A DNA stretch of 64,000 nucleotides from Saprospira grandis str. Lewin (GTDB lineage: Bacteria; Bacteroidota; Bacteroidia; Chitinophagales; Saprospiraceae), in assembly GCF_000250635.1 (NCBI RefSeq), contig NC_016940.1:1-64000 (forward strand), in the 5' to 3' direction. Positions 1-64,000 of this stretch are shown piece by piece (position 1 is the stretch's first letter; every line of letters begins with the position of its first letter). The translations under genes and the position numbers were made by a program. Below the pieces are notes generated by a model. It had not been told where the DNA came from, ran no database searches, and worked only from the letters and a program-made list of their open reading frames with translations.

Positions 1-184
1 ATAGGTTCTAAATCAATTGCCTGTCCTTGCTAAGGCATTTTTAGCAAAAAATCAATTTTTTTCTTTGTCTTTTTTTCTCGACCTTAGCCCTTCCCGGCTC
101 AAGGCCTAAAGCCTTTTCGCTCCCCAATTTCATTTTTTGGCCCTTTGGCCCGCCACAACACCCAATATAGTAGAGTATAGCCGC

Positions 185-1642
185 ATGGAAAATTCACATA
201 TAGAAGTTTGGCAACAGTGCTTAAATAAAATTAAACAGGAGGTTAAAGACCAGGCCTTTAAGACTTGGTTTCTACCCATTCAGCCCAAAAAGCTGGAAGG
301 GAACACCCTTACCTTGCAAGTTCCTAACTTCTTTTTCTATGAATGGCTAGAGTCACATTATATTGACCAACTCAAGGCGGCTATCCGCAGCCAACTAGGC
401 GAAGAAGGACAGCTACAGTACGTTTTACAACAGAAAAAAGCGCCCCAAAAGCCACAGGTGGCCGTGCAAAGAGAAAAACCTTTGCGCAATCCCCTACAAC
501 AAAAGGAAAGAAGAATCAATCGGCATTATGGGCAAGCGCCTATCCGAGATAAGAACGAAAAGATTCATAACCCTTTTGTTATTCCAGGCATAAAGAAAAA
601 AGAAATTGAGTCGCAGCTCAACCCTAGCTATACCTTTGACCGCTTTATTGAGGGAGATTGTAACCGCTTGGCCCGTTCTGCTGGCATGGCCGTGGCCAAA
701 AAGCCCGGACAAACCGCCTTTAATCCCCTGATGATTTTTGGTAATGTGGGATTAGGCAAAACGCATTTGGCCCATGCCATTGGCAATGAAGTGAAAAAGA
801 ACATGAAAGACAAGGTGGTCCTTTATGTCTCTTCAGAGCATTTTACTAACCAATTTATCGAGTCACTGACCAAAAACGCCATCTCGGATTTTGTCAACTA
901 CTATCAACTCGTAGATTTACTGATTGTAGATGATATTCAGTTTTTGGCCAAGAAGCAGAAAACCCAAGATATTTTCTTTCATATCTTTAATCATCTGCAC
1001 CAAAGAGGTAAACAGCTCATCCTCACCTCCGATCGTCCACCCAAAGAAATGGCCGATATTGAAGAGCGTTTAATTTCTAGATTCAAATGGGGGCTCTCTG
1101 CCGATTTGCAGGTCCCTTCTCTAGAAACGAGAATGGCCATTATCCAACAAAAGATGCATAATGATGGCATTGAACTGCCTCATAATGTGATGGAGTATAT
1201 TTCTTATACCGTTCGCTCTAATGTCCGTGAGCTAGAAGGGATTCTCATTTCTCTAATTGCTCAATCGGCCCTCAACCAAAGAGATATTGATATGTCGCTT
1301 GCCCGCGAGGTCATCTCTAAGTTTGTAGATGATGTGAGCCAAGAGATTTCTATTGAGTTTATTCAGAAAATTGTGGCCGACTACTATGATATTCCAGTAG
1401 AAAAGCTGCGTGAAAAGACCCGCAAAAAGCTTATCGTTACGGCCCGAAAACTCTCTATGTATTTGGCCAAACAGCTAAGTAATAAGTCGCTGACCTTTAT
1501 TGGGGCCGCCTTTGGTGGCCGAGACCATAGCACAGTTATTCACGCCTGTAAATCCGTAGAGGCCATGTTGCAAAATGACCAAAGCTTTAAGTCAATTGTG
1601 GCCGATCTCAAGCAGAAGATTAAACAAAATACCCAGCCCTAA
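185..1642 (+). CDS. dnaA: Chromosomal replication initiator DnaA
   Basis: The protein (485 aa) is the AAA+ ATPase that binds DnaA boxes and opens the replication origin. After an N-terminal helicase-loading domain (about 1-80) and a basic linker, Walker A GNVGLGKTH lies at 186-194, Walker B LLIVDDIQ at 245-252, and the C-terminal DNA-binding signature GGRDHST at 444-450. The start was placed at the ATG beginning MENSHIEVW, where family similarity begins. An in-frame upstream ATG at 137 would add 16 unrelated residues. Length is typical for the family. No DnaA box was seen in the 184 bases upstream, so the origin is not obviously here. A strong terminator follows directly. Confidence 0.97.
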   Translation: MENSHIEVWQQCLNKIKQEVKDQAFKTWFLPIQPKKLEGNTLTLQVPNFFFYEWLESHYIDQLKAAIRSQLGEEGQLQYVLQQKKAPQKPQVAVQREKPLRNPLQQKERRINRHYGQAPIRDKNEKIHNPFVIPGIKKKEIESQLNPSYTFDRFIEGDCNRLARSAGMAVAKKPGQTAFNPLMIFGNVGLGKTHLAHAIGNEVKKNMKDKVVLYVSSEHFTNQFIESLTKNAISDFVNYYQLVDLLIVDDIQFLAKKQKTQDIFFHIFNHLHQRGKQLILTSDRPPKEMADIEERLISRFKWGLSADLQVPSLETRMAIIQQKMHNDGIELPHNVMEYISYTVRSNVRELEGILISLIAQSALNQRDIDMSLAREVISKFVDDVSQEISIEFIQKIVADYYDIPVEKLREKTRKKLIVTARKLSMYLAKQLSNKSLTFIGAAFGGRDHSTVIHACKSVEAMLQNDQSFKSIVADLKQKIKQNTQP

Positions 1643-1660
1643 AAGCGGGAACAAGATCAT

Positions 1661-1699
1661 AAAAAGGCGGCTAGAGGAAATCCTCTAGCCGCCTTTTTT
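1661..1699 (+). terminator. Rho-independent terminator of dnaA
   Basis: A perfect stem of GGCGGCTAGAGGA and its complement, with an AA loop, is followed by TTTTTT. It lies 19 bases after the dnaA stop codon. Confidence 0.85.
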
Positions 1700-1702
1700 A
1701 GG

Positions 1703-1851
1703 TCCTACAGGCCCCGAAGGGGCCGCAGGCTGAGCTGCAGGAGCAGGGCCGCCAAAGGCGGCAGACCAAAGCGGCTTTGCCGCTGCAGGGCCGAGCAGAC
1801 CTGCGAGCTGCGGACTGGAGCGACCCGACCGCAGGTAGGGGCAGCCCCAAA
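1703..1851 (+). repeat. Dispersed modular hairpin element, copy 1 (class I core)
   Basis: This is a GC-rich intergenic element read here towards its CCCCAAAA edge. It holds CCTACAGG at the left, several short self-complementary stems, the class I core GCCGAGCAGACCTGCGAGC, and ends in GGGGCAGCCCC plus an A-run. The A-run forms the T-tract of the glyA terminator on the other strand. Confidence 0.9.
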
Positions 1852-1884
1852 AAAAACGCCCTAAAAGTCAAAGCTTCTAGGGCG
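1849..1884 (-). terminator. Terminator of glyA
   Basis: On the minus strand the stem CGCCCTA/TAGGGCG is followed by a run of eight T. That run is also the edge of the neighbouring dispersed element. Confidence 0.8.
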
Positions 1885-1908
1885 ATATAAAATTAAGCTA
1901 TTTATTGC

Positions 1909-3216
1909 TTATAGTGGGGCCACTTCTACCCCTTCCTCATCCGAGGCAAAGAGCGGATAATTGGCCATATAGGCATTGATTTCGGCTTTGACGGCAGCAA
2001 TTTCTTGAGCATCATCAATATTGCTCAAAATGCGGTCCATCCATTCTACAGTTTTCACACAATCGGCCTCCTTGAAGCCTCGAGTCGTGACGGCGGGGGT
2101 ACCTATACGCATGCCCGAAGTCACCATAGGCGATTCTGTATCAAAGGGCACCATATTTTTATTGACCGTAATATCGGCCAAGATGAGGGTTTCTTCCGCC
2201 TGCTTGCCCGTTACGCCTTTGGGGCGAAGGTCAATCAGCATAAGGTGGTTATCGGTTCCGCCAGAAATGACCTTATAGCCTTTATCGACAAAAGCCTGCG
2301 CCATCGCTTTGGCATTGGCCACCACCTGTTTTTGGTAGGTCTTAAAGCTAGGTTGCAAGGCCTCGTGAAAAGCAACCGCCTTAGCGGCAATCACATGTTC
2401 TAGAGGGCCACCTTGGGTGCCGGGAAAAACGGCAGAGTTGAGAAGCACCGACATCTTTTTGGGATTGCCCGACTTCTTCCAAACCTTACCAAAGGGGTTG
2501 GGAAAATCTTTGCCCATCAAAATCATTCCCCCTCTGGGGCCACGCAAAGTTTTATGCGTCGTGGTGGTCACAATATGACAATAATCCAAAGGATTTTTGA
2601 GCAGGCCAGCGGCAATAACGCCCGCAGGATGCGCCATATCGCACCAAAGGATAGCCCCTACCTCATCGGCAATCTCTCTAAAGCGCTCATACTCCCATTC
2701 TCTAGAATAGGCCGAGGCCCCACAAAGGATAATTTTAGGCTGGTGCTCTTTGGCCTTAGCCGCCACCTTGTCCATATCGATACGGCCCGTGGCTTCTTCT
2801 ACCCCATAAAAAACGGGGTTATAGAGCTGGCCCGAAAAATTGGCCTTAGAACCATGCGTAAGATGACCGCCATGGGCCAAATCAAAACCGAGGATCGTAT
2901 CGCCAGGTTTTACACAAGCCAAATATACGGCCGCATTGGCCTGGGCGCCAGAATGTGGCTGCACATTGACATATTCCGCATTGAAAAGCGCTTTGGCGCG
3001 ATCAATAGCCAATTGTTCAATTTTATCTACGACCTCGCAGCCGCCATAATAGCGCTTTTTGGGATATCCCTCAGCGTACTTATTAGTGAGGCAAGACCCC
3101 ATGGCCTGCATGAGCTGCTGACTAACAATGTTCTCAGAGGCAATCAGTTCGATACCGTTCTGCTGGCGTTCGTGCTCCTCCCGGATCAATGCGGCCACTT
3201 GAAGATCTTTCAACAT
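1909..3216 (-). CDS. glyA: Serine hydroxymethyltransferase
   Basis: This PLP enzyme interconverts serine plus tetrahydrofolate with glycine plus methylene-tetrahydrofolate and is the main cytosolic source of one-carbon units. The 435-aa sequence has the family N-terminus ([12 protein letters not shown] at 21-32, [15 protein letters not shown] at 45-59) and the PLP-lysine motif [14 protein letters not shown] with Lys222. Length is normal (about 415-435). It is convergent with dnaA, and a terminator lies just downstream. A long ORF on the opposite strand (2413-3396) is a shadow caused by codon bias. Confidence 0.97.
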
Positions 3217-3493
3217 AGCTGTTCTCGATTTAAAAAAATAAAATGCGGTTTGTTTGCTGTGACTCTCTTCTCAGTAATTGAGTCGCTTAAAGATAATTTT
3301 CTTGGGCAAACTCGCCAAGGAAAAGACTTTTTTTTTGATCCCTGCCCCCTGCAGCTACTTCAGAGAAATATTGTTTGCTTTGGCCAAAGTCCTTAAAATC
3401 ATTCAAAATTAGCTAGGCTATAAATGAGTTCTAAGAGAAAGTTTTATCTTGTCTGCTAATTTACAGTTAACAAACAGCTAAACAATTATTATT

Positions 3494-4852
3494 ATGTTGA
3501 ATAAAATTCTTGTGGTGGGCGCAGGGCGTTCGGCCACTTCTCTAATAGATTATTTGCTAGAACAAGCGCCTAAATACCAATGGGAAGTCATTATTGCCGA
3601 TGCCAACTTGGCCCTAGCCGAAAAAAAATTGGAGGGCAGAGCGCATGGCCGAGCGGTTGCGCTTGACGTACTAGATATAGAAAGTCGTGGCGAATTGGTC
3701 CAAGAGGTGGATGTAGTCGTCTCTATGTTGCCTCCTTTTATGCACCATCATTTGGCCGGTGATTGCCTGAAATATGGAAAGCATCTGGCCAATGCCTCTT
3801 ATGTGGCTGCCGAGCTGAAAGAAATGGCCGAATCAGCCAAAGAAAAAGGCCTGATCTTCCTTTGTGAGCTGGGCCTCGATCCCGGTATCGACCATATGTC
3901 GGCTATGCAAGGCATTCACCAAATTCAGGAAGCGGGACACAAAATGCTTTCTTTCAAATCGGCCGCCGGCGGTTTGGTAGCCCCCGAAAGCGACGATAAT
4001 CCCTGGCATTATAAATTCTCTTGGAGCCCCCGAAATGTGGTCCTTGCTGGCCAAGGTATTGCTAAGTATATGTATAATGGGCGGTATAAACACGTTCCCT
4101 ATCAGCGCCTGTTTGAAGATATCGAGCTAGTGGAGGTGCCCGGCATGGGCCAATATGAGGCCTATCCCAACCGCATTTCACTAAAATATGAATCGGCCTA
4201 TGGCTTGGAGGGCACGCCCACAATTTTGCGACAAACCCTCCGCCATCCCGGCTATTGCAAGGCTTGGAACCTACTGCTCCAACTGGGCCTTACCGATGAT
4301 TCTCATGAACTAGAGTACTCCGAAAATCTCACCTACGCTAGCCTTATCCGCAGCTTTTTGCCTGCCGCCAATGATGAGCAACAATTTGATAGCCTAAGGG
4401 CCCGCCTGGCCCATTTCTTCCAGCTAGAAGAGGCAGATGAAGCCCTCGATAAGCTCGAATGGCTAGGCCTTTTTGAAGAAACACCCATTCCTTTCGACAA
4501 GGCTTCTCCAGCCGTTATTTTGCAAGATATTCTGGAGAAAAAATGGAAGTTGCAGCCCGAAGAAAAGGATATGATTATCATGCAACACGAATTTATTTAC
4601 CAAGATGCCCAAGGCCAAGAACATCGCCGCCTCTCGACCATGGTCCAAACGGGCGATAATGCCGAGGATACCGCTATGGCGAGGCTTGTCGGCCTGCCCT
4701 TAGCCATGGGCGTCAAGCAGATTATGCTGGGCCAAATCGAAAGAAGAGGGGTGCTTATCCCTATTCATGAAGAAATTTACACCCCCATTCTCCAAGAATT
4801 GGAAAACTATGGGGTGGTCTTTGAAGAAAGAGAAGAATGCCTAACAGAATAA
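3494..4852 (+). CDS. Saccharopine dehydrogenase-like oxidoreductase
   Basis: This 452-aa protein belongs to the saccharopine dehydrogenase (LYS9/Lys1-type) family. A Rossmann NAD(P) motif VVGAGRSATS is at 7-16, and the central region has the family pattern CELGLDPGIDHMSAM followed by a glyoxal-like dimerisation domain. In Bacteroidota such proteins are annotated as saccharopine dehydrogenase C-terminal family members and may act in lysine metabolism, but the exact substrate cannot be read from the sequence. It stands alone, with a dispersed element 39 bases after its stop. Confidence 0.85.
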   Translation: MLNKILVVGAGRSATSLIDYLLEQAPKYQWEVIIADANLALAEKKLEGRAHGRAVALDVLDIESRGELVQEVDVVVSMLPPFMHHHLAGDCLKYGKHLANASYVAAELKEMAESAKEKGLIFLCELGLDPGIDHMSAMQGIHQIQEAGHKMLSFKSAAGGLVAPESDDNPWHYKFSWSPRNVVLAGQGIAKYMYNGRYKHVPYQRLFEDIELVEVPGMGQYEAYPNRISLKYESAYGLEGTPTILRQTLRHPGYCKAWNLLLQLGLTDDSHELEYSENLTYASLIRSFLPAANDEQQFDSLRARLAHFFQLEEADEALDKLEWLGLFEETPIPFDKASPAVILQDILEKKWKLQPEEKDMIIMQHEFIYQDAQGQEHRRLSTMVQTGDNAEDTAMARLVGLPLAMGVKQIMLGQIERRGVLIPIHEEIYTPILQELENYGVVFEEREECLTE

Positions 4853-4890
4853 TTGCCTGCAGCTCTAGAAGTTTTTACTTTTAGGGCTGT

Positions 4891-5020
4891 TTTTTTGGGG
4901 CTGCCCCGCCCTGCGGGCGGGTCGGGCTGTCTCGCAGCTCGCAGGTCTGCTCGGCCCTGCAGCGCTTCGCGCTTTGGTCTGGCCTGCGGCCACTGCTGCC
5001 CATCCCTCAGCCGCTCGTCG
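4891..5020 (-). repeat. Dispersed modular hairpin element, copy 2 (class I)
   Basis: This copy is in reverse orientation. It opens TTTTTTGGGGCTGCCCC, then has a CGCCCTGCGGGCG stem, the class I core, a GGCCTGCGGCC stem and the CATCCCTCAGCC tail. It lies between the dehydrogenase gene and cinA. Confidence 0.9.
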
Positions 5021-5107
5021 CTAAGGTTTTGGCTTTAGTTTTCGGCTTCGGCCCGCCTAGCCCCAAAACCTCTTCATCAAAAACTTGTTTAGCCAAAAAC
5101 AATCATC

Positions 5108-6367
5108 ATGAAAGCATACATCATCAACATTGGAGATGAAATTTTATTGGGCCAGATTCTCAATACCAACGCCCATTGGATGGCCCAAGAGCTACAAGCT
5201 CAGGGCGTAGATTTACAAAAAATCCTGACCATCTCCGATGAGCGCCAAGCCATTATTGATAGCTTGGAGCAAGCCAAGGGCCAAGCCGATTTGGTCCTAA
5301 TTACGGGAGGCTTAGGGCCCACCAAAGACGATATTACTAAATTCACCCTAGCCGATTATTTTGGAATGTCGCTGGCTTTTCATGCCCCCAGCTTCCAAAA
5401 TATCGAGCGATTATTTGAGCAGTTTGGCCGAAACCGCCGCCCAGACGAGCGCTATAAAGTACAGGCCGAAATGCCCGAAGGGGCCCAGATTCTAATTAAC
5501 AAGATGGGAACGGCCTCTGGTATGTGGTTCCAAGAAGAAGGCTCCCCCATTGTCGTTTCTATGCCTGGCGTGCCTAAAGAAATGAAATACCTCTTGCAAG
5601 AAGAGGTCTTTCCCCGTTTGGCCCAATTGCCTGGCCGCTCTAATATTGTACAGCAAACTTGGCTTTGCTTTGGCAAAGGCGAAACCGATGTCTCTAGCGC
5701 ACTAGAGGATTTTGAGGCCCAATTACCCACCGCCATCAAATTGGCCTATTTGCCCAATACCAAAACGGGCTATTTGCGCTTGCGCCTTACCGCCAAAGGG
5801 CAAGAAGAGGCCGCTTTGGTCCAAGCCGTACAAGAAGAGGGGGCCAAACTTTGCCAAATTCTGGGACCCAAACTCATTATTGGCCAAGAAGGCGATTTTT
5901 TAGAGGCTAAACTAGGCGAACTACTTCGCAAAAAGGGAAAAACTATTGGCACTGCCGAAAGCTGCACGGGCGGAAATATTGCCCATAAAATTACGGCTAT
6001 TCCTGGCTGTAGCGATTATTTTATGGGCTCGGTAGTCGCCTATAGCAATAAGGTGAAAATGCAGCAATTAGGCGTTGCTGCAGAAACTCTAGATACGGAA
6101 GGAGCCGTCTCTGAGGCTACCGTCCGCCAAATGCTCAGCGGCCTCATCAAAAACCTAAAAGTAGATTATGGCATAGTCAGTTCTGGCATTGCTGGCCCCG
6201 GCGGCGGCCGGCCCGATAAGCCCGTAGGTACCATCTGGCTGGCCATAGGCTCTGCAGAAAAACAGTGGGTCCAAAAACTAGAACTGGGCAATAATAGAGC
6301 AAGAAATATTGAAATGAGTAGCAGTATTGCCCTCAACTTGATGCGCCTCTTTTTGCTAGAAAGTTAA
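5108..6367 (+). CDS. cinA: CinA-type nicotinamide-nucleotide amidohydrolase
   Basis: This is the two-domain form of CinA (419 aa). The N-terminal molybdopterin-binding-like domain (COG1058, about 1-170, ITGGLGPTKDD at 65-75) is linked to ADP-ribose pyrophosphatase activity in characterised homologues. The C-terminal PncC domain (from about 265, TAESCTGG at 282-289) deamidates NMN to nicotinate mononucleotide in pyridine-nucleotide recycling. Length and domain order are complete. The gene stands alone and is followed by a good terminator. Confidence 0.93.
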   Translation: MKAYIINIGDEILLGQILNTNAHWMAQELQAQGVDLQKILTISDERQAIIDSLEQAKGQADLVLITGGLGPTKDDITKFTLADYFGMSLAFHAPSFQNIERLFEQFGRNRRPDERYKVQAEMPEGAQILINKMGTASGMWFQEEGSPIVVSMPGVPKEMKYLLQEEVFPRLAQLPGRSNIVQQTWLCFGKGETDVSSALEDFEAQLPTAIKLAYLPNTKTGYLRLRLTAKGQEEAALVQAVQEEGAKLCQILGPKLIIGQEGDFLEAKLGELLRKKGKTIGTAESCTGGNIAHKITAIPGCSDYFMGSVVAYSNKVKMQQLGVAAETLDTEGAVSEATVRQMLSGLIKNLKVDYGIVSSGIAGPGGGRPDKPVGTIWLAIGSAEKQWVQKLELGNNRARNIEMSSSIALNLMRLFLLES

Positions 6368-6403
6368 TGCTTTAGGCCCAGCACCTAGAAATATCGAATA
6401 GCG

Positions 6404-6432
6404 GCCCCTCCTTGGAGGGGCTTTTTGTTTTT
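6404..6432 (+). terminator. Terminator of cinA
   Basis: The stem GCCCCTCC/GGAGGGGC with a short loop is followed by TTTTTGTTTTT. Confidence 0.8.
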
Positions 6433-6478
6433 CTGCCTTTTGAAGGCAGAAAAACAGCTGGCCGAAAGGCTTTCATTT

Positions 6479-6688
6479 GGCCACAACAAGCCCTTTAGGG
6501 CGCAGTTCGACGACCAAAGGGAGTAACCGATGTGAAGGGGTGGCCGCAGGCCAGACCAAGCTTTTGAGCAAAGCGAAAAAGAGAAGGGCCGAGCAGACCT
6601 GCGAGCCCCGACAACCAGCCCCTATAGGGGCGCCAGTTCGACGACCATAGGGAGTAACCGCCGCAGCTTTGCTGCGGAGGCCCCAAAG
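6479..6688 (+). repeat. Dispersed modular hairpin element, copy 3 (with class III modules)
   Basis: This long copy carries two class III modules, each an ACAACAAG/ACAACCAG lead, a short CCC...GGG hairpin, a CAGTTCGACGACC block and GGGAGTAACCG. They flank a GGCCGCAGGCCAGACC hairpin and the class I core GCCGAGCAGACCTGCGAGC. It ends GGAGGCCCCAAAG. Confidence 0.85.
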
Positions 6689-6759
6689 CCATCCTATTCA
6701 TATAAAAAGCTGCATTTTTTTGAGGGCTGTTTAACATCTTGTGTTTCCCCTTTTTGCTG

Positions 6760-6925
6760 CCTAGGGACAAGCCCCTAGGCTAGCTTTTTTAGACAGCCCT
6801 CTAAAGAGGGCCTTTGGATAAAATTCTTCTCTGCTATAACGACTGAGCAAGACCCTGTATATCAGCAACTGAGGCCCTCGCAGAGGGTTGAGCCCATTAG
6901 ATTAGCCTAGGGGCTTGTCCCTAGG
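6760..6925. repeat. Possible small element with 23-bp inverted repeats
   Basis: A perfect 23-bp inverted repeat pairs 6760-6782 with 6903-6925 (CCTAGGGACAAG... and its complement) and encloses about 120 bases without an ORF. Within it, 6782-6817 matches 60746-60781 (reverse complement) with two mismatches. It could be a MITE-like insertion. No target-site duplication was identified. The rest of 6689-7009 shows nothing recognisable. Confidence 0.5.
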
Positions 6926-7009
6926 CGATGATTGACTGAATCCGGGCAAACTAATGGCCCAAATTTTATTCTGACACAGAAAATCCTAAACAGTTCCATT
7001 TCTTTTTGC

Positions 7010-9097
7010 CTACTGCCCATCATAATCCTTAAGACCTGGATAGCGCTGCAGCAAAGCCGGCAGTTGTTCTTTTTCTATGGGCCAACCATCTATATAGGCT
7101 TGTATATATAAATTCTCGAAGCCGCTTTCTTCCAAAGTTTCTTTTAGGGCATTGGCAGCTTTAAAGTTGCGCTCCAAGCCCAAATAATAGGTAATTTCGG
7201 GGGCGTTGGCCTGTTTTTCGGCGGCGACATTGGCTAGTTGGCTCAAAATGGGGTCATCAAAAAGCTGGCTAGTCGTTTGAATAGCAATGCGATAGCGCAG
7301 GCCTTGGCTTTTGCTTCTAAAATTCGGGGCCTCAGTAGCTAGTAAAATCGGGCTCAATTTGGGCCAACTATAATCTACCTTCAGGGTTGTTGGTTGGGCC
7401 TCTAATAAGCGCAGCTCTACCCGTCGGTTAAATTGCTGCCCCGCCTCATTTGGTGAACCATCAAAAGAAAAATTTTGGGCCTGAGGGTAAGACATGCCGC
7501 AACCTCTTAGATAAATGCGCTGCGAGGAAATCCCTTTGGCCATTAGGTTTTGGGCCAGTTGCTGCCCCTGCTGCAAGGACAAAAACAGGCCTCGGCTGGC
7601 CTCATATTGGGCATCGGCATGGGCCTCAATCAATACCTTTAGGCTAGGGTAATCCTGAAGCAAACGAAGCAAACGGTCTATCTGCCGCTGATCTTGCCAT
7701 GCTCCAGTTGCTGCAGTATAATAAAATGGCCGAAGCTGAATATTGGCCTCGGTAGAGCTACTATCTAGGGCCGATAAAACAGCCAAATTGCTAGGCGGCG
7801 GAGGGGCCAGTTCTTGAGCCGCTCCTTGCAGAAAATCTAGACTAGCCGAAACCGCCAACTGCGCCTTTCTTTCTTGCCTAAAATATAACTGATAAAGGTC
7901 CAGCCCCCCTTCTCCGCCAGCTCTACGGCTGAGCAGCTGCCCCCCTAAGCCATTGGCCGACAGGCGAAAAAACAAATCATCTCCAGGGCTGCTAATGGGA
8001 GCCGGCAACAAACGGGGCGAAGTCCATTGGCCCTTTTCGGCCTCATAAACTGATTCGTAGACATCGTAGCCGCCTACTCCCTGGGCGGATAAACGAGAGA
8101 AAAAAAGCGTCTTTCCATCGGCAGCCAAAAAAGGCGTACGTTCTGCTGCTGCCGTATTTATAGGCCCTGCCAAAGCAATAGGCGCCGACCAGCTACGGTC
8201 TGCATTTCGCTTCCGATAATAAATGTCTAGATCCTGAGCATGAGGACCAGCCACAAAGAAAAACAAACTATCACTAAAAAAATAATGGTCGCCGGTCCAA
8301 CTATGATACTGACTATCTAGGGCAATGGGAGCCGCTAGAGACTGGCCATATCCATCGCCAAAATTATCGACTAAGCCCTGACTATCTCGCTGAAAAAACA
8401 ACTGTCCATAATCGCTGCTAAACCCCAATAAACATTCTTCTTCAGGGCTGTTGTAGCGTTCGCTGAGAGGCTGTGGCGCTCCCCAGCTTCGCTCCTTTCG
8501 CTCAATTTGATAGATTTGTCCATTTTTTTGGCCACTACTATCTGGGCGGTCAGAAGAAAAATAATAATAGGCCTTATTCCCCTTAAAAAGGGGACCTTCA
8601 TCATAGGCCGTATTGATGGGCGACTGATAGGGGGAGGCAATAGCGGGAGAAGAAACCGCCGCATTTCTTTCGGCAAAAACAGCTTGTAGCAGCAAGCGCT
8701 TGACCTTTTTTCTATTAAATTTTCGGCTGCCCTTTGTTTTTAAAAAGAGCTTATAATAATGCATCGCCTGCTGATAATTGCTTTCATAATGAAAGGCTCT
8801 GGCTGCCAAAAAAAGCGCTTGGTCAGCATGATTTTTATCCTGCAAATAAATTTGTAGGCTTTGCAAACAGCTATCAAACTCATTGAGGCCAAAATGAGCC
8901 TGAGCTAAGGTATAATAGTAGTTAGATTTTGGCTTTTTTGCCGATTGTAATAGCTCCTGCGCCTTAGTTTTTGCCAACTGATAGTCTCCTTGGCTTAAGG
9001 CCAACTCGCTAGCTTGCCATTGTTTTTTTTGCCCCCTCAAACTAAGGCTCGCAAAAAGAACAGAAAGCGTTAATAAAAATAGTCTAGTGATATTCAT
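7010..9097 (-). CDS. PorE-like OmpA-family envelope protein (TPR, PD40 propeller, OmpA domain)
   Basis: This 695-aa protein has a signal peptide (1-22), TPR-like helices (about 25-150) and WD40-like PD40 propeller motifs (about 170-410, with FLGFSSDYGQLFF and FLAADGKTLFFSR). An OmpA C-terminal peptidoglycan-binding domain covers about 455-575, ending GQQFNRRVELRL. A C-terminal stretch (about 600-690) resembles a SPOR-type repeat. This order recalls PorE, which anchors the type IX secretion system to peptidoglycan. Many Bacteroidota carry several paralogues, so the assignment to secretion is an inference. It is transcribed divergently from the ABC permease. Confidence 0.8.
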   Translation of the reverse strand: MNITRLFLLTLSVLFASLSLRGQKKQWQASELALSQGDYQLAKTKAQELLQSAKKPKSNYYYTLAQAHFGLNEFDSCLQSLQIYLQDKNHADQALFLAARAFHYESNYQQAMHYYKLFLKTKGSRKFNRKKVKRLLLQAVFAERNAAVSSPAIASPYQSPINTAYDEGPLFKGNKAYYYFSSDRPDSSGQKNGQIYQIERKERSWGAPQPLSERYNSPEEECLLGFSSDYGQLFFQRDSQGLVDNFGDGYGQSLAAPIALDSQYHSWTGDHYFFSDSLFFFVAGPHAQDLDIYYRKRNADRSWSAPIALAGPINTAAAERTPFLAADGKTLFFSRLSAQGVGGYDVYESVYEAEKGQWTSPRLLPAPISSPGDDLFFRLSANGLGGQLLSRRAGGEGGLDLYQLYFRQERKAQLAVSASLDFLQGAAQELAPPPPSNLAVLSALDSSSTEANIQLRPFYYTAATGAWQDQRQIDRLLRLLQDYPSLKVLIEAHADAQYEASRGLFLSLQQGQQLAQNLMAKGISSQRIYLRGCGMSYPQAQNFSFDGSPNEAGQQFNRRVELRLLEAQPTTLKVDYSWPKLSPILLATEAPNFRSKSQGLRYRIAIQTTSQLFDDPILSQLANVAAEKQANAPEITYYLGLERNFKAANALKETLEESGFENLYIQAYIDGWPIEKEQLPALLQRYPGLKDYDGQ

Positions 9098-9263
9098 AAT
9101 TTTGCTTTATATATCCGGGCAAATATAGGGAAGTTTTATTGGAGAAGATGGGCTTAAGTTCGCATTTAAAAGTTAGTCTAGCTGCGCAAATATCCACCTT
9201 TTTCCGCTAGAACTCATTTAAAAAAACTAAATTGCCGCCAAGACCACTAAGCCAAAATACCTC

Positions 9264-10607
9264 ATGTTAAATATTATTCGAAAAAGAAACCCTTTTGCCC
9301 AAAAGCTGCCATCGCCTCAGGCGGTAGAGCGAACCTATTGGCGAAAGTTTTATGGGCAGGCGGGTCGTCGCTGGACCCTCCGTTTTTTTCTGCTCTTTTG
9401 TTTTTTGGCCCTTTTTTCTGACTTTCTAGCCAATCAAAAACCAATTTATTGTGAGTTGGAGGAGCTAGAAACGGGCGAACGCCATCAGTTTTCGCCCATT
9501 CTATACGATTATGCCGTTGGTTTGGGCTTTAGCAATTGGGAGATTAAGTGGAAACGGCTCAACTGGTATGCTCCAGATGAAAAGCAGTGGCAATATCATG
9601 GGGTTATTTTTCCGCCCATTAGCTATTCTGCCGAGCAGGTTGATTTGCGCAATCCCTTAGTGGGTCCTCGAGATGAACAGGCCCTAATTGGCTATATGCA
9701 ACCGCATTATTTAGGCACCGACCCTTTGGGCCGAGATTTAGCTGCGGGTCTGCTACATGGCTGCCGAACGGCCCTATTGGTGGGCTTGGTAGCTATGTCG
9801 ATAGCGGCTCTAATTGGCATTTTGCTGGGGGCTTTGGCGGGCTATTATGGCGATGATCGGCTCTACTGGAAACGCGCTTATTTTCTTGCTTTTTTCTTTG
9901 GTCTTTTTGCCTTTTGTTTTTTGGCCTTTGTTTGGGGCGCCTATCCCTTGGGCGAGCTCTTGAGGTCGGGTAATTTCTTAAAAGCAGGCTTTTATCTTAC
10001 GCTTTTGGGAATCCTTCTAGCGGCTATTTCTACACTTTTGGGCTGGGGCTTGGGGCAGCTCCCTTTTCTTTCGGTCAAGAAGCGGCTCCCCTTAGATTTG
10101 GCCGTCATGCGCTTTATCGAATTGATTAACTCTATTCCAGTTCTCTTGCTCATTTTGGCCATTTTGCCCCTCATTAAGGATAGCTCTATTTATACCGTCA
10201 TGGTCCTTATTGGGTTATTATCTTGGACCGGTATTGCCAAGTTTATTCGAGCCGAAATGCTGCGCATAAGAGCGCTTCCCTATATAGAGGCGGCTCGGGC
10301 TTTGGGCTATCGAGAGTTGAGCATCATCTGGCGGCAGGCCTTGCCCAATGCCCTACCTCCGGTCCTCATTGCCTTGGCTTTTGGGATGGCTGCGGCGGTA
10401 CTCACCGAGTCTTTTCTTTCTTTCATCAATGTGGGCCTACCTCCCGAGCAGGTAAGTTGGGGCTCTTTATTGCGCAGCGCCAGAGATGCGGGGATTTCGG
10501 CTTGGTGGCTGGCGCTTTTTCCGGGTCTTGCGATCTTTTTCACGCTCAGTATTTTCAATTTATTAGGAGAGGGTATTAACAAAACGCTAGATCCTAAGGA
10601 GGTTTAA
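9264..10607 (+). CDS. Peptide-type ABC transporter permease (DppC/OppC family)
   Basis: This 447-aa inner-membrane permease has an N-terminal transmembrane segment (about 40-57) and a periplasmic stretch. The family entry motif LGTDPLGRDL precedes the core membrane segments, and the EAA loop is IEAARALGYRELSIIWRQAL. It ends with the typical FLSFINVGLPPE...SWGSLL region. It is longer than standard DppC (about 300 aa) because of a large N-terminal extracytoplasmic part and about 70 extra hydrophobic residues between the first and later core helices. No partner permease, ATPase or binding protein is adjacent. Confidence 0.85.
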   Translation: MLNIIRKRNPFAQKLPSPQAVERTYWRKFYGQAGRRWTLRFFLLFCFLALFSDFLANQKPIYCELEELETGERHQFSPILYDYAVGLGFSNWEIKWKRLNWYAPDEKQWQYHGVIFPPISYSAEQVDLRNPLVGPRDEQALIGYMQPHYLGTDPLGRDLAAGLLHGCRTALLVGLVAMSIAALIGILLGALAGYYGDDRLYWKRAYFLAFFFGLFAFCFLAFVWGAYPLGELLRSGNFLKAGFYLTLLGILLAAISTLLGWGLGQLPFLSVKKRLPLDLAVMRFIELINSIPVLLLILAILPLIKDSSIYTVMVLIGLLSWTGIAKFIRAEMLRIRALPYIEAARALGYRELSIIWRQALPNALPPVLIALAFGMAAAVLTESFLSFINVGLPPEQVSWGSLLRSARDAGISAWWLALFPGLAIFFTLSIFNLLGEGINKTLDPKEV

Positions 10608-10770
10608 TTTTTTTTGGGGCCTGCCGCCTTTGGCGGCCGGGCCCTTGCAGGGCTCGCAGGTCTGCTCGGCCCTGCGCCAGCAAGCTGGCTAGGTCTGCCG
10701 CTGCGCGGCCCCCTTGCAGGCCCCTAGGCCAAGTCGCTTCGCTCCTTTGCGGCGGCTTTGCCGCCTGCTA
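10608..10770 (-). repeat. Dispersed modular hairpin element, copy 4 (class I)
   Basis: The TTTTTTTTGGGG edge starts immediately after the permease stop codon. It is followed by a GCCGCCTTTGGCGGC stem, the class I core, a CAGCAAGCTG stem and terminal GGCGGCTTTGCCGCC. It faces copy 5 in inverted orientation across a cluster of small palindromes. Confidence 0.88.
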
Positions 10771-10775
10771 GCTGT

Positions 10776-10969
10776 GGCTGCAGGTTAAAACCAGCAGCCA
10801 ATTTAGGAACAGCACAGCTAGCTCCTCAGCAACAATTGGCCTGCAGCTTGAAAGCCGCAGGACCTGAAAACATAATACCTCCTTTCCATAAACAAAGCAG
10901 GGGCTTTTAAGCCGCTGCGGCAAGAAAGACCAAGGCCCAACAAGAATGGCTGCGGCCTTTAGGCTGCAG
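10776..10969. repeat. Cluster of four small REP-like palindromes
   Basis: Four imperfect palindromes of 20-24 bp lie at 10776-10799, 10840-10861, 10897-10918 and 10950-10969. Each has a GG(T/C)TT...AA(C/G)CC-type centre and different, self-complementary arms. The same style of palindrome recurs at 33.7 kb, 40.4 kb and 42.4 kb. No gene is seen in 10608-11168. Confidence 0.6.
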
Positions 10970-10971
10970 AT

Positions 10972-11129
10972 AGCGGCAAAGCCGCCATGGCCAAAGGCCA
11001 AACGGCCTAGCGATGGTAGGCAGTGCGGCAAAGCCGCAGACCAAGCAAAAACTTGTTTTTTGCGCAGGGCCGAGCGAGCAGCGAGCTGCCGAACGTAGCG
11101 CCCGCCGAAGGCGGGAGGCCCCAAAAAAA
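10972..11129 (+). repeat. Dispersed modular hairpin element, copy 5 (class II)
   Basis: This copy has the GGCCTAGCGATG block, the class II core GCCGAGCGAGCAGCGAGC, then GAACGTAGCGC, a CCCGCCGAAGGCGGG stem and a GGAGGCCCC plus A-run edge. Confidence 0.88.
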
Positions 11130-11168
11130 TACTTTTAGGCTAAACCAATAACCAAAAAATAAGGCTTT

Positions 11169-11696
11169 CTACAGCAACTTAATCTCTCTAATATCCGCTT
11201 CGCTTAAATCTAAAAGCAAGATGGCGCACCAAGATGAATCAGGGTCTGTTCCAAGATAAATACTTTCACTTATTCGGTAATACTTAATTGGCCCCCTACT
11301 TTCTCCAATCGTTATAAGCATAGCCGTTTCGTTCATAAAAGCAGTCGTCATCCAATGCCTCCGCAGATGCAGGTCGTCGCCTGTGTCTATCCCTAGAGAA
11401 CAGCTATAAAACTCATCACTCAACTCTAAACGATTAAATTCATCATCCTCTAGTTTTTTTATTTTTTCATTATTTAATGAGATAAGTTCAATTTCAGACA
11501 GAATTTCACTGCAAGAGTCAAAAGCGGATTGAATGAACCTTGGACCACTGCTTTCATTATAATTACCAATAAATATCGAATCTCCTATGCGGCGGTTTTT
11601 TAGACGAATAATAAAAGGACGATAATAATCGTAGTAATCTACTATATATTCCAAGGGCTTATCAATAGGTTTAAAATTTAGTTTTATCATAGCCAA
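11169..11696 (-). CDS. Hypothetical protein
   Basis: I do not recognise this 175-aa protein. It has no signal peptide or membrane segment, is rich in Asp, Glu, Ile and Tyr, and looks like a compact cytosolic protein. The coding sequence is clearly more AT-rich than the flanking housekeeping genes, which suggests horizontal acquisition. Small orphan proteins like this beside repeat elements are sometimes immunity proteins, but nothing here proves that. Confidence 0.65.
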   Translation of the reverse strand: MAMIKLNFKPIDKPLEYIVDYYDYYRPFIIRLKNRRIGDSIFIGNYNESSGPRFIQSAFDSCSEILSEIELISLNNEKIKKLEDDEFNRLELSDEFYSCSLGIDTGDDLHLRRHWMTTAFMNETAMLITIGESRGPIKYYRISESIYLGTDPDSSWCAILLLDLSEADIREIKLL

Positions 11697-11764
11697 AATT
11701 GTACTGTTAAATATATCTAGCCCCTAACTAAAAATAGGCGCTAGCTGTTCCCCAATTTTTAAGA

Positions 11765-11956
11765 TTAGATTGATGAAAGGCCAAGCTGCATATAAATTTG
11801 AATGCCCAAAATCAGCAAAAGAAGCAAAAAGCAACAAATACTCAATATTTCTATTCTTTTGACTTTTTGCCTCCAATAAACGAGCTGTTTAGCTTGCTGC
11901 TCTTCTTCTGCCAACTTATTTAGATACCATTTTTCAAAACCAGCTTGTTGATGCAC
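11765..11956 (-). CDS. Small predicted membrane protein
   Basis: This 63-aa protein has a charged N-terminal half and one strongly hydrophobic segment (about 37-55, ILSICCFLLLLLILGIQIYM). Its start overlaps the end of the upstream gene by 37 bases, which suggests translational coupling in a three-gene set (12675 down to 11765). The function is unknown. Confidence 0.5.
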   Translation of the reverse strand: MHQQAGFEKWYLNKLAEEEQQAKQLVYWRQKVKRIEILSICCFLLLLLILGIQIYMQLGLSSI

Positions 11957-12186
11957 AAGCGCAGCACTTTTGCTACTAATCCCTGTCTAATCAAATAATT
12001 GAGCTGTTGTTCTATTTTCATAAGTTTCTGAGGACTAGCTTCTTTTGTTTCCTGCCAAGCTTGGTGAGGTGCTAAGTTAACCAATTTAGCAATCTCTTGA
12101 ATAGTTAGTCCCCAAGCTGTTGTAGACGCAATTAGATAGAGCAGCCGATCTAGTTGAAGCAGTTCTTTTTTGTTCAGTTGAAGCAT
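11920..12186 (-). CDS. Hypothetical small protein with a possible helix-turn-helix
   Basis: This 88-aa protein contains a stretch (about 21-45, WGLTIQEIAKLVNLAPHQAW) that reads like a helix-turn-helix of the winged-helix type, followed by a helix and LNYLIRQGLVAKV. It starts 3 bases after the 161-aa gene and overlaps the small membrane protein, consistent with one operon. A regulatory role is a guess from the motif only. Confidence 0.5.
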   Translation of the reverse strand: MLQLNKKELLQLDRLLYLIASTTAWGLTIQEIAKLVNLAPHQAWQETKEASPQKLMKIEQQLNYLIRQGLVAKVLRLCINKLVLKNGI

Positions 12187-12189
12187 AAG

Positions 12190-12675
12190 TCAAGCCTTTA
12201 ATTCAATCAAGAGAGGAATATTATTGTAGGGAATCGTCAGCTCTTCTTTGAGCAGATAAAAAACTTCCCTCCAGCTACTAAAATTATTTAATGCCGCTTT
12301 GGTCTCTGCAATAGTATAGGCTTTGAGACGAACCGGAATGGCCTTTTGCCAAGAAGCGGAAAAAGAAAGACAACAAGCCTTTTCTTCCGTCAAAATAGGC
12401 GCTAAGGCCTCTAAAAAATCAAAAAATGGACAGCTTTCTGTTTTTCCCAAATAGAATCCTAAAAGCTCTTGTACAATTCCCTGAGAAATACCAGCAGCAG
12501 AACTAGGCTTCATAAGCACTCCCAAAGCCTGATAGCCATAATGCTTTTGCAAGAGCGCTAAACCATATTCAGAATTTGTGTTCAGCGACTTGTAATCCCA
12601 GCAAATCTCATAATCCGAGGGTAGAATTCCCTCAACATAAGCTGGCTGATTTGTGCCTATTGCTATAACATCCAT
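12190..12675 (-). CDS. Hypothetical protein
   Basis: I do not recognise this 161-aa protein. It begins MDVIAIGTNQPAYVEGILPSD, lacks a signal peptide and has mixed alpha/beta character. It is the first gene of a tight three-gene cluster with the HTH-like and membrane proteins downstream. The region upstream (12676-12903) shows no gene. Confidence 0.6.
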   Translation of the reverse strand: MDVIAIGTNQPAYVEGILPSDYEICWDYKSLNTNSEYGLALLQKHYGYQALGVLMKPSSAAGISQGIVQELLGFYLGKTESCPFFDFLEALAPILTEEKACCLSFSASWQKAIPVRLKAYTIAETKAALNNFSSWREVFYLLKEELTIPYNNIPLLIELKA

Positions 12676-12903
12676 CTTAAATTTTCTATTTTTTGAGCAA
12701 AGGTTTCCTAATCGGCTTTCTAAACCTTTTCTCTAAATTTAAATTCCTTAATGCTGCATATTTTTTGAGGCCTGCCCTCAGACTTTCTAAGCTTTGCTTT
12801 CAACTATAAGCACTGCTATTTAGACTTACTGGCAAAGTTTGTTGGCCCAAGAATAGCCCTCTCTGACTGTATTCAGTAGGTCTAAAGCAGAGTCGCACAA
12901 ACA

Positions 12904-12931
12904 TAAAAAAAGAGGAGCCGAAGCTCCTCCT
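12904..12931 (-). terminator. Terminator of the EF-hand gene
   Basis: The stem GAGGAGC/GCTCCTC with a short loop is followed on the minus strand by a run of seven T. Confidence 0.8.
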
Positions 12932-12965
12932 CTAAATAGAAAACAAAAATCCCTTTTACCCTATT

Positions 12966-13427
12966 CTAATTTGTTTTCCGTTCTCTTCTTTTGGCCGGTT
13001 TTGGGGCCGCTTTCAGCTCCTCTTGGCTAATAAAGCCGTCTTGGTTGCTGTCAATTGTTGCAAAATTTTCTTTGATGGGACCTTTGGCTTCCGCCTCAGA
13101 AATCTGCCCGTCTTGGTCGGCGTCTAGCTTCTCAAAACGCTTGCCTTTTCCTTTGCGCTTGCCTTTTTTGCCTTGCCCCTTAGGTTTATTTTTTAGTTCT
13201 TCTAGACTAATAAAACCATTTTGGTCGGCATCAATTGTTGCAAAATTCTTTTTGAGGCGACCTTTGGCCTCTGCCTGAGAAATCTGCCCGTCTTGGTTGG
13301 CATCTACTTTTTCAAAGCGCTCTTCTGGAGACAAACGCTCTTTTTTTTCTTTTTGGTCTTGTGCCTGAGCATTCAAAGCAATCAATCCAAAGCCAATTAA
13401 CATCAGTAGGTTTTTCATAAAATTCAT
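12966..13427 (-). CDS. Exported EF-hand calcium-binding protein
   Basis: This 153-aa protein has a signal peptide (to about residue 22, ALNAQAQ) and four canonical EF-hand loops, at 42-53 (DANQDGQISQAE), 66-77, 102-113 and 126-137. They form two nearly identical pairs about 60 residues apart, separated by a Lys/Gly-rich linker (82-97), so the gene arose by internal duplication. It probably binds calcium in the periplasm or outside the cell. The partner is unknown. Another start at Met4 is possible. Confidence 0.85.
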   Translation of the reverse strand: MNFMKNLLMLIGFGLIALNAQAQDQKEKKERLSPEERFEKVDANQDGQISQAEAKGRLKKNFATIDADQNGFISLEELKNKPKGQGKKGKRKGKGKRFEKLDADQDGQISEAEAKGPIKENFATIDSNQDGFISQEELKAAPKPAKRRERKTN

Positions 13428-13497
13428 TTTTTGAGGATAAGATTTGTACCTCAGACGCTACTTCCACAAAAGGGTTTAAGGTCGCTTATTATTTTTA

Positions 13498-13640
13498 TTT
13501 TTTGGGGCTGCCCCGCCCTGCGGGCGGGTCGGGCTATATCGCAGCTCGCAAGCCTGCTCGGCCCTGCGCTTTTTTCGCTTTGCTCAAAAAGCTGGGTCTG
13601 GCCCTTCGGGCCACTGCTTTCTATCCCTCAGCCAGCTCCA
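13498..13640 (-). repeat. Dispersed modular hairpin element, copy 6 (class I)
   Basis: This copy has a TTTTGGGGCTGCCCC edge, a CGCCCTGCGGGCG stem, a class I core variant (GCAAGCCTGCTCGGCCCTGC), a CGCTTTGCTC hairpin, GGCCCTTCGGGCC and the ATCCCTCAGCC tail. It lies upstream of the EF-hand gene. Confidence 0.88.
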
Positions 13641-13678
13641 CCAAAGAGCTAAAGCTGGGCATTCGGCTTCGGCAAGCA

Positions 13679-13707
13679 AAAAAAAGGAGACCGATTTATC
13701 GGTCTCC
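13679..13707 (-). terminator. Terminator of the acyl-CoA dehydrogenase gene
   Basis: The stem GGAGACCGAT/ATCGGTCTCC is followed by a seven-T run on the minus strand. Confidence 0.85.
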
Positions 13708-13743
13708 TTTCTTGGCCCATAAAAGAGCAACTTATAGAGTAGA

Positions 13744-14895
13744 CTAGTCTTTTAGCAAAGAGCGAGAAATCACTAGCTTCTGAATTTCAGAGGTACCCTC
13801 TCCAATAGTACAGAGTTTAGAATCGCGGAAAAACTTCTCTACGGGGAAGTCCTTGGTATAACCATAACCACCATGTACCTGAATACTATCGGTAGCTACT
13901 TTTACACAAACCTCAGAGGCCATATATTTAGCCATAGCCGAGATTTTGGTCACGGGCAAATGATTATCTTTAAGATAACCCGCCTTGCGAGTAAGCAATT
14001 CGGCCGCTTCAATTTCTGTGGCCATATCGGCAAGTTTGAAGGCAATAGCTTGGAACTTAGAAATAGCTTTGCCAAACTGCTCTCTTTCTTTAGAGTACTT
14101 TAGGGCCGCCTTATAAGCGCCTTTAGCAATACCCAAAGAAAGGGCAGCAATAGAAATGCGGCCACCATCTAGAATTTTCATGGCTTGGATAAAGCCTTCG
14201 CCCTCATTGCCTAGCAACTGACTCTTGTGTACTCGGCAATTTTCAAAAACCAATTCGGCAGTTTCAGAGGCGCGCATACCGAGCTTATTTTCCTTCTTAC
14301 CAGCAGAAAAGCCCTCCATATTCCGCTCAATAACAAAGGCACTAATGCCGCGGCTGTCGAGTAGGTCGCCTGTACGGACAAGCACCACCCCAACATCGCC
14401 ACTGATGCCGTGGGTAATCCAGTTTTTGGTCCCGTTAATTACATAATAATCGCCATCTTTTTCTGCAGTACATTGCATACGCATAGCATCAGAACCCGTA
14501 TTGGCCTCGGTAAGTCCCCAAAAAGCAACATGTTCGCCACTGGCCAACTTGGGTAAATACTTTTTCTTTTGCTCCTCATTGCCAAACATCAAAATATGGT
14601 TGGTTCCTAAAGAGTTGTGGGCCGCCAAAGACAAGCCGATAGAGCTACACACCTGAGCGACCTCCTCGATCACGGTAATATACTCTTGGTAGCCTAGGCC
14701 TGTTCCGCCATATTCTTCAGGGACCAAAACGCCCATAAAACCTTGTTCTCCCATTTTCTGGAAAAGGTCTTTGGGAAAATACTGGCGTTCATCCCAATCC
14801 ATCATCTCGGGGCGAATATGTTTTTCGGCAAAGTTGCGGGCAGACTCCTGAATAAGAGCCAAGGCCTCATTGGCTGAGCTGTTCATGTAATCCAT
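13744..14895 (-). CDS. Acyl-CoA dehydrogenase
   Basis: This FAD enzyme makes the first alpha,beta-dehydrogenation of acyl-CoA in fatty-acid or branched-chain oxidation and passes electrons to ETF. The 383-aa length is typical. Visible motifs are the FAD/substrate signature FWGLTEANTGSDA (about 125-137), a glycine-rich IQVHGGYGYTKDFPVEKFFRD region and the C-terminal GEGTSEIQ, with Glu366 at the usual catalytic position of short/medium-chain enzymes. The exact chain length cannot be read. The gene is alone. Confidence 0.93.
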   Translation of the reverse strand: MDYMNSSANEALALIQESARNFAEKHIRPEMMDWDERQYFPKDLFQKMGEQGFMGVLVPEEYGGTGLGYQEYITVIEEVAQVCSSIGLSLAAHNSLGTNHILMFGNEEQKKKYLPKLASGEHVAFWGLTEANTGSDAMRMQCTAEKDGDYYVINGTKNWITHGISGDVGVVLVRTGDLLDSRGISAFVIERNMEGFSAGKKENKLGMRASETAELVFENCRVHKSQLLGNEGEGFIQAMKILDGGRISIAALSLGIAKGAYKAALKYSKEREQFGKAISKFQAIAFKLADMATEIEAAELLTRKAGYLKDNHLPVTKISAMAKYMASEVCVKVATDSIQVHGGYGYTKDFPVEKFFRDSKLCTIGEGTSEIQKLVISRSLLKD

Positions 14896-15094
14896 AAATT
14901 AAATAAAGAGATTTTTGGGGACCAATTTGGGGCTTTCCTTTTGGTCCAATAGTTTGAAGAGAGCAAGGCTCTCGGAGAAATGTCTGTTTCGCCAATTTAC
15001 AACAAAAAAATTGATTTTCGGTTTTTCTGCTTTTTATGCCAAGCCTTAACATAATTTAACTAGCTTCGGATATTGGGCCAAAAGCTAGCCAGCT

Positions 15095-15244
15095 GCGTCT
15101 TGCAGGCCCGAAGGGCCGCAGGCTTAGGGATGGATAGCAGTGGCCGAAGGCCAGACCGAGGCGGCAAAGCCGCCGAAGGGCCGAGCAGACCTGCGAGCTG
15201 CGACACAGCCCGGCCCGCCCGCAGGGCGGGCAAGCCCCAAAAAA
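15095..15244 (+). repeat. Dispersed modular hairpin element, copy 7 (class I)
   Basis: Order: GCGTCTTGCAGG, GGCCCGAAGGGCC hairpin, TTAGGGATGGATAGCAGTGG, GGCCGAAGGCCAGACC, a GGCGGCAAAGCCGCC stem, the class I core, a CCCGCCCGCAGGGCGGG stem and the CCCCAAAA edge. It sits 60 bases ahead of proC. Confidence 0.9.
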
Positions 15245-15304
15245 CATCATATATAAGGTAAACTACTTTCTTTTGCTGGATCAGCATACATTTAAATTTT
15301 CATT

Positions 15305-16093
15305 ATGCAAACAATTGCTTTAGTGGGTTGTGGAAACTTGGGCAGCGCCATTATTAAGGGATTATTGGCTAGTGGGCAAGCGCCCCAGCACATTCGGGCC
15401 AGTCGGCGTTCGCTTTGGGCCCTGCAGCCCTTGTCTGAGTTAGGCGTACAAACCTTTTCGGATAACTTGGAGGCCATTCAGGGGGCCGATATTATTATTT
15501 TGGGCCTCAAGCCCTATGTTATGCCCAAGGTATTGGCCGAAATTGCCCCAAAATTAGGGCCGCAGCAAATTCTGGTCTCTTTGGCCAGCGGACTAAGTTT
15601 GGAGAGTTTGGGCCAAGAACTGCCCGAAGAACAGCCGCTGGTGCGGGCCATGCCCAATACGGCAGCCGATGTGAGCGAATCGCTTAGTTGTTTGGCGCAA
15701 AAAAACTGTAGTTTGCAGCAGCAAAAAGCAGTGGGCCGCATTTTTGAAGCCGTTGGCGAAGCCATTTGGATAGAAGAAGAACTGATGGAAGCCGCCACCA
15801 TTTTGGGCGCCTGTGGCGTTGCTTATGTGCTCCGCTTTATCCGCGCTATGGTGCAGGGCGGAATTCAGCTGGGCTTTGATGCCCAAACGGCCAAAAAGAT
15901 TGTTACTCAAACCACCAAGGGGGCTGCCGAGCTCCTTTTGCAAGGCGGCAAACACCCCGAAGAAGAAATTGATAAGGTCACGACGCCCAGAGGCTGCACC
16001 ATTGTGGGCCTCAATGAAATGGAGCATTCGGGCTTTAGCTCGGCCCTGATCAAAGGGATTTTGGCTTCCTTTGAGGCCATAGAAAAGAAGTAA
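15305..16093 (+). CDS. proC: Pyrroline-5-carboxylate reductase
   Basis: This enzyme catalyses the last step of proline synthesis, NAD(P)H-dependent reduction of pyrroline-5-carboxylate. The 262-aa sequence has the N-terminal Rossmann motif VGCGNLGSAIIKG (8-20), LGLKPYVMPKVL, MPNTAADV and the C-terminal dimerisation region with TTPRGCTIVGLNEME, the ProC signature. Length matches the family. It is a single gene with a terminator. Confidence 0.95.
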   Translation: MQTIALVGCGNLGSAIIKGLLASGQAPQHIRASRRSLWALQPLSELGVQTFSDNLEAIQGADIIILGLKPYVMPKVLAEIAPKLGPQQILVSLASGLSLESLGQELPEEQPLVRAMPNTAADVSESLSCLAQKNCSLQQQKAVGRIFEAVGEAIWIEEELMEAATILGACGVAYVLRFIRAMVQGGIQLGFDAQTAKKIVTQTTKGAAELLLQGGKHPEEEIDKVTTPRGCTIVGLNEMEHSGFSSALIKGILASFEAIEKK

Positions 16094-16122
16094 ATAACGG
16101 CAGAATAAGCTGTCACAATCTG

Positions 16123-16158
16123 CCCTCTTAAGGTTTTCTTAAGAGGGTTTTAGTTTTT
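16123..16158 (+). terminator. Terminator of proC
   Basis: The stem CCCTCTTAAG/CTTAAGAGGG is followed by TTTTAGTTTTT. Confidence 0.75.
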
Positions 16159-16313
16159 AGACCTACTCTAAATAACTGACAAACAAACTTTTGCATGGGA
16201 TGTAAATTATATTGCCAAAAAAAACTTGGCCCCCAATGCCCCAATCAAATCAAAATCACTATTTTTAGCGGGTACGAATGCATTTTCACTTACTATTCCT
16301 AATAAATTAAATT

Positions 16314-17705
16314 ATGCTCTTTTCCGTTATCTTGAGTTTTATCATTGGTTATGTAGCCATTGTGTTTGAGCATCCGCTCAAGCTAGATAAAACGGTACCT
16401 GCCCTCATTATGGCGGCCCTTTGTTGGGCTTTCGTTTCTTTGGGCCATCTCGAGGTTTTTGATCATCATGGACATGAAGCGGCCCTCGATAATATTCTGC
16501 TTCACCATATTGGTAAAACTGCCGAAATTCTCATCTTCCTGATCGGCGCCATGACAATTGTAGAGCTAATTGACTTGCATGGTGGTTTTGGAGCGATTAC
16601 CGATCGCATCAAGACGACCAAAAAATCGACCATGCTCTGGATGGTGATGCCTTTGGCCTTTTTCCTTTCTGCGACCCTAGACAACCTGGCCTGTACGATT
16701 GTGGTGGTGTCTTTGCTTCGCAAATTGGTGCCCGTCAAAGAAGAGCGTATTTATTTCATCAGTTTGGGCGTTATTGCCGCCAATGCGGGCGGTGCTTGGT
16801 CGCCAATTGGAGATGTAACCACCACTATGCTCTGGATTGGTAACCGTATTTCGGTTTCTGGCTTGGTCTTGGCGCTTTTGCTTCCTTCTATTGCCTGTGC
16901 AATTATTCCCACAGCCGTGATGGCCGCTATGCCTTATATGAAAGGAAACATCACTCCTGCCGACACTTCTGATATTCATGCAGGAGAGAAAAACCCCAAA
17001 ATCAAAGGGGCCGACACTATGCTTATTGCTGGTTTGGCCGGTCTGGTTTTCGTTCCTATTTTCAAAACGGTAACGCATCTTCCGCCCTATGTCGGCATGA
17101 TGCTTTCTTTGGGTGTTGTTTGGTTAATTTCAGAGTACCTTCACCCCGATGAAGAATTTGAAGATAAGCATAAATACTCGGCTCACCACGCCCTATCTCG
17201 TATCGAGATGTCTAGTATCCTTTTCTTCCTCGGTATCTTGATGGCCGTAGCCTCTCTAGAATCACTAAATGTACTTAAGGATTTGGCCGAAGCCATGAAC
17301 GGCGTCTTCCCTTCTGACAAACAATATCTACCTGGTGTAGTTGGTTTGGACCTTGTGGTGGCCATTTTGGGCCTCGGTTCTGCCCTAATTGATAATGTGC
17401 CTTTGGTGGCCGCCGCTATGGGGATGTACTCTACCGAAGAGTATGTGATGGACCACAAACTCTGGCACTTCTTGGCCTATTCTGCGGGTACTGGGGGGTC
17501 TATGCTCATCATTGGTTCTGCCGCTGGTGTGGCCGCTATGGGTATGGAAAAAATCGACTTTATGTGGTATATGAAGAAGATGGCCTGGTTGGCCCTTTTG
17601 GGTTTCTTTGCCGGAGCTATCGTTTTCTTGCTCATGCACCCCTTCGTAGAGCCTTACCTTATTGATGCCGCTAGCCATGCCGCTCCCACAGGCGGAGGAC
17701 ACTAA
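16314..17705 (+). CDS. nhaD: Na+/H+ antiporter, NhaD type
   Basis: This 463-aa inner-membrane antiporter exports sodium in exchange for protons and fits a marine lifestyle. It has about 11-12 hydrophobic segments and NhaD-type conserved stretches including FFLSATLDNLACTIV (about 121-135), NAGGAWSPIGDVTTTMLW and IDNVPLVAAAMGMY. The gene stands alone and ends with a clear terminator that runs into a dispersed repeat. Confidence 0.93.
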   Translation: MLFSVILSFIIGYVAIVFEHPLKLDKTVPALIMAALCWAFVSLGHLEVFDHHGHEAALDNILLHHIGKTAEILIFLIGAMTIVELIDLHGGFGAITDRIKTTKKSTMLWMVMPLAFFLSATLDNLACTIVVVSLLRKLVPVKEERIYFISLGVIAANAGGAWSPIGDVTTTMLWIGNRISVSGLVLALLLPSIACAIIPTAVMAAMPYMKGNITPADTSDIHAGEKNPKIKGADTMLIAGLAGLVFVPIFKTVTHLPPYVGMMLSLGVVWLISEYLHPDEEFEDKHKYSAHHALSRIEMSSILFFLGILMAVASLESLNVLKDLAEAMNGVFPSDKQYLPGVVGLDLVVAILGLGSALIDNVPLVAAAMGMYSTEEYVMDHKLWHFLAYSAGTGGSMLIIGSAAGVAAMGMEKIDFMWYMKKMAWLALLGFFAGAIVFLLMHPFVEPYLIDAASHAAPTGGGH

Positions 17706-17731
17706 GCGCTAGCCTCAGCTTACTATAAAAA

Positions 17732-17767
17732 TGCCTATTCCTTCTATAAGGAGTAGGCGTTTTTTTT
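17732..17767 (+). terminator. Terminator of nhaD, fused to a dispersed element
   Basis: An 11-bp stem (GCCTATTCCTT with AAGGAGTAGGC, one G-U pair) is followed by TTTTTTTT. The T-run is also the TTTTGGGG edge of the next repeat. Confidence 0.85.
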
Positions 17768-18047
17768 GGGGCGTTACTCCTTTCAGTCGTCGAACTGCGC
17801 CCTAAAGGGCTTGTTGTCACTGCGGCTACGCCTTGCGGCGCTACGTTTACTCCCTTTGGTCGTCGAACGGCGAACTAAAGTTCTTGTTGTCGCAGCTCGA
17901 TGTTTTTTTGGGGCCTCCGCTGCGGCTACGCCTTGCGGCGCTACGTTCCGCAGCTCGCTATTCGCTCGGCCCTTCGGCGCTTGCAGCGCCTCGGTCTGGC
18001 CCTACGGGCCACTGCTGCACATCGCTAGGCCGAGGGCCAGCCCCTAG
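17761..18047 (-). repeat. Dispersed modular hairpin elements, copy 8 (two in tandem)
   Basis: Two reverse-oriented units are fused. The first (17761 to about 17905) carries two class III modules (TCGTCGAACTGCG, CCCTAAAGGG and CTTGTTGT). The second starts at TTTTTTTGGGGCCTCC (about 17900) and carries a class II core. They separate nhaD from the AT-rich CARF-nuclease gene. No gene is seen between 17706 and 18118. Confidence 0.85.
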
Positions 18048-18118
18048 CAAAAAAGAAAGCTATTGGGGAAAAAATTGTATCTATTTCCTAGATTTGCGTT
18101 TCGAAAAAAAGAACTACT

Positions 18119-19165
18119 ATGTCAAATACAATTGTACTACTACTCTCAGACCATAGACTGCCTAACTTAAAATTTTTTCAGTTTTTAACTAACACAAAAA
18201 AAATAAATCCCGATTCTAACACTAACTACATTCTCATTGGCACAGATAAGACTTATAAGCTAAAATATCATGAACATGTAGCAATGGCATTGAAAATAAC
18301 AGAAGACAAATATGTACATTGGCTCGTATCACCAGAATCATATGAAAAAACCTCTTTATCTCTAAAAGGATATTTAAGTCAAATAAAAAGATCAACTAAC
18401 TTCTTTTTAAATATCACGACTGGTACAAAAATGATGGCCCTAGCGGCTAAGGATACTTTTGAAAAATATGTTGTTAATACACCCAGCCATAGTCTTGAGA
18501 CCTATTATATTCCAATAAATAGTGAGAATATTCATCAAATATATCCATCGCTTATTGAGCAGGAGTTCAAAGCTTCCTTGTCCTTAAAAGAATATACAAC
18601 ATCTTATGGATTTAAAATCAATGAGAATAGGTCACCCAGGCATCTAAGCCTTGCTGAGGCTAATGAATACTGGAAGTTAATTAAAGATAATAACTATAGC
18701 TCATCTAATATCGCGTCCCCTTTTCCTAAGGCAGGTGATCTTTGGGAGCATATTGTTTTTCATAAAATAGCTAGTAACTTAAATCTCTCAGAAAGTGCGA
18801 TTGCCTTGAATATAGATATAAAACCTATACACAGCAGGATCAAGGGAACGGAAGATAAACATGAGCTTGATATCATCTTTATAAAAAATGACCGTCTTTA
18901 TATAATAGAATGTAAAGACTTGTCTCACCAGGAACAGAATGCCTCTAAATTTCCAAGTAAAAAAGTAAGGGACTACATATATAAAAGTAACTCTATCAAC
19001 CAAAATCTAGGATTATATGCTAAAAGTTTCATTGTAATTCTATGCCCTTTTAAACCGAATAAAGATCAACAAAAAAGCCTTGACAAATTCTCAAAAATTT
19101 CAAATATCAAAATTATAATTGCTCAAGATTTTGAAGGAAAAAAATTTACAGACCTCATAAGATAA
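18119..19165 (+). CDS. CARF-domain nuclease of the Card1/Can2 type (DUF1887)
   Basis: This 348-aa protein matches the plan of type III CRISPR ancillary nucleases activated by cyclic oligoadenylate. An N-terminal CARF domain carries the ligand-site motif NITTGTKMMALAA (98-110). A linker follows, with GDLWEH at 206-211. The C-terminal PD-(D/E)xK nuclease has HELD (248-251) and IIECK (262-266), so Asp251, Glu264 and Lys266 are likely catalytic. Known homologues cut ssDNA, ssRNA or supercoiled DNA after cA4 binding. No cas gene or CRISPR array is nearby. The gene is much more AT-rich than its surroundings, which suggests transfer. The family call comes from motifs and was not searched. Confidence 0.8.
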   Translation: MSNTIVLLLSDHRLPNLKFFQFLTNTKKINPDSNTNYILIGTDKTYKLKYHEHVAMALKITEDKYVHWLVSPESYEKTSLSLKGYLSQIKRSTNFFLNITTGTKMMALAAKDTFEKYVVNTPSHSLETYYIPINSENIHQIYPSLIEQEFKASLSLKEYTTSYGFKINENRSPRHLSLAEANEYWKLIKDNNYSSSNIASPFPKAGDLWEHIVFHKIASNLNLSESAIALNIDIKPIHSRIKGTEDKHELDIIFIKNDRLYIIECKDLSHQEQNASKFPSKKVRDYIYKSNSINQNLGLYAKSFIVILCPFKPNKDQQKSLDKFSKISNIKIIIAQDFEGKKFTDLIR

Positions 19166-19168
19166 AAC

Positions 19169-19669
19169 ATGAACAGACCAAACTTACTGCTTTTAGTATT
19201 TGCCAGCCTATTTCTCTTTTCTTGTGGACCCAAACAAACCGAAGAGGGGCTCCCCTTAGATGAATATGGTCGAGAAGATTTCTTGAGTTTTCATCATAAG
19301 TTTTTCCATGAAATTGATTTTCAGTTGGCCCGAATTGACTTTCCCATTACTGGCCCAAAAATGGCCAATGGCCTGCCCAAAATCATAGAAGAAAAAGACT
19401 GGACCTTATTGCGCCCCATTGAGGGCCAAGAAGGCGTAGAACGCCAATTTGCCCCCAGAGCCGATGACCTCATGGAGGAGTATATTATTGCCCAAAAGGC
19501 CTTTGTGATTAAACTGCGCTACCAGCACAATGAGGTGCAAAATAAATGGTACCTCACCTATTACTCTGGCATCACTGGCGATAATATGCGAGCCACCGTA
19601 GACTCTAGCAAACTAGATAGCAATCGGGTTTTGTTGGTGCACCCCGATTCTATGCCTACAGATAAATAA
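19169..19669 (+). CDS. Putative lipoprotein
   Basis: This 166-aa protein has a lipoprotein signal peptide (LLLLVFASLFLFSC, lipid on Cys19) and is otherwise unrecognised. It starts 3 bases after the CARF-nuclease stop codon, yet its codon use is like the housekeeping genes. It therefore probably belongs to the host background, with the nuclease inserted upstream. Confidence 0.75.
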   Translation: MNRPNLLLLVFASLFLFSCGPKQTEEGLPLDEYGREDFLSFHHKFFHEIDFQLARIDFPITGPKMANGLPKIIEEKDWTLLRPIEGQEGVERQFAPRADDLMEEYIIAQKAFVIKLRYQHNEVQNKWYLTYYSGITGDNMRATVDSSKLDSNRVLLVHPDSMPTDK

Positions 19670-19751
19670 AATAGGCTGCGGCATCAAAATTTAACTGAAC
19701 TTTGTATTTTGGGGCGCAAACGCTTTTTATCCGCCAAAAAATTGAAACGAC

Positions 19752-20810
19752 ATGGCTTTGTTGGACCAAATTGTAGCGCGCCTAGGCGCCGAAAAAGCAG
19801 CCTATCTGCTCGAACACCAATCATCGACTTTTCCTAAATCTGCAATTCACGCTCCTCGCCCCAACTTTATTGATGAAGTTTGGAGCCAGAGCAACAGAAA
19901 TATACAAACGCTCCGCAGCTTGGGCGCCTTGCACAATCATGGCCGCTTGGGTGGAACGGGCTACCTCTCTATTTTGCCTGTAGATCAGGGCATTGAGCAT
20001 ACCGCTGGGGCCTCTTTTGCCCCCAATCCTATCTATTTTGATCCTGAAAATATCATTAAGTTGGCCCTAGAGGCGCAGTGTAGTGCCGTGGCCACTACTT
20101 ATGGTGTCTTGGGTGCTGTGGCTAGAAAGTATGCACACAAAATTCCTTTGGTGGTTAAAATTAACCACAATGAATTGATGACTTACCCCAACAAATATGA
20201 CCAAATCCAGTTTGGCTCTATCAAAAATGCTTGGGATATGGGTGCCGTAGCCGTAGGGGCCACCATCTACTTCGGCTCAGAAAATTCTAATCGCCAACTC
20301 ATTGAGATTGCCGAGGCTTTTGAATATGCTCATGAGCTAGGTATGGCCACCATTCTTTGGTGCTACACTCGCAACTCGGCCTTCAAAAAGGATAAGGATT
20401 ATCATCTAGCAGCCGACCTCACCGGCCAAGCCAACCATTTGGGCGTCACCATTCAGGCGGATATTATTAAGCAGAAGTTGCCTGAAAACAATGGCGGCTT
20501 TACGGCAGTAGGCTTTGGTAAAACGCATCCTAAGATGTACAGCGATTTAGCTACTGAGCACCCCATTGACCTTTGCCGCTACCAAGTAGCCAACTGCTAT
20601 ATGGGCCGTGTGGGCTTGCTCAACTCTGGAGGAGCTTCTGGTGGAAATGACCTGCAAGATGCGGTAGAAACGGCTGTCATTAACAAACGTGCAGGTGGTT
20701 TGGGCCTTATTTTGGGCCGCAAAGCCTTCCAAAAACCCATGAACGAAGGAGTAGATATCATCTCTGCCGTTCAAGACGTATATGCTTGTCAAGATATCGA
20801 TCTAGCCTAA
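19752..20810 (+). CDS. fbaB: Class I fructose-bisphosphate aldolase (DhnA/FbaB type)
   Basis: This glycolytic/gluconeogenic aldolase cleaves fructose-1,6-bisphosphate by Schiff-base chemistry. The 352-aa length fits FbaB. Motifs include [19 protein letters not shown] (75-93), VVKINHNE (134-141) and ADIIKQK (236-242), where Lys240 lies at the likely Schiff-base position. GGASGGNDL and [12 protein letters not shown] form the C-terminal phosphate site. A strong terminator follows the gene. Confidence 0.93.
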
Positions 20811-20828
20811 GGCTTAGGGTCGCTATAA

Positions 20829-20860
20829 AGAGCCAGCCCCAAAAGGGCTGGCTCTTTTCT
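20829..20860 (+). terminator. Terminator of fbaB
   Basis: The stem AGAGCCAGCCC/GGGCTGGCTCT with a short loop is followed by TTTT. Confidence 0.85.
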
Positions 20861-20890
20861 GTTTAGAGAACAGGCCTTTTTGGTCCAATG

Positions 20891-21191
20891 GCGTCTTGCA
20901 GGCGGCAAAGCCGCCGCAAAGGAGCGCAGCGACTGGCCACAACAAGCCCTTTAGGGCGCAGTTCGACGACCAACGGGAGTAACCGATGTGAAAGGGTGGC
21001 CGAAGGCCAGACCGAGCTTTTGAGCAAAGCGAAAAAGCGACAACAAGGCTGAAAGCCGCAGTTCGATGACCGAAGGGAATAACGGCCGAGCAGAACTGCG
21101 AGCCCTGGAACGACAACAAGCCCTTTAGGGCGTCTTCGACGACCAAAGGGAGTAACCGCAGCAAGGCGTAGCCGCAGCTGAGGCCCCAAAA
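20891..21191 (+). repeat. Dispersed modular hairpin element, copy 9 (three class III modules)
   Basis: This 300-bp mosaic has a GCGTCTTGCAGG lead, a GGCGGCAAAGCCGCC stem, three ACAACAAG...TTCGA(C/T)GACC...GGGA(G/A)TAAC modules, a GGCCGAAGGCCAGACC hairpin, a degenerate core (GCCGAGCAGAACTGCGAGC) and a GAGGCCCCAAAA edge. It fills the gap between fbaB and trkA. Confidence 0.85.
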
Positions 21192-21246
21192 CGGTCCCCA
21201 ACTTTAAATAGTTATAATAAGCCTAACATTTTATAAAACTTCCTTG

Positions 21247-21254
21247 TACTTTTG
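21247..21254 (+). promoter_or_regulatory. Probable -7 promoter box of trkAH
   Basis: The sequence TACTTTTG exactly fits the Bacteroidota -7 consensus TAnnTTTG and lies 24 bases ahead of the trkA start. No clear -33 TTG was found. Confidence 0.5.
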
Positions 21255-21278
21255 TGGTAGAATAAAAGTTATCTACAA

Positions 21279-22622
21279 ATGAAAATCATTATTGCTGGAG
21301 CTGGAGAAGTGGGTTTCCACTTGGCTCGTCTGCTTGCCGATGAGCAGCAAGATATTACCCTGATAGACACCAACAAAGACCGATTGGCCTATATTGAAAA
21401 TCGTTTGGATGTCCTTACCCTCAATGCCAATGCGGCCTCGCCCAAAGCCTTGCGGCAGGCAAAAATTGAGCGCACCGATATGCTCATTGCTGCTACGGCC
21501 TCTGAAACCACCAATATTACTATTGGTTTGATTGGGAAAAAGTTGGGGGCTCGGCATAGCATTGTGCGGGTATCTAACGCTGAATACCTTTCTTGTGGAG
21601 AAGGCGATTTTTCTTTATTGGAGCTCGGAATTGATGAATTGATTTCGCCTGCGGCCCTAGTGACTCATGAAATTGAGCGCTTATTGGAGCAATCTGGCGT
21701 GACAGACTCTATTGATTTTGGCGATGGACAGCTGAAGGTTGTTGGGGTGCATTTGGTAGAAGAAGATGCCCCAATTTTGAACAAAACGGTCATTGAGGCC
21801 GCTGCCGCCCATGGCCGCAAGCTGATGCCCGTAGCCATCCGAAGAGGATATAAAACATTGATTCCCAGAGGTAACTCCATGTTCAAGCTAAATGACTTTG
21901 CCTACTTTGTTTCTTCTCCTCAGGACCTGCCCGATTTGATGAAATTCACGGGAAAACCCGAGGTTAATATCCGCAATATCATGATTGTTGGCGGAAGTTT
22001 GATTGGGCAGCAATCGGCTAAATTGCTCAGTGATAAGTACAATGTCAAATTGGTTGAGGTCAATAGGGAGAAGTGCTACAACTTTGCCGAGCGCCTACCC
22101 GAAACCTTGGTTATTCATGGAGATGCTCGTCAGGTGGACCTACTCAAGGAGGAAAACATTGACGAGATGGATGCTTTTATTGCCGTAACGGGCAATTCGG
22201 AAACGAATATTATGTCTTGCTTGGTGGCCAAGTCCTTGGGGGTTCGTCAGACCATTGCACTAGTCGAAAACATGGACTACATCCATCTTTCTCAGAATAT
22301 TGGTATTGATACGCTCATCAATAAAAAGCTGTTGGCGGCTTCTAATATCTTTAAGTTTGTCCGCAAGGGCGAAGTCTTGACCATTGGGAACTTACATGGC
22401 GTACAGGCCGAAATTTTGGAGTTTGAGGTCAAGCGAAAATCAAAGATCACCCGTTCTCCCATTCGCAAATTGGGTTTTCCGGAAGGGGCCATTATTGGGG
22501 GGGTACTTCGGGGTAGCCAAAGCTATACCCCACTTGGAGATTTTAAAATCGAGGAAGGCGACCGAGTGGTTGTTTTCACCTTGCCCGATGCCATTCGTAA
22601 AGTAGAACGTTTCTTTAAATAG
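21279..22622 (+). CDS. trkA: Trk potassium uptake regulatory subunit TrkA
   Basis: This peripheral nucleotide-binding subunit gates the TrkH potassium channel. The 447-aa protein has two RCK halves. Rossmann motifs are at the N-terminus (IIAGAGEVGFHLARLL) and near residue 232 (IMIVGGSLIGQQSAKLL), and each is followed by a TrkA-C domain. The trkH gene begins 8 bases downstream, so the two form an operon. Confidence 0.95.
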   Translation: MKIIIAGAGEVGFHLARLLADEQQDITLIDTNKDRLAYIENRLDVLTLNANAASPKALRQAKIERTDMLIAATASETTNITIGLIGKKLGARHSIVRVSNAEYLSCGEGDFSLLELGIDELISPAALVTHEIERLLEQSGVTDSIDFGDGQLKVVGVHLVEEDAPILNKTVIEAAAAHGRKLMPVAIRRGYKTLIPRGNSMFKLNDFAYFVSSPQDLPDLMKFTGKPEVNIRNIMIVGGSLIGQQSAKLLSDKYNVKLVEVNREKCYNFAERLPETLVIHGDARQVDLLKEENIDEMDAFIAVTGNSETNIMSCLVAKSLGVRQTIALVENMDYIHLSQNIGIDTLINKKLLAASNIFKFVRKGEVLTIGNLHGVQAEILEFEVKRKSKITRSPIRKLGFPEGAIIGGVLRGSQSYTPLGDFKIEEGDRVVVFTLPDAIRKVERFFK

Positions 22623-22629
22623 CCCTAAA

Positions 22630-24132
22630 ATGCCTAAAAATAGATTTCACCTCAAGGTCATATTAAATGTATTGGGCAGTATGCTCTTTTTTAATGGCCT
22701 TTTTATGTTAGCCTGTCTGCCCATTGCCCTAATCTACCAAGCAGAGGGAGGCGGTATGATGGAAATGGCTGGTTTTTGGGAGTTTTTGATTCCTGGTCTA
22801 GGCTCTATTCTCTTTGGTCTGGGCAGTTGGTTCGCTACTCGCAAGCATTCTGGCAATTTGAGTAAAAGAGACGGCTACCTCATTGTTAGTTTGGGCTGGC
22901 TGCTGATGTCTGTAGTGGGGGCCCTTCCCTACTACCTTTTTGGCGGAGTGGAATTTCCAGATTTTGCCTGCGCCCTCTTTGAGTCGGTTTCTGGATTTAC
23001 CACTACGGGAGCTTCGGTCATCAATGATATTGAGGCCATGCCTCGCTCCATTCTGTTTTGGCGTTCGCTCACGCACTGGATTGGGGGAATGGGGATTATT
23101 GTGCTCACTATTGCCATTTTGCCACTTTTGGGCATTGGTGGTATGCAGCTTTTTGTGGCCGAGGCTCCTGGTCCCACTGCCGATAAGTTGCACCCCAGAA
23201 TTACCGAAACTGCTAAGCGGCTTTGGGTGATTTATGTGATGCTGACCGTAGTAGAAACCATTTTGTTGCTTTTCTGTGGTCTAGACCTCTATCATGCGGT
23301 CAATCATGCCTTTGCCACGGTCTCTACTGGCGGATTTTCTACACAAAATGCGAGTTTGGCGGCCTATGGTCCCGCCGTGCATTATGTAGTGATTGTCTTT
23401 ATGTTTTTGTCGGGTATGAACTTTTCGCTTACCTATTGGGGACTCAAGGGGCAGTTGCACCGCATTTGGCGCAATGAAGAGTTTAGAGCCTACCTCTTTT
23501 CGGTCCTTATTATTACAGCTATAGCCACGGCCTTGGTCTTTAGTTATGACCCCCAAAAGCTAAATGTTTCTTTAGAAGAGGCCTTTAGAGATGCACTATT
23601 TCAGGTGATTGCCGTGATTACCACTACGGGTTTTGTGACCGAGGATTTTACGGCCTGGGGTCCTTTTCTCAAGGTGGTATTTTTCCTCATGATGTTCATG
23701 GGGGCCTCGGCGGGTTCTACTTCTGGGGGCGTAAAAATTGTTCGGCACATCCTAATTCTGAAAAACGGGATTTTGGAGTTCAAGCGACAATTGCACCCTC
23801 ATGCTATCTTACCTCTTCGCTACAACAAAAAGGCCGTAGAGGGCAAAATTGCCTATAATGTCTTGGCCTTTTTCTTGGTCTATATGGCCCTCTATTGTTT
23901 TGGCTGCCTAATTATGGCGGCCTGGGGCTTTGATTTTGAAACCGTTTTGGGCTCGGTGGCTACCTCTTTGGGTAATGTGGGCCCTGGTTTGGGGCAAGTC
24001 AATCCCGTCTCCAATTTTGCCTTTTTTAATCAGGGACAAAAGTTTTTCCTCTCTTTCTTGATGCTACTTGGCCGCCTAGAACTCTTTACGGTTCTGATTG
24101 TGCTTACGCCTTTCTTCTGGAAAAAATACTAG
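22630..24132 (+). CDS. trkH: Trk potassium uptake channel TrkH
   Basis: This 500-aa inner-membrane channel has the repeated membrane-loop-membrane design. Pore-loop motifs include ESVSGFTTTGASV, ATVSTGGFSTQ, VITTTGFVTEDF and SVATSLGNVGPGLG. Together with TrkA it imports potassium, and with nhaD upstream it suggests active salt balance. A terminator follows. Confidence 0.95.
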   Translation: MPKNRFHLKVILNVLGSMLFFNGLFMLACLPIALIYQAEGGGMMEMAGFWEFLIPGLGSILFGLGSWFATRKHSGNLSKRDGYLIVSLGWLLMSVVGALPYYLFGGVEFPDFACALFESVSGFTTTGASVINDIEAMPRSILFWRSLTHWIGGMGIIVLTIAILPLLGIGGMQLFVAEAPGPTADKLHPRITETAKRLWVIYVMLTVVETILLLFCGLDLYHAVNHAFATVSTGGFSTQNASLAAYGPAVHYVVIVFMFLSGMNFSLTYWGLKGQLHRIWRNEEFRAYLFSVLIITAIATALVFSYDPQKLNVSLEEAFRDALFQVIAVITTTGFVTEDFTAWGPFLKVVFFLMMFMGASAGSTSGGVKIVRHILILKNGILEFKRQLHPHAILPLRYNKKAVEGKIAYNVLAFFLVYMALYCFGCLIMAAWGFDFETVLGSVATSLGNVGPGLGQVNPVSNFAFFNQGQKFFLSFLMLLGRLELFTVLIVLTPFFWKKY

Positions 24133-24162
24133 ATCAATACTTCTCTTGATCACAATTTCAGG

Positions 24163-24190
24163 GAGCAGCTTTAGGGCTGCTCTTTTTTTT
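24163..24190 (+). terminator. Terminator of trkAH
   Basis: The stem GAGCAGC/GCTGCTC is followed by a run of eight T. Confidence 0.85.
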
Positions 24191-24216
24191 GTCCCTTCCC
24201 CAAGAGTTTAGGATTA

Positions 24217-24322
24217 TTTTGGGGCCTCCGCTGCGGCTTCGCCTTGCGGCGCTACGTTTACTCCCTTTGGTCGTCGAACTGCGGCCTAAAGGCCTTGTTG
24301 TGGCCATTTGGCCTTCGGCCAT
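24217..24322 (-). repeat. Dispersed modular hairpin element, copy 10 (short, class III)
   Basis: This reverse-oriented short copy has TTTTGGGGCCTCC, a CGCCTTGCGGCG stem, CTACG, a class III module (TCGTCGAACTGCG, GGCCTAAAGGCC, CTTGTTGT) and a GGCCTTCGGCC stem. The class I or II core is missing. Confidence 0.8.
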
Positions 24323-24347
24323 CAACATGCTGAAAGGGAAAAGCGAA

Positions 24348-24378
24348 GGCCCAAGCGCAGCTGCGCTTGGGCCTTTTT
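24348..24378 (+). terminator. Perfect 26-bp palindrome with T-tract
   Basis: A perfect palindrome without a loop (24348-24373, GGCCCAAGCGCAG and its complement) is followed by TTTTT. It looks like a terminator, but trkH already has its own, so it may serve the opposite strand or be an element remnant. Confidence 0.5.
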
Positions 24379-24402
24379 ATCTCTTCTTTAAAAGGAGGAG
24401 TA

Positions 24403-24810
24403 TTAAATAGCTCTATACTTTAGCTGTTGAATATCCATATTGCCGCCTAGATAAGCATATTGGCTATGGAACTGGTCTTCGGCAGCTAAAACGGCTTTGG
24501 GCAATTCGATTTCATCGCCAGTATTTTGTTGCAAAACGATATGGTCGGCATTTTTGGTCCAGCGGCCATTGCCTTCAATTGGGCCATCGGCAGTATGGTA
24601 GAGGACCTCAAAGTTGCGGTTATCGTAGAAAGTAATTTGTACGGGGACATAGCCACCAAATCGGCTAGTAAAGTTGCTGTCATTAAAATCAACGAGGTCT
24701 GTAGTGACCATTCCGCCCTTGTCCACATCATAAACTTCGGTGCTTAGGGCCTGCAATCGCCATACTTTTTTGCCATTTTGGTGCAGGTGGGTAGATCTGA
24801 GTTCTGCCAT
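24403..24810 (-). CDS. Hypothetical protein
   Basis: I do not recognise this 135-aa protein. It has no signal peptide and appears rich in beta strands, with an ...ITFYDNRNFEVLYHTADGPI... core that recalls small lipocalin-like folds. Codon use is like the housekeeping genes. It is a single gene between two dispersed elements. Confidence 0.65.
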   Translation of the reverse strand: MAELRSTHLHQNGKKVWRLQALSTEVYDVDKGGMVTTDLVDFNDSNFTSRFGGYVPVQITFYDNRNFEVLYHTADGPIEGNGRWTKNADHIVLQQNTGDEIELPKAVLAAEDQFHSQYAYLGGNMDIQQLKYRAI

Positions 24811-24851
24811 AATATTGTTTTTTTTTATTGAGAAAGTTGTTTTTATTTTTT

Positions 24852-25001
24852 GCGTCTAGAGGCGGCGAAGCCGCCGGCTGAGGGATGGATAGCAGTGGCC
24901 CTTAGGGCCAGACCCAAGCCGCCGCAGGCGGCTGCAGGGCCGAGCAGACCTGCGAGCTGCGGCACAGCCCGACCCGGCCAACGGCCGGGGCAGCCCCAAA
25001 A
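24852..25001 (+). repeat. Dispersed modular hairpin element, copy 11 (class I)
   Basis: Order: GCGTCTAGAGG, GGCGGCGAAGCCGCC, GGCTGAGGGATGGATAGCAGTGG in pieces, a GGCCCTTAGGGCC hairpin, a GCCGCCGCAGGCGGC stem, the class I core, a CCGGCCAACGGCCGG stem and a CCCCAAAA edge. Confidence 0.9.
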
Positions 25002-25232
25002 GAAGCTGCTTAGCGCTCGATATAGTCGAACTTTTTTTCTTTTTTGTAGAAAAGAATAGTCCTTTTGCGAAGAACTTCTTTTTTTAGATAAAGGGCTTTG
25101 GGCGCTACTTAGGAATAACCCAAAATTCGGCAAAAAGATTCTATTTTCATATATATTTATTTGAATACAGCAGCTTATCAGGCCTAAAGAACTGATTATC
25201 AAACTGTATTTTCATTCATCAATTTAGAAAAA

Positions 25233-27389
25233 ATGATAAAACATTATGTTGGGCTAGCATTCTTATTGCTAGTGGCGGCGCCCAATTTGGTTTGGGCCCA
25301 AGAAAAGGAGATTCAGCTAGAGGAGATTTGGCGAAATTACCAGTTCTTTTCGCAATCGGCTCAGGGCTTTAACTTTATGCAAGACGGGCAGCATTACAGC
25401 CAGTTAGACGACAAAAAGATTCGGGAGTTTGATTTGAAAACGGGCCAAGAAAGCCAGGTCCTTTTTACGGCAGAAAACGGCTTTGACATTTCGGGCTATA
25501 GTTTTGGGCCCAAAGAAGAAAAAATCTTGTTGGAGACGGAGCCCGCAAAAATTTATCGCTACTCTTATAAGGCCAACTACTTTGTTTATGACCGCAAGAG
25601 CCAGAAATTGGAGGCAGTTTCGGAGGCAGGCAAGCAGCGTTATGCTAGCTTTAATCCGCAGGCAGACAAAGTGGCTTTTGTTCGGGACAACAACCTCTTT
25701 TACAAGGACTTGAAGACGGGAAAAGAGCTACAAATTACGGAAGACGGTGAACAAAATAAAATCATCAATGGGGCCACAGATTGGGTATATGAAGAAGAAT
25801 TTGCCATTGACAAGGCCTTTTTTTGGTCGCCTGATGGTCGTAAAATTGCCTTTTTGCGCTTTGATGAATCGGCGGTAAAGGAATTTGGGATGACCTATTA
25901 TTTGGGGAACCTCTACCCTAATCCCGTTAGCTTTAAGTACCCTAAAGCGGGAGAGAAAAATGCGATTGTCACGGTACATCTCTATGATTTGGAGAGCAAA
26001 AAGCTGCGTCAATTGGAAGTAGGGACTGAGACGGATCAGTATATTCCGCGTTTGCTTTGGACCCCCAACAACGAGCTTTGCATCTATCGGATGAACCGTC
26101 ATCAGAACCAATTGGACCTATTTTTATTGGCCGATGATGCCAGCGCCCCCAAGTTGTTGATGAGCAAAGAGAATAAATATTTTATTGATATTGAGGACCA
26201 TTTGGTCTTTTTGAAAGATGGCCGCTTTGTTTGGTCGGATGAAACCGATGGCTACCGCCATTTTTACCTTTATGATAAGGCGGGCAAGCTGATTCGCCAA
26301 CTGACCAAAGGCGAATGGGATGTTACCGACTTTTATGGGGTAGATGAGAAAAATGAGCGCCTTTATTTTCAGGCTGCGGCCCAAAAATCGACCGAAAGAG
26401 AGGTTTATTGGGTTAGCTTGAAGGGCAAAAAGATGAAAAAGCTCAGCAAGGCCGCAGGGACAAATAGTGCAGAATTTAGCCCCACCTTTGCTTTTTACAT
26501 CAATAAGCATTCGGACATCAATACGCCGCCTAGCTTTACGGTTTATCAGACCAAAGGCAATAAAAAATTGCGTGTGATTGAGGATAATGCCCCTTTGAAG
26601 CAGCGTTTGAAAAACTACAATTTGGGCAAAATTGAGTATTTCTCTTTTAAGAATCCCGAAGGGACTAAATTGAATGGCTGGCGCATTTTGCCTCCCAACT
26701 TTGATCCTAAAAAGAAATATCCCGTCTTTATGTATGTCTATGGCGGCCCCTCGGCCCCCACAGCGGGTAATGCTTGGAAAGATGGCAACAATATGTGGTT
26801 TCAGCTACTAGCCCAGAAAGGCTATATTGTAGTTTCTGTAGATGGCCGAGGCACCGAGCCCAGAGGAGAAGCCTTTAGAAAAGCGACCTATATGCAATTG
26901 GGTAAATACGAGGCCATGGACCAAATTGCCGCCGCCAACTATTTGGCCGGTTTAGATTATGTAGATGGCAGCCGCATTGGCATCTTTGGTTGGAGCTTTG
27001 GCGGTTATCTCTCTTCTTTATGCTTGGCCAAGGGTAATAAGGTCTTTAAAATGGCCATTGCTGTGGCCCCCGTGACCAACTGGAAATGGTACGATAGCAT
27101 TTATACAGAGCGCTATATGCGCACCCCTAAAGAAAACAATGAGGGCTATGAGCAAAACTCTCCCATCAACTTTGTGGAGCGCATAGAAGGAGCCTATTTA
27201 TTGGTGCACGGCTTTGCCGATGATAATGTGCATTTTCAACATGCTGCCGAAATGTCTTCGGAGCTCATCAATAATAATATTCCCTTTGATCAGCAGTTTT
27301 ACCCCAATAAAAACCATGGAATTTATGGCGGCTATACCCGCCTACACCTCTATAACAAAATGACTAAATTCATTTTGGAAGAGCTTTAA
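25233..27389 (+). CDS. Dipeptidyl-peptidase IV-type serine peptidase (family S9)
   Basis: This 718-aa exported or periplasmic peptidase has a signal peptide (about 1-22) and an N-terminal eight-bladed propeller with a YEEEFAIDKAFFWSPDG region. The C-terminal alpha/beta-hydrolase domain has Ser588 in GWSFGG, Asp663/664 in HGFADDNVHF and His695 in NKNHGI. Enzymes of this type remove dipeptides, usually Xaa-Pro, from peptide N-termini, fitting a proteolytic, possibly predatory lifestyle. It converges with ftcD on a shared terminator. Confidence 0.92.
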   Translation: MIKHYVGLAFLLLVAAPNLVWAQEKEIQLEEIWRNYQFFSQSAQGFNFMQDGQHYSQLDDKKIREFDLKTGQESQVLFTAENGFDISGYSFGPKEEKILLETEPAKIYRYSYKANYFVYDRKSQKLEAVSEAGKQRYASFNPQADKVAFVRDNNLFYKDLKTGKELQITEDGEQNKIINGATDWVYEEEFAIDKAFFWSPDGRKIAFLRFDESAVKEFGMTYYLGNLYPNPVSFKYPKAGEKNAIVTVHLYDLESKKLRQLEVGTETDQYIPRLLWTPNNELCIYRMNRHQNQLDLFLLADDASAPKLLMSKENKYFIDIEDHLVFLKDGRFVWSDETDGYRHFYLYDKAGKLIRQLTKGEWDVTDFYGVDEKNERLYFQAAAQKSTEREVYWVSLKGKKMKKLSKAAGTNSAEFSPTFAFYINKHSDINTPPSFTVYQTKGNKKLRVIEDNAPLKQRLKNYNLGKIEYFSFKNPEGTKLNGWRILPPNFDPKKKYPVFMYVYGGPSAPTAGNAWKDGNNMWFQLLAQKGYIVVSVDGRGTEPRGEAFRKATYMQLGKYEAMDQIAAANYLAGLDYVDGSRIGIFGWSFGGYLSSLCLAKGNKVFKMAIAVAPVTNWKWYDSIYTERYMRTPKENNEGYEQNSPINFVERIEGAYLLVHGFADDNVHFQHAAEMSSELINNNIPFDQQFYPNKNHGIYGGYTRLHLYNKMTKFILEEL

Positions 27390-27408
27390 ACCTAAGTTAG
27401 AGGGACAA

Positions 27409-27440
27409 AAAAAGCCTGTAGCAAAATGCTACAGGCTTTT
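27409..27440. terminator. Bidirectional terminator between the peptidase and ftcD
   Basis: The stem AAGCCTGTAGCA/TGCTACAGGCTT has an A-run before and a T-run after it, so it can serve both converging genes. Confidence 0.85.
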
Positions 27441-27461
27441 CTTCTTTTAGTCAGGAGCGAA

Positions 27462-29147
27462 CTAAAGTTTAGTTTCTACAATAGCCAAAACTGCTGTTTC
27501 GGCAGCTTGCATTTTATCGAGCATAGCAGCTCCTTCTTGTAAGCAATCGCTAACAATGCTATCGTTTTCCATCCCTTTGCTGTTAATCTTCACATTGAGG
27601 TAAGCGCCACGAAGCGCAGCTCTAGCGCAAAGCATACCCACGCCAACATCACTAATAGAATTGGGGTTACCCTCCTTGGCCATTTCCTCCAAAAGCGGCA
27701 AACTAGCCATACAAGCTTTCATGACCTGGAAAGGCACTAAAATCGCTTGGCGAGTAGCTTCGGCAATGGCCTCTTTGCGAGCTGCTTTTTCGGCCTCGCT
27801 GCCTTTGGGCAAACGGAAAGCCGCCATAATTCCATTAAAGGCATCGGTATCTTTATCCACCAAATCAACCAATTCTCGCTCTAGAATCTGCGCTCTTTCG
27901 GCCCAATCGCTAAAGTACTCCCAGCGGTCGTCCCAACCTCTTTTGTGGCTCGACAAATTGGCTACCATACCGCCTAAAGCAGCGCCCAAAGCCCCTACAT
28001 AGGCCGAAATAGAGCCACCACCTGGGGCTGGACTCTCTGAAGAGGTTTCTGCGGCAAAATCAGATAAGCTCATCTGAATCAAAGGCTGCTGACTGGCATC
28101 CTTGAGCTGATATTCGATAATGCGCTCATTGGGATCAAAGGGAGAAAGCTCGTCTAGGCCCATGGTTTTGACCGCAATCTTGATCAATTCTTGTTCTGAA
28201 ATTCCGACAGAACGTTGCTGTTGGCGCAGAAAATAGCGGCCAGCATCTAGCATCACCTTAAGCGGCACCAAGCCCACTAGCTCTGAGCCCGTTACCCGCA
28301 TACCTCTTTTAGTTGCCGACTTACAGCTTTCCTCAAAAACAATATGCAAAGGACTTTGCTCAATGTTCGTGATGTTCATCGACACCTGAGCCACCCCATA
28401 TTCTTCAATAAACCAACCGATTCCCTTTACGCCCTTACAAGCGCCTGCAATGCGGACCGGCTGCCCATTTTCATCCAATACTTTTTTGCCCGTAATGGGG
28501 TTCCCCTCTCGCTTAACGCGGCCAGCTTCTCGAATATCAAAGGCTACAGAATTGGCCCGACGGACAGAGGTCGTATTAAGGTTAATATTATAGGCAATCA
28601 AGAAATCACGAGCACCAATAGCCATCACCCCCGCTTCTTTATGCAAAGCTTTGGGGCCATAATCAGGAGTAAACTCTGGCGTAGCCAATTTATCGGCCAT
28701 GGCTTCATATTCTCCAGAGCGAATATTGGCCAAATTCTTCCATTTAGCCTGAGTCGCTGAATGCTCATACAAAAAGACAGGAATATTTAGCTCCTGCCCC
28801 ACTCTTTCTCCCAATTTTTGGCTATAAGCCACCGCTTCCTCTACAGAAACGCCCGAAATGGGAATGAGAGGACAAACATCGGTGGCGCCCATACGAGGAT
28901 GCTCGCCCTTATGTTTGCTCATATCAATGAGTTCACTGGCTTTCTTAATGCCCTGAAAAGCCCCTTCAATCACGGCTTCTGGCTCTCCCACAAAAGTAAC
29001 CACCGTGCGGTTGGTGGCCTTTCCTGGGTCTACATTAAGCAATTTCACCCCTTCTACAGCAGCAATAGCGGCTGTAATTTCGGCAATAACTTCTGGTCGG
29101 CGGCCCTCACTAAAATTGGGCACGCACTCAATAAGACGCTTAGACAT
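27462..29147 (-). CDS. ftcD: Bifunctional glutamate formimidoyltransferase / formiminotetrahydrofolate cyclodeaminase
   Basis: This 561-aa fusion works in histidine breakdown. The N-terminal part (about 1-330) moves the formimino group from formiminoglutamate to tetrahydrofolate, with GEHPRMGATDVCP around the catalytic His83. The C-terminal cyclodeaminase (from about 355, SPAPGGGSISAYVGALGAAL) releases ammonia to give methenyl-tetrahydrofolate. The fused form is common in animals and in Bacteroidota. No other hut gene is in the window. It links with glyA in one-carbon metabolism. Confidence 0.95.
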   Translation of the reverse strand: MSKRLIECVPNFSEGRRPEVIAEITAAIAAVEGVKLLNVDPGKATNRTVVTFVGEPEAVIEGAFQGIKKASELIDMSKHKGEHPRMGATDVCPLIPISGVSVEEAVAYSQKLGERVGQELNIPVFLYEHSATQAKWKNLANIRSGEYEAMADKLATPEFTPDYGPKALHKEAGVMAIGARDFLIAYNINLNTTSVRRANSVAFDIREAGRVKREGNPITGKKVLDENGQPVRIAGACKGVKGIGWFIEEYGVAQVSMNITNIEQSPLHIVFEESCKSATKRGMRVTGSELVGLVPLKVMLDAGRYFLRQQQRSVGISEQELIKIAVKTMGLDELSPFDPNERIIEYQLKDASQQPLIQMSLSDFAAETSSESPAPGGGSISAYVGALGAALGGMVANLSSHKRGWDDRWEYFSDWAERAQILERELVDLVDKDTDAFNGIMAAFRLPKGSEAEKAARKEAIAEATRQAILVPFQVMKACMASLPLLEEMAKEGNPNSISDVGVGMLCARAALRGAYLNVKINSKGMENDSIVSDCLQEGAAMLDKMQAAETAVLAIVETKL

Positions 29148-29201
29148 AGGTTGTTGATTAGCTGTTGTTTTTGGCCCAAAAAAGACCGAATAAAGAGGCG
29201 C

Positions 29202-29786
29202 TTAGAACAAAAGTGCGACCTCTTTTTTGATGGCGGCAAGCGCCTGAGTATGCCCTTCTTGCGGACTTTCTTCTAGGTAGACCAACAAAACTTCTACATA
29301 CTTTTGCGCAGGCAATTGCTTCCCTTCTGCTACCGCATCTAGTTGCTGTTGGACCCTTTGCAAAATCACTTTTGCTTCTTTTTTGGCCAATAAAATGATC
29401 TGCCAAAGCTCCTCAGACATATACATTTGCTGAGTCACATTATGCGAAAACTCCTCTTCTAGAGCAATTTGTAGTTGTGCACTATAACTTTTAGCCGATA
29501 ATTCATCGGGGTCAAAACGCTGCAAAAGGTCAACAATATCCAAACGGTTACAATAGAGCGACAAACGCTCATAGGCATGCAAACGCAGGGGCAAAGTTGT
29601 TTCTTTATTGGCTTTTTGTAGCTCGATTTTGCGGCGCTCGCCCTCCATTTTTCTAAACTCTGCCTCTTTGAGCAAAAAGCTCTGCATAGCCTCTCTCTGG
29701 TTTTTCAAAAACTTATTGACAAGCACTAAGGTGCTCAAAAATAGCAGTAGTGCTGGCAAAGTAATTTGGACAATGTCTAACCACAT
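29202..29786 (-). CDS. Hypothetical membrane-anchored coiled-coil protein
   Basis: This 194-aa protein has one N-terminal membrane segment (about 7-24, VQITLPALLLFLSTLVLV) followed by a charged, helical, probably coiled-coil region (about 28-65) and a helical C-terminal domain. The function is unknown. It lies 54 bases upstream of ftcD on the same strand and could be co-transcribed. Confidence 0.7.
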   Translation of the reverse strand: MWLDIVQITLPALLLFLSTLVLVNKFLKNQREAMQSFLLKEAEFRKMEGERRKIELQKANKETTLPLRLHAYERLSLYCNRLDIVDLLQRFDPDELSAKSYSAQLQIALEEEFSHNVTQQMYMSEELWQIILLAKKEAKVILQRVQQQLDAVAEGKQLPAQKYVEVLLVYLEESPQEGHTQALAAIKKEVALLF

Positions 29787-29870
29787 AATGTTGATGAGAT
29801 TTAATTTTAGGCGCCTAATATAAGCAGCTTGTTCTGATTTCCAAAGTTTCTGAATTCGCTTTATTGACTA

Positions 29871-30058
29871 TTTTTTTGGGGCCCGCGGCCGCCCTTATTT
29901 TTTGGGCGGCCGCCGCTAGGCTTCGCAGCTCGCAGGTCTGCTCGGCCCTGCGCGGGCTTCGCCCGCTGGGTCTGGCCTACGGCCACGGCTGCGCAGCGCT
30001 GGGCCATTGGCCCTTCGGGCCAGGGCTTCGCCCAGTAATGGTAAAAGCGGCCCAGCTC
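29871..30058 (-). repeat. Dispersed modular hairpin element, copy 12 (class I)
   Basis: TTTTTTTGGGGCCCGCGGCCGCC leads into a long stem with a TTATTTTTT loop, then the class I core, a GCGGGCTTCGCCCGC hairpin, GGCCTACGGCC, a GCTGCGCAGCGC stem and further GGCC stems. No gene is seen in 29787-30143. Confidence 0.88.
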
Positions 30059-30085
30059 CAAAAAGCTTAACCAATTAGTACAAAA

Positions 30086-30122
30086 AAACCGCAGTATAAG
30101 CTAAAGCCTATGCTGCAGTTAA
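30086..30122 (-). terminator. Probable terminator of the LolA-like gene
   Basis: An imperfect stem (ACTGCAGCATAGGC pairing with GCTTATACTGCGGT) is followed by seven T on the minus strand. Confidence 0.6.
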
Positions 30123-30143
30123 AATCCTTTCTATTCCCAAATA

Positions 30144-31154
30144 TTACTTCTCAATCTCGAAAGTTTCGGCAGGAAGATCAATATCAAATTTCACGTCTTT
30201 TACGGTACACTCAATAGGGTAACCTTTGAGCTCTTTTTCTTGCTTGTAAGAAACTTGAATACCATTCACTTCTTTATAGTCGCTATAAACTGTTGTTTCT
30301 TGGCGGCTCACGGTACGTGACTGGCTGCTAATTCCAGAAACGCCCTCTTCTACTGTTGATTTAGAATTATGGATTTCCTGTACTTTTAGCCCCGTTTCCA
30401 TATCGTAGAAAAACTCATAGCGCTCTGTTTGATCACTGTTTTCGGCTACGACCTTATAGGCTTTTCCTTGGCGCAAACTTGCCGCTCCAGAAAAGACAAA
30501 CTTGTAGCCATGATTCATAAGGCCCAATTCTGTAGGATAAGTAGCTACAGCCTGCTTTTCTTTGATTTCTGCTGCGGTCAATTCACTGACTTTTCCATCA
30601 CTAAAGTATTGTTTCCCATCAAAGGTAGTGGGAATTTCACTTCCGTTCATGCTGGTTAGCGTGCGGTATTTTTGGCCCTGCAAAATGATATGCTCCTCAT
30701 CAATGACAAATTTCTTAGAGGTTGAATTTGCTTTGAGGCTAGAGCTTCTAGAGATATACATATTGTTGATTTTCTCTAGTTTGTCCTTTCCGCCTAAAGC
30801 AGTAAAATAGGCATCAAGAACAGCATCTGCATCATTAAGGCGGCTATCTGCTGCGGCCTTGCTTTTGGAGGAAGCTGCTGCACGGCTGGTCTTAGCTGTT
30901 TTGTCATTACTTTGAGTGGTCTTGGTCTTATCAGTAGTTGCTGACTTACTTGTTGTTTTCTTTTTGCCTGTAACGGCATCTTCGGCATTATCCAAGCTTT
31001 TGTCTACTGTTTCATCCACGGCTTTGTCTGCACGCTGCTTAAGTTTTTTCTCTGCACGCTCACGAGCGCGCTTCAAAAAGCCCTGAGCTTGTGCTTCTTG
31101 GGGCATGAGGCCCAAAAATAGGGCGAATACGGAAAGATAAATCCAATGCTTCAT
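30144..31154 (-). CDS. Exported protein with LolA-like domain and basic low-complexity N-terminus
   Basis: This 336-aa protein has a signal peptide (cut near MPQEAQAQ, residue 24), then an Arg/Lys/Ala-rich helical stretch (26-60) and a Thr/Ser/Lys-rich low-complexity linker (about 60-100). The C-terminal beta-rich domain (about 105-335) resembles outer-membrane lipoprotein-sorting (LolA/LolB-like) folds, with DAYFTALGGKDKLEKINNMY at its start. This fold call rests on pattern only. It is probably periplasmic. The gene is alone. Confidence 0.7.
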   Translation of the reverse strand: MKHWIYLSVFALFLGLMPQEAQAQGFLKRARERAEKKLKQRADKAVDETVDKSLDNAEDAVTGKKKTTSKSATTDKTKTTQSNDKTAKTSRAAASSKSKAAADSRLNDADAVLDAYFTALGGKDKLEKINNMYISRSSSLKANSTSKKFVIDEEHIILQGQKYRTLTSMNGSEIPTTFDGKQYFSDGKVSELTAAEIKEKQAVATYPTELGLMNHGYKFVFSGAASLRQGKAYKVVAENSDQTERYEFFYDMETGLKVQEIHNSKSTVEEGVSGISSQSRTVSRQETTVYSDYKEVNGIQVSYKQEKELKGYPIECTVKDVKFDIDLPAETFEIEK

Positions 31155-31279
31155 GAGAATTTGATTTTTTATTTAAAAAATTTGGGTAAATAGGCCTTCC
31201 TATCTCCCGATGAATTAGCCAGTGCTTAGCAAAAATGTTGCCTAAAGTAACGGTTAAGGGACCTTATTTTATTTTTATG

Positions 31280-31429
31280 GCGTCCTACAGGCCCGAAGGG
31301 CCGCAGGCTGAGGGATGGATAGCAGTGGCGCGAAGCGCCAGACCCAGCCGCCAAAGGCGGCGCAGGGCCGAGCAGACCTGCGAGCTGCGACACAGCCCGA
31401 CCCGCCCGCAGGGCGGGGCAGCCCCAAAA
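31280..31429 (+). repeat. Dispersed modular hairpin element, copy 13 (class I, near consensus)
   Basis: This is a near-consensus copy: GCGTCCTACAGG, GGCCCGAAGGGCC, GGCTGAGGGATGG, ATAGCAGTGG, GGCGCGAAGCGCCAGACC, a GCCGCCAAAGGCGGC stem, the class I core, ACACAGCCCGACCC, a GCCCGCAGGGC stem and CCCCAAAA. Its edge lies 3 bases from the stop codon of the ABC-2 permease on the other strand. Confidence 0.92.
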
Positions 31430-31432
31430 CCA

Positions 31433-32788
31433 TTAGAACTTGAACATCCAGTAAAAAAACTGTTTGACGGAGGGTTGTTTGCCATATAATAGGATGCCGA
31501 TGCGGTAAATGCGGCCCGATAGCCAGACCATGGCGATGGCCGAAAGGAAAAGGATGCCGAGGGAGAGGCCCAGTTGCCAGAGGGGTGGGTCAAAAGCGAG
31601 GCGGGCGGGCATGATGACGGGGGCAAAGAAGGGCACATAAGAGGCATATTCGACCAAGCTGCCATGGGGGTTTTCGATGGCTTGTAGGCCAATGAGCATA
31701 GCGGCCACCACGGGGATAGTCACGATAATGGTGAGTGATTGCCCCTCTCCCCAATCGTCGCCCATAGCGGCACCAATGGCGGCAAAAATAGAGGCGTAAA
31801 GGGTGTAGCCGAGTAAGAAAAAGGCCAAAAAGCAGCTCATTAAATAGCTGTAATTAAATTGGCTGAAGCCCTCTAGATTGTCCATAATCATCAGCATTTG
31901 GTCTTCTTCTAGGCCGCTGCCGCTGGGCAAAGGCGAGCTACTGGCCGCAGGTAGGGCCACAAATAAGCTGAGGATGAGCTGCAGCGTAGGGATACTTAGG
32001 CCCCAGATGATAAACTGGGTGAGGCCCACGGCCCCCACGCCAATAATTTTGCCCAGCATCAATTGAAAAGGCTTAACCGAAGAGATGACAATTTCGACGA
32101 TTCGGCTGGTTTTTTCTTCCATGACCGAGCGCATGACCATATTGCCATAAATCAGGATGACCATATAGATCAGCATCATCATGCCGCCCCCTAAAAAGCT
32201 GGCCAAATAGACCTGAGCCGAGGCTGCGGTTTCTTCTTCGCCAGCCATATTGAGCTGATTAAAATGCAGATCGCTGCCCTTCAATTCGGCCCGTTCTAGG
32301 TCCTTCAAATTGATGCCCAAGAGCTTTCTGCGCTCCTTAATGAGTCGGCGGCTCAGACGCTGACGAAGAATAGATTGGGCGCTACCGCTGAGCGGCTCTC
32401 GGCCATAAAGCTCTAGCTGAATGCTCAATAAATTGCTCAGATTTTCTCGGTTTTGGACCGCCGTTTTGGGAATATACAAAAGGGCATCTACCGGATCATT
32501 TTCTGTTTGCAGCAATAAATTACGCAAGCTATCTAGGCTCGTTTTGGGGGCCGAAATCAGGTTCAAACTACCCGAAGAAGAGAGCGCCCCATCGGCCTGA
32601 TTGAGCAGATTGGCCTCATCTAATACCCAAATTGTTTTTTCTTTACTCACGGCCGACATACTAGCAAAAATGCTAATACTAAAGAGCAATAAAAAGCCTA
32701 AGGGCGTGAGAATTGTGGTCAGAATAAAGCTCCTTTTTCGTACTCTAGAGCCATACTCTCGACTAATAATTAACCAAAGTTTTCGCAT
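31433..32788 (-). CDS. ABC-2 type exporter permease (NatB/YhaP-like)
   Basis: This 451-aa membrane protein has an N-terminal helix (about 22-43), a large extracytoplasmic loop (about 45-200) and a cluster of five to six C-terminal helices, as in NatB-type permeases. The start is the ATG at 32788 (MRKLWLIISREY), 4 bases after the stop of the ATPase gene. A longer frame from 32872 would overlap that gene. It pairs with the ATPase as a sodium or drug-type exporter, substrate unknown. Confidence 0.85.
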   Translation of the reverse strand: MRKLWLIISREYGSRVRKRSFILTTILTPLGFLLLFSISIFASMSAVSKEKTIWVLDEANLLNQADGALSSSGSLNLISAPKTSLDSLRNLLLQTENDPVDALLYIPKTAVQNRENLSNLLSIQLELYGREPLSGSAQSILRQRLSRRLIKERRKLLGINLKDLERAELKGSDLHFNQLNMAGEEETAASAQVYLASFLGGGMMMLIYMVILIYGNMVMRSVMEEKTSRIVEIVISSVKPFQLMLGKIIGVGAVGLTQFIIWGLSIPTLQLILSLFVALPAASSSPLPSGSGLEEDQMLMIMDNLEGFSQFNYSYLMSCFLAFFLLGYTLYASIFAAIGAAMGDDWGEGQSLTIIVTIPVVAAMLIGLQAIENPHGSLVEYASYVPFFAPVIMPARLAFDPPLWQLGLSLGILFLSAIAMVWLSGRIYRIGILLYGKQPSVKQFFYWMFKF

Positions 32789-32792
32789 AATT

Positions 32793-33692
32793 TTATTCCT
32801 GTACCATTTCGATAAATATCTCTTGCAAGCTAGGCAAAATCTCTTCAAAACGCCGTATTGGCAGGCCTGCATCCACTACAGCCGCAAAAAGTTCTGCGCT
32901 TGTTTGCGCTTCTTGCAAACGGATTTTCAGCCAGTCTTCGCCTTGGTCCAAGAGCTCAAAAGCATGCGCAAAATCATTAGCGGCTGGACCTTGAGTTTGG
33001 ATCAAAAATTCGTTTTTCTTAAAGCGCTCTTTCACCTCGGCTACCTTGCCCAAAAATAATTTTTCGCCCTTGTTGATCAGCAAAATTTGTTCGCAGATTT
33101 GCTCCACTTGCTCCATACGGTGGGTAGAAAACAAAATGGTGCTGCCCTCCTCTTTAAGGCGGTAAATTTCTTCTCGAATAATTTGGCTATTGAGGGGGTC
33201 GAGGCCCGAAAAGGGTTCGTCCAAAATCAAGAGTTCGGGCTCGTGGATCACGGTCACAATAAACTGGATTTTTTGCTGCATGCCCTTAGACAATTCCTCA
33301 ATCCGTTTCTTTTTCCAATCTTCAATATCAAAGCGTTGCAGCCAGGCGGTCATTCGTTTTTTGGCCTCTTTTTTCGAAAGCCCTTTGAGGCGGGCCAAAT
33401 ACATAATTTGCTCGCTCACCCGCATTTTTTTATACAGGCCGCGCTCTTCGGGCATATAGCCAATTTTGCGCTGCGTTTTTGGTCCAACTAGCTCGCCATC
33501 AAAGAAAATTTGGCCTTTATCGGCCTTAGTAATGGCACAAATCATCCGAATTAAAGAGCTTTTTCCCGCTCCATTCGGCCCTAAAAGGCCAAAAATCTGG
33601 CCCCTACTTAGCTCAAAGCTTAGGTCATTTACGGCCGTATGCCCGGCATATTGCTTATAAACGCCTTCCAATTTTAATAAACTACTATCCAA
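32793..33692 (-). CDS. ABC transporter ATP-binding protein (NatA-like)
   Basis: This 299-aa ATPase has Walker A GPNGAGKS (38-45), the signature ELSKGMQQKIQ (about 138-148) and Walker B LLILDEPFSGLDP. It includes the C-terminal extension typical of DUF4162-type exporters. It drives the permease encoded immediately downstream (4-base gap, one operon). Confidence 0.92.
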   Translation of the reverse strand: MDSSLLKLEGVYKQYAGHTAVNDLSFELSRGQIFGLLGPNGAGKSSLIRMICAITKADKGQIFFDGELVGPKTQRKIGYMPEERGLYKKMRVSEQIMYLARLKGLSKKEAKKRMTAWLQRFDIEDWKKKRIEELSKGMQQKIQFIVTVIHEPELLILDEPFSGLDPLNSQIIREEIYRLKEEGSTILFSTHRMEQVEQICEQILLINKGEKLFLGKVAEVKERFKKNEFLIQTQGPAANDFAHAFELLDQGEDWLKIRLQEAQTSAELFAAVVDAGLPIRRFEEILPSLQEIFIEMVQE

Positions 33693-33708
33693 TCTTCTGT
33701 TTTTTTTC

Positions 33709-34003
33709 TTTTTTGGGGCTGCCTTTTCGGCGGGTTAAAACCCACCGCAAGGGTAGTATCGCTTTGCGATAATATAGAAATGAGGGTTAAAACCCTCATA
33801 AAATTGTGGTCGGGTCGGGCTGGGTACTCCCGTTGGTCGTCGAACTGCTCCCCTTTTGGGGCTGCCCCTCCCTTCGGTCGGGTCGGGCTGTGTCGCAGCT
33901 CGCAGGCCTGCTCGGCCCATCGCTTTTTCGCTTTGCTCAAAAGCTCGGTCTGGCCCTGCGGGCCACTGCTATCCATCCCTCAGCCGGTCGTCGCTTCGCT
34001 CCT
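33709..34003 (-). repeat. Dispersed modular hairpin element, copy 14 (interrupted)
   Basis: The TTTTGGGGCTGCC edge at 33711 is interrupted by two small palindromes (33729-33746 and 33781-33798, GGGTTAAAACCC type). A class III fragment (TCGTCGAACTGC) follows. A second TTTTGGGGCTGCC edge near 33856 then begins a complete class I copy ending in CATCCCTCAGCC. One element therefore seems to have been inserted into another. Confidence 0.8.
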
Positions 34004-34013
34004 CTTTTAGAAC

Positions 34014-34454
34014 CTACTTACAGCTACAAGACCATTTTTTGCCCAAATCAATTACCGTAATTACTCTAGGGTCGGTCTCACAAGCGCCAATTACCACCCG
34101 CAGCTTTTGGCCATCTCGGCTAATGCCTTCATAGGCAAAAGAGGGACAAGGTTGGTCATTGGGTCTTGTTTTTTTATAATTGATTTTGCCCTTTTCCAAA
34201 ATTTCCTGAATTTCATAGGCATCAATATGTCGACAAGCAGAGCGGCAGCGGCCATGTTTGGTCATGCGCAAAGCTTGGCCTTTGTATTCTAGGTCCTCAT
34301 AATCAAAGTCCTTTTTTAGTACACTTCTTTTGGCGGGCTCATCTGGCTGAGCAGTCTGCTCCTGCGGCTCTAAGTCTTGGCCAGCGCCTTCTTGCAACTC
34401 TAGCTGGCAAGCGCCAAGGCAAAATAATAAAACTAAAAGGTAAAAATATTGCAT
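34014..34454 (-). CDS. Lipoprotein with DUF4258-like domain
   Basis: This 146-aa protein has a lipoprotein signal (LVLLFCLGAC, Cys16), an acidic linker and a C-terminal domain that reads like DUF4258 (LRMTKHGRCRSACRHIDAYE, then EGISRDGQKLRVVIGAC and ITVIDLG). Five to six cysteines suggest disulfides. Molecular function is unknown. Confidence 0.7.
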   Translation of the reverse strand: MQYFYLLVLLFCLGACQLELQEGAGQDLEPQEQTAQPDEPAKRSVLKKDFDYEDLEYKGQALRMTKHGRCRSACRHIDAYEIQEILEKGKINYKKTRPNDQPCPSFAYEGISRDGQKLRVVIGACETDPRVITVIDLGKKWSCSCK

Positions 34455-34527
34455 ATCCTTATATATTACTTATGGTCTAAATATTGATGTGCTCGATTTA
34501 AAATTTCTCACAAGATAAACTATAGAT

Positions 34528-35151
34528 ATGAAAAAGCTAATCGTTTTTTGTAGTTTCCCCTTGCTTGCTTTTAGCAGTATGCCTCAAGCAGCAGAAAATC
34601 ATTTATCTACTGAAACAACAATGAACATGATGGAGGAAAACCCCATGACAGATGATGAATATGTAATGACAGAAGCAGAAGCAGCCGCCTATAAAGAGCT
34701 TGCCTTTGGCTTGCGAGCTCGCATTAAGGCGGGAGAAAACATTTATGATTTGGACAAAGAGGCCAGTAAAATCAGTTTGCAGGCTAGAGCCGCCTGTGAA
34801 AAAGCCTTTGCTCTTTTTGAGGCTAAATGTAGTTTTGCCTTTACGCCCAAACCAACGGACCATTCTCCTAAAGGGATGAGAAGCTATTTAGCCAACCGCC
34901 ATGGAACTTGGCGCAATGGGCTCAAGAACAACAAATATGTAAAAGAAGAGTCTAAGGCCTTTATGATGCTAGAGATGTGGCTTGCGATGAATAAAGCAGA
35001 ACGTGGCTTCACCAATGATGGCAAAAAGGAGGCCCTAGAGTTTGCCAGTTTGGCCAAGCGTTTTTACCTCCGTTTTCTTAGCCCCAAAACTCGCATAGAA
35101 AAAGGTTATAGCCGAGAGCGCTATGAAAAAATGTATGGCAGCGCTCGATAA
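34528..35151 (+). CDS. Exported hypothetical protein
   Basis: This 207-aa protein has a short signal peptide (about 1-22, FCSFPLLAFSSMPQA) and a helical, charged body with no recognised motif. It converges with the next gene on a shared terminator. Confidence 0.7.
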   Translation: MKKLIVFCSFPLLAFSSMPQAAENHLSTETTMNMMEENPMTDDEYVMTEAEAAAYKELAFGLRARIKAGENIYDLDKEASKISLQARAACEKAFALFEAKCSFAFTPKPTDHSPKGMRSYLANRHGTWRNGLKNNKYVKEESKAFMMLEMWLAMNKAERGFTNDGKKEALEFASLAKRFYLRFLSPKTRIEKGYSRERYEKMYGSAR

Positions 35152-35162
35152 GTCGAGGCCGC

Positions 35163-35204
35163 AACAAAAAGGGCTGCTCCTTTAGGAAGCAGCCCTTTTT
35201 GTTG
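35163..35204. terminator. Bidirectional terminator
   Basis: The stem AAAGGGCTGCT/AGCAGCCCTTT has A- and T-runs on either side and lies between two converging genes. Confidence 0.85.
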
Positions 35205-35975
35205 TTAATCTCGGAGCAAGGCTTCAAACTGCTCAAAATAGGCGGGCAAATCGGTTTGCGCTAGGCGGTTTTGGCCCAAAAAGGCCTCCTTAAGCGCCCA
35301 AAGTTGTAGTTTTTCTTCTAGGCTGCGTTTCGGCAGCTTTGCCAAAACGGCATATAAGGGCTCAAAGTCGCTAATTACGGCCTGAAAAAAAGCCAGGGCT
35401 TTATCATTTAGGCCAAATTCTTCCAGGTTTTTGGCTACGCCAATCATATCTGGTCCAATAAGTTGGGGGGCATGGCTAAAGAAATGCTGACTGAGCAAAA
35501 GGCGGGCATAGCGCATGCTCAGCTCCCCTTCCTTATCTTTGCGGTCCTCAAAATAGCAGGCCATATAGAGCAGCCAATCTCTGAGTTCTGCTACTTCCTC
35601 TAATTTTTTGTTTTCCTTATTTTGGACCAAAAAATTGGCGGCGAAATTGAGCAGGGGCAAAATGCGGTAGGCTAAATCTTGGGCGGCTTTAGTTTGTTTG
35701 AGTTCTGATTGCCAAAGGTCTAGGAGGCGGCAAGCCTCAACTAAATCCATCCAAAAATTAGTTTGGCTATTTAGGTCTAAACTACCGACTTCCTCCTCTG
35801 TTTTATATCCCCCTTGCCAAAGCCAGAGGCGCAACATCCAGCCGCCGGGCCAGTTATCATTTTGGCTAATTTGGGTCCAGGCCCATTCGGCGGCTTGGGG
35901 ATTTTGGTACTTGAGTAATAACTCAAAGAAGGGGCGGTTAGGGCTTTGGCCCAAAAAAGGGTATAGATCTGTCAT
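35205..35975 (-). CDS. Hypothetical helical protein
   Basis: I do not recognise this 256-aa helical protein. The start is set at the ATG at 35975 (MTDLYPFLGQSPNRPF). The open frame extends upstream to 36266, but those 97 codons run through a dispersed repeat element and should not be annotated. Codon use is host-like. Confidence 0.7.
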   Translation of the reverse strand: MTDLYPFLGQSPNRPFFELLLKYQNPQAAEWAWTQISQNDNWPGGWMLRLWLWQGGYKTEEEVGSLDLNSQTNFWMDLVEACRLLDLWQSELKQTKAAQDLAYRILPLLNFAANFLVQNKENKKLEEVAELRDWLLYMACYFEDRKDKEGELSMRYARLLLSQHFFSHAPQLIGPDMIGVAKNLEEFGLNDKALAFFQAVISDFEPLYAVLAKLPKRSLEEKLQLWALKEAFLGQNRLAQTDLPAYFEQFEALLRD

Positions 35976-36085
35976 GCTTGGCGATTTATTTTGGCCCAAA
36001 GTTGCAAATTCAAAGGGAAAAGCGGGGCCCAAATTCAAGTCTTTTTTAATTTTTTGTAATTTTGGGCCCTTTGGCGGCCATTTTT

Positions 36086-36243
36086 GCGGTCTACAGGCCC
36101 GAAGGGCCGCAGGCTGAGGGATGGAAAGGGGGGCGGCGCAGCCGCAGACCCAGCTTTTGAGCGCAGCGAAAAAGCGCAGGGCCGAGCAGACCTGCGAGCC
36201 CCGACACAGCCCGACCCGCCCAGCGGGCGGGGCAGCCCCAAAA
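36086..36243 (+). repeat. Dispersed modular hairpin element, copy 15 (class I)
   Basis: GCGGTCTACAGG, GGCCCGAAGGGCC, GGCTGAGGGATGG, a GGCGGCGCAGCCGC stem, AGCTTTTGAGCGCAGCG, the class I core, a CCCGCCCAGCGGGCGGG stem and CCCCAAAA. It lies between two divergent genes, 28 bases ahead of the next start. Confidence 0.9.
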
Positions 36244-36270
36244 CAACAACATTTAGCAGATACCACGAAT

Positions 36271-37710
36271 ATGAAAACACCCAGTAGCGATTTATTCCGA
36301 ATGATTCAGGCGATGAGCTCGGCAGAAAAGCGATATTTTAAGAAAGACAGCCGAGATAGCCATACCTCTCATCTTTTTGATCTCATTAACGAGCAGGAAG
36401 AATATGATGAGGAGCAAATCAAGCGGCGTTTGCGGGATGCTTCTTTTGCCAAAAACCTGAAGGTGCATAAAAACCGATTGCAGCAGTTGTTGCTCAAGAG
36501 TTTGCGGGCCTATCATGAAGAAAAAACGGGTCGTTCTAAGGTTCGGGTGTTATTAGACAATTCTGAAATTTTGATTCAGAAGCAGCTATATGATTTGGCG
36601 ATTAGTCAGTTGGACAAAGCCAGTAATTTGGCAGAAGAATTTGAGGAATATGAGCTTTTGCTAGAGTGTCGGTCCTTACAAGCGCGTTTGGGGCAGGCTT
36701 ATAGAAAAGTGAAGCCGCCTTTTTTGGCCTTACAGGAAACGGCTGCTCTTTTGCACAATTATAGTCAGTATGCTTTAGTCAATGAAGAATTGAGTCGGAT
36801 GATGAATGCGCCATCTAGTCCCTTGGAGGCGAAGAGTCGGGCCAGAAAAATGCAGCGCTTAGTAGAAGAGCAAATTTTGGATAAAGACTATCAGCCAGCG
36901 AGCAGCAAAGCCATGCGAAGTTGGTGGCAATCTCAGGCGCTTTTGGCCAAGGCCAAGGGGCGAGATGAGGAAGCCTTGGCGCATAGTCAGGCTGCTTTGG
37001 ACAGTATGGAAGAGCGGCCCAAGCTCATACAGGCGCAGGCGGCGGCCTACCTAAAACTGTTGATGAATCACTTTAGTTTTTCTTTGGGGTTGAAGGGAGA
37101 AGAGGCGCTTTGGCTTGAGTTTGAGAAAGCCGAGGCCCATTGCAAAAAACATAAATTCTTGTATCCCAGGCTATTGCATCTACACTTATTATTTCTTTTT
37201 TATTGGCAAGAGCGGCTAGAAGATGTGCAGATGGCCCAATTCTTAAAGGAAAGGAGTTTGCCCTTAATTAAGCGCTATGGTTTGGAGCAGCAGGCCATTT
37301 TGGGGCAACTATTATCCCTGGCCCTATCGCCTTTGTACAAAGGGAGGCATTTTGGAGAATTGCAACATTGCATGCAGCTACTCCAGGGGCTAGAACTCCC
37401 TAATTTGCGGGCCAAAACCATTGACTTAATTGTCTATTGGGAAAGTTTTCGGGCGGGCAAGCTCAAAGGGCAACTGGCAGAAGTCGAGCAAGACCTCAAG
37501 GGTTTGGGTCGGCAGGCCAACCGTTACCCTTTCTATGAAAAGAACCTCAAGCTACTGCTTCAGTTGGGCGATTTGAGTGAGGAAGGGCAATTGGACCTTT
37601 TAGCGCTTTATGCGCAGCAACTGCAGGCCTTGCCCAAAGATGCCATTTGGCAAGAGTGGAACCAACTCTTGCCCTTGACCGACTATTGGGAGGCTTTTCT
37701 TAAAAACTAG
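36271..37710 (+). CDS. Hypothetical TPR-like helical protein
   Basis: This 479-aa, almost entirely helical protein is rich in Leu, Gln and Glu and probably folds as a TPR-type solenoid. It begins MKTPSSDLFRMIQAMSSAEKR. The frame is open from 36121, but the first 50 codons there are repeat element. No catalytic motif is seen. Its 3' end overlaps that of the convergent AAA+ gene by 11 bases. Confidence 0.7.
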   Translation: MKTPSSDLFRMIQAMSSAEKRYFKKDSRDSHTSHLFDLINEQEEYDEEQIKRRLRDASFAKNLKVHKNRLQQLLLKSLRAYHEEKTGRSKVRVLLDNSEILIQKQLYDLAISQLDKASNLAEEFEEYELLLECRSLQARLGQAYRKVKPPFLALQETAALLHNYSQYALVNEELSRMMNAPSSPLEAKSRARKMQRLVEEQILDKDYQPASSKAMRSWWQSQALLAKAKGRDEEALAHSQAALDSMEERPKLIQAQAAAYLKLLMNHFSFSLGLKGEEALWLEFEKAEAHCKKHKFLYPRLLHLHLLFLFYWQERLEDVQMAQFLKERSLPLIKRYGLEQQAILGQLLSLALSPLYKGRHFGELQHCMQLLQGLELPNLRAKTIDLIVYWESFRAGKLKGQLAEVEQDLKGLGRQANRYPFYEKNLKLLLQLGDLSEEGQLDLLALYAQQLQALPKDAIWQEWNQLLPLTDYWEAFLKN

Positions 37711-39349
37711 GCGGCTCTTGATCGGCTGCATTTTTCCAGTTATAGGCTGTTTTTGGGCTGATTCCCAGAAAATCATGGGGAGATTCTACCTCTTTGGTCC
37801 ACTCTAGTAAAAGTAGGCGAAAGCGGTTGAGCAGCTTAGTGCCTAAATTAGGTTCTGTTTTCAAAAAGGCCTCTGGCGGAAGCAAATAATTTAGAATAGC
37901 CTGCTGTGGCAGATCAGCCGTTCCCGATAGCGGCTGGTCAAACTCTTTTTTGAGCCAATCGAGGACCTCTGGACCTTTTCGTTTTTGCAGCTCTTCGGGA
38001 AAATCAAAAAAGGCCTTATAAGCGATGGCGATCTGTTCTAGATCTCGGTAATTTCCCTTTAGCTCTTGTTGTTGCAGCCAAAGGAGAAATTCTGCTGCAT
38101 CGGGGCAAGGCATTGCAAAGCGCATTTTTTTCCAGACCGATTGCCAGGCGCTAATAATTTTGTGCGGTTGATTTCTCAAGGCGGTTAAGTTAAGCCGAAG
38201 CTGCGCAATTCGGTCAAAAAAGCGGGGCAAAAGGGCCTTTTTCAGCTCCTCTAAGGGCAGGCTGCTGGTAAAAATGAGGCGAAACTGATAGCGTCGGCCC
38301 TCTCCATCTCCCCGAAAATAATTATTTCGATCGGTAGAAATGGCCTGCATGAGGCGAATTTGGGCCTTTGTGTTGAGCTCTTGCACCTCCTCAATAATCA
38401 GGGCGCCCCCATTGGCCTCTTCAAAAAAGCCAGTTTGTTCATCAAAGAGTTGGGCCGATAAGAGGTCCTCCTCTTCGGCTATTTCTAGAGCATGCAGGCG
38501 GGGAATATCGCCTAAAATTGTTTTCAATTGCTCTAAATGGTAATTTTTGCCACTTCCTCTTTCGCCTAAAAGCAGAATAGAAAAGCCCTGCTTGAGATAG
38601 GTTTGTAATTCGGACTGAACAAGGTCTATCTCTGCAGCCCTAGGCAATTTAGGCAATAACTGCTCTCTGAGTTTGGGCAGTAATTTATCTTGCACCCGCC
38701 CCAAAATCAGCTGTCCTTTTTCGTCTTCTAGGGCTTGAAACAAATAGTTGGCGCTCGACAATAGCTCTTGTTCGATCAGTAATTGGCAGCAGAGGTACCA
38801 GGGACCAAAAGCGGGATTATCCCAACAGAAAATATCGGCCGATTGATTTGCTTCAATTTGTTTTTCTAGGCCCAACAAACAGGCAGAAGAAAGCTCGCCA
38901 TTTAGGGGATGAAAAAACAAGCGGCCCTTATGGTAAGGCCCTAGACAGGCCTCTTTTCCAGCCCAAAACAACCATTGTTTTTCTACAGACAACTGCGCTA
39001 AAATGGCCATAAAATCCTCGGCTAGGCTGGCTTTTTTCAGTTCATTTAGGCCGTCGTAATGGCTAATAATTTCCGCTATATCTGCTTTTGGTTTTAGGCC
39101 CAACAAGCGGCTTAGGGCCTTTTGGCTGCTTTCTTCTTGGCTGCTGGGCAAGGCCGAATAAAAAATATGTAGTTGGTCAAAAACGAAGGTAGAACGCTTC
39201 TTCCATTGCTCCAACTGAAACAGCAGCCGCCCTCTTGGCCGCGCCAAACTGCCCACTCCTTTTTGGGCCAAAGCTTGCAAAATGGGAAATAAATCGGCTA
39301 GGGCTTGCCGATTAGACAAGGCCAGGTAAAGGACTTTTTTCTTGTGCAT
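37700..39349 (-). CDS. AAA+ protein related to sigma-54 activators, atypical
   Basis: This 549-aa protein has a divergent N-terminal domain (about 1-230) and a NtrC-like AAA+ domain. Walker A GERGSGKN is at 262-269 and a Walker B-like GALIIEEVQ at about 315-323. A short C-terminal segment resembles a helix-turn-helix (FLGISPKTAYNWKN). The GAFTGA loop needed to contact sigma-54 is absent, and the Walker B carries EE instead of DE. It could be a degenerate activator. The RtcR-like order (CARF, AAA+, HTH) is a possible parallel but weakly supported. Start chosen at MHKKKVLYLAL. Confidence 0.65.
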   Translation of the reverse strand: MHKKKVLYLALSNRQALADLFPILQALAQKGVGSLARPRGRLLFQLEQWKKRSTFVFDQLHIFYSALPSSQEESSQKALSRLLGLKPKADIAEIISHYDGLNELKKASLAEDFMAILAQLSVEKQWLFWAGKEACLGPYHKGRLFFHPLNGELSSACLLGLEKQIEANQSADIFCWDNPAFGPWYLCCQLLIEQELLSSANYLFQALEDEKGQLILGRVQDKLLPKLREQLLPKLPRAAEIDLVQSELQTYLKQGFSILLLGERGSGKNYHLEQLKTILGDIPRLHALEIAEEEDLLSAQLFDEQTGFFEEANGGALIIEEVQELNTKAQIRLMQAISTDRNNYFRGDGEGRRYQFRLIFTSSLPLEELKKALLPRFFDRIAQLRLNLTALRNQPHKIISAWQSVWKKMRFAMPCPDAAEFLLWLQQQELKGNYRDLEQIAIAYKAFFDFPEELQKRKGPEVLDWLKKEFDQPLSGTADLPQQAILNYLLPPEAFLKTEPNLGTKLLNRFRLLLLEWTKEVESPHDFLGISPKTAYNWKNAADQEPPSF

Positions 39350-39560
39350 GATGGTCGTATTTAGGTAACACAAAGTTAAGGTTTTTCTGCAATTCTGCCA
39401 AGCAGATCGAGCGGGCTCCCTTTGAGGTAAAAAATTACCGCCTTAGAAAAATTTAACAGTTCTGCCCTTTCCCCCTCTTTCTTTGCCCAACAAACCTTCG
39501 CTTCTGCCTTTATTTGGGTCCAATTATTTAACCCGCGTTTAGGCGCACAAGCTTTTTATC

Positions 39561-40079
39561 ATGAAAAAAATACAGACTTTTTTGTTCCTCGGACTTCTAT
39601 TTGCTGCTATCGGTCTACAATCTTGTAGCAAAGAAAATGAAGAGGTAGAAGAGCCCATCCCCACGGCTATGCTCATCAACAAAGTATCGGTTAGCAATAC
39701 GCCAAGCTACAACTACAATGAAAACCGCGATTGGGACACCTTTAGCGATGCCGATATGTATTTTTATATCGCTTATACGGATGGCAATGGCTACATTGGC
39801 GATGTCATTTATAATGGCGCTAACAATTATGTGGAAGATGTTGCTCCTGGCGGTGGAATTGTGCTCACCCTCAACAATCCACTTCGGATAGACCTCAATG
39901 GCTCCCTAGATTTTAGTGTTGCCCTCTTTGATTATGATGATTTTGGCGAAGACGAATGGATGGACTTCTCTGACCTTATCGATATTTCTAGTTACAAGGT
40001 CGCCAATCCACCAAGCACTATCAACATAGAAGGCACAGATGGCAGCCGCTTCCAACTAGAGGTAGAATATAGCTACTAA
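39561..40079 (+). CDS. Putative lipoprotein
   Basis: This 172-aa protein has a lipoprotein signal (FAAIGLQSCSKE, Cys22) and an acidic, Tyr/Asp/Asn-rich beta body, with DWDTFSDADMYFYI reminiscent of C2-like or immunoglobulin-like folds. It is probably on the outer-membrane surface. The function is unknown. A terminator follows that is joined to a dispersed element. Confidence 0.75.
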   Translation: MKKIQTFLFLGLLFAAIGLQSCSKENEEVEEPIPTAMLINKVSVSNTPSYNYNENRDWDTFSDADMYFYIAYTDGNGYIGDVIYNGANNYVEDVAPGGGIVLTLNNPLRIDLNGSLDFSVALFDYDDFGEDEWMDFSDLIDISSYKVANPPSTINIEGTDGSRFQLEVEYSY

Positions 40080-40103
40080 GTTGGCCTTTTGCATTTGAAT
40101 ACA

Positions 40104-40124
40104 CCCTCTTCGGAGGTTTTTTTT
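40104..40124 (+). terminator. Terminator fused to a dispersed element
   Basis: A CCTC-TTCG-GAGG hairpin is followed by TTTTTTTT, which continues directly as the GGGGG edge of the next element. Confidence 0.75.
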
Positions 40125-40328
40125 GGGGGCCTGCCGCCTGCGGCGGCCGGGCTGTGTCAGGGCTCGCAGGTCTGCTCGGCCCTGCGCAAAATTCGCTACG
40201 CTCATTTTGCTTGGTCTGCGGCTTCGCCGCCCCCTTATCCATCCCTAGGCCGTTTGGCCTTCGGCCACCCCTAGGGCCAAGGCCCTAGGCTATTGAAAAA
40301 ATTGTCATCCCCTCATTCGAGGGGATTT
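40117..40328 (-). repeat. Dispersed modular hairpin element, copy 16; left copy of a 203-bp direct repeat
   Basis: Positions 40126-40328 match 42113-42315 with one visible mismatch (T/G in GGCT[T/G]CGCC). The match covers a class I element, a GGCCTTCGGCC tail, a CCTAGGGCCAAGGCCCTAGG stem and a CATCCCCTCATTCGAGGGGAT hairpin-like end, written here as CCCCTC/GAGGGG. Confidence 0.92.
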
Positions 40329-40392
40329 TTCTTTGCGGTTGGGCGGTTGTTGTTTTTCTTGGAGCGAACCTTTTCCATTTTCCAGCAAAGAA

Positions 40393-40445
40393 GGGCTTTA
40401 GCCCGCTCTTTGCATAGCCCCACAACCATGGGCTTCAGCCCATGG
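40393..40445. repeat. Two small REP-like palindromes
   Basis: GGGCTTTAGCCC (40393-40404) and the 20-bp CCATGGGCTTCAGCCCATGG (40426-40445) share a GGGCTT(T/C)AGCCC centre with the palindromes at 42.4 kb and 10.8-10.97 kb. No gene is seen in 40080-40499. Confidence 0.6.
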
Positions 40446-40499
40446 GCCCAAAACTGCCCAGCCGCCGAAGAAAAAAGACAGCTGAGCAGCCATAACAAG

Positions 40500-40901
40500 C
40501 TATTTACCATCAGTCCAAACCATTAGCTTATGTGCATGAATTGTTTTGTCTAACAATTTAATTTTCTGACTAGGCTTAACATTAGGTTTAAACTTTTTAT
40601 TTAGCTCGTGAACCTCATTATAAAATGAGATCAATGTTCCATCCTGTTTTTTTATTGTCAAGGAGTCTATATTTATTCCTTCATAAGCTATTGATATATA
40701 CATCCCTGCTCTATAAAGTTCTCTCAAATTCAAAGATAGTTTTTTCTCTAAAACCTCTTCTATATCCAACATTTCAATCACAACATACTCGGAATGGTTA
40801 AATACGACCTTGTAGTCTTTTCGAACTATAGGTCCTCGAAGAGACATACATGAAACCATACAGAAAAACATCATTAGGCTAATAGCTCTTGCTCGATTCA
40901 T
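40500..40901 (-). CDS. Putative lipoprotein
   Basis: This 133-aa protein has a lipoprotein-type signal (SLMMFFCMVSC, Cys18) and an unrecognised body. It is AT-rich compared with the housekeeping genes and begins 3 bases after the propeller-like lipoprotein gene, so the two form an operon. Confidence 0.65.
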   Translation of the reverse strand: MNRARAISLMMFFCMVSCMSLRGPIVRKDYKVVFNHSEYVVIEMLDIEEVLEKKLSLNLRELYRAGMYISIAYEGINIDSLTIKKQDGTLISFYNEVHELNKKFKPNVKPSQKIKLLDKTIHAHKLMVWTDGK

Positions 40902-40904
40902 CTC

Positions 40905-42071
40905 TTAATAGTTCTCTATTTCACGAATAATATAGGCAGGTTCTTCCTGTACATGAGCATTAAACGGGCAGATGATCAGTAACTTATTTTCAGTTGGAAA
41001 ATGAAATATAAATGGCCTCCCCCTTGCATCTCTAGTTTCTCCAGATATTTTCTTTGAAGGCGGTAAGGATATTTCATCAGGCCCAAAGCTATTATAGTAA
41101 AAATCACCTGCCTTTTGATAAGCTAGAATGTAAGTGGTATCGCTCAGCACGCTAAGAGCAAGCGGGAAACATCCCAACTGCGATTTTTGCAATAATCGAT
41201 TTTCTTTAATTTGCCCCTTTTGGTTAATAGTAATGATTCCTAAATTTTGATTATAGGATACAATTTGACCATTAGCATAACTAATTCTATGAAGGTAATG
41301 CTCATAAATACAACCTTTTGATTTTAACTCAGGGTAATCTTTTTTCCATTCCAAGCGCCCCTCTTGGTTTAGTTTTAAGAGGCTAAACTTATTAGTCAGC
41401 GTCCTATCTTGATAATGCTCACTAACAGCCAAATAAATGTTATTCTCCTCCCCTATAGCTAAATCAGTTATTCGAGATTCTAAATCAAGGCCAGCTTCCA
41501 ATTCTTTCGGGATATTAAATGTTCTTAGTAGTTCTCCCTTTGCATTAACTAACTGAATTTCATAACTATTAGTCGAACTACTCGCCAGAAAACAAAGACT
41601 ATCTTGATACCTCTTTATAAAAGATGGCCGTTCCTGACATTGCCGTCCCAAAGTTTTACGCCACAGAAGTTGCCCCTTAGCTCCATATTTAACTAAAAAC
41701 TCAGGTTTCCCTAAAAACTTAGGTTTTCCAGATTCTTCCTCATTCAACTCTTCTGTCAATAAGTAGAATTCTCCTTGAATGACTTCAAAGGCATTCACAG
41801 ATCCCTTTACTTCTAGTTGTGCTTGTTCCTGAAAATCGCCCGCTTCATTTAATTGAAGTATGGCCTTCAAAGAAGTACTATCATTGGTTTCCAAAGCAGT
41901 ACTCAAGACATAATGATTTTCGGCCTCTACTGCAGTCATCAAAAGGTTATAAGGTAGAAAAATTAACTTTTCCTTTGCCCCATCAACTGAGGGCTCTCTA
42001 AGCTGACAAGAAAAAAAGAGCCCCGAAACAAGAAGCAGAAAACAAGTTTTCTTAGGTGCGTACATTATCAA
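40905..42071 (-). CDS. Putative propeller-like lipoprotein
   Basis: This 388-aa protein has a lipoprotein signal (CFLLLVSGLFFSC) and a body of repeated short strands (GQLLWRKTLG, GRLEWKKDYP, NQKGQIKENRL) suggestive of a beta-propeller. The binding partner is unknown. It is AT-rich and lies between two nearly identical copies of a dispersed element. A similar style of protein is encoded at 48740-50149. Confidence 0.7.
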   Translation of the reverse strand: MIMYAPKKTCFLLLVSGLFFSCQLREPSVDGAKEKLIFLPYNLLMTAVEAENHYVLSTALETNDSTSLKAILQLNEAGDFQEQAQLEVKGSVNAFEVIQGEFYLLTEELNEEESGKPKFLGKPEFLVKYGAKGQLLWRKTLGRQCQERPSFIKRYQDSLCFLASSSTNSYEIQLVNAKGELLRTFNIPKELEAGLDLESRITDLAIGEENNIYLAVSEHYQDRTLTNKFSLLKLNQEGRLEWKKDYPELKSKGCIYEHYLHRISYANGQIVSYNQNLGIITINQKGQIKENRLLQKSQLGCFPLALSVLSDTTYILAYQKAGDFYYNSFGPDEISLPPSKKISGETRDARGRPFIFHFPTENKLLIICPFNAHVQEEPAYIIREIENY

Positions 42072-42105
42072 CTAATTTTAATAAAGACAAAGGTCCAAAC
42101 AACTG

Positions 42106-42315
42106 CTTTTTTGGGGCCTGCCGCCTGCGGCGGCCGGGCTGTGTCAGGGCTCGCAGGTCTGCTCGGCCCTGCGCAAAATTCGCTACGCTCATTTTGCTTG
42201 GTCTGCGGCTGCGCCGCCCCCTTATCCATCCCTAGGCCGTTTGGCCTTCGGCCACCCCTAGGGCCAAGGCCCTAGGCTATTGAAAAAATTGTCATCCCCT
42301 CATTCGAGGGGATTT
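42106..42315 (-). repeat. Dispersed modular hairpin element, copy 17; right copy of a 203-bp direct repeat
   Basis: This copy is nearly identical to copy 16 over 42113-42315. Such identity is far higher than between any other two elements in the window and points to recent duplication or gene conversion. Confidence 0.92.
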
Positions 42316-42364
42316 GCTGTTCCACTAGGCTCCATCAGCAAAGAAGGGCTAAAATGTTTATTTA

Positions 42365-42433
42365 TGGAGGGTTTTAACCCTCCATTGAACACAAAAATGC
42401 ATTCGTTAATTGGCTGTAGGTTTCAACCTACAG
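42365..42433. repeat. Two small REP-like palindromes
   Basis: TGGAGGGTTTTAACCCTCCA (42365-42384) and CTGTAGGTTTCAACCTACAG (42414-42433) are perfect or near-perfect 20-bp palindromes with unrelated arms and similar centres. Confidence 0.65.
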
Positions 42434-42442
42434 GCCCATATA

Positions 42443-42586
42443 GCAGGCCCCTAGGGCCACAGGCCTAGCGATGTGCAGGGGTGGCCAAAGGCCAGACCAA
42501 GCGGGCGCAGCCCGCGCAGGGCCGAGCGAACAGCGAGCCCCGAAACGTAGCGCCGCAAGGCGAAGCCGCAGCGGAGGCCCCAAAAA
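42443..42586 (+). repeat. Dispersed modular hairpin element, copy 18 (class II)
   Basis: GCAGGCCCCTAGGGCC, GGCCTAGCGATGTGCAGG, GGCCAAAGGCCAGACC, a GCGGGCGCAGCCCGC stem, the class II core GCCGAGCGAACAGCGAGC, GAAACGTAGCGC, a CGCCGCAAGGCG stem and GGAGGCCCCAAAA. The gap 42072-42651 holds only these repeats. Confidence 0.88.
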
Positions 42587-42651
42587 GTTATCCCAATAAG
42601 CTATTTTTCTACTAGTTAGTGCTTGCTACAAAAAACTATAGCGAAAAACGA

Positions 42652-43032
42652 CTAATCTTCACTCCAAATTTGATTTAGCTCATCTAATGTCTTTACTCCA
42701 TGAGTAAACCGAACTTTTAAGTCTGAAAATGAAAATTTTAATTCAGGACAGGCACAACGAGGCACCATAATAAGAGTAATGGTCACTTCTATCCTTTCAG
42801 TCGAAGGAATAGGTTTGAAATCAACATCACTAATCTCACAGTCATCCCATTCCTCAATTTCATCTACACTAATATTTTTAACTTTAGAAAACTGAATGAT
42901 TAATTTTGGTCTATCACAGCAAGACTCTACTCCAACTTCGATCCATTTATTCCTAAAATCAATCGTAAAATTTGAAAAAACAGCATCGTGAAATTCTACA
43001 TCTCGTAAGTCTTCAACAGTAATATTTACCAT
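42652..43032 (-). CDS. Hypothetical protein
   Basis: I do not recognise this 126-aa protein (from MVNITVEDLRD). It has beta-strand-rich character and Cys pairs (ESCCDRP, PRCACPE). An upstream ATG at 43104 would add 24 residues of unlikely sequence. It is AT-rich. The pattern FHDAVFSNFTIDF followed by short strands is similar in style to small immunity proteins, but this is only an impression. Confidence 0.6.
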   Translation of the reverse strand: MVNITVEDLRDVEFHDAVFSNFTIDFRNKWIEVGVESCCDRPKLIIQFSKVKNISVDEIEEWDDCEISDVDFKPIPSTERIEVTITLIMVPRCACPELKFSFSDLKVRFTHGVKTLDELNQIWSED

Positions 43033-43142
43033 AGTTTTTAAAAAATTATTAGTTATATAATTCCTCTGTCCTCTAGACTCACCGCATACCCCACTTAAAA
43101 ACAATCAATTACAAAAAAACCTAGGAATTAGGCCTAAAAAAG

Positions 43143-43216
43143 GACAAGCCCTTTAGAGCATCTTCAACGACCGAAGGAAGTAACCGTAGCGCCCGCCGAA
43201 GGCGGGAGGCCCCAAA
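43143..43216 (+). repeat. Degenerate fragment of a dispersed element, copy 19 (class III)
   Basis: A decayed class III module (GACAAGCCCTTTAGAGC, TTCAACGACCGAAGGAAGTA) is joined to GTAGCGCCCGCCGAAGGCGG and AGGCCCCAAA. The core is missing. Confidence 0.75.
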
Positions 43217-43261
43217 TGTAAATCAATATAGATGGGGCAACTAGTACGGATCAACGTCTAT

Positions 43262-43690
43262 TTACCTAAATATATAAAAAGCATGACGCGATAATTTTGT
43301 CTTGCAACTTGGACAAGGTTTTTCACTTTTTGGAATTTCATAATTCTTTGCTCCTATATAAGCATCCAGGACAGAAGGATTTCCTATCAAACCCTCCCAA
43401 CCGCAATGAGAGCATGAGATATTTTCAAGATAAATTCGCTGAAGTTTTCCATTGACCTCAACTAGATTATATGGCATCCATATATTTCCCAATTTAGCAA
43501 ACGCAAAATCTAAGTTTAGAATGCTGCCGTATTCTGTTAAATCAAACACAAAAATTCGCCGCAATAGAGGACTAAACTCGTCTAAATAAAATTCTGCGTT
43601 CTCTACCACTTGTGCTAAAAAAGTTTTTTTTATAATAAAAAGCTCCTGATTATCAACTTCTTTTATCTCTAAATATTCTAAAGGAATCAT
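43262..43690 (-). CDS. Hypothetical protein with C-terminal zinc ribbon
   Basis: This 142-aa protein has an alpha/beta N-terminal part and two CxxC pairs (CSHCGWEG at about 96-103 and CPSCKTK at about 127-133), typical of a zinc ribbon. The function is unknown. It is AT-rich and part of the accessory island. Confidence 0.65.
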   Translation of the reverse strand: MIPLEYLEIKEVDNQELFIIKKTFLAQVVENAEFYLDEFSPLLRRIFVFDLTEYGSILNLDFAFAKLGNIWMPYNLVEVNGKLQRIYLENISCSHCGWEGLIGNPSVLDAYIGAKNYEIPKSEKPCPSCKTKLSRHAFYIFR

Positions 43691-43780
43691 GTATTAGGTT
43701 TTATGGATTTATTATTTTAGCTTTTATTCCATTCTGTATCACAAAAAAGAGGCGAAAGTCCCTAGTTGCTTTCCGCAAAA

Positions 43781-44263
43781 TCACTTCCCCTCTTCAACAA
43801 AGACGAACCTTGTGCTTGAATCAATAGAATAGGCATAAGAAATATGCTCATTTTCAATGATGATTTGTCCCCTTTTTGCAAAGGCTAGGTTGTCCTTAAA
43901 ATATTCTTCAGGCTCATCACGAAATAGGTATAAAGCAATTCCCCGAACTCTATACAATTGAGCCTCTTCTATTATAGCGTTTTTTAAATTCGTAGGATTA
44001 TACATTTGCATCCTATCCGTATCACACAACCTAGCTGCTCCCAGTAGGATAACATTAGCGTTCTCTAGATCCCCATTTTGAGTCTTCGGTATTGGTAGAT
44101 AATAGTCAATGTAAAAATCCTCTTGTTTATAACTTTCAAAGTCCCTTTTAATAGGTCCATGGCAAACAATATGAATACGATCCACAGTCCCCTTGTATCT
44201 ATCCTTAGTATTCGAACAGCTCAGTAAGAGCAAGATCAAGCTAATTTTTAATAATTTTCTCAT
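43781..44263 (-). CDS. Putative lipoprotein
   Basis: This 160-aa protein has a lipoprotein signal (LKISLILLLLSC, Cys16) and an unrecognised soluble domain. It is AT-rich and is the last gene of the island before a host-like glycosyltransferase. Confidence 0.65.
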   Translation of the reverse strand: MRKLLKISLILLLLSCSNTKDRYKGTVDRIHIVCHGPIKRDFESYKQEDFYIDYYLPIPKTQNGDLENANVILLGAARLCDTDRMQMYNPTNLKNAIIEEAQLYRVRGIALYLFRDEPEEYFKDNLAFAKRGQIIIENEHISYAYSIDSSTRFVFVEEGK

Positions 44264-44345
44264 TGAGTACTTTTAACATTTCATCCGCTTCCAAGAAAAA
44301 GTTGTGGGACTAGCTACCGGCTGAGATAAAACTCCCAAAAAGCAA

Positions 44346-45245
44346 TCAAGTCCTTTTATTTTTGGCTGTTTGTCTATACAAAGCCAAATAAGAGAGCCGA
44401 TAAAAATCAAATAGTTTTAATGAAGGCTGAGGCGCAAACAACTGCTTTTCCCAACTTTTGTGCATAATTCGGTGTAGATGAGCCAATAAAGGGGCAAAAA
44501 ACTGGACCTTCTTCCAAACCCGCCAAAGCTTTATATCGTCTAACATAGGAAAAGCAGCTGTAGTAGACAAAAAATGTAGGTTTTCGACGGCTTGCTTAGA
44601 TTTGGCCAAAAAGGCCGCATTTTCATCTAGGCCCAAATGAATAACGGCATTATCTATTTGTCGAATCTCTTTTTTTTCTTGGGCCAATTGCCAGCCCCAA
44701 AGGCTGTCTTCATGCCCATACTGCTTGAGCTGCTCCTCAAAAGGTTGGGCCAAAGCCCAAGCCCGAGGCAAAGCAAAATTATTGCTCATAAAAGAGGCAT
44801 AAGGCTGCGCTTGACGCGCTGCCAAAGACCGTACTTCTCGGCTTCGGCCATAGCTCCAATGCAAACTAAATTTGGCGGAGGGACAAACTGGGGCGTATTC
44901 TCTCCCCCCAACCAGCACCCAAGGCCCCAAATGATCGAGGTATTGGGCCAAAAACCTAGGCGAACTCGGCCAACTGTCGGCATCCAAATACAATAAATAA
45001 GGCTGGCTAGCCAGTTGGGCCAAACGATTGCGAATGGCCGCCCGCCCAATATTTTTTTCTAGGAAAACCTTCTGCAAAAAAGGATGCTCCGGCAACTCCC
45101 TCAACTGCTGCCGATAAGGCTCCGCAGAGCCATCATCCATACAAATTAACTCTAAGGCCATATTCTCGGCCTGCATCTGCCGCAAAAGCTCCTGCAATAA
45201 TGGACCTACCTCATAATTGTAATTGGGGATCAGTATTGAAAGCAT
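44346..45245 (-). CDS. Family 2 glycosyltransferase
   Basis: This 299-aa GT-A glycosyltransferase opens LSILIPNYNYEVGPLLQELL. It has the nucleotide-binding DDGS at 37-40 and the metal-binding DAD at 88-90, within LLYLDADSWP. The acceptor is unknown. Lack of membrane segments suggests a cytosolic enzyme for surface polysaccharide or glycoconjugate synthesis. It is not in an operon here. Confidence 0.88.
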   Translation of the reverse strand: MLSILIPNYNYEVGPLLQELLRQMQAENMALELICMDDGSAEPYRQQLRELPEHPFLQKVFLEKNIGRAAIRNRLAQLASQPYLLYLDADSWPSSPRFLAQYLDHLGPWVLVGGREYAPVCPSAKFSLHWSYGRSREVRSLAARQAQPYASFMSNNFALPRAWALAQPFEEQLKQYGHEDSLWGWQLAQEKKEIRQIDNAVIHLGLDENAAFLAKSKQAVENLHFLSTTAAFPMLDDIKLWRVWKKVQFFAPLLAHLHRIMHKSWEKQLFAPQPSLKLFDFYRLSYLALYRQTAKNKRT

Positions 45246-45310
45246 AAAATAGACTAAACAATTTTTTAGTAAAAAGTTTTTATTAACTGAACGTTCAAGC
45301 TTGGTTTTTG

Positions 45311-45464
45311 TGGTCCAGAGGAGCGAAGCGACTGGCTGAGGGATGGATAGCAGTGGCCGAAGGCCAGACCGAGCTTTTGAGCAAAGCGAAAAAGCGATGG
45401 GCCGAGCAGACCTGCGAGCTGCGACACAGCCCGACCCGAGCCAAAGGCGAGGGGCAGCCCCAAA
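45311..45464 (+). repeat. Dispersed modular hairpin element, copy 20 (class I)
   Basis: TGGTCCAGAGGAGCGAAGCG, CTGAGGGATGG, GGCCGAAGGCCAGACC, AGCTTTTGAGCAAAGCG, the class I core, a CGAGCCAAAGGCGAG stem (imperfect) and CCCCAAA. It ends 26 bases before the serine hydrolase start. Confidence 0.88.
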
Positions 45465-45490
45465 TTACTTTATTCTTCATCAAAAAAAAC

Positions 45491-47002
45491 ATGGCCAAAA
45501 GGCCCCTATTTATGCAAAAAACCACTACCCTTTTCTTCAGTTTTAGCTTTATTTTTATCCTCCTATCGGCCTGTACCTTTAGCCGAATTGGGCTGCACAT
45601 GATGCCCGCCGTTTCCGACTACAAGCTGTTTCCCAAAGATACTATTTTTGCGGCGGCTTCTCCTTCTGCCTCCTTTGTAGAGGCGCAAAACCCCAATATT
45701 TTGCCCCCTTTGGCCCATTGGCTGCCCAAGGATTACCGCAAAGGGGAGGAAAATTGGGCGCAGTTTATGAAAAAAAGCCATAGTACGGCCTTTTTGGTCC
45801 TTCGCAATGATAGTTTGCTCTTTGAGGATTATGCCAATGGACATGAAAAATATGAGCCGCAGGTCGTTTTTTCTATCTCTAAAGCGATTACGGCCCTATT
45901 AGTTGGCATTGCCATAGGCGAGGGAAAAATCTCAGCCGAACAGCCCGTTTCTGACTTTATTCCCGAATTTTCGGATCCCGAACGCCGAGGCATTAAGATT
46001 TTTCATTTGCTCAATATGGTTTCGGGTATTGATTTTAAGGATGAACGAGATTTTGGCAAACTGTCGGTCCTCTATTATAATAATGACCAAGATAAATATA
46101 TTCGGAATTTTGATGCCGTAGAGCATCGGCCAGGGACCCATTTTGCCTATAAATCGCTAGCCACCCAAATTTTATCGAGCTGTTTAGAGACCGCCACCGG
46201 CCAAAGCGTGGGCGATTATCTATCGGACAAACTTTGGCAGCCGATGGGCATGGAATGCCCCGCCCTACTTACCGTAGATAGCCGAGAAGCCGGTAACCAA
46301 AGGGCTTTTGGCGGCTTTGCGCTTTGCTCTAGAGATTTGCTCCGCCTTGGCCAGCTACTGCTGCACAAAGGCAATTGGCAGGGCCAACAATTGGTCCCCA
46401 AAGATTTTATTGAACAAATTATTAACCGCCAAGAAGATGGCCGCGCCTACTGGGGCTACCGCAACTGCTTTTGGCGAAATGGAGACCTAGAAAAGGGCAT
46501 TTTTCAGGATCGCGACTTTTTTGCCTCTGGCTATTTGGGCCAATTTATTTATGTCAATCCCGACAGAAATTTAGTCGTCATCCGACAAGGAAAAAAAGAA
46601 AATTTCCTCTGGCGATATGTCTTTAACCGCCTAGCCAGAAGCCTAGATGGCGAAAGTACCGACCTGAACGACCATTGCCAGAATTTTTCGGCCCAATTTG
46701 AAGGCATTTATGCCGCCGAAGATGGAGAGGAAATTCAACTGATTGAACAAAAAGATAAAAAAGGAAACAGTTTTTGGATCTGGAAGGGGCCCAAAGAGAA
46801 AAAACAAAAGCTCAAACAATTTGATGGCCTTTGTATTGGCAAAAGAAGTTTAAAAACCAAAAAACGCCTGATTTTCAACAAGCTAGGCAACAACATCCAA
46901 GGCTTTCACCTAGACAATCAAGATCAGGTGGACCTCAAGTACTACCAAAAAAAATCAAGTATATCCCTTAAAGGCCGAAAAGCCCTGATGGCAGAATTTT
47001 AA
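45491..47002 (+). CDS. Serine hydrolase of the beta-lactamase/transpeptidase-like (class C) family
   Basis: This 503-aa lipoprotein (signal ending FILLSAC) has the active-site tetrad SISK (Ser128, Lys131) and YKS (Tyr220) of class C beta-lactamase-like esterases/peptidases. Its C-terminal extension (about 400-503) probably forms a lipocalin-like barrel. The start is at MAKRPLF; MQKTTTLF at 45512 is also possible. The frame open from 45308 is repeat element. The substrate could be esters, D-amino peptides or lactams. Confidence 0.85.
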   Translation: MAKRPLFMQKTTTLFFSFSFIFILLSACTFSRIGLHMMPAVSDYKLFPKDTIFAAASPSASFVEAQNPNILPPLAHWLPKDYRKGEENWAQFMKKSHSTAFLVLRNDSLLFEDYANGHEKYEPQVVFSISKAITALLVGIAIGEGKISAEQPVSDFIPEFSDPERRGIKIFHLLNMVSGIDFKDERDFGKLSVLYYNNDQDKYIRNFDAVEHRPGTHFAYKSLATQILSSCLETATGQSVGDYLSDKLWQPMGMECPALLTVDSREAGNQRAFGGFALCSRDLLRLGQLLLHKGNWQGQQLVPKDFIEQIINRQEDGRAYWGYRNCFWRNGDLEKGIFQDRDFFASGYLGQFIYVNPDRNLVVIRQGKKENFLWRYVFNRLARSLDGESTDLNDHCQNFSAQFEGIYAAEDGEEIQLIEQKDKKGNSFWIWKGPKEKKQKLKQFDGLCIGKRSLKTKKRLIFNKLGNNIQGFHLDNQDQVDLKYYQKKSSISLKGRKALMAEF

Positions 47003-47008
47003 AAAAAA

Positions 47009-47038
47009 GCCCCTCGAGCTCGCTCAAGGGGCTTTTTT
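47009..47038 (+). terminator. Terminator of the serine hydrolase gene
   Basis: The stem AAGCCCCT/AGGGGCTT with a 12-base loop is followed by TTTTTT. Confidence 0.8.
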
Positions 47039-47082
47039 GCGTATATTTTAGGCCTTTTTTTGGACCAAAATACGCCACCATC

Positions 47083-48567
47083 ATGATTCTCGCCTTAGAC
47101 CAAGGAACGAGCAGCTCTAGAGCCCTGCTTTTTGATAAAAATGGCCAATTGCTCGGCCTCGAACAACAAGAATTTCAACAATATTATCCCCAAGAAGCTT
47201 GGGTAGAACATGATGCCGAGGAAATTTGGCGCTCGCAATTGCAAGTGGCCCAGCGCCTGATCGAAAAAATGCAAATTTCTCCTCAAGCCATCCAGGCAAT
47301 TGGCATTACCAACCAAAGAGAAACTACCATTTTATGGGATAAAAAAACAGGCCGGCCCGTTCATAGAGCCATCGTTTGGCAAGACCGCCGAACCGCCAGC
47401 TATTGCGAAGAACTCAAACAAGCTGGCCATGCCGATTATCTGCGCCAACACACAGGCCTGCTAGCCGATGCCTATTTTTCGGCCACCAAAATACGCTGGA
47501 TCCTAGAACATATTCCCCAAGCCAAAGCCCTAGCCGAAAAAGAACAGCTCTGTTTTGGCACCGTGGATAGCTGGCTGCTCTGGAAACTAACCAACGGAAA
47601 GGTCCATAAAACCGACCCCAGCAACGCTAGCCGAACCCTACTCTATAATTTGCATACTGGAGAATGGGACCCCAAATTGTTGGATATTTTTGGCATTCCC
47701 GCTCATATTTTACCCAAAATTTCAGCCTCTTCTGGCCTTTTTGGCCATACAGATCCCGCTCTTTTTGGGGCAGAAATTCCCATTACGGGTATAGCTGGCG
47801 ACCAACAAGCGGCCCTCTTTGGTCAAGGCTGCTGGCAGGCGGGTAGCGTAAAAAACACCTATGGTACGGGCTGTTTTATGCTGATGAATACAGGAAATCA
47901 ACCCCAAAACTCAAATTCTGGCTTGCTCACTACGGTAGCTTGGGAAATTGACGGCCAGCGAACTTATGCCCTAGAAGGAGCCGTTTTTGTGGCCGGTGCC
48001 GCCATCCAATGGCTGCGAGATAGCCTGCGCATCCTCGATTCTGCCAAGGATTCTAGCTATTTTGCCCAGCAGGTAGAGGATACGAATGGCGTTTATTTTG
48101 TCCCCGCTTTTGCGGGTTTGGGCGCTCCTTATTGGGATATGTACGCTCGGGGCGCCATTTTGGGCCTCAGCCGAAGCAGCACAAAGGCCCATATCGTTCG
48201 GGCGGCCCTAGAATCCCTGGCCTATCAGAGCAAAGACCTGCTTTTGGCCATGCAACAAGATGCCCAGCTGCCTTTGGTCCAACTCAAAGTAGATGGCGGC
48301 GCCTCGGCCAATGATTTTCTCATGCAGTTTCAGTCCGATATTCTAAATGCCGAACTGCTGCGCCCCAGCCTGCAAGAAACTACCGCCGCAGGCGCCGCCT
48401 ATTTGGCCGGTTTGGGCGCTAAGGTCTGGACCAAAAGCGATATTCAGGGCTTTTTGGCCAAACAAGCCCAGTCTTTTCAGCCCAATATGCCCGCTACCGA
48501 TCGAGAAAAACGCTATGCCCGCTGGCTAAAAGCCGTCTCTAGAACTCGAAATTGGGCAGAGGAATAG
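47083..48567 (+). CDS. glpK: Glycerol kinase
   Basis: This enzyme phosphorylates glycerol to sn-glycerol-3-phosphate with ATP. The 494-aa protein has the FGGY-kinase start LDQGTSSSRALLFD (4-17), TNQRETTILWDKKTGRPVHRAIVWQDRRT, GIAGDQQAALFGQGCW, NTYGTGCFML and VDGGASANDFLMQFQSDIL. All regions are full length. No glpF or glpD is adjacent. Confidence 0.96.
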   Translation: MILALDQGTSSSRALLFDKNGQLLGLEQQEFQQYYPQEAWVEHDAEEIWRSQLQVAQRLIEKMQISPQAIQAIGITNQRETTILWDKKTGRPVHRAIVWQDRRTASYCEELKQAGHADYLRQHTGLLADAYFSATKIRWILEHIPQAKALAEKEQLCFGTVDSWLLWKLTNGKVHKTDPSNASRTLLYNLHTGEWDPKLLDIFGIPAHILPKISASSGLFGHTDPALFGAEIPITGIAGDQQAALFGQGCWQAGSVKNTYGTGCFMLMNTGNQPQNSNSGLLTTVAWEIDGQRTYALEGAVFVAGAAIQWLRDSLRILDSAKDSSYFAQQVEDTNGVYFVPAFAGLGAPYWDMYARGAILGLSRSSTKAHIVRAALESLAYQSKDLLLAMQQDAQLPLVQLKVDGGASANDFLMQFQSDILNAELLRPSLQETTAAGAAYLAGLGAKVWTKSDIQGFLAKQAQSFQPNMPATDREKRYARWLKAVSRTRNWAEE

Positions 48568-48578
48568 TGTTTTATTTA

Positions 48579-48731
48579 TTTTTTGGGGCTTGCCGCCTTT
48601 GGCGGCCGCTCCCCTTGCAGCTCGCAGGTCTGCTCGGCCCTGCGGCGCTTTCAGCGCCTTGGTCTGCCGCCCGAAGGGCGGCACTGCGCCGGGCAGCTAA
48701 GCCTGCGGCGGCTTCGCCGCCTGCAAAACGC
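48579..48731 (-). repeat. Dispersed modular hairpin element, copy 21 (class I)
   Basis: TTTTTTGGGGCTTGCC starts 12 bases after the glpK stop. A GCCGCCTTTGGCGGC stem, the class I core, a GGCGCTTTCAGCGCC hairpin, a GCCGCCCGAAGGGCGGC hairpin and a terminal GGCGGCTTCGCCGCC follow. Confidence 0.88.
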
Positions 48732-48739
48732 AGTTGGAC

Positions 48740-50149
48740 CTAATCGTAGCTCAGGCGGACCAAACGAAACTTATTGTTTCGCTCACTGATGGCCAAGGTC
48801 GTTTTTGCCGAAACCTGTTTCGCCCGCTGAAAATCAGGCAAAATCCCCGAACGCTTTTCTCCAAATAGCCGCTGCCGCTCGGCCTGCCCGCTTGCATCTA
48901 CCGTATATTCATATACTCGGCCCAAATAGCGAATTTCATCATTATAAATAAACCTCAGATGACGAGCTGTTTTCATGAGGAAAAAAGAAGAATAGCGGCC
49001 CTCATCATTTTCTGATTTTTGCTGCTTAAACAAAACCTCCTGCCAATGTAATTTACCAGAGGGATGCACAGAAGTTAGCAAAATATTCTCATAGAGGTAA
49101 TCGGTTTGCTGGGCCGGAAGATGGTCCTGATAAGAAGTTCTATGATTATTATAATTATACTTTCGGTAGCGCTCGGCCACCAATAAAATGCCGCCATCTC
49201 GGCGGGGAATAAGCTCTTGCAAACGAAGGTATTCTACTCGCCGCAGGTTTTTTCGCTTTTGGCCCGTTAGGCTACGGATTAAGGTATCGGGAAAAGGATG
49301 AAATTTTAGCAAAGCCTCTTCTTGCATATCATAACGCAGGTAAAATAAGCCTTCTACCTCATTGCCCGATTGATAATAAAGTCCCCCAATCAATAACTGT
49401 TGGTTGAGCTCATCATAATCTACTAGGTATTCATCTGTTTTGGCTTGGGCAAAATCAATTTTATGTTTTTTGCGCTCGCCCTGAGCAGAAATACTGAAGA
49501 GCAAAAAATGGTGGTCCTCTCGCCGCAGGCGATTATGAAACTCGAATAATAAGAGGGCCTGTCCCGAATTACAAATGACAATATGCTCCAAACGCTTAAA
49601 GTTCTTTATCTCAAAATCTTTAAGGCTATACTCCCAACGCAGCTGCCGATCGGCCAAATTATAGCAGCCCCATTCTATTTCTCGGTTATTGACCTTATGA
49701 AAGACCAATAATTCGGACTTATCTTGAGAGAGCTCCCAACGCAAATCCCGATAAGGCACAAAATACTTAAAGAGCAAAAGGGCCTCATCAGCTAATTCTT
49801 GGCCCTCTGCTCCTATCTCCTTCATTCGGATTTCCGTATTGCCATCAAAGTGCATAGCATAGATGAGCTGAAAGCGGTCCTTTTGCTGCAAGCTCTCCAT
49901 AAAGAGCAAATCTGCACGTGGGTAGCTAATTGTGGTCTCCCATTCCTCTTCTAGGTTCATCCGAAAGCTATGAATACCATGCTCCTTGCCTGGCCCTTCT
50001 CGATATACATAATAAAGGCTATCAATTTGGCCCAAAACAAAGCAATCTTTGTCTCGGCCCATACTATAAGCGGGCGAGCTAGCTAGCTGTTGTGCCCAAA
50101 GAGCAGAGCAGCTCATAAGAAAACTGAAAATAAAAGGGATAAGCTTCAT
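48740..50149 (-). CDS. Exported hypothetical protein, possibly propeller-like
   Basis: This 469-aa protein has a signal peptide (about 1-19, FLMSCSALWAQ) and many short aromatic-rich strands separated by turns, as in beta-propellers. No known family motif is recognised. It is probably periplasmic or on the cell surface. Confidence 0.7.
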   Translation of the reverse strand: MKLIPFIFSFLMSCSALWAQQLASSPAYSMGRDKDCFVLGQIDSLYYVYREGPGKEHGIHSFRMNLEEEWETTISYPRADLLFMESLQQKDRFQLIYAMHFDGNTEIRMKEIGAEGQELADEALLLFKYFVPYRDLRWELSQDKSELLVFHKVNNREIEWGCYNLADRQLRWEYSLKDFEIKNFKRLEHIVICNSGQALLLFEFHNRLRREDHHFLLFSISAQGERKKHKIDFAQAKTDEYLVDYDELNQQLLIGGLYYQSGNEVEGLFYLRYDMQEEALLKFHPFPDTLIRSLTGQKRKNLRRVEYLRLQELIPRRDGGILLVAERYRKYNYNNHRTSYQDHLPAQQTDYLYENILLTSVHPSGKLHWQEVLFKQQKSENDEGRYSSFFLMKTARHLRFIYNDEIRYLGRVYEYTVDASGQAERQRLFGEKRSGILPDFQRAKQVSAKTTLAISERNNKFRLVRLSYD

Positions 50150-50223
50150 AAAAGGAGTTTTTAAGGAAGTTCATTGTCCGTACAATTTAAAAGTGCTAAT
50201 TTTGGCCCAAATTATTAAACTTG

Positions 50224-50357
50224 GGCGCTAGCGCAATAGGCCTAGCGATGTGCAGCAGTGGCCGAAGGCCAGACCCAGGCGGCAAAGCCGCCGCAGGGCC
50301 GAGCGAACAGCGAGCTGCGAAACGTAGCGCCCGCCGAAGGCGGGAGGCCCCAAAAAA
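50224..50357 (+). repeat. Dispersed modular hairpin element, copy 22 (class II)
   Basis: GGCGCTAGCGC, AGGCCTAGCGATGTGCAGC, GGCCGAAGGCCAGACC, a GGCGGCAAAGCCGCC stem, the class II core, GAAACGTAGCGC, CCCGCCGAAGGCGGG and AGGCCCC plus A-run. It lies between divergent genes. Confidence 0.9.
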
Positions 50358-50385
50358 GAACAAAAAAAATCTAAAAAAAGATATT

Positions 50386-51438
50386 ATGCGCATCTATTCC
50401 TTTCTTCTATTCTTTGGACTTAGCTGGCTATTTGGCGCCTGTAGTTCTGAAAATGTAAACGAATCGCCACAGCAAAGCTACGATATTCCGGCTATTGACC
50501 AACTGAGCCAGATGATTGCCAAAAGCCCAAAAGATGCTAGTCTGTATGCCGATCGTTCTCGTGCATTTTGGGAGGCCGAATTGTATAAAGAAGCCGAATT
50601 GGATGCTGAAAAAGCCTTGGCTCTAGACTCTTCTAAGATAGAATATTATGCCGTTTTAGCCGATGCCTATTTTGATAATCAGCATTCGCTCTCGGCGATT
50701 AAGGTTTTAGAAAAAGCCATAGATCGCTTTCCGCAGGCGGTTCCCCTTTATCTAAAATTGGCCGAAATGCAGAATATTGTCAAGCAGTATCAGGAGGGAA
50801 TGCTTGTTTTAGATAAGCTAGAAAAAATACAGCCCAGCCAGCCCGATGCCCTTTATTTGAGAGGCAGCATGCTTAGAGATATGGGCGATACGCTCAAGGC
50901 CCTAGAAAGTTTTCAGGCTACGGTAGAACAGGATGCCGATTATTTGGATGCCTATATGCAGTTGGCCATTTTGGGCGATAAAATAGATGCGCCTTATACG
51001 GTCAGCTATATTGATAATGTGTTGCGGATTGATTCTACCTATGAGGATGCGCTTTTGCTCAAGGCTCAATATTATCATTTCCGCTCTAAGTATGAGGAGG
51101 CAGAGGCGGCTTATGAGCAAGGAATTTTGCGGCAGCCCATGAGCCCCAACCTCAACTATAACTTGGCCCTAATGTATTTGGAGCAAGGAGATCAGGCGGC
51201 CAAACAAACAGAAAAAGCGCAAGACTTTTTTAATAAAGCCCTGCGCCATTTTGACAATGCCACAAAGTTTGACCCTCAATTTGCAAATGCCTACTATTAT
51301 AAAGGCCTTGCGGCAGAACGTTTGGGCAAAAAAGAAATGGCCCTCCAAGAGTATGAAAATGCCCTAAGAATGGAAGTCTTTTTGAGAATCATAGAGCCTA
51401 GCACCGTAGAAGCGGCCATAGCTCGTCTACGTATTTAA
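50386..51438 (+). CDS. TPR-repeat lipoprotein
   Basis: This 350-aa protein has a lipoprotein signal (LSWLFGAC, Cys19) and about eight TPR-type helical repeats (for example LYADRSRAFWEAELYKEAEL and YYKGLAAERLGKKEMALQEY). It probably scaffolds an envelope complex, as TPR lipoproteins do in type IX secretion, but this is inference. The start is the ATG at 50386; the frame upstream to 50221 is repeat element. Its stop codon overlaps that of the convergent small gene. Confidence 0.85.
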   Translation: MRIYSFLLFFGLSWLFGACSSENVNESPQQSYDIPAIDQLSQMIAKSPKDASLYADRSRAFWEAELYKEAELDAEKALALDSSKIEYYAVLADAYFDNQHSLSAIKVLEKAIDRFPQAVPLYLKLAEMQNIVKQYQEGMLVLDKLEKIQPSQPDALYLRGSMLRDMGDTLKALESFQATVEQDADYLDAYMQLAILGDKIDAPYTVSYIDNVLRIDSTYEDALLLKAQYYHFRSKYEEAEAAYEQGILRQPMSPNLNYNLALMYLEQGDQAAKQTEKAQDFFNKALRHFDNATKFDPQFANAYYYKGLAAERLGKKEMALQEYENALRMEVFLRIIEPSTVEAAIARLRI

Positions 51439-51632
51439 TCTTCTGACTGTTCGTCTTCTTCCTCTCCCTCTCTTTCTCTGAGTTTCTTGTCATCAACATT
51501 TTCGTTGAGAAAGTCATTCAGGCGATCAATAGAAAAAGAGCTCTTAATTTCGCCAAACTCATTGATGTGGATTTCGAAGCCCTCAAGATCTTTATGCATC
51601 TTGGGGGTTTTCCCTTTTTTATTCTTGCTCAT
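51435..51632 (-). CDS. Conserved-looking small acidic protein
   Basis: This 65-aa protein begins basic (MSKNKKGKTPKMHKD), has a FEIHINEFGEIKSSFSIDRLNDFLNE core and ends with a very acidic tail. The function is unknown. Its stop codon overlaps the TPR gene's stop (51435-51438). The ordered domain layout suggests it is real. Confidence 0.7.
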   Translation of the reverse strand: MSKNKKGKTPKMHKDLEGFEIHINEFGEIKSSFSIDRLNDFLNENVDDKKLREREGEEEDEQSED

Positions 51633-51674
51633 AATTAGTTATTTTGATGAGTCTAAACTAAAGCTTTAAATTTT

Positions 51675-52661
51675 ATGCTGCAAATCTCCCCTTATCTATT
51701 TTTTCTGTTGCTCTTTGCTTCGCCTTTATTTGGGCAGCAACTTCCGCTTAGCCAGGAGTATCAGCAACAGGCCTTTTTTCTCAATCCTGCCAGTCTGGGC
51801 CAAGAAGGCGTTCAGCAAATACAGTTGGGCTACAAACAACAATGGTTAAATATGCCCGAATCGCCCAGAACGGCCAGTTTGGCCTATCAACATTGGGCGG
51901 AAGATAAAAATATGGCTTGGGGATTGGCCTTGCAACAAGACAGAACGGGCCCTAGTTCCTATACGGCCCTACAATTTTCTTATGCCTACCAATTGCAGCT
52001 CGGCAAGGTCCAAAAAGGCGAGTTTGGGCATCGCTTAAATTTGGGCCTTAGCTTATCGGCTTTGCACTATCAGCTTAGGGGGCAAGATTTATCGGCCCTA
52101 GACCCCAATGATCCGCTGATTATTCAGAACAATGAAAGCCAATTATTGCCCGAAGCCGCCTTGGGGGCGCTTTACCAAACAGAGCAATTTCAACTGGGTT
52201 TTTCGGTCCCTCAGATTTTGGGCCTAAAGCTGCGCTTTTCTGATGGGCAGTCGCTATCTGACCTCAGAAGGGTGGCCCATATTTATTTGCATGCGGCTAC
52301 TAAAATTGATTTTTATTCGGGCAGTTTTAGAAAGGCTGGAGATGCCCCCAAACACCGAATTATTCCCCAAATTTGGTTTAGATATGCCCTCAACTCTCCC
52401 TTTGGGGTCATGCTAAATGCCCAATACATCTATGACCAACGCTTTTTGCTGGGCCTAGGCTATGGCAGCGAGGGCAGCCTGATGGTTTCCCTGGGCACAA
52501 CGGTTAAACAACGCTATCGGATTAGCTATATTTTTAGCCAAACCGCCAGCAATTTGGGACCACAACTGGGCAGTAATCATGAGCTGCTCTTGGCCTACAC
52601 CCTTTTTGCCAATGGAAAAGGCTGGCAACAGCCAGCCCTCAGCTCCATTTGGGCCAAATAA
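51675..52661 (+). CDS. PorP/SprF family type IX secretion membrane protein
   Basis: This 328-aa predicted outer-membrane barrel has a signal peptide (about 1-20) followed by the family start QQLPLSQEYQQQAFFLNPAS, matching PorP/SprF proteins. It also has GYKQQWLNMPESPRTASLAY and the C-terminal FSQTASNLGPQLGSNHELLLAY. SprF-type proteins help secrete and anchor large adhesins such as SprB in gliding bacteria. No large adhesin gene is next to it. Confidence 0.88.
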   Translation: MLQISPYLFFLLLFASPLFGQQLPLSQEYQQQAFFLNPASLGQEGVQQIQLGYKQQWLNMPESPRTASLAYQHWAEDKNMAWGLALQQDRTGPSSYTALQFSYAYQLQLGKVQKGEFGHRLNLGLSLSALHYQLRGQDLSALDPNDPLIIQNNESQLLPEAALGALYQTEQFQLGFSVPQILGLKLRFSDGQSLSDLRRVAHIYLHAATKIDFYSGSFRKAGDAPKHRIIPQIWFRYALNSPFGVMLNAQYIYDQRFLLGLGYGSEGSLMVSLGTTVKQRYRISYIFSQTASNLGPQLGSNHELLLAYTLFANGKGWQQPALSSIWAK

Positions 52662-52766
52662 GCAGTTGGACCAAAAAATGTTTAGTAAAACTCCTCTTTA
52701 TTTGAATAAAATTCTATTTTTGTTTTGTCCACCTACTTATAGGTTGGTGAATCAACAAGTGTTTGA

Positions 52767-52798
52767 GGGGTTGTCTGCAAAGACAGCCCCTTTTTTTT
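52767..52798 (+). terminator. Terminator of the PorP/SprF gene
   Basis: The stem GGGGTTGTCT/AGACAGCCCC with loop GCAA (one G-U pair) is followed by TTTTTTTT. Confidence 0.85.
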
Positions 52799-53852
52799 AT
52801 TGGGCCAAGGCCTTGATCTCAATTCTCCAGTTTTTGGCCCTTTTTTTATCGCTATCATTGGCATTGATATTTTGGCTGCTGCCTCGGCCTTTTAGTTGCA
52901 GCTGCTTGGCCGATACGCCCTTGGCCACCAAATAATCTACTACGCTTTTGGCTCTAGCCTCCGAAAAAAGGCGATTGCTGCCCTCATCTCCGCTGTTGTC
53001 GGTATGTCCAGAGATTTCAAATTTTTGCTCTGGAAAACGCCCTAAGTTTTCGGCCAACTCATCCAAAATGGGCAAGCTTTCCGCTTTGAGGCGCTCTGTG
53101 GCCTTTTCAAAAACGATATTTTTGAGCCAAAGTCGTTCTTCGGCCTTAAATTCTTGGCCCTTTTGGTAGCTGGCCAAATCTACCTGCCCCTTAAAGAGGG
53201 TCACCGAAGCCCAATCTATATAAATATAGGCACAATCTCCCTTGGCCCAATTTCGCATACTGAGCTCATTATTGTCCATAAAATTTCCTAAAGTGAGGTA
53301 GCGCTCGCCCCCTTCTGCCTTATAAATTGCCGAAATTTCCTGCCATTGATACTGCTCCTGAATGAGCCCATTATCGGCTCGCAGTTTTAAAGATGGCCCC
53401 GGCAAACTCGCATATCCTTCTTGTTTTTTGGGCGCTAGGCTATCAAAACGCAAGCCCAGTTCATCAATGGGCGCAAAACAAAAACGGATGGGCCGCCGAA
53501 CTCTCATTTTAACCAAATAGTCTGTATTGGCCAGTAGAGGAGTTTCCAATTCTCCGGTCAGATATTCGCCTTCTTTGGCCAAGCCCAAGCCCGCATAGAC
53601 CTTGCCCTCGGCGGGGCTAGGCATTTTTAGGGCCTGCAAATAGGTTTTTCGTTCGGGCAATAAGGGACAGCCTGGATTAAAAAAATTGACCTGCCCAGCC
53701 GTAACTTGCCAAGCCGAGGGCATCGACAGCAATTCGGTGCTGTCATCACAATGGCAACCCTCTTCAAAAGAAGGGTTTTTAAGTAGGTTTTCTTGGGCAA
53801 AAAGTCCCTGGCCCAAGGCCAATAGAAAAGCAGAAAAAAGAAATTGACGCAT
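52797..53852 (-). CDS. OmpA-family protein with N-terminal carbohydrate-binding-like domain
   Basis: This 351-aa protein has a signal peptide (1-19) and an N-terminal domain starting ENLLKNPSFEEGC, typical of jelly-roll (CBM-like) modules. Its C-terminal OmpA domain (about 240-345, with FEISGHTDNSGDEGSNRLFSE in part and GRGSSQNINANDSD) binds peptidoglycan. It probably links the outer membrane or a surface structure to the wall. It converges with the PorP/SprF gene. Confidence 0.88.
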   Translation of the reverse strand: MRQFLFSAFLLALGQGLFAQENLLKNPSFEEGCHCDDSTELLSMPSAWQVTAGQVNFFNPGCPLLPERKTYLQALKMPSPAEGKVYAGLGLAKEGEYLTGELETPLLANTDYLVKMRVRRPIRFCFAPIDELGLRFDSLAPKKQEGYASLPGPSLKLRADNGLIQEQYQWQEISAIYKAEGGERYLTLGNFMDNNELSMRNWAKGDCAYIYIDWASVTLFKGQVDLASYQKGQEFKAEERLWLKNIVFEKATERLKAESLPILDELAENLGRFPEQKFEISGHTDNSGDEGSNRLFSEARAKSVVDYLVAKGVSAKQLQLKGRGSSQNINANDSDKKRAKNWRIEIKALAQ

Positions 53853-53867
53853 AAGTTTTATTTTTTG

Positions 53868-54029
53868 TTTTTGGGGCTTGCCCGCCCTGCGGGCGGGCCG
53901 GGCTGTTCAGGGGCTCGCAAGCCTGCTCGGCCCTGCAGTTTTTTTCGCTTCGCTTCAAAAAACTTGGGTCTGCGGCTGCGCCGCCCCCCTTTCCATCCCT
54001 AAGCCGGCGGCTGCGCCGCCTCTAGGTCC
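53868..54029 (-). repeat. Dispersed modular hairpin element, copy 23 (class I)
   Basis: TTTTTGGGGCTTGCC, a CCCGCCCTGCGGGCGGG stem, a class I core variant, a GCGGCTGCGCCGC hairpin and a GGCGGCTGCGCCGCC end. It faces copy 24 in inverted orientation about 75 bases away. Confidence 0.88.
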
Positions 54030-54105
54030 ATAAAGTCCTTTTCGCTCTAAGAATACATAATGATGCCAAAAAGTTAGTAGTCTCTTGCCAAGATTTTTGC
54101 ATTTT

Positions 54106-54262
54106 GCGTTTCTACAGGCGGCGAAGCCGCCGCAGGCCCAGCGCTGCGCAGCGGTGGCCGCAGGCCAGACCAAAGCCGCCTTTGGCGGCTGAAGGGCCGA
54201 GCGAATAGCGAGCCGCGCAGCATAGCGGCGGCCAGCTTGCTGGCCGCGGGCCCCAAAAAAAA
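54106..54262 (+). repeat. Dispersed modular hairpin element, copy 24 (class II core, third edge type)
   Basis: GCGTTTCTACAGG, GGCGGCGAAGCCGCC, a GGCCGCAGGCCAGACC hairpin, GCCGCCTTTGGCGGC and a class II core (GCCGAGCGAATAGCGAGC). The right edge is GGCCAGCTTGCTGGCC followed by GCGGGCCCC and an A-run. This right half reappears in the joint at 55292-55333. Confidence 0.88.
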
Positions 54263-54290
54263 GGACCAAAACACAAAAGTGCTTGGTCCT
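54254..54290 (-). terminator. Terminator of PorT-like copy 1
   Basis: On the minus strand the stem AGGACCAA/TTGGTCCT is followed by eight T, which are the edge of dispersed element copy 24. Confidence 0.85.
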
Positions 54291-54324
54291 AAAAGATAAA
54301 CTCTTTATTTATTGTGACAGCAGT

Positions 54325-55119
54325 TTATTCTCCGCCACCAATAGTATAGGTCAAACCAACAGTAAGTCCACCCATTACGTTGTAAGCCGTGCCGCGAGTT
54401 CTTGAGTAATCATAGTCGGGAAAAGCAGAAGGGTTGGCACTGAAAGGGCCAGAAACATCTTTTCCAGCAGCATAAGAGTCTTGCCCTTCGGGGTTGGTCA
54501 ATGAGCTAGAAAGGTGGAAAAGCACCAAAATTTTCATATTTTCATCTACGTTGATAGCTCCACCCATTTCTAGCGTGGCGCCAAAAACAACATCATTGTA
54601 GATTTTATAGTTTTCGCAAAATCTTTTTTCTATCCGAGTCATGTCAATATCTTCACGATCTATATGAAAAACTGCACCACTATTTTCTTCATAGTTATAA
54701 ACGGCCTTGCTCAGAAAATCTAGGTGAGGGCCAAAACGGAAATAAGAAGTGAAAGAGCCTTCTGTGCTTCCGTTAAATTTCAGCAAAACGGGGACACGGA
54801 CATAAGTCAATTTACGAGAGTATACATCCATCTCGTCCTTGTTGCTTGAAGAGGCTTTATTGATATAATTTTGGCCCTGTTGAGACAGGTTAAGGCCCAA
54901 TTGTAGACCCATACCTTCTGTGAAGTTGATGCCTAGATGAGCTCCAGCATTGTAGCCAAAAGTGGCTTGTAGGTCCATTTCATCGCCTTGGGCAAAATCT
55001 TCATCATTGATGATCCAGCTAGTGGCAGGCGTGAAAGTGACGCCAAATTCTAGGTCTTTTTGGGCAAAACCAAACTGTGCAGCCATTAGAAAAAGAGCTA
55101 GTAAACTTAGGTTACGCAT
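54325..55119 (-). CDS. PorT-like outer-membrane beta-barrel protein, copy 1
   Basis: This 264-aa predicted outer-membrane barrel has a signal peptide (MRNLSLLALFLMAAQFGFAQ) followed by alternating strands as in PorT/OmpW-like small barrels. It is almost identical to copy 2, differing at a KRFCENYK/KRSCGNYK site. The frame is open 26 codons further upstream, but MRNLS is the natural start. The -7 box has lost its G (TAATTTTA), so expression may be lower. The function is unknown; similar barrels are secretion or transport accessories. Confidence 0.85.
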   Translation of the reverse strand: MRNLSLLALFLMAAQFGFAQKDLEFGVTFTPATSWIINDEDFAQGDEMDLQATFGYNAGAHLGINFTEGMGLQLGLNLSQQGQNYINKASSSNKDEMDVYSRKLTYVRVPVLLKFNGSTEGSFTSYFRFGPHLDFLSKAVYNYEENSGAVFHIDREDIDMTRIEKRFCENYKIYNDVVFGATLEMGGAINVDENMKILVLFHLSSSLTNPEGQDSYAAGKDVSGPFSANPSAFPDYDYSRTRGTAYNVMGGLTVGLTYTIGGGE

Positions 55120-55161
55120 TGTTTTTCTTGGTTTTAAGGTGATTAAATATGTTGTGTGCGA

Positions 55162-55169
55162 TAAAATTA
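55162..55169 (-). promoter_or_regulatory. Altered -7 box of PorT-like copy 1
   Basis: The minus-strand sequence is TAATTTTA where copies 2 and 3 have TAATTTTG. The consensus G is lost. Confidence 0.5.
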
Positions 55170-55291
55170 CAAGTATTTTGGATAGAACTGCTATCAAAAA
55201 TATTTTCTGTCGCTGCTTTTTAGACGCTGCAGAGGGGCATAAGTTGGAAAAGCTTTAATTTCTCCCTCTAACTTCCTTTATATTTCTTATG

Positions 55292-55333
55292 TTTTGGGGC
55301 CCGCGGCCAGCTTGCTGGCCGCGGGCCCCAAAA
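55292..55333. repeat. Compact palindromic joint between copies 1 and 2
   Basis: A 42-bp near-perfect palindrome has TTTTGGGGCCCGCGGCC on the left and the mirror on the right, with centre AGCTTGCT. The left flank equals that of dispersed element copy 25 (59961) and the right half equals the end of copy 24 (54262). Confidence 0.88.
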
Positions 55334-55365
55334 AAAAGGACCAAAACACAAAAGTGCTTGGTCCT
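55329..55365 (-). terminator. Terminator of PorT-like copy 2
   Basis: Identical to the copy 1 terminator: AGGACCAA/TTGGTCCT, then a T-run shared with the palindromic joint. Confidence 0.85.
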
Positions 55366-55399
55366 AAAAGATAAACTCTTTATTTATTGTGACAGCAGT

Positions 55400-56194
55400 T
55401 TATTCTCCGCCACCAATAGTATAGGTCAAACCAACAGTAAGTCCACCCATTACGTTATAAGCCGTGCCGCGAGTTCTTGAGTAATCATAGTCGGGAAAAG
55501 CAGAAGGGTTGGCACTGAAAGGGCCAGAAACATCTTTTCCAGCAGCATAAGAGTCTTGCCCTTCGGGGTTGGTCAATGAGCTAGAAAGGTGGAAAAGCAC
55601 CAAAATTTTCATATTTTCATCTACGTTGATAGCTCCACCCATTTCTAGCGTGGCGCCAAAAACAACATCATTGTAGATTTTATAGTTTCCGCAAGATCTT
55701 TTTTCTATCCGAGTCATGTCAATATCTTCACGATCTATATGAAAAACTGCACCACTATTTTCTTCATAGTTATAAACGGCCTTGCTCAAAAAATCTAGGT
55801 GAGGGCCAAAACGGAAATAAGAAGTGAAAGAGCCTTCAGTGCTTCCATTAAATTTTAGCAAAACGGGAACACGGACATAAGTCAATTTACGAGAGTATAC
55901 ATCCATCTCGTCCTTGTTGCTTGAAGAGGCTTTATTGATGTAATTTTGGCCCTGTTGAGACAGGTTAAGGCCCAATTGTAGACCCATACCTTCTGTGAAG
56001 TTGATGCCTAGATGAGCTCCAGCATTGTAGCCAAAAGTGGCTTGTAGGTCCATTTCATCGCCTTGGGCAAAATCTTCATCATTGATGATCCAGCTAGTGG
56101 CAGGCGTGAAAGTGACGCCAAATTCTAGGTCTTTTTGGGCAAAACCAAACTGTGCAGCCATTAGAAAAAGAGCTAGTAAACTTAGGTTACGCAT
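55400..56194 (-). CDS. PorT-like outer-membrane beta-barrel protein, copy 2
   Basis: This 264-aa barrel protein has the same signal peptide and strands as copy 1 and differs at only a couple of residues, so the duplication is recent or is kept uniform by gene conversion. It keeps an intact -7 box (TAATTTTG) 43 bases ahead of its start. Confidence 0.85.
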   Translation of the reverse strand: MRNLSLLALFLMAAQFGFAQKDLEFGVTFTPATSWIINDEDFAQGDEMDLQATFGYNAGAHLGINFTEGMGLQLGLNLSQQGQNYINKASSSNKDEMDVYSRKLTYVRVPVLLKFNGSTEGSFTSYFRFGPHLDFLSKAVYNYEENSGAVFHIDREDIDMTRIEKRSCGNYKIYNDVVFGATLEMGGAINVDENMKILVLFHLSSSLTNPEGQDSYAAGKDVSGPFSANPSAFPDYDYSRTRGTAYNVMGGLTVGLTYTIGGGE

Positions 56195-56236
56195 TGTTTT
56201 TCTTGGTTTTAAGGTGATTAAATATGTTGTGTGCGG

Positions 56237-56244
56237 CAAAATTA
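56237..56244 (-). promoter_or_regulatory. Probable -7 box of PorT-like copy 2
   Basis: TAATTTTG on the minus strand exactly matches TAnnTTTG. A convincing -33 element was not found. Confidence 0.55.
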
Positions 56245-56366
56245 CAAGTATTTTGGATAGAACTGCTATCAAAAATATTTTCTGTCGCTGCTTTTTAGAC
56301 GCTGCAGAGGGGCATAAGTTGGAAAAGCTTTAATTTCTCCCTCTAACTTCCTTTATATTTCTTATG

Positions 56367-56419
56367 TTTTGGGGCCCGCGGCCAGCTCGGCAAAGCCGAG
56401 CTGGCCGCGGGCCCCAAAA
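56367..56419. repeat. Compact palindromic joint between copies 2 and 3
   Basis: A 53-bp palindrome has the same TTTTGGGGCCCGCGGCC arms and centre AGCTCGGCAAAGCCGAGCT. Element copy 25 has the same stem but with loop TTT instead of AAA, so the hairpin tip is inverted relative to the shared left flank. Confidence 0.88.
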
Positions 56420-56451
56420 AAAAGGACCAAAACACAAAAGTGCTTGGTCCT
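56414..56451 (-). terminator. Terminator of PorT-like copy 3
   Basis: Same stem and T-run as for copies 1 and 2. Confidence 0.85.
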
Positions 56452-56485
56452 AAAAGATAAACTCTTTATTTATTGTGACAGCAGT

Positions 56486-57271
56486 TTATTCTCCGCCGCC
56501 AATAGTATAGGTCAGACCAACAGTAAGTCCACCCATTACGTTGTAAGCCGTGCCGCGAGAAGCAGAACCTGCATCATCGGGGAAGGCAGAAGGGTTGGTC
56601 AATGAAACCAATGGACTAGCATTATAAGAGTCTTCGCCTTCGGGGTTGCTCAATGAACCAGAAAGGTGGAAAAGTACCAAAATTTTCATGTTTTCATCAA
56701 CATTGATGGCTCCACCCATTTCTAGCGTGGCGCCAAAAACAACATCATTATAGATTTTGTAGTTTCCACCAGTAGGGTTTTCTACCTGAGTCAAATCAAT
56801 ATCTTCACGGTCTACACGGAAAATAGAGCCACTATTTTCTTCATAGTTATAAACGGCCTTGCTCAGAAAATCTAGGTGAGGGCCAAAACGGAAATAAGAA
56901 GTGAAAGAGCCTTCTGTGCTTCCATTAAATTTTAGCAAAACGGGAACACGGACATAAGTCAATTTACGAGAGTATACATCCATCTCGTCCTTGTTGCTTG
57001 AAGAGGCTTTATTGATGTAATTTTGGCCTTGTTGAGAAAGGTTTAGCCCAACTTGAAGGCCCATACCTTCTGTGAAATTGATGCCTAGATGAGCTCCAGC
57101 ATTGTAGCCAAAAGTGGCTTGTAGATCCATTTCATCGCCCTGAGCAAAATCTTCATCGTTAATGATCCAGCTAGTGGCAGGCGTGAAAGTGACGCCAAAT
57201 TCTAGGCCTTTTTGGGCAAAACCAAACTGTGCAGCCATTAGAAAAAGAGCTAGTAAACTTAGGTTACGCAT
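56486..57271 (-). CDS. PorT-like outer-membrane beta-barrel protein, copy 3
   Basis: This 261-aa member of the triplet is the most diverged. It has KGLEFG for KDLEFG, and two loops differ (around IDLTQVENPTGGNYK and EDSYNASPLVSLTNPSAF). The changes concentrate in predicted surface loops while strands are kept, which suggests diversifying change of exposed parts. It has an intact -7 box and is divergent from the DUF5686 gene. Confidence 0.85.
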   Translation of the reverse strand: MRNLSLLALFLMAAQFGFAQKGLEFGVTFTPATSWIINDEDFAQGDEMDLQATFGYNAGAHLGINFTEGMGLQVGLNLSQQGQNYINKASSSNKDEMDVYSRKLTYVRVPVLLKFNGSTEGSFTSYFRFGPHLDFLSKAVYNYEENSGSIFRVDREDIDLTQVENPTGGNYKIYNDVVFGATLEMGGAINVDENMKILVLFHLSGSLSNPEGEDSYNASPLVSLTNPSAFPDDAGSASRGTAYNVMGGLTVGLTYTIGGGE

Positions 57272-57313
57272 TGTTTTTCTTGGTGTTAAGGTGATTAAAT
57301 ATGTTGTGTGCGC

Positions 57314-57321
57314 CAAAATTA
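57314..57321 (-). promoter_or_regulatory. Probable -7 box of PorT-like copy 3
   Basis: TAATTTTG on the minus strand fits TAnnTTTG, at the same distance from the gene as in copy 2. Confidence 0.55.
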
Positions 57322-57453
57322 CAAATATTTTGGATAGAACTGCTATCAAAAATAATTTCTGTCGCTGCTTTTTAGACGCTACAGGGGGGCATAAGTTGGA
57401 AAAGCTTTATATTTTGAGGGCTATAGATTGCTCCAACTCCCTAAATCAAGATT

Positions 57454-59940
57454 ATGAATAAGATTTTATTTTTGCTTCTCTTTTTGGGCTTCAGCTCTAG
57501 CCAGCTTTTGGCTCAACTTTCTGGCTTAGTGACCGACGAAAAAGGAGCCCCCCTCCCCTTTGTCTCGGTTTATCTCCAAAAAGAATCGGTGGGGACTACC
57601 TCCAATATAGAGGGCCGATATTTACTTCGGCTAGCGCCTGGAGAATACCAATTGGTCTTTCAGTATGTGGGCTACAAAAAGAAAGTCATCAACTTAAACT
57701 GGAGCGAAAACGAGCAACTAGAGCTCAATGTAGAGCTCGCCCCACTAGATCTTCAGGCCCCAGAGGTGGTGGTCGATGGCTCGGAAGATCCAGCCTATGG
57801 CATTATTCGGCAGGCCATGAAAAAGCGAAAGTTTTACCTCAATCAGGTCCAAAAATTTAGCTGCGAGGCCTATGTTAAAGGCGCCCAAGAAATTAGTGAA
57901 TTGCCCGAAAGCATTATGGGCCAATCTACAGCAGAGTTTAGAAAGCAATTGGACTCCTCGGGCAGTGGCATGGTTTATCTTTCCGAATCGGTATCCAAAA
58001 TTTATGTCCAAGGTAATAAAGTGAAAGAAGAAATGATTTCATCTAAGGTCAGTGGCGATGATAATGGCTTTAGCTTTAATTCTGGGGCCGCCATGATGGA
58101 TATGAATTTCTACCAGAATTATACAGAGCTGATTGATGCCCGCCTGCTCTCGCCTATTGGCCAAGGCGCCCTTAATGCCTATAAATACAAATTGCTCAAT
58201 ACCTTTTTTGATGAGGGCAAAATGATCTATCAGGTCCAAGTTATTCCCAAAAACCCCTTGGGCCAACTCTTCTTTGGCGACATTTATATTGTAGATGGCG
58301 AATGGTGCATCCATAGTACCGACCTCAAAACAACGGGCAAGGCCGCCAATATTTCTATCCTCGATACCGTGGCGTTTAAGCAGCTGCATGTAGAGGTGCA
58401 AGATAGCGTTTGGCGACTTTTTTCTCAGGAAATTGAACTGAGCATCAATGTCTTTGGCATCGAGATTTCAGGCGGAATTATTGGCGTTTTTCAGCAGTAT
58501 GATTTGGCCCCCGAATTTCCCAAAAAACTCTTCAATAACGAAATCTTTTCGGTAGAGGCCGAGGCCAACAAAAAAACGGAGGTCTACTGGGATAGCATTC
58601 GCCCCCTTCCGCTTTCCGAAAAAGAGGTCGTCGAGTACCATATTAAAGATAGCCTGCAGGAGGTCCTCAACGACCCCGCCTATATTGATTCTATGGACCG
58701 AGTCGCCAACCGCCCAAGCTGGAGCCTGCTGCTATCGGGCTATAGCTACCGCAAACGCAACAAGGGCTATAGTTGGTCAATTTCTTCTCCCCTGTATAGT
58801 ATCATGTATAATACGTTGCAGGGCTTTTATGGAGATGTTAATCTGGGCTATAACAAACACTTCAATAAGGAAAATACTCGCTACCTCAATGCCAAGATGA
58901 AGCTGCAATATGGCCTTGCCGATAAGCGCCTGCGCCCCTCGGGCAGCCTCTTTTTCCGCTTCAATAAAATCAATGATGCCAATCTAACGCTCAGCGGCGG
59001 AAATTTGGTCCAGCAGTTTGTCGAAGACCCGCCCATGAGCCCGCTCATCAATAGCTATACTTCTTTGGTCTATCGGCAAAACTATATTAAGGCCTACGAT
59101 AAAACCTTTGCCCATCTGCGCTATTCTCAACGGCTATTTAATGGGCTGCGCCTGCTCTTTCAGGCCGAATATGCCCAGCGCAAAGCCCTAAGAAATCAGG
59201 CCGATTATAGCCTATTGTTTAGGGATAAAAGGGAGTTTTACTCTAACCAGCCCCTCGATTTTAATCAGCCGCCAGCAGAAGATACCCTGGCCTTCCAAGC
59301 CAATGATCGCCTGCTGCTCGATCTGCGCTTTCGCCTGCGTTTTGGCCAGAAGTACCTCTCTTACCCCAAAGAACGCATCTATCGCCCCAGTAATATTCCC
59401 GAAATTTGGCTGATTTATAAAAAAGCCCTGGCCCTCAACGACCAAATGACGGCCTTTGATTATCTAGGCGCCTATATCCAAAAGTTCGATTTGCCGGTGG
59501 CCGGTATCGGAAAGTTTAGTTGGCGCACAGAGGCCGGCCACTTTCTCAATCACAAAAATATGCGCTTTGTCGATTATCAACACTTTCGTGGCAACCAAAC
59601 TTTTTTTGCCCAAAATGGCAAGCAATGGCGCAGCTTTCAGCTCTTGCCTTATTATGAGCACAGCACGATGGATTATTTTGTACAAACCCATTTTGAGCAC
59701 CATTTTAATGGCTTTCTCTGGAATAAATTGCCGGGCCTCAAAAAGTTGGGCTTCGAAACTATTCTGGGGGTCCACCACCTCTATACGCCCGAAAAAGGCA
59801 ACCATCTGGAGTTCAATTTTGGTATCGACCGCATCGGCTGGAAGCTCTTCCGCATTATCCGCATAGATGCCGTGATGGCCATCCGTGAAAATAAAACCCC
59901 AGATTGGGGCGGAGTCATTAGCTTTAATTTCTCCCTCTAA
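57454..59940 (+). CDS. DUF5686 outer-membrane protein with carboxypeptidase-regulatory-like domain
   Basis: This 828-aa protein has a signal peptide (1-20) and a CarboxypepD_reg-like/CNA-B-like domain (about 21-105, LSGLVTDEKGAPLPFVSVYL in part, FQYVGYKKKVI). The long DUF5686 region that follows is predicted to end in an outer-membrane barrel (PDWGGVISFNFSL). Such proteins resemble TonB-dependent receptors without a plug. Transported substrate is unknown. The last coding bases and downstream flank are copied in two units of the neighbouring triplication. Confidence 0.88.
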   Translation: MNKILFLLLFLGFSSSQLLAQLSGLVTDEKGAPLPFVSVYLQKESVGTTSNIEGRYLLRLAPGEYQLVFQYVGYKKKVINLNWSENEQLELNVELAPLDLQAPEVVVDGSEDPAYGIIRQAMKKRKFYLNQVQKFSCEAYVKGAQEISELPESIMGQSTAEFRKQLDSSGSGMVYLSESVSKIYVQGNKVKEEMISSKVSGDDNGFSFNSGAAMMDMNFYQNYTELIDARLLSPIGQGALNAYKYKLLNTFFDEGKMIYQVQVIPKNPLGQLFFGDIYIVDGEWCIHSTDLKTTGKAANISILDTVAFKQLHVEVQDSVWRLFSQEIELSINVFGIEISGGIIGVFQQYDLAPEFPKKLFNNEIFSVEAEANKKTEVYWDSIRPLPLSEKEVVEYHIKDSLQEVLNDPAYIDSMDRVANRPSWSLLLSGYSYRKRNKGYSWSISSPLYSIMYNTLQGFYGDVNLGYNKHFNKENTRYLNAKMKLQYGLADKRLRPSGSLFFRFNKINDANLTLSGGNLVQQFVEDPPMSPLINSYTSLVYRQNYIKAYDKTFAHLRYSQRLFNGLRLLFQAEYAQRKALRNQADYSLLFRDKREFYSNQPLDFNQPPAEDTLAFQANDRLLLDLRFRLRFGQKYLSYPKERIYRPSNIPEIWLIYKKALALNDQMTAFDYLGAYIQKFDLPVAGIGKFSWRTEAGHFLNHKNMRFVDYQHFRGNQTFFAQNGKQWRSFQLLPYYEHSTMDYFVQTHFEHHFNGFLWNKLPGLKKLGFETILGVHHLYTPEKGNHLEFNFGIDRIGWKLFRIIRIDAVMAIRENKTPDWGGVISFNFSL

Positions 59941-59960
59941 CTTCCTTTATATTTCTTATG

Positions 59961-60119
59961 TTTTGGGGCCCGCGGCCAGCTCGGCTTTGCCGAGCTGGCC
60001 GCCGCTATGCTGCGGGGCTCGCAGGTCTGCTCGGCCCTGCAGCCGCCTTTGGCGGCTTGGGTCTGGCCTGCGGCCCCCCCTCCGCAGCGCTGGGCCTGCG
60101 GCGGCTTCGCCGCCTGCTA
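59961..60119 (-). repeat. Dispersed modular hairpin element, copy 25 (class I core, third edge type)
   Basis: The TTTTGGGGCCCGCGGCC edge leads into an AGCTCGGCTTTGCCGAGCT hairpin, the class I core, GCCGCCTTTGGCGGC, GGCCTGCGGCC, a CGCAGCG stem and GGCGGCTTCGCCGCC. It lies 20 bases after the DUF5686 stop. Confidence 0.88.
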
Positions 60120-60209
60120 GATCTAGCTAGTTTTTGCCCTGGGCCAAAGAAGGAGCTATGCAAACGGCAAAGCTTGCTTTTCTGAATATTTTGTTAAATT
60201 CATTTATAA

Positions 60210-60803
60210 ATGAACTTATACAAAAAGCTGGATAATGACCTTTTTAGCATCATTGACCATGCTCCAGATATCATTGACCATGCCCCAGACATCATTGACC
60301 ATACCCCAGACATCATTGACCATACCCCAGACATCATTGACCATGCCCCAGACATCATTGACCATGCTCCAGACATCATTGACCATACCCCAGACATCAT
60401 TGACCATACCCCAGACATCATTGACCATACCTCAGACATCATTGACCATACCTCAGACATCATTGACCATACCTCAGACATCATTGACCATACCTCAGAC
60501 ATCATTGACCATACCTCAGACATCATTGACCATACCTCAGACATCATTGACCATACCTCAGACATCATTGACCATACCTCAGACATCATTGACCATACCT
60601 CAGACATCATTGACCATACCTCAGACATCATTGACCATACCTCAGACATCATTGACCATACCTCAGACATCATTGACCATACCTCAGACATCATTGACCA
60701 TGCCTCAGACATCATTGACCATGCTCCAGACATCATTGACCATGCCCAAAGGCCCTCTTTAGAGAGCTGTCTGAAAAAGCTACAGGGCCAGAGCATCCTT
60801 TAA
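60210..60803 (+). CDS. Doubtful repeat-protein ORF (heptapeptide repeats)
   Basis: This open frame (197 aa) begins MNLYKKLDNDLFS, has 23 full heptapeptides of the form IIDH(T/A)(S/P)D and ends RPSLESCLKKLQGQSIL. Because the 21-bp unit has no stop in several frames, one other plus frame and a minus frame are also open for a similar length. Coding potential is therefore unproven. The plus frame has a unique start and tail, and its repeats are acidic and regular. Confidence 0.25.
   Translation: MNLYKKLDNDLFSIIDHAPDIIDHAPDIIDHTPDIIDHTPDIIDHAPDIIDHAPDIIDHTPDIIDHTPDIIDHTSDIIDHTSDIIDHTSDIIDHTSDIIDHTSDIIDHTSDIIDHTSDIIDHTSDIIDHTSDIIDHTSDIIDHTSDIIDHTSDIIDHTSDIIDHASDIIDHAPDIIDHAQRPSLESCLKKLQGQSIL
60248..60748. 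repeat. Minisatellite of about 24 units of 21 bp
   Basis: About 24 direct repeats of 21 bp (unit GACATCATTGACCAT followed by a variable six-base block ACCTCA, ACCCCA, GCCCCA or GCTCCA) run for 501 bases without spacers. The first eight units alternate in pairs (G-type, A-type), the next 13 all carry the ACCTCA block, and the last ones return to G-type. Confidence 0.95.
60746..60781 (-). repeat. 36-bp repeat shared with 6782-6817
   Basis: The reverse complement matches 6782-6817 at 34 of 36 positions. It contains an AGACAG(C/T)(C/T)CTCT stretch and directly abuts the 21-bp array. Confidence 0.6.
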
Positions 60804-60908
60804 CAACTAAAAAGAAAACTAAATTTGCGTTTATAAACTAAAGTTACTACTTTTGAATAAATACAAACTAAAAGCGCTAAGGCCAGCCCTTAAATTTGGT
60901 CCAATTGG

Positions 60909-61072
60909 GCGTCCTACAGGCGGCGAAGCCGCCGCAAAGGCGCGCAGCGCCGCGGCTGAGGGATGGACAGCAGTGGCCGAAGGCCAGACCAAGGCGCTGA
61001 AAGCGCCGCAGGGCCGAGCGAATAGCGAGCTGCGAAACAGCCCGACCCAGCCGTAGGCTGGGGCAGCCCCAG
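60909..61072 (+). repeat. Dispersed modular hairpin element, copy 26 (hybrid of classes I and II)
   Basis: GGCGTCCTACAGG, GGCGGCGAAGCCGCC, a GCGCGCAGCGC stem, GGCTGAGGGATGG, GGCCGAAGGCCAGACC, GGCGCTGAAAGCGCC, then the class II core (GCCGAGCGAATAGCGAGC) joined to the class I right end (ACAGCCCGACCC, CCAGCCGTAGGCTGG, GGGGCAGCCCC). No gene is seen in 60804-61284. Confidence 0.88.
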
Positions 61073-61284
61073 AAAAAAACAAGTCAAAACGGCAGAATAT
61101 ATAGAAGGGAATAGCTTTTGGCTTATAGCTAGGCGGTTTAAAAAACGGGCCTATTTGCTTAATTTTTTTCCTTATAAAAGGATTAAGCGGTCAAAACTAC
61201 TTAGTTTAGGCCCAAACCGACTGACAAGCTGTCAGCAACTGGCAGCAGAAGCCGAGAGGCTTGCATTCATTACAAATAATCAGC

Positions 61285-63699
61285 ATGTCAAAAAAAGAAA
61301 ACGATTTGAGTCCAGAGGAAGAAATGGAAATTTTGCCCTTTTTTAGTGTAGACGAGCAAGAGGAGCGTTTGATGCAAGAAGAGGAATATAGTTATGACCT
61401 TCCTGTTTTGGCATTGAAGAACACCGTTTTGTTTCCGGGAGTAGTCATTCCTGTGACGGTGGGCCGCGAGCGGTCTATAGCGGCGGTACAAGATGCCTAT
61501 GCAGATGGTAAGCATATTTTGGTTTTTGCCCAGAAAGATATGGAGGTCGATGAGCCAAAATTGAAAGATTTGCATACCTTGGGCGTGGTGGCTAAAATTC
61601 TTCGTCTCATCAAAATGCCCGATGATAGTTATACGGCTATTTTGCAGGGTCGTCGACGGACGGGCAGAGAGCGCAAAGCGCTGCAGACCCTTCCGTTTTT
61701 GCGGGCCGAGCCTATTTTGTTGGTTGATGAGTGGCCTAAGAAGAAAGAGCAAATTGAGTTTGAGGCGACCTTACAATCTATACGAGAGAAAAGTGAGGCC
61801 CTAATAGATATTAGTCCGCAAATTCCTTCAGATGCGGTACAGCTGCTGCATAAAATCCAGAATTCTGGTTTTTTGGTCAATTTTGTGGCCACCAATATGC
61901 AGGTGAGCGTGAGTGCCAAACAAGAGCTACTCAATGAGAGTAAGCTGCTCAAGCGGGCCAAAATCTTGTTGGATCAATTGAGTATTCAGTTGCACATTAC
62001 CGAGATTCGGGCCGAATTGGAGGAAAAAGTGCGGGAAGAGATGGAGAAGCAGCAGCGGGATTACATCCTCAACCAGCAGATGAAGTTGATTCAGGATGAG
62101 CTGGGCGAAAATCCGCAGAGCCAAGAAGTGGACCGTTTGCGGGCCAAGGCAGCGGATAAAGACTGGTCGGAAGCGGTGCAAGAAAAATTTGATCGGGAAC
62201 TTCGTCGATTGGAGCGCACCAACCCCATGGCGCCAGACTACTCTTTGACGCTCAACTACTTAGAAACCTTGGTCGATTTACCTTGGAATGAGTTTAGCCA
62301 AGATAATTTTGATTTGAACAAGGCCGAAAAGATTTTGGACCAGGACCATTATGGTTTGGACAAGGTCAAGGATCGGATTTTGGAATATTTGGCAGTTTTG
62401 GAATTGCGCCAAGACATGAAAGCGCCAATTATTTGCCTCTTGGGCCCTCCCGGTGTGGGAAAAACCTCTTTGGGGCGTTCGGTGGCTTCGGCTCTCAATC
62501 GAGAATACATTCGGATGTCGCTAGGTGGCCTACATGATGAGTCCGAATTGCGGGGGCACCGTAAAACCTATATTGGGGCCATGCCGGGTCGCATCATTCA
62601 ATCTTTGAAAAAAGCGGGGAGCTCTAATCCCGTTTTCATTTTGGATGAGATCGATAAAATGGGCCGTGGACAAAGAGGCGACCCCTCTTCTGCCCTACTA
62701 GAAATCCTTGATCCCGAGCAAAATAGCAGCTTTTACGACAACTATTTGGAGTTAGATTATGACCTTTCTAAGGTGCTCTTTATTGCTACCTCCAACTCCT
62801 TGAGTTCTATTCAGCCGGCCCTTTTGGACCGTATGGAAATCATTGAGCTATCGGGTTATTCGGTAGAAGAAAAGCTAGAAATTGCCAAGCGCCACTTGAT
62901 TCCCAAGCAGCGCAAAGAGCATGGGCTTTCGGGCAATCAGTTTAGAATTGGGGCCAAAGCCCTACAAACCTTGGTCTCAGATTATACCCAGGAGTCGGGC
63001 GTGCGTAAACTAGAGCGCCAAATTGCTCGTTTGATGCGGATTGCGGCCAAGCAAATTGCTCAGGGCGATAAAAAGCAGGTTCGCTTTAGTACGGCTCAGG
63101 ATGTGGAAGATGCCTTGGGCATTAAAACCACCGTTAAGGATATTTATGAAGAAAAGTTGCCTGCTGGTGTAGCCGTTGGTTTGGCTTGGACCCAAGTGGG
63201 GGGCGAAATTCTCTTTATTGAGGCCAGTTTAAGTCCGGGCAAGGGCAAGCTTCAATTGACGGGGAACTTGGGCGATGTGATGAAAGAATCTGCGGCCTTG
63301 GCCCTTTCTTACCTCAAGAGCCATGCAGAAGAGTTTGGCATTGAGGCCAGCCTTTTTGAGCAAAGAGATGTGCATTTGCACGTTCCTGCCGGGGCTGTGC
63401 CCAAGGATGGACCTTCTGCGGGAATTACTATGCTTTCGGCCCTAGCCTCTGCCTTTAAGGGTAAAGCCTTGCGCTCTCATTTGGCCATGACCGGAGAAAT
63501 TTCTTTGAGAGGTCGCGTGCTTCGAGTAGGCGGCATTAAGGAAAAAATCTTGGCGGCCAAACGGGCTGGAGTCAAAGAATTGATTCTTTGCGAGGACAAC
63601 CGTCCGCATGTTATGGAAGTAAAAGCCGAATATATCAAAGGCCTAGAGTTTCATTATGTCAAGCGCATGGAAGATGTACTCAAAATTGCCTTGCGTTAA
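61285..63699 (+). CDS. lon: ATP-dependent protease Lon
   Basis: This 804-aa cytosolic AAA+ protease degrades damaged and regulatory proteins. It has the N-terminal LAN substrate domain (about 40-240), a coiled linker, Walker A GPPGVGKT (387-394), Walker [11 protein letters not shown] and the C-terminal Ser-Lys protease with Ser711 in KDGPSAG and Lys752 in GGIKEK. The start is the ATG at 61285; an in-frame TTG at 61261 would add eight unlikely residues. The gene is followed by a bidirectional terminator. Confidence 0.97.
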
Positions 63700-63721
63700 T
63701 TTTCGCGCAGCGCTATACACA

Positions 63722-63752
63722 AAAAAAGCAGCTCTTAGGAGCTGCTTTTTTT
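63722..63752. terminator. Bidirectional terminator after lon
   Basis: The stem AAAGCAGCTC/GAGCTGCTTT has an A-run before it and a T-run after it, between converging genes. Confidence 0.85.
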
Positions 63753-63759
63753 GTGCTTA

Positions 63760-64000
63760 TTAGCCTTTTATCTTCACTATTTTTCGCTCTGATCGCTTGA
63801 GGCGGAGCTTAATTTTTGCTTTTTTCACTGGGCTTTGATCAACGGCCTTGCTACTGCCTTTGGCTTGTAGCAGCTGGCCCAAATCTCCGCTCCAGATGGG
63901 AATGCGAAGAGGATTTTCGCCTGTTTTTTCTTCCAGATAAATTTGAATTCGGTCCTCTCTATGGGCCCGCAAAGAGCGTTTAAACTGTTCTTTTACGGTT
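63760..64000 (-). CDS. C-terminal end of an unidentified protein (cut by window edge)
   Basis: An open minus-strand frame of 79 codons plus stop runs off the right edge. The visible end is basic (KKAKIKLRLKRSERKIVKIKG). Family cannot be told from this fragment. Confidence 0.5.
   Translation of the reverse strand, partial: TVKEQFKRSLRAHREDRIQIYLEEKTGENPLRIPIWSGDLGQLLQAKGSSKAVDQSPVKKAKIKLRLKRSERKIVKIKG

Follow-up and report, generated by a model that had tools for sequence, protein, structure and literature searches.

A high-copy family of foldable intergenic elements in alternating orientation in Saprospira grandis, possibly spread as inverted pairs

Saprospira grandis is a predatory marine bacterium. 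The stretch analyzed here (the window) comprises the first 64,000 nucleotides of contig NC_016940.1 of strain Lewin. A profile built from the genome's own copies detected 24 copies of an element between positions 1742 and 61071, or one per 2.7 kb, of which 13 are forward and 11 are reverse (Table 1). The original prediction had described about 27 copies, one every ~2.4 kb, in both orientations and always between genes; the repeat and its two orientations are real, but the number and density are slightly lower, and the element is almost always rather than always intergenic, as 4 of 284 copies in 864 kb lay inside an ORF by a simple gene caller. Window copies are 93 to 134 nt long, and their core, GCCGAGCAGACCTGCGAGC, was matched 18 times in the window with up to 3 mismatches (0 expected). 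A 209-bp stretch that includes the copy at 40127 is 99% identical to one at 42107, which includes the copy at 42113; the two flank an ORF at 40905-42065. None of 20 window proteins scanned with Pfam was a transposase.

Table 1. Element copies in the window and anatomy of the copy at 31306
Feature	Position	Strand	Basis
Element copy	1742..1849	+	Profile match, E 2e-15
Element copy	4896..5012	-	Profile match, E 2e-18
Element copy, second hairpin module (TTCGACGACC type) adjoining	6528..6620	+	Profile
Element copy, left half of tight inverted pair	10616..10730	-	Profile, pair comparison
273-bp noncoding spacer between pair halves, 93-95% similar to those of three further loci	10731..11003		
Element copy, right half of tight inverted pair	11004..11123	+	Profile, pair comparison
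Element copy	13503..13633	-	Profile
Element copy	15121..15239	+	Profile
Element copy	17909..18031	-	Profile
Element copy, enlarged by second hairpin module	20984..21112	+	Profile
Element copy, opens gene block conserved in G002 (similarity 24979-30006)	24876..24998	+	Profile
Element copy, closes G002-conserved block 24979-30006	29890..30005	-	Profile
Element copy, anatomical type	31306..31426	+	Profile
P0 5' arm GGCTG, pairs with 31419-31423 (CAGCC)	31306..31310	+	RNA fold, sequence reading
P1 inner 5' arm GCAG, pairs with 31385-31388 (CTGC)	31322..31325	+	Covariation
Hairpin H1, loop GAA	31326..31340	+	RNA fold, covariation
Hairpin H2, slot exchanged between copies	31347..31361	+	H2 parsing, ortholog comparison
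Conserved core with hairpin GAGC-loop-GCGA	31365..31385	+	Core matches
Hairpin H3, loop GCA	31401..31417	+	RNA fold
Element copy	33857..33985	-	Profile
Element copy	36112..36240	+	Profile
Element copy, in 209-bp stretch 99% identical to one at 42107	40127..40251	-	Profile
Element copy, second of direct pair with 40127	42113..42238	-	Profile
Element copy	42462..42582	+	Profile
Element copy	45334..45462	+	Profile
Element copy	48600..48702	-	Profile
Element copy	50239..50351	+	Profile
Element copy, left half of close inverted pair	53872..54005	-	Profile
Element copy, right half of close inverted pair	54135..54239	+	Profile
Element copy	59995..60096	-	Profile
Element copy	60954..61071	+	Profile

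A profile scan of 1.3 Mb of the S. grandis Lewin genome yielded 417 copies, from which we extrapolate about 1,400 for the whole genome; in measured stretches of two genomes, the element makes up close to 4% of the sequence. A covariance model found copies in 32 of 248 genomes of the family Saprospiraceae, representing 21 of 112 genera, so that the family extends beyond its source genome; in the other 216 no copy was detected with the strict filters applied. An exact match in L060, a gammaproteobacterial metagenome-assembled genome, was rejected as a family member because the fold is absent. That no named family fits, as the original prediction had stated, was borne out: Rfam gave no match at the gathering score in the window, and one copy compared at E ≤ 5 returned nothing credible. 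The family was not described in the literature searched on Saprospira or Saprospiraceae repeats, structured RNA, MITEs and REPs and on miniature inverted repeats of Bacteroidetes, and the name Saprospira is absent from the accessible portions of PMC3733652, PMC8266576 and PMC12306157. For an unnamed high-copy family whose complex fold is kept across genera, the fold should be solvable and a binding protein could be fished out.

Each copy corresponds to a nested multi-helix fold of ~120 nt. Pairs 2, 3 and 4 of helix P1, which covaries across ~60 nt, were Watson-Crick in 198, 199 and 185 of 200 copies (96, 96 and 150 after shuffling). In an alignment of 60 copies, 87.3% of the cells were paired, compared with 71.3% after shuffling and 28 to 41% when slid. 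Thirty copies from ten other genera, in an alignment fitted to the structure, gave 93.6% versus 72.2%, and 22 of 25 pairs had changed on both sides. These alignments show that covariation maintains a conserved nested multi-helix fold that one strand of each half can form, and the P1 covariation supports the predicted selection on a folded strand. With covariation present and copies in other genera, the original prediction escapes the refutation that it had set itself. Fixed blocks joined by differing yet paired stems were also recovered: the 227 of 284 copies that could be parsed contained 142 distinct H2 segments with a mean paired fraction of 0.58 (0.33 in letter shuffles). Between strains, 56 parsed ortholog pairs of G000 and G001 had the same H2 in 13 cases, a slightly altered one in 16 and an entirely different one in 27; for 30 pairs of G000 and G002, the numbers were 4, 5 and 21. 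Stem differences therefore arise mainly by exchange of hairpins and not by stepwise compensation, and the predicted compensatory change holds best for P1. Such wholesale exchange of modules between dispersed copies makes gene conversion within a genome visible. If stem complementarity were a mutational by-product of palindrome-perfecting template switches and spreading hairpin modules, with the fold unselected, this exchange of whole hairpins would be expected, but P1 stays paired across its ~60 nt among copies that differ in H2, and genera whose stems differ retain the fold, which makes this reading extremely unlikely.

Most loops were strand specific, with GAA found 173 times versus once for TTC, GCA 145 versus 0 for TGC, GTA 17 versus 0 for TAC and GTCA 26 versus 0 for TGAC; the asymmetry of AAA over TTT (55 versus 29) was far smaller, which counts against strand polarity. 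The H1 loops were GNA or GNNA in 203 of 226 cases, the rule for stable mini-hairpins of DNA according to the accessible part of PMC4686876, and none was a GNRA tetraloop, although the occurrence of GCAA, a GNRA loop, in 27 H3 loops speaks against DNA-like loops. From strand specificity and loop rule together, it is probably one DNA strand that folds. A structured RNA family, be it cis-regulatory, terminator-like or an independent small RNA, would also account for the strong covariation and the defined strand, and for the greater tolerance of modeled pairs for G-T (73) than for A-C (23), which likewise marks strand polarity. RNA folding z scores of six copies ranged from -0.7 to -3.3, clearly better than shuffles in three of the six only. 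However, the element was present in 46 of 95 convergent and 42 of 86 divergent intergenic regions, without bias toward gene starts or ends, and by reading, A runs and not T runs follow the fold. This equal occupancy, along with the H1 loops and the lack of an Rfam match, renders the RNA option of the original prediction unlikely; a terminator, a promoter leader and a riboswitch are all disfavored by the gene configuration.

Neighboring copies were opposite in orientation in 335 of 382 pairs in S. grandis Lewin, in 152 of 173 pairs in G002 and, over up to 14 kb, in 16 of 19 pairs in G124, which belongs to another genus (16 of 20 if a weak match is retained). Alternation was weak in G063 (27 of 46), which also holds one close pair in the opposite arrangement (L251 15294/15443). 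At distances of 3.5 to 6 kb, 52 first neighbors were opposite and 12 the same, whereas 18 second neighbors were opposite and 90 the same; alternation thus goes by rank, whatever the distance or the gene direction (77/75/55/51 of 258). The original prediction had not noted this order; it had also missed helices P0 and P1, the strand specificity of the loops, the genome-wide total of ~1,400 copies and the presence in other genera. To our knowledge, such an alternating bracket order is unusual in, and not known from, bacterial chromosomes, and it offers a natural system in which to ask whether dispersed repeats record insertion history or organize the chromosome. A dependence of orientation on the replichore was not borne out by stretches from the suspected region. 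Could alternation reflect only purifying selection against direct repeats, which would delete genes by recombination? Copies do exchange sequence and the 209-bp direct duplication exists, but the counts for first and second neighbors reject a distance-driven avoidance: direct second neighbors are tolerated at distances where first neighbors are not. Since alternation also holds over 14 kb in G124, and the rarity of close ">>> <<<" pairs (1 of 161 under 1200 bp) would be left unexplained, we consider this very unlikely.

Of the orthologous sites compared, 63 of 64 in G001 and 33 of 35 in G002 held a copy in the same orientation. G004, of the same genus but without core matches, was too diverged in gene order to serve as an outgroup. 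With paralogous flanks masked, one-sided loss of synteny at an offset of 100 left the outer side intact and the inner side lost in 16 cases and the reverse in 1 (four overlapping comparisons); at an offset of 300 the ratio was 16 to 4. This test replaced an unmasked one, which gave the opposite sign because the inner flanks contain repeats. Synteny blocks ended within 60 bp of an element in 14 of 36 cases in G000 and 19 of 36 in G002, versus 7.4% at random, and by hand count the element-linked ends opened at ">>>" and closed at "<<<" in 14 of 14 and 14 of 19; one block, 386537-390994, was inverted whole. The conserved positions and orientations and these block ends, together with the regularity of ">>>"-to-"<<<" blocks (mean 3558, CV 0.38, versus 1346 and 0.79 for inner gaps) and the under-dispersion of copies (mean 6.15, variance 1.68 per 20 kb), could indicate that a host protein binds the element with polarity and that selection keeps ">>> genes <<<" as delimiters of ~3.5-kb blocks, serving as supercoil or loop domains or as protected recombination blocks. 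Yet insertion of pairs would by itself give alternation and a lack of short blocks with no function needed, and in light of the weak alternation in G063 and the 216 genomes lacking a detected copy, we regard such a role as unlikely. Matched ends of these blocks were looked for and rejected (mean score of neighbors, 61.1 and 63.5; random, 61.3).

The close pairs fit the predicted likeness to a mobile element. There were 53 inner pairs with halves 30 to 700 bp apart, and tight inverted pairs also occurred in another genus. Their spacers were alike in 254 of 1378 comparisons, in 34 of which the likeness spanned upward of 60% of the shorter one, and near-identical spacers were found at loci with unrelated left outer flanks, within which similarity begins at TTTTTTGGGGCC. 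The right ends of shared units are mosaic, so that only the left boundary is clean. As in REPINs, the unit is an inverted doublet with a spacer and, as in MITEs, both of its ends bear terminal inverted repeats, TTTTGGGGCC...GGCCCCAAAA; the two halves of a pair differ in sequence and have the structure in common. Among pairs more than 700 bp apart, 34 of 121 were of the same type (32.6 expected), which gives no support there for descent from one unit. The genes between halves include some that are housekeeping-like (CinA, acyl-CoA dehydrogenase, DeoC), which counts against mobility of pairs. In 210 overlapping site comparisons no clean empty site was seen: the target had a profile match in 205 and retained 86 to 215 bp in the remaining 5, one of which, on inspection, proved to be a degenerate copy without the core. 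The comparisons thus gave no sign of transposition, and gene conversion among old pairs could instead explain how spacers spread; the copies today behave as a static population that is homogenized and reshuffled by gene conversion.

The search for an enzyme covered Y1_Tnp and RVT_1. The original prediction had suggested looking for a RAYT flanked by the element, but none was found: no element lies within 1.5 kb of the sole Y1_Tnp gene of G000, and Y1_Tnp occurs in 26 of the 32 genomes that carry the element and in 161 of the 216 noncarriers. With neither linkage nor association across the 248 genomes, a RAYT was rejected as the parent, and so was a reverse transcriptase, as RVT_1 had no match in the copy-rich G124 and G063. 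Genes adjoining single copies in G106, G556 and G032, compared by eye, had no common family.

On balance, we favor, with some reservation, a family of DNA elements dispersed in Saprospiraceae that has the inverted pair as its mobile unit, REPIN-like in logic and new in architecture. The unit would be "<<< spacer >>>", in which the 5' sides of two ~120-nt halves face each other and the GGCCCCAAAA ends lie outward. In an ancestor of these species, a putative enzyme would have recognized the folded strand, presumably single-stranded DNA, and dispersed both halves together. If whole pairs were inserted into intergenic regions of the host, orientation would alternate automatically and the outer ends would adjoin genes. 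Host or acquired genes may later have ended up between the halves, in some cases through homologous recombination at element copies, for which the region 40127-42238 is an example, and synteny would then break on the inner (5') side. That the chromosome is bracketed into ~3.5-kb gene blocks, each of them retained, inverted or exchanged as a whole, and that a putative dedicated protein reads the folded DNA, we consider unlikely.

Of the known systems, REPINs and BIMEs are likewise high-copy and extragenic, with single-strand polarity and an inverted doublet plus spacer as the unit. For REPs, the accessible parts of PMC3116915 and PMC3733652 describe heterodimers as well as insertions of DNA between the partners of a dimer, CGTC-tagged REPs reportedly have no transposase of their own (PMC3733652, in part), and E. 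coli has about 700 REPs (PMC12306157, in part). The Saprospira halves differ in being multi-helix folds of ~120 nt, whereas REPs are hairpins of 20 to 50 nt, and they have no linked RAYT. Nor do all copies share a GTAG or CGTC tag: of 232 copies, 86 have GTAG in the 18 nt that follow the core, 84 of these belonging to a single type, and 26 contain CGTC at any position. Moreover, their alternation spans genes and kilobases. MITEs are also short noncoding units with inverted ends, but for the Saprospira element the search of Y1_Tnp and RVT_1 gave no cognate transposase and the site comparisons, none of which offered a clean empty site, no target duplication, and its halves share structure and not sequence. 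Pneumococcal BOX elements are modular, structured, intergenic and present in both orientations, and they are not known to have a paired-bracket order. Integron attC sites, whose stems vary, are recognized as folded single-stranded DNA, but all sites of an array point the same way and are accompanied by an integron integrase, whereas the Saprospira copies alternate genome-wide.

The original prediction of about 27 hairpin-rich copies of a recurrent intergenic element was confirmed and could be enlarged. A profile built from the copies of the genome of the window (G000) identified 24 copies in the window, where the core block gave 18 matches at ≤3 mismatches and none in shuffled sequences. In the whole genome (4,345,237 plus 54,948 bases), the core alone was matched 896 times at ≤2 mismatches (reversed control, 0), and a looser core pattern gave 677 forward and 671 reverse matches (control, 171). 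The 417 copies matched by the profile in 1.3 Mb extrapolate to ~1,411 genome-wide; copies occupied 3.7% of the 620 kb measured in G000 and 4.0% of the 520 kb measured in the related genome G002. The covariance model R1 had matches at E ≤ 1e-4 in 32 of 248 genomes and 21 of 112 genera of the family, which is a lower bound, at most 14 candidates per genome being scored under strict filters. A second model, R2, matched 4 of 296 genomes across the phylum, including G000, and its sole match outside the family was a single copy in G556, in which the closing helix P0 and the core were recognizable by eye. The single copy found in G106 adjoins a gene that looks Ku-like by eye.

On its own strand, a copy consists, 5' to 3', of P0, a helix P1 enclosing hairpin H1, GACC, hairpin H2 and the core, and then hairpin H3 between P1 and P0. 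P0 appears to pair GGCTG, GGCCT or GGCCC with CAGCC, AGGCC or GGGCC directly ahead of the CCCAAAA end, as read from the sequence and from RNA folds. The core is GGGCCGAGC-loop-GCGAGC, and in the inner four pairs of P1 the bases preceding H1 pair with the final C of GCGAGC plus the three bases after it. In the 201 of 284 copies that could be parsed (83 could not), these arms were mostly matched or one pair off, the types being GCAG/CTGC (106), GGGG/CCCC (41), AGGG/CCCT (16), GTGG/CCAC (7), GCGG/CCGC (5), GCCG/CGGC (5) and rarer ones. P1 pairs 2, 3 and 4 were Watson-Crick in 198, 199 and 185 of 200 usable copies; shuffling gave 96, 96 and 150 on average. When 60 copies were aligned, 87.3% of the cells paired (71.3% when shuffled, 28 to 41% when slid) and 232 cells had changed on both sides, compared with 83 in shuffles; the count of further pair types in this alignment was no higher than in shuffles. 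Thirty copies from ten other genera kept the fold despite stems unlike those of Saprospira (93.6% of cells paired versus 72.2%), in an alignment that was fitted to the model. RNA folding of six copies gave z values of -3.3 to -0.7 and clearly beat shuffles in three. A second hairpin module (ACAAG..CG..TTCGACGACC..GGGAGTAACCG) was seen beside or inside elements, and in stretch L127 it sits as an insertion at the 5' helix of a copy that is otherwise similar.

Most hairpin loops were strand specific, with GAA in 173 cases versus TTC in 1, GCA in 145 versus TGC in 0, GTA in 17 versus TAC in 0 and GTCA in 26 versus TGAC in 0; AAA (55 versus 29 TTT) was the type lacking this specificity. Among 226 H1 loops, 185 were GNA, 18 were GNNA (GTCA, GTTA, GCTA) and none was GNRA, unlike H3, 27 loops of which read GCAA. 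According to PMC4686876, mini-hairpin DNAs are extraordinarily stable when they combine a GNA or GNNA loop with two or more G-C pairs. At modelled pairs, G-T exceeded A-C (43:20 and 30:3). Because of the strand-specific loops, their GNA/GNNA type and the G-T excess, we infer that the folding molecule is a single DNA strand, RNA also being possible.

Neighboring copies alternate in orientation. In overlapping sets from G000, opposite orientation was found in 214 of 243 neighbor pairs in 864 kb (284 copies at E ≤ 1e-10; shuffled mean 139, standard deviation 7, maximum 159) and in 335 of 382 in 1.3 Mb. The same held for 152 of 173 pairs in 520 kb of G002 (shuffled, 86.9 ± 6.4) and 32 of 38 in 120 kb of S. 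grandis DSM 2844 (G001). In two other genera, counted by hand, the values were 16 of 19 for G124 (16 of 20 with one weak match), including a contig with 8 of 8 across gaps of up to 14 kb, and 27 of 46 for G063 (one match at E = 0.56 included). Orientation tracked rank, not distance, and did not depend on gene direction. Only 1 of 161 '>>> genes <<<' intervals was shorter than 1,200 bp, and 36 of 174 '<<< >>>' intervals were below 400 bp. The outer CCCCAAAA end lay near a gene, whether this was the gene's start or its stop (medians of 50 and 6 bp, measured from the profile match); distances at the inner end were larger (137 to 178 bp). If whole inverted pairs were inserted, orientation would alternate by rank, short '>>> <<<' intervals would be rare and outer ends would lie near host genes; genes between the halves would have arrived later or be host genes that were rearranged.

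'<<< >>>' pairs 30 to 700 bp apart (n = 53) often had homologous spacers (254 of 1,378 spacer pairs, 34 over >60%). Spacers of a 273-bp class were 93 to 97% alike at four loci; when these were aligned with a fifth, likeness started, by eye, at TTTTTTGGGGCC, the left flanks before it being unrelated and the right halves mosaic, with the ordinary end kept in three of five. For halves >700 bp apart, spacer-library matches (E ≤ 1e-3) numbered 114 in inner versus 39 in outer flanks, of 238. G063 had four pairs with 9 to 21 bp between halves, some of these halves being weak matches, and one close pair in the opposite arrangement. In the window, 209-bp direct copies (99% identical) flank the ORF 40905-42065, and G001 had no similarity between 40251 and 44374; this looks like one gene-between-halves event by homologous recombination. 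Two element halves also enclose a gene with Card1-type CARF and nuclease domains (CRISPR accessory effector type), and two others a gene-like stretch of ~24 copies of a 21-bp repeat. Elsewhere, three similar tandem units of ~1.07 kb (two 99% alike, the third 71 to 88%) each hold a minus-strand ORF of ~290 amino acids; G001 appears to have one such unit.

Both flanks were found in 210 overlapping site comparisons (67 and 64 with G001, 44 and 35 with G002), and a copy was present at 205. Since the remaining five keep 86 to 215 bp there, no clean empty site was seen among them. Of the 36 ends of G000/G002 synteny blocks, 14 in G000 and 19 in G002 lay no more than 60 bp from an element (expected, 7.4%), and these opened at '>>>' or closed at '<<<' in 14 of 14 and 14 of 19 cases, respectively (orientations by hand). 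With multicopy flanks masked, homology was lost 16 times on the inner and once on the outer side (16 and 4 at a larger offset); the unmasked count leaned toward the opposite side. Homology covered 88% of block and 62% of inner-gap bases in syntenic zones, but counted by interval the difference was small: coverage reached at least 70% in 14 of the 16 blocks and in 11 of the 15 gaps. Pfam matches were obtained for 10 of 10 block versus 5 of 10 inner genes of the window, ten per class picked by eye and not at random, the "inner" gene 40905-42065 sitting between same-orientation copies.

G000 and G001 are 87 to 96% identical in the compared stretches, and a same-orientation copy was found in G001 at 63 of 64 sites placed by both flanks; with G002, orientation agreed at 33 of 35. 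Among 56 parsed G000/G001 pairs, 13 had an identical H2, 16 a slightly changed one and 27 a replaced one, and 27 differed in the core; among 30 parsed G000/G002 pairs, the corresponding numbers for H2 were 4, 5 and 21, with 26 differing in the core. Because H2 is so often replaced, stem variation is largely an exchange of modules between copies, presumably gene conversion via the short conserved blocks. The reading in the original prediction, selection on a folded hairpin marked by compensatory change, was thus partly right: the fold stood, and its explanation of the stem variation largely did not. IS-like insertions of ~1.5 kb split two copies; both segments match one DSM 2844 segment at 98% and probably represent an insertion sequence that enters the element.

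Coordinates of features in and around the elements
Feature	Stretch	Position
Segment of ~1.56 kb splitting a copy	L117	11711-13268
Segment of ~1.56 kb splitting a copy	L127	12217-13773
Second hairpin module	Window	6487-6664, 17820-17893, 20943-21162, 24231-24304, 43144-43190
CARF-nuclease gene between halves	Window	18119-19165
Three ~1.07-kb tandem units	Window	54228-57349
Gene-like 21-bp repeat stretch between halves	Window	60143-60872
Part of the 21-bp repeat stretch with no G001 similarity at the orthologous place	Window	60150-60812
Ku-like gene	L273 (G106)	661-1440

The best-supported reading is that of a family of DNA elements in Saprospiraceae that come as inverted pairs and whose halves have a complex single-strand fold. 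The resulting bracket order may serve the chromosome. Although it fails the tests of tag, size and RAYT that define REPINs, the family would on this reading work like them, by the logic of the inverted pair.
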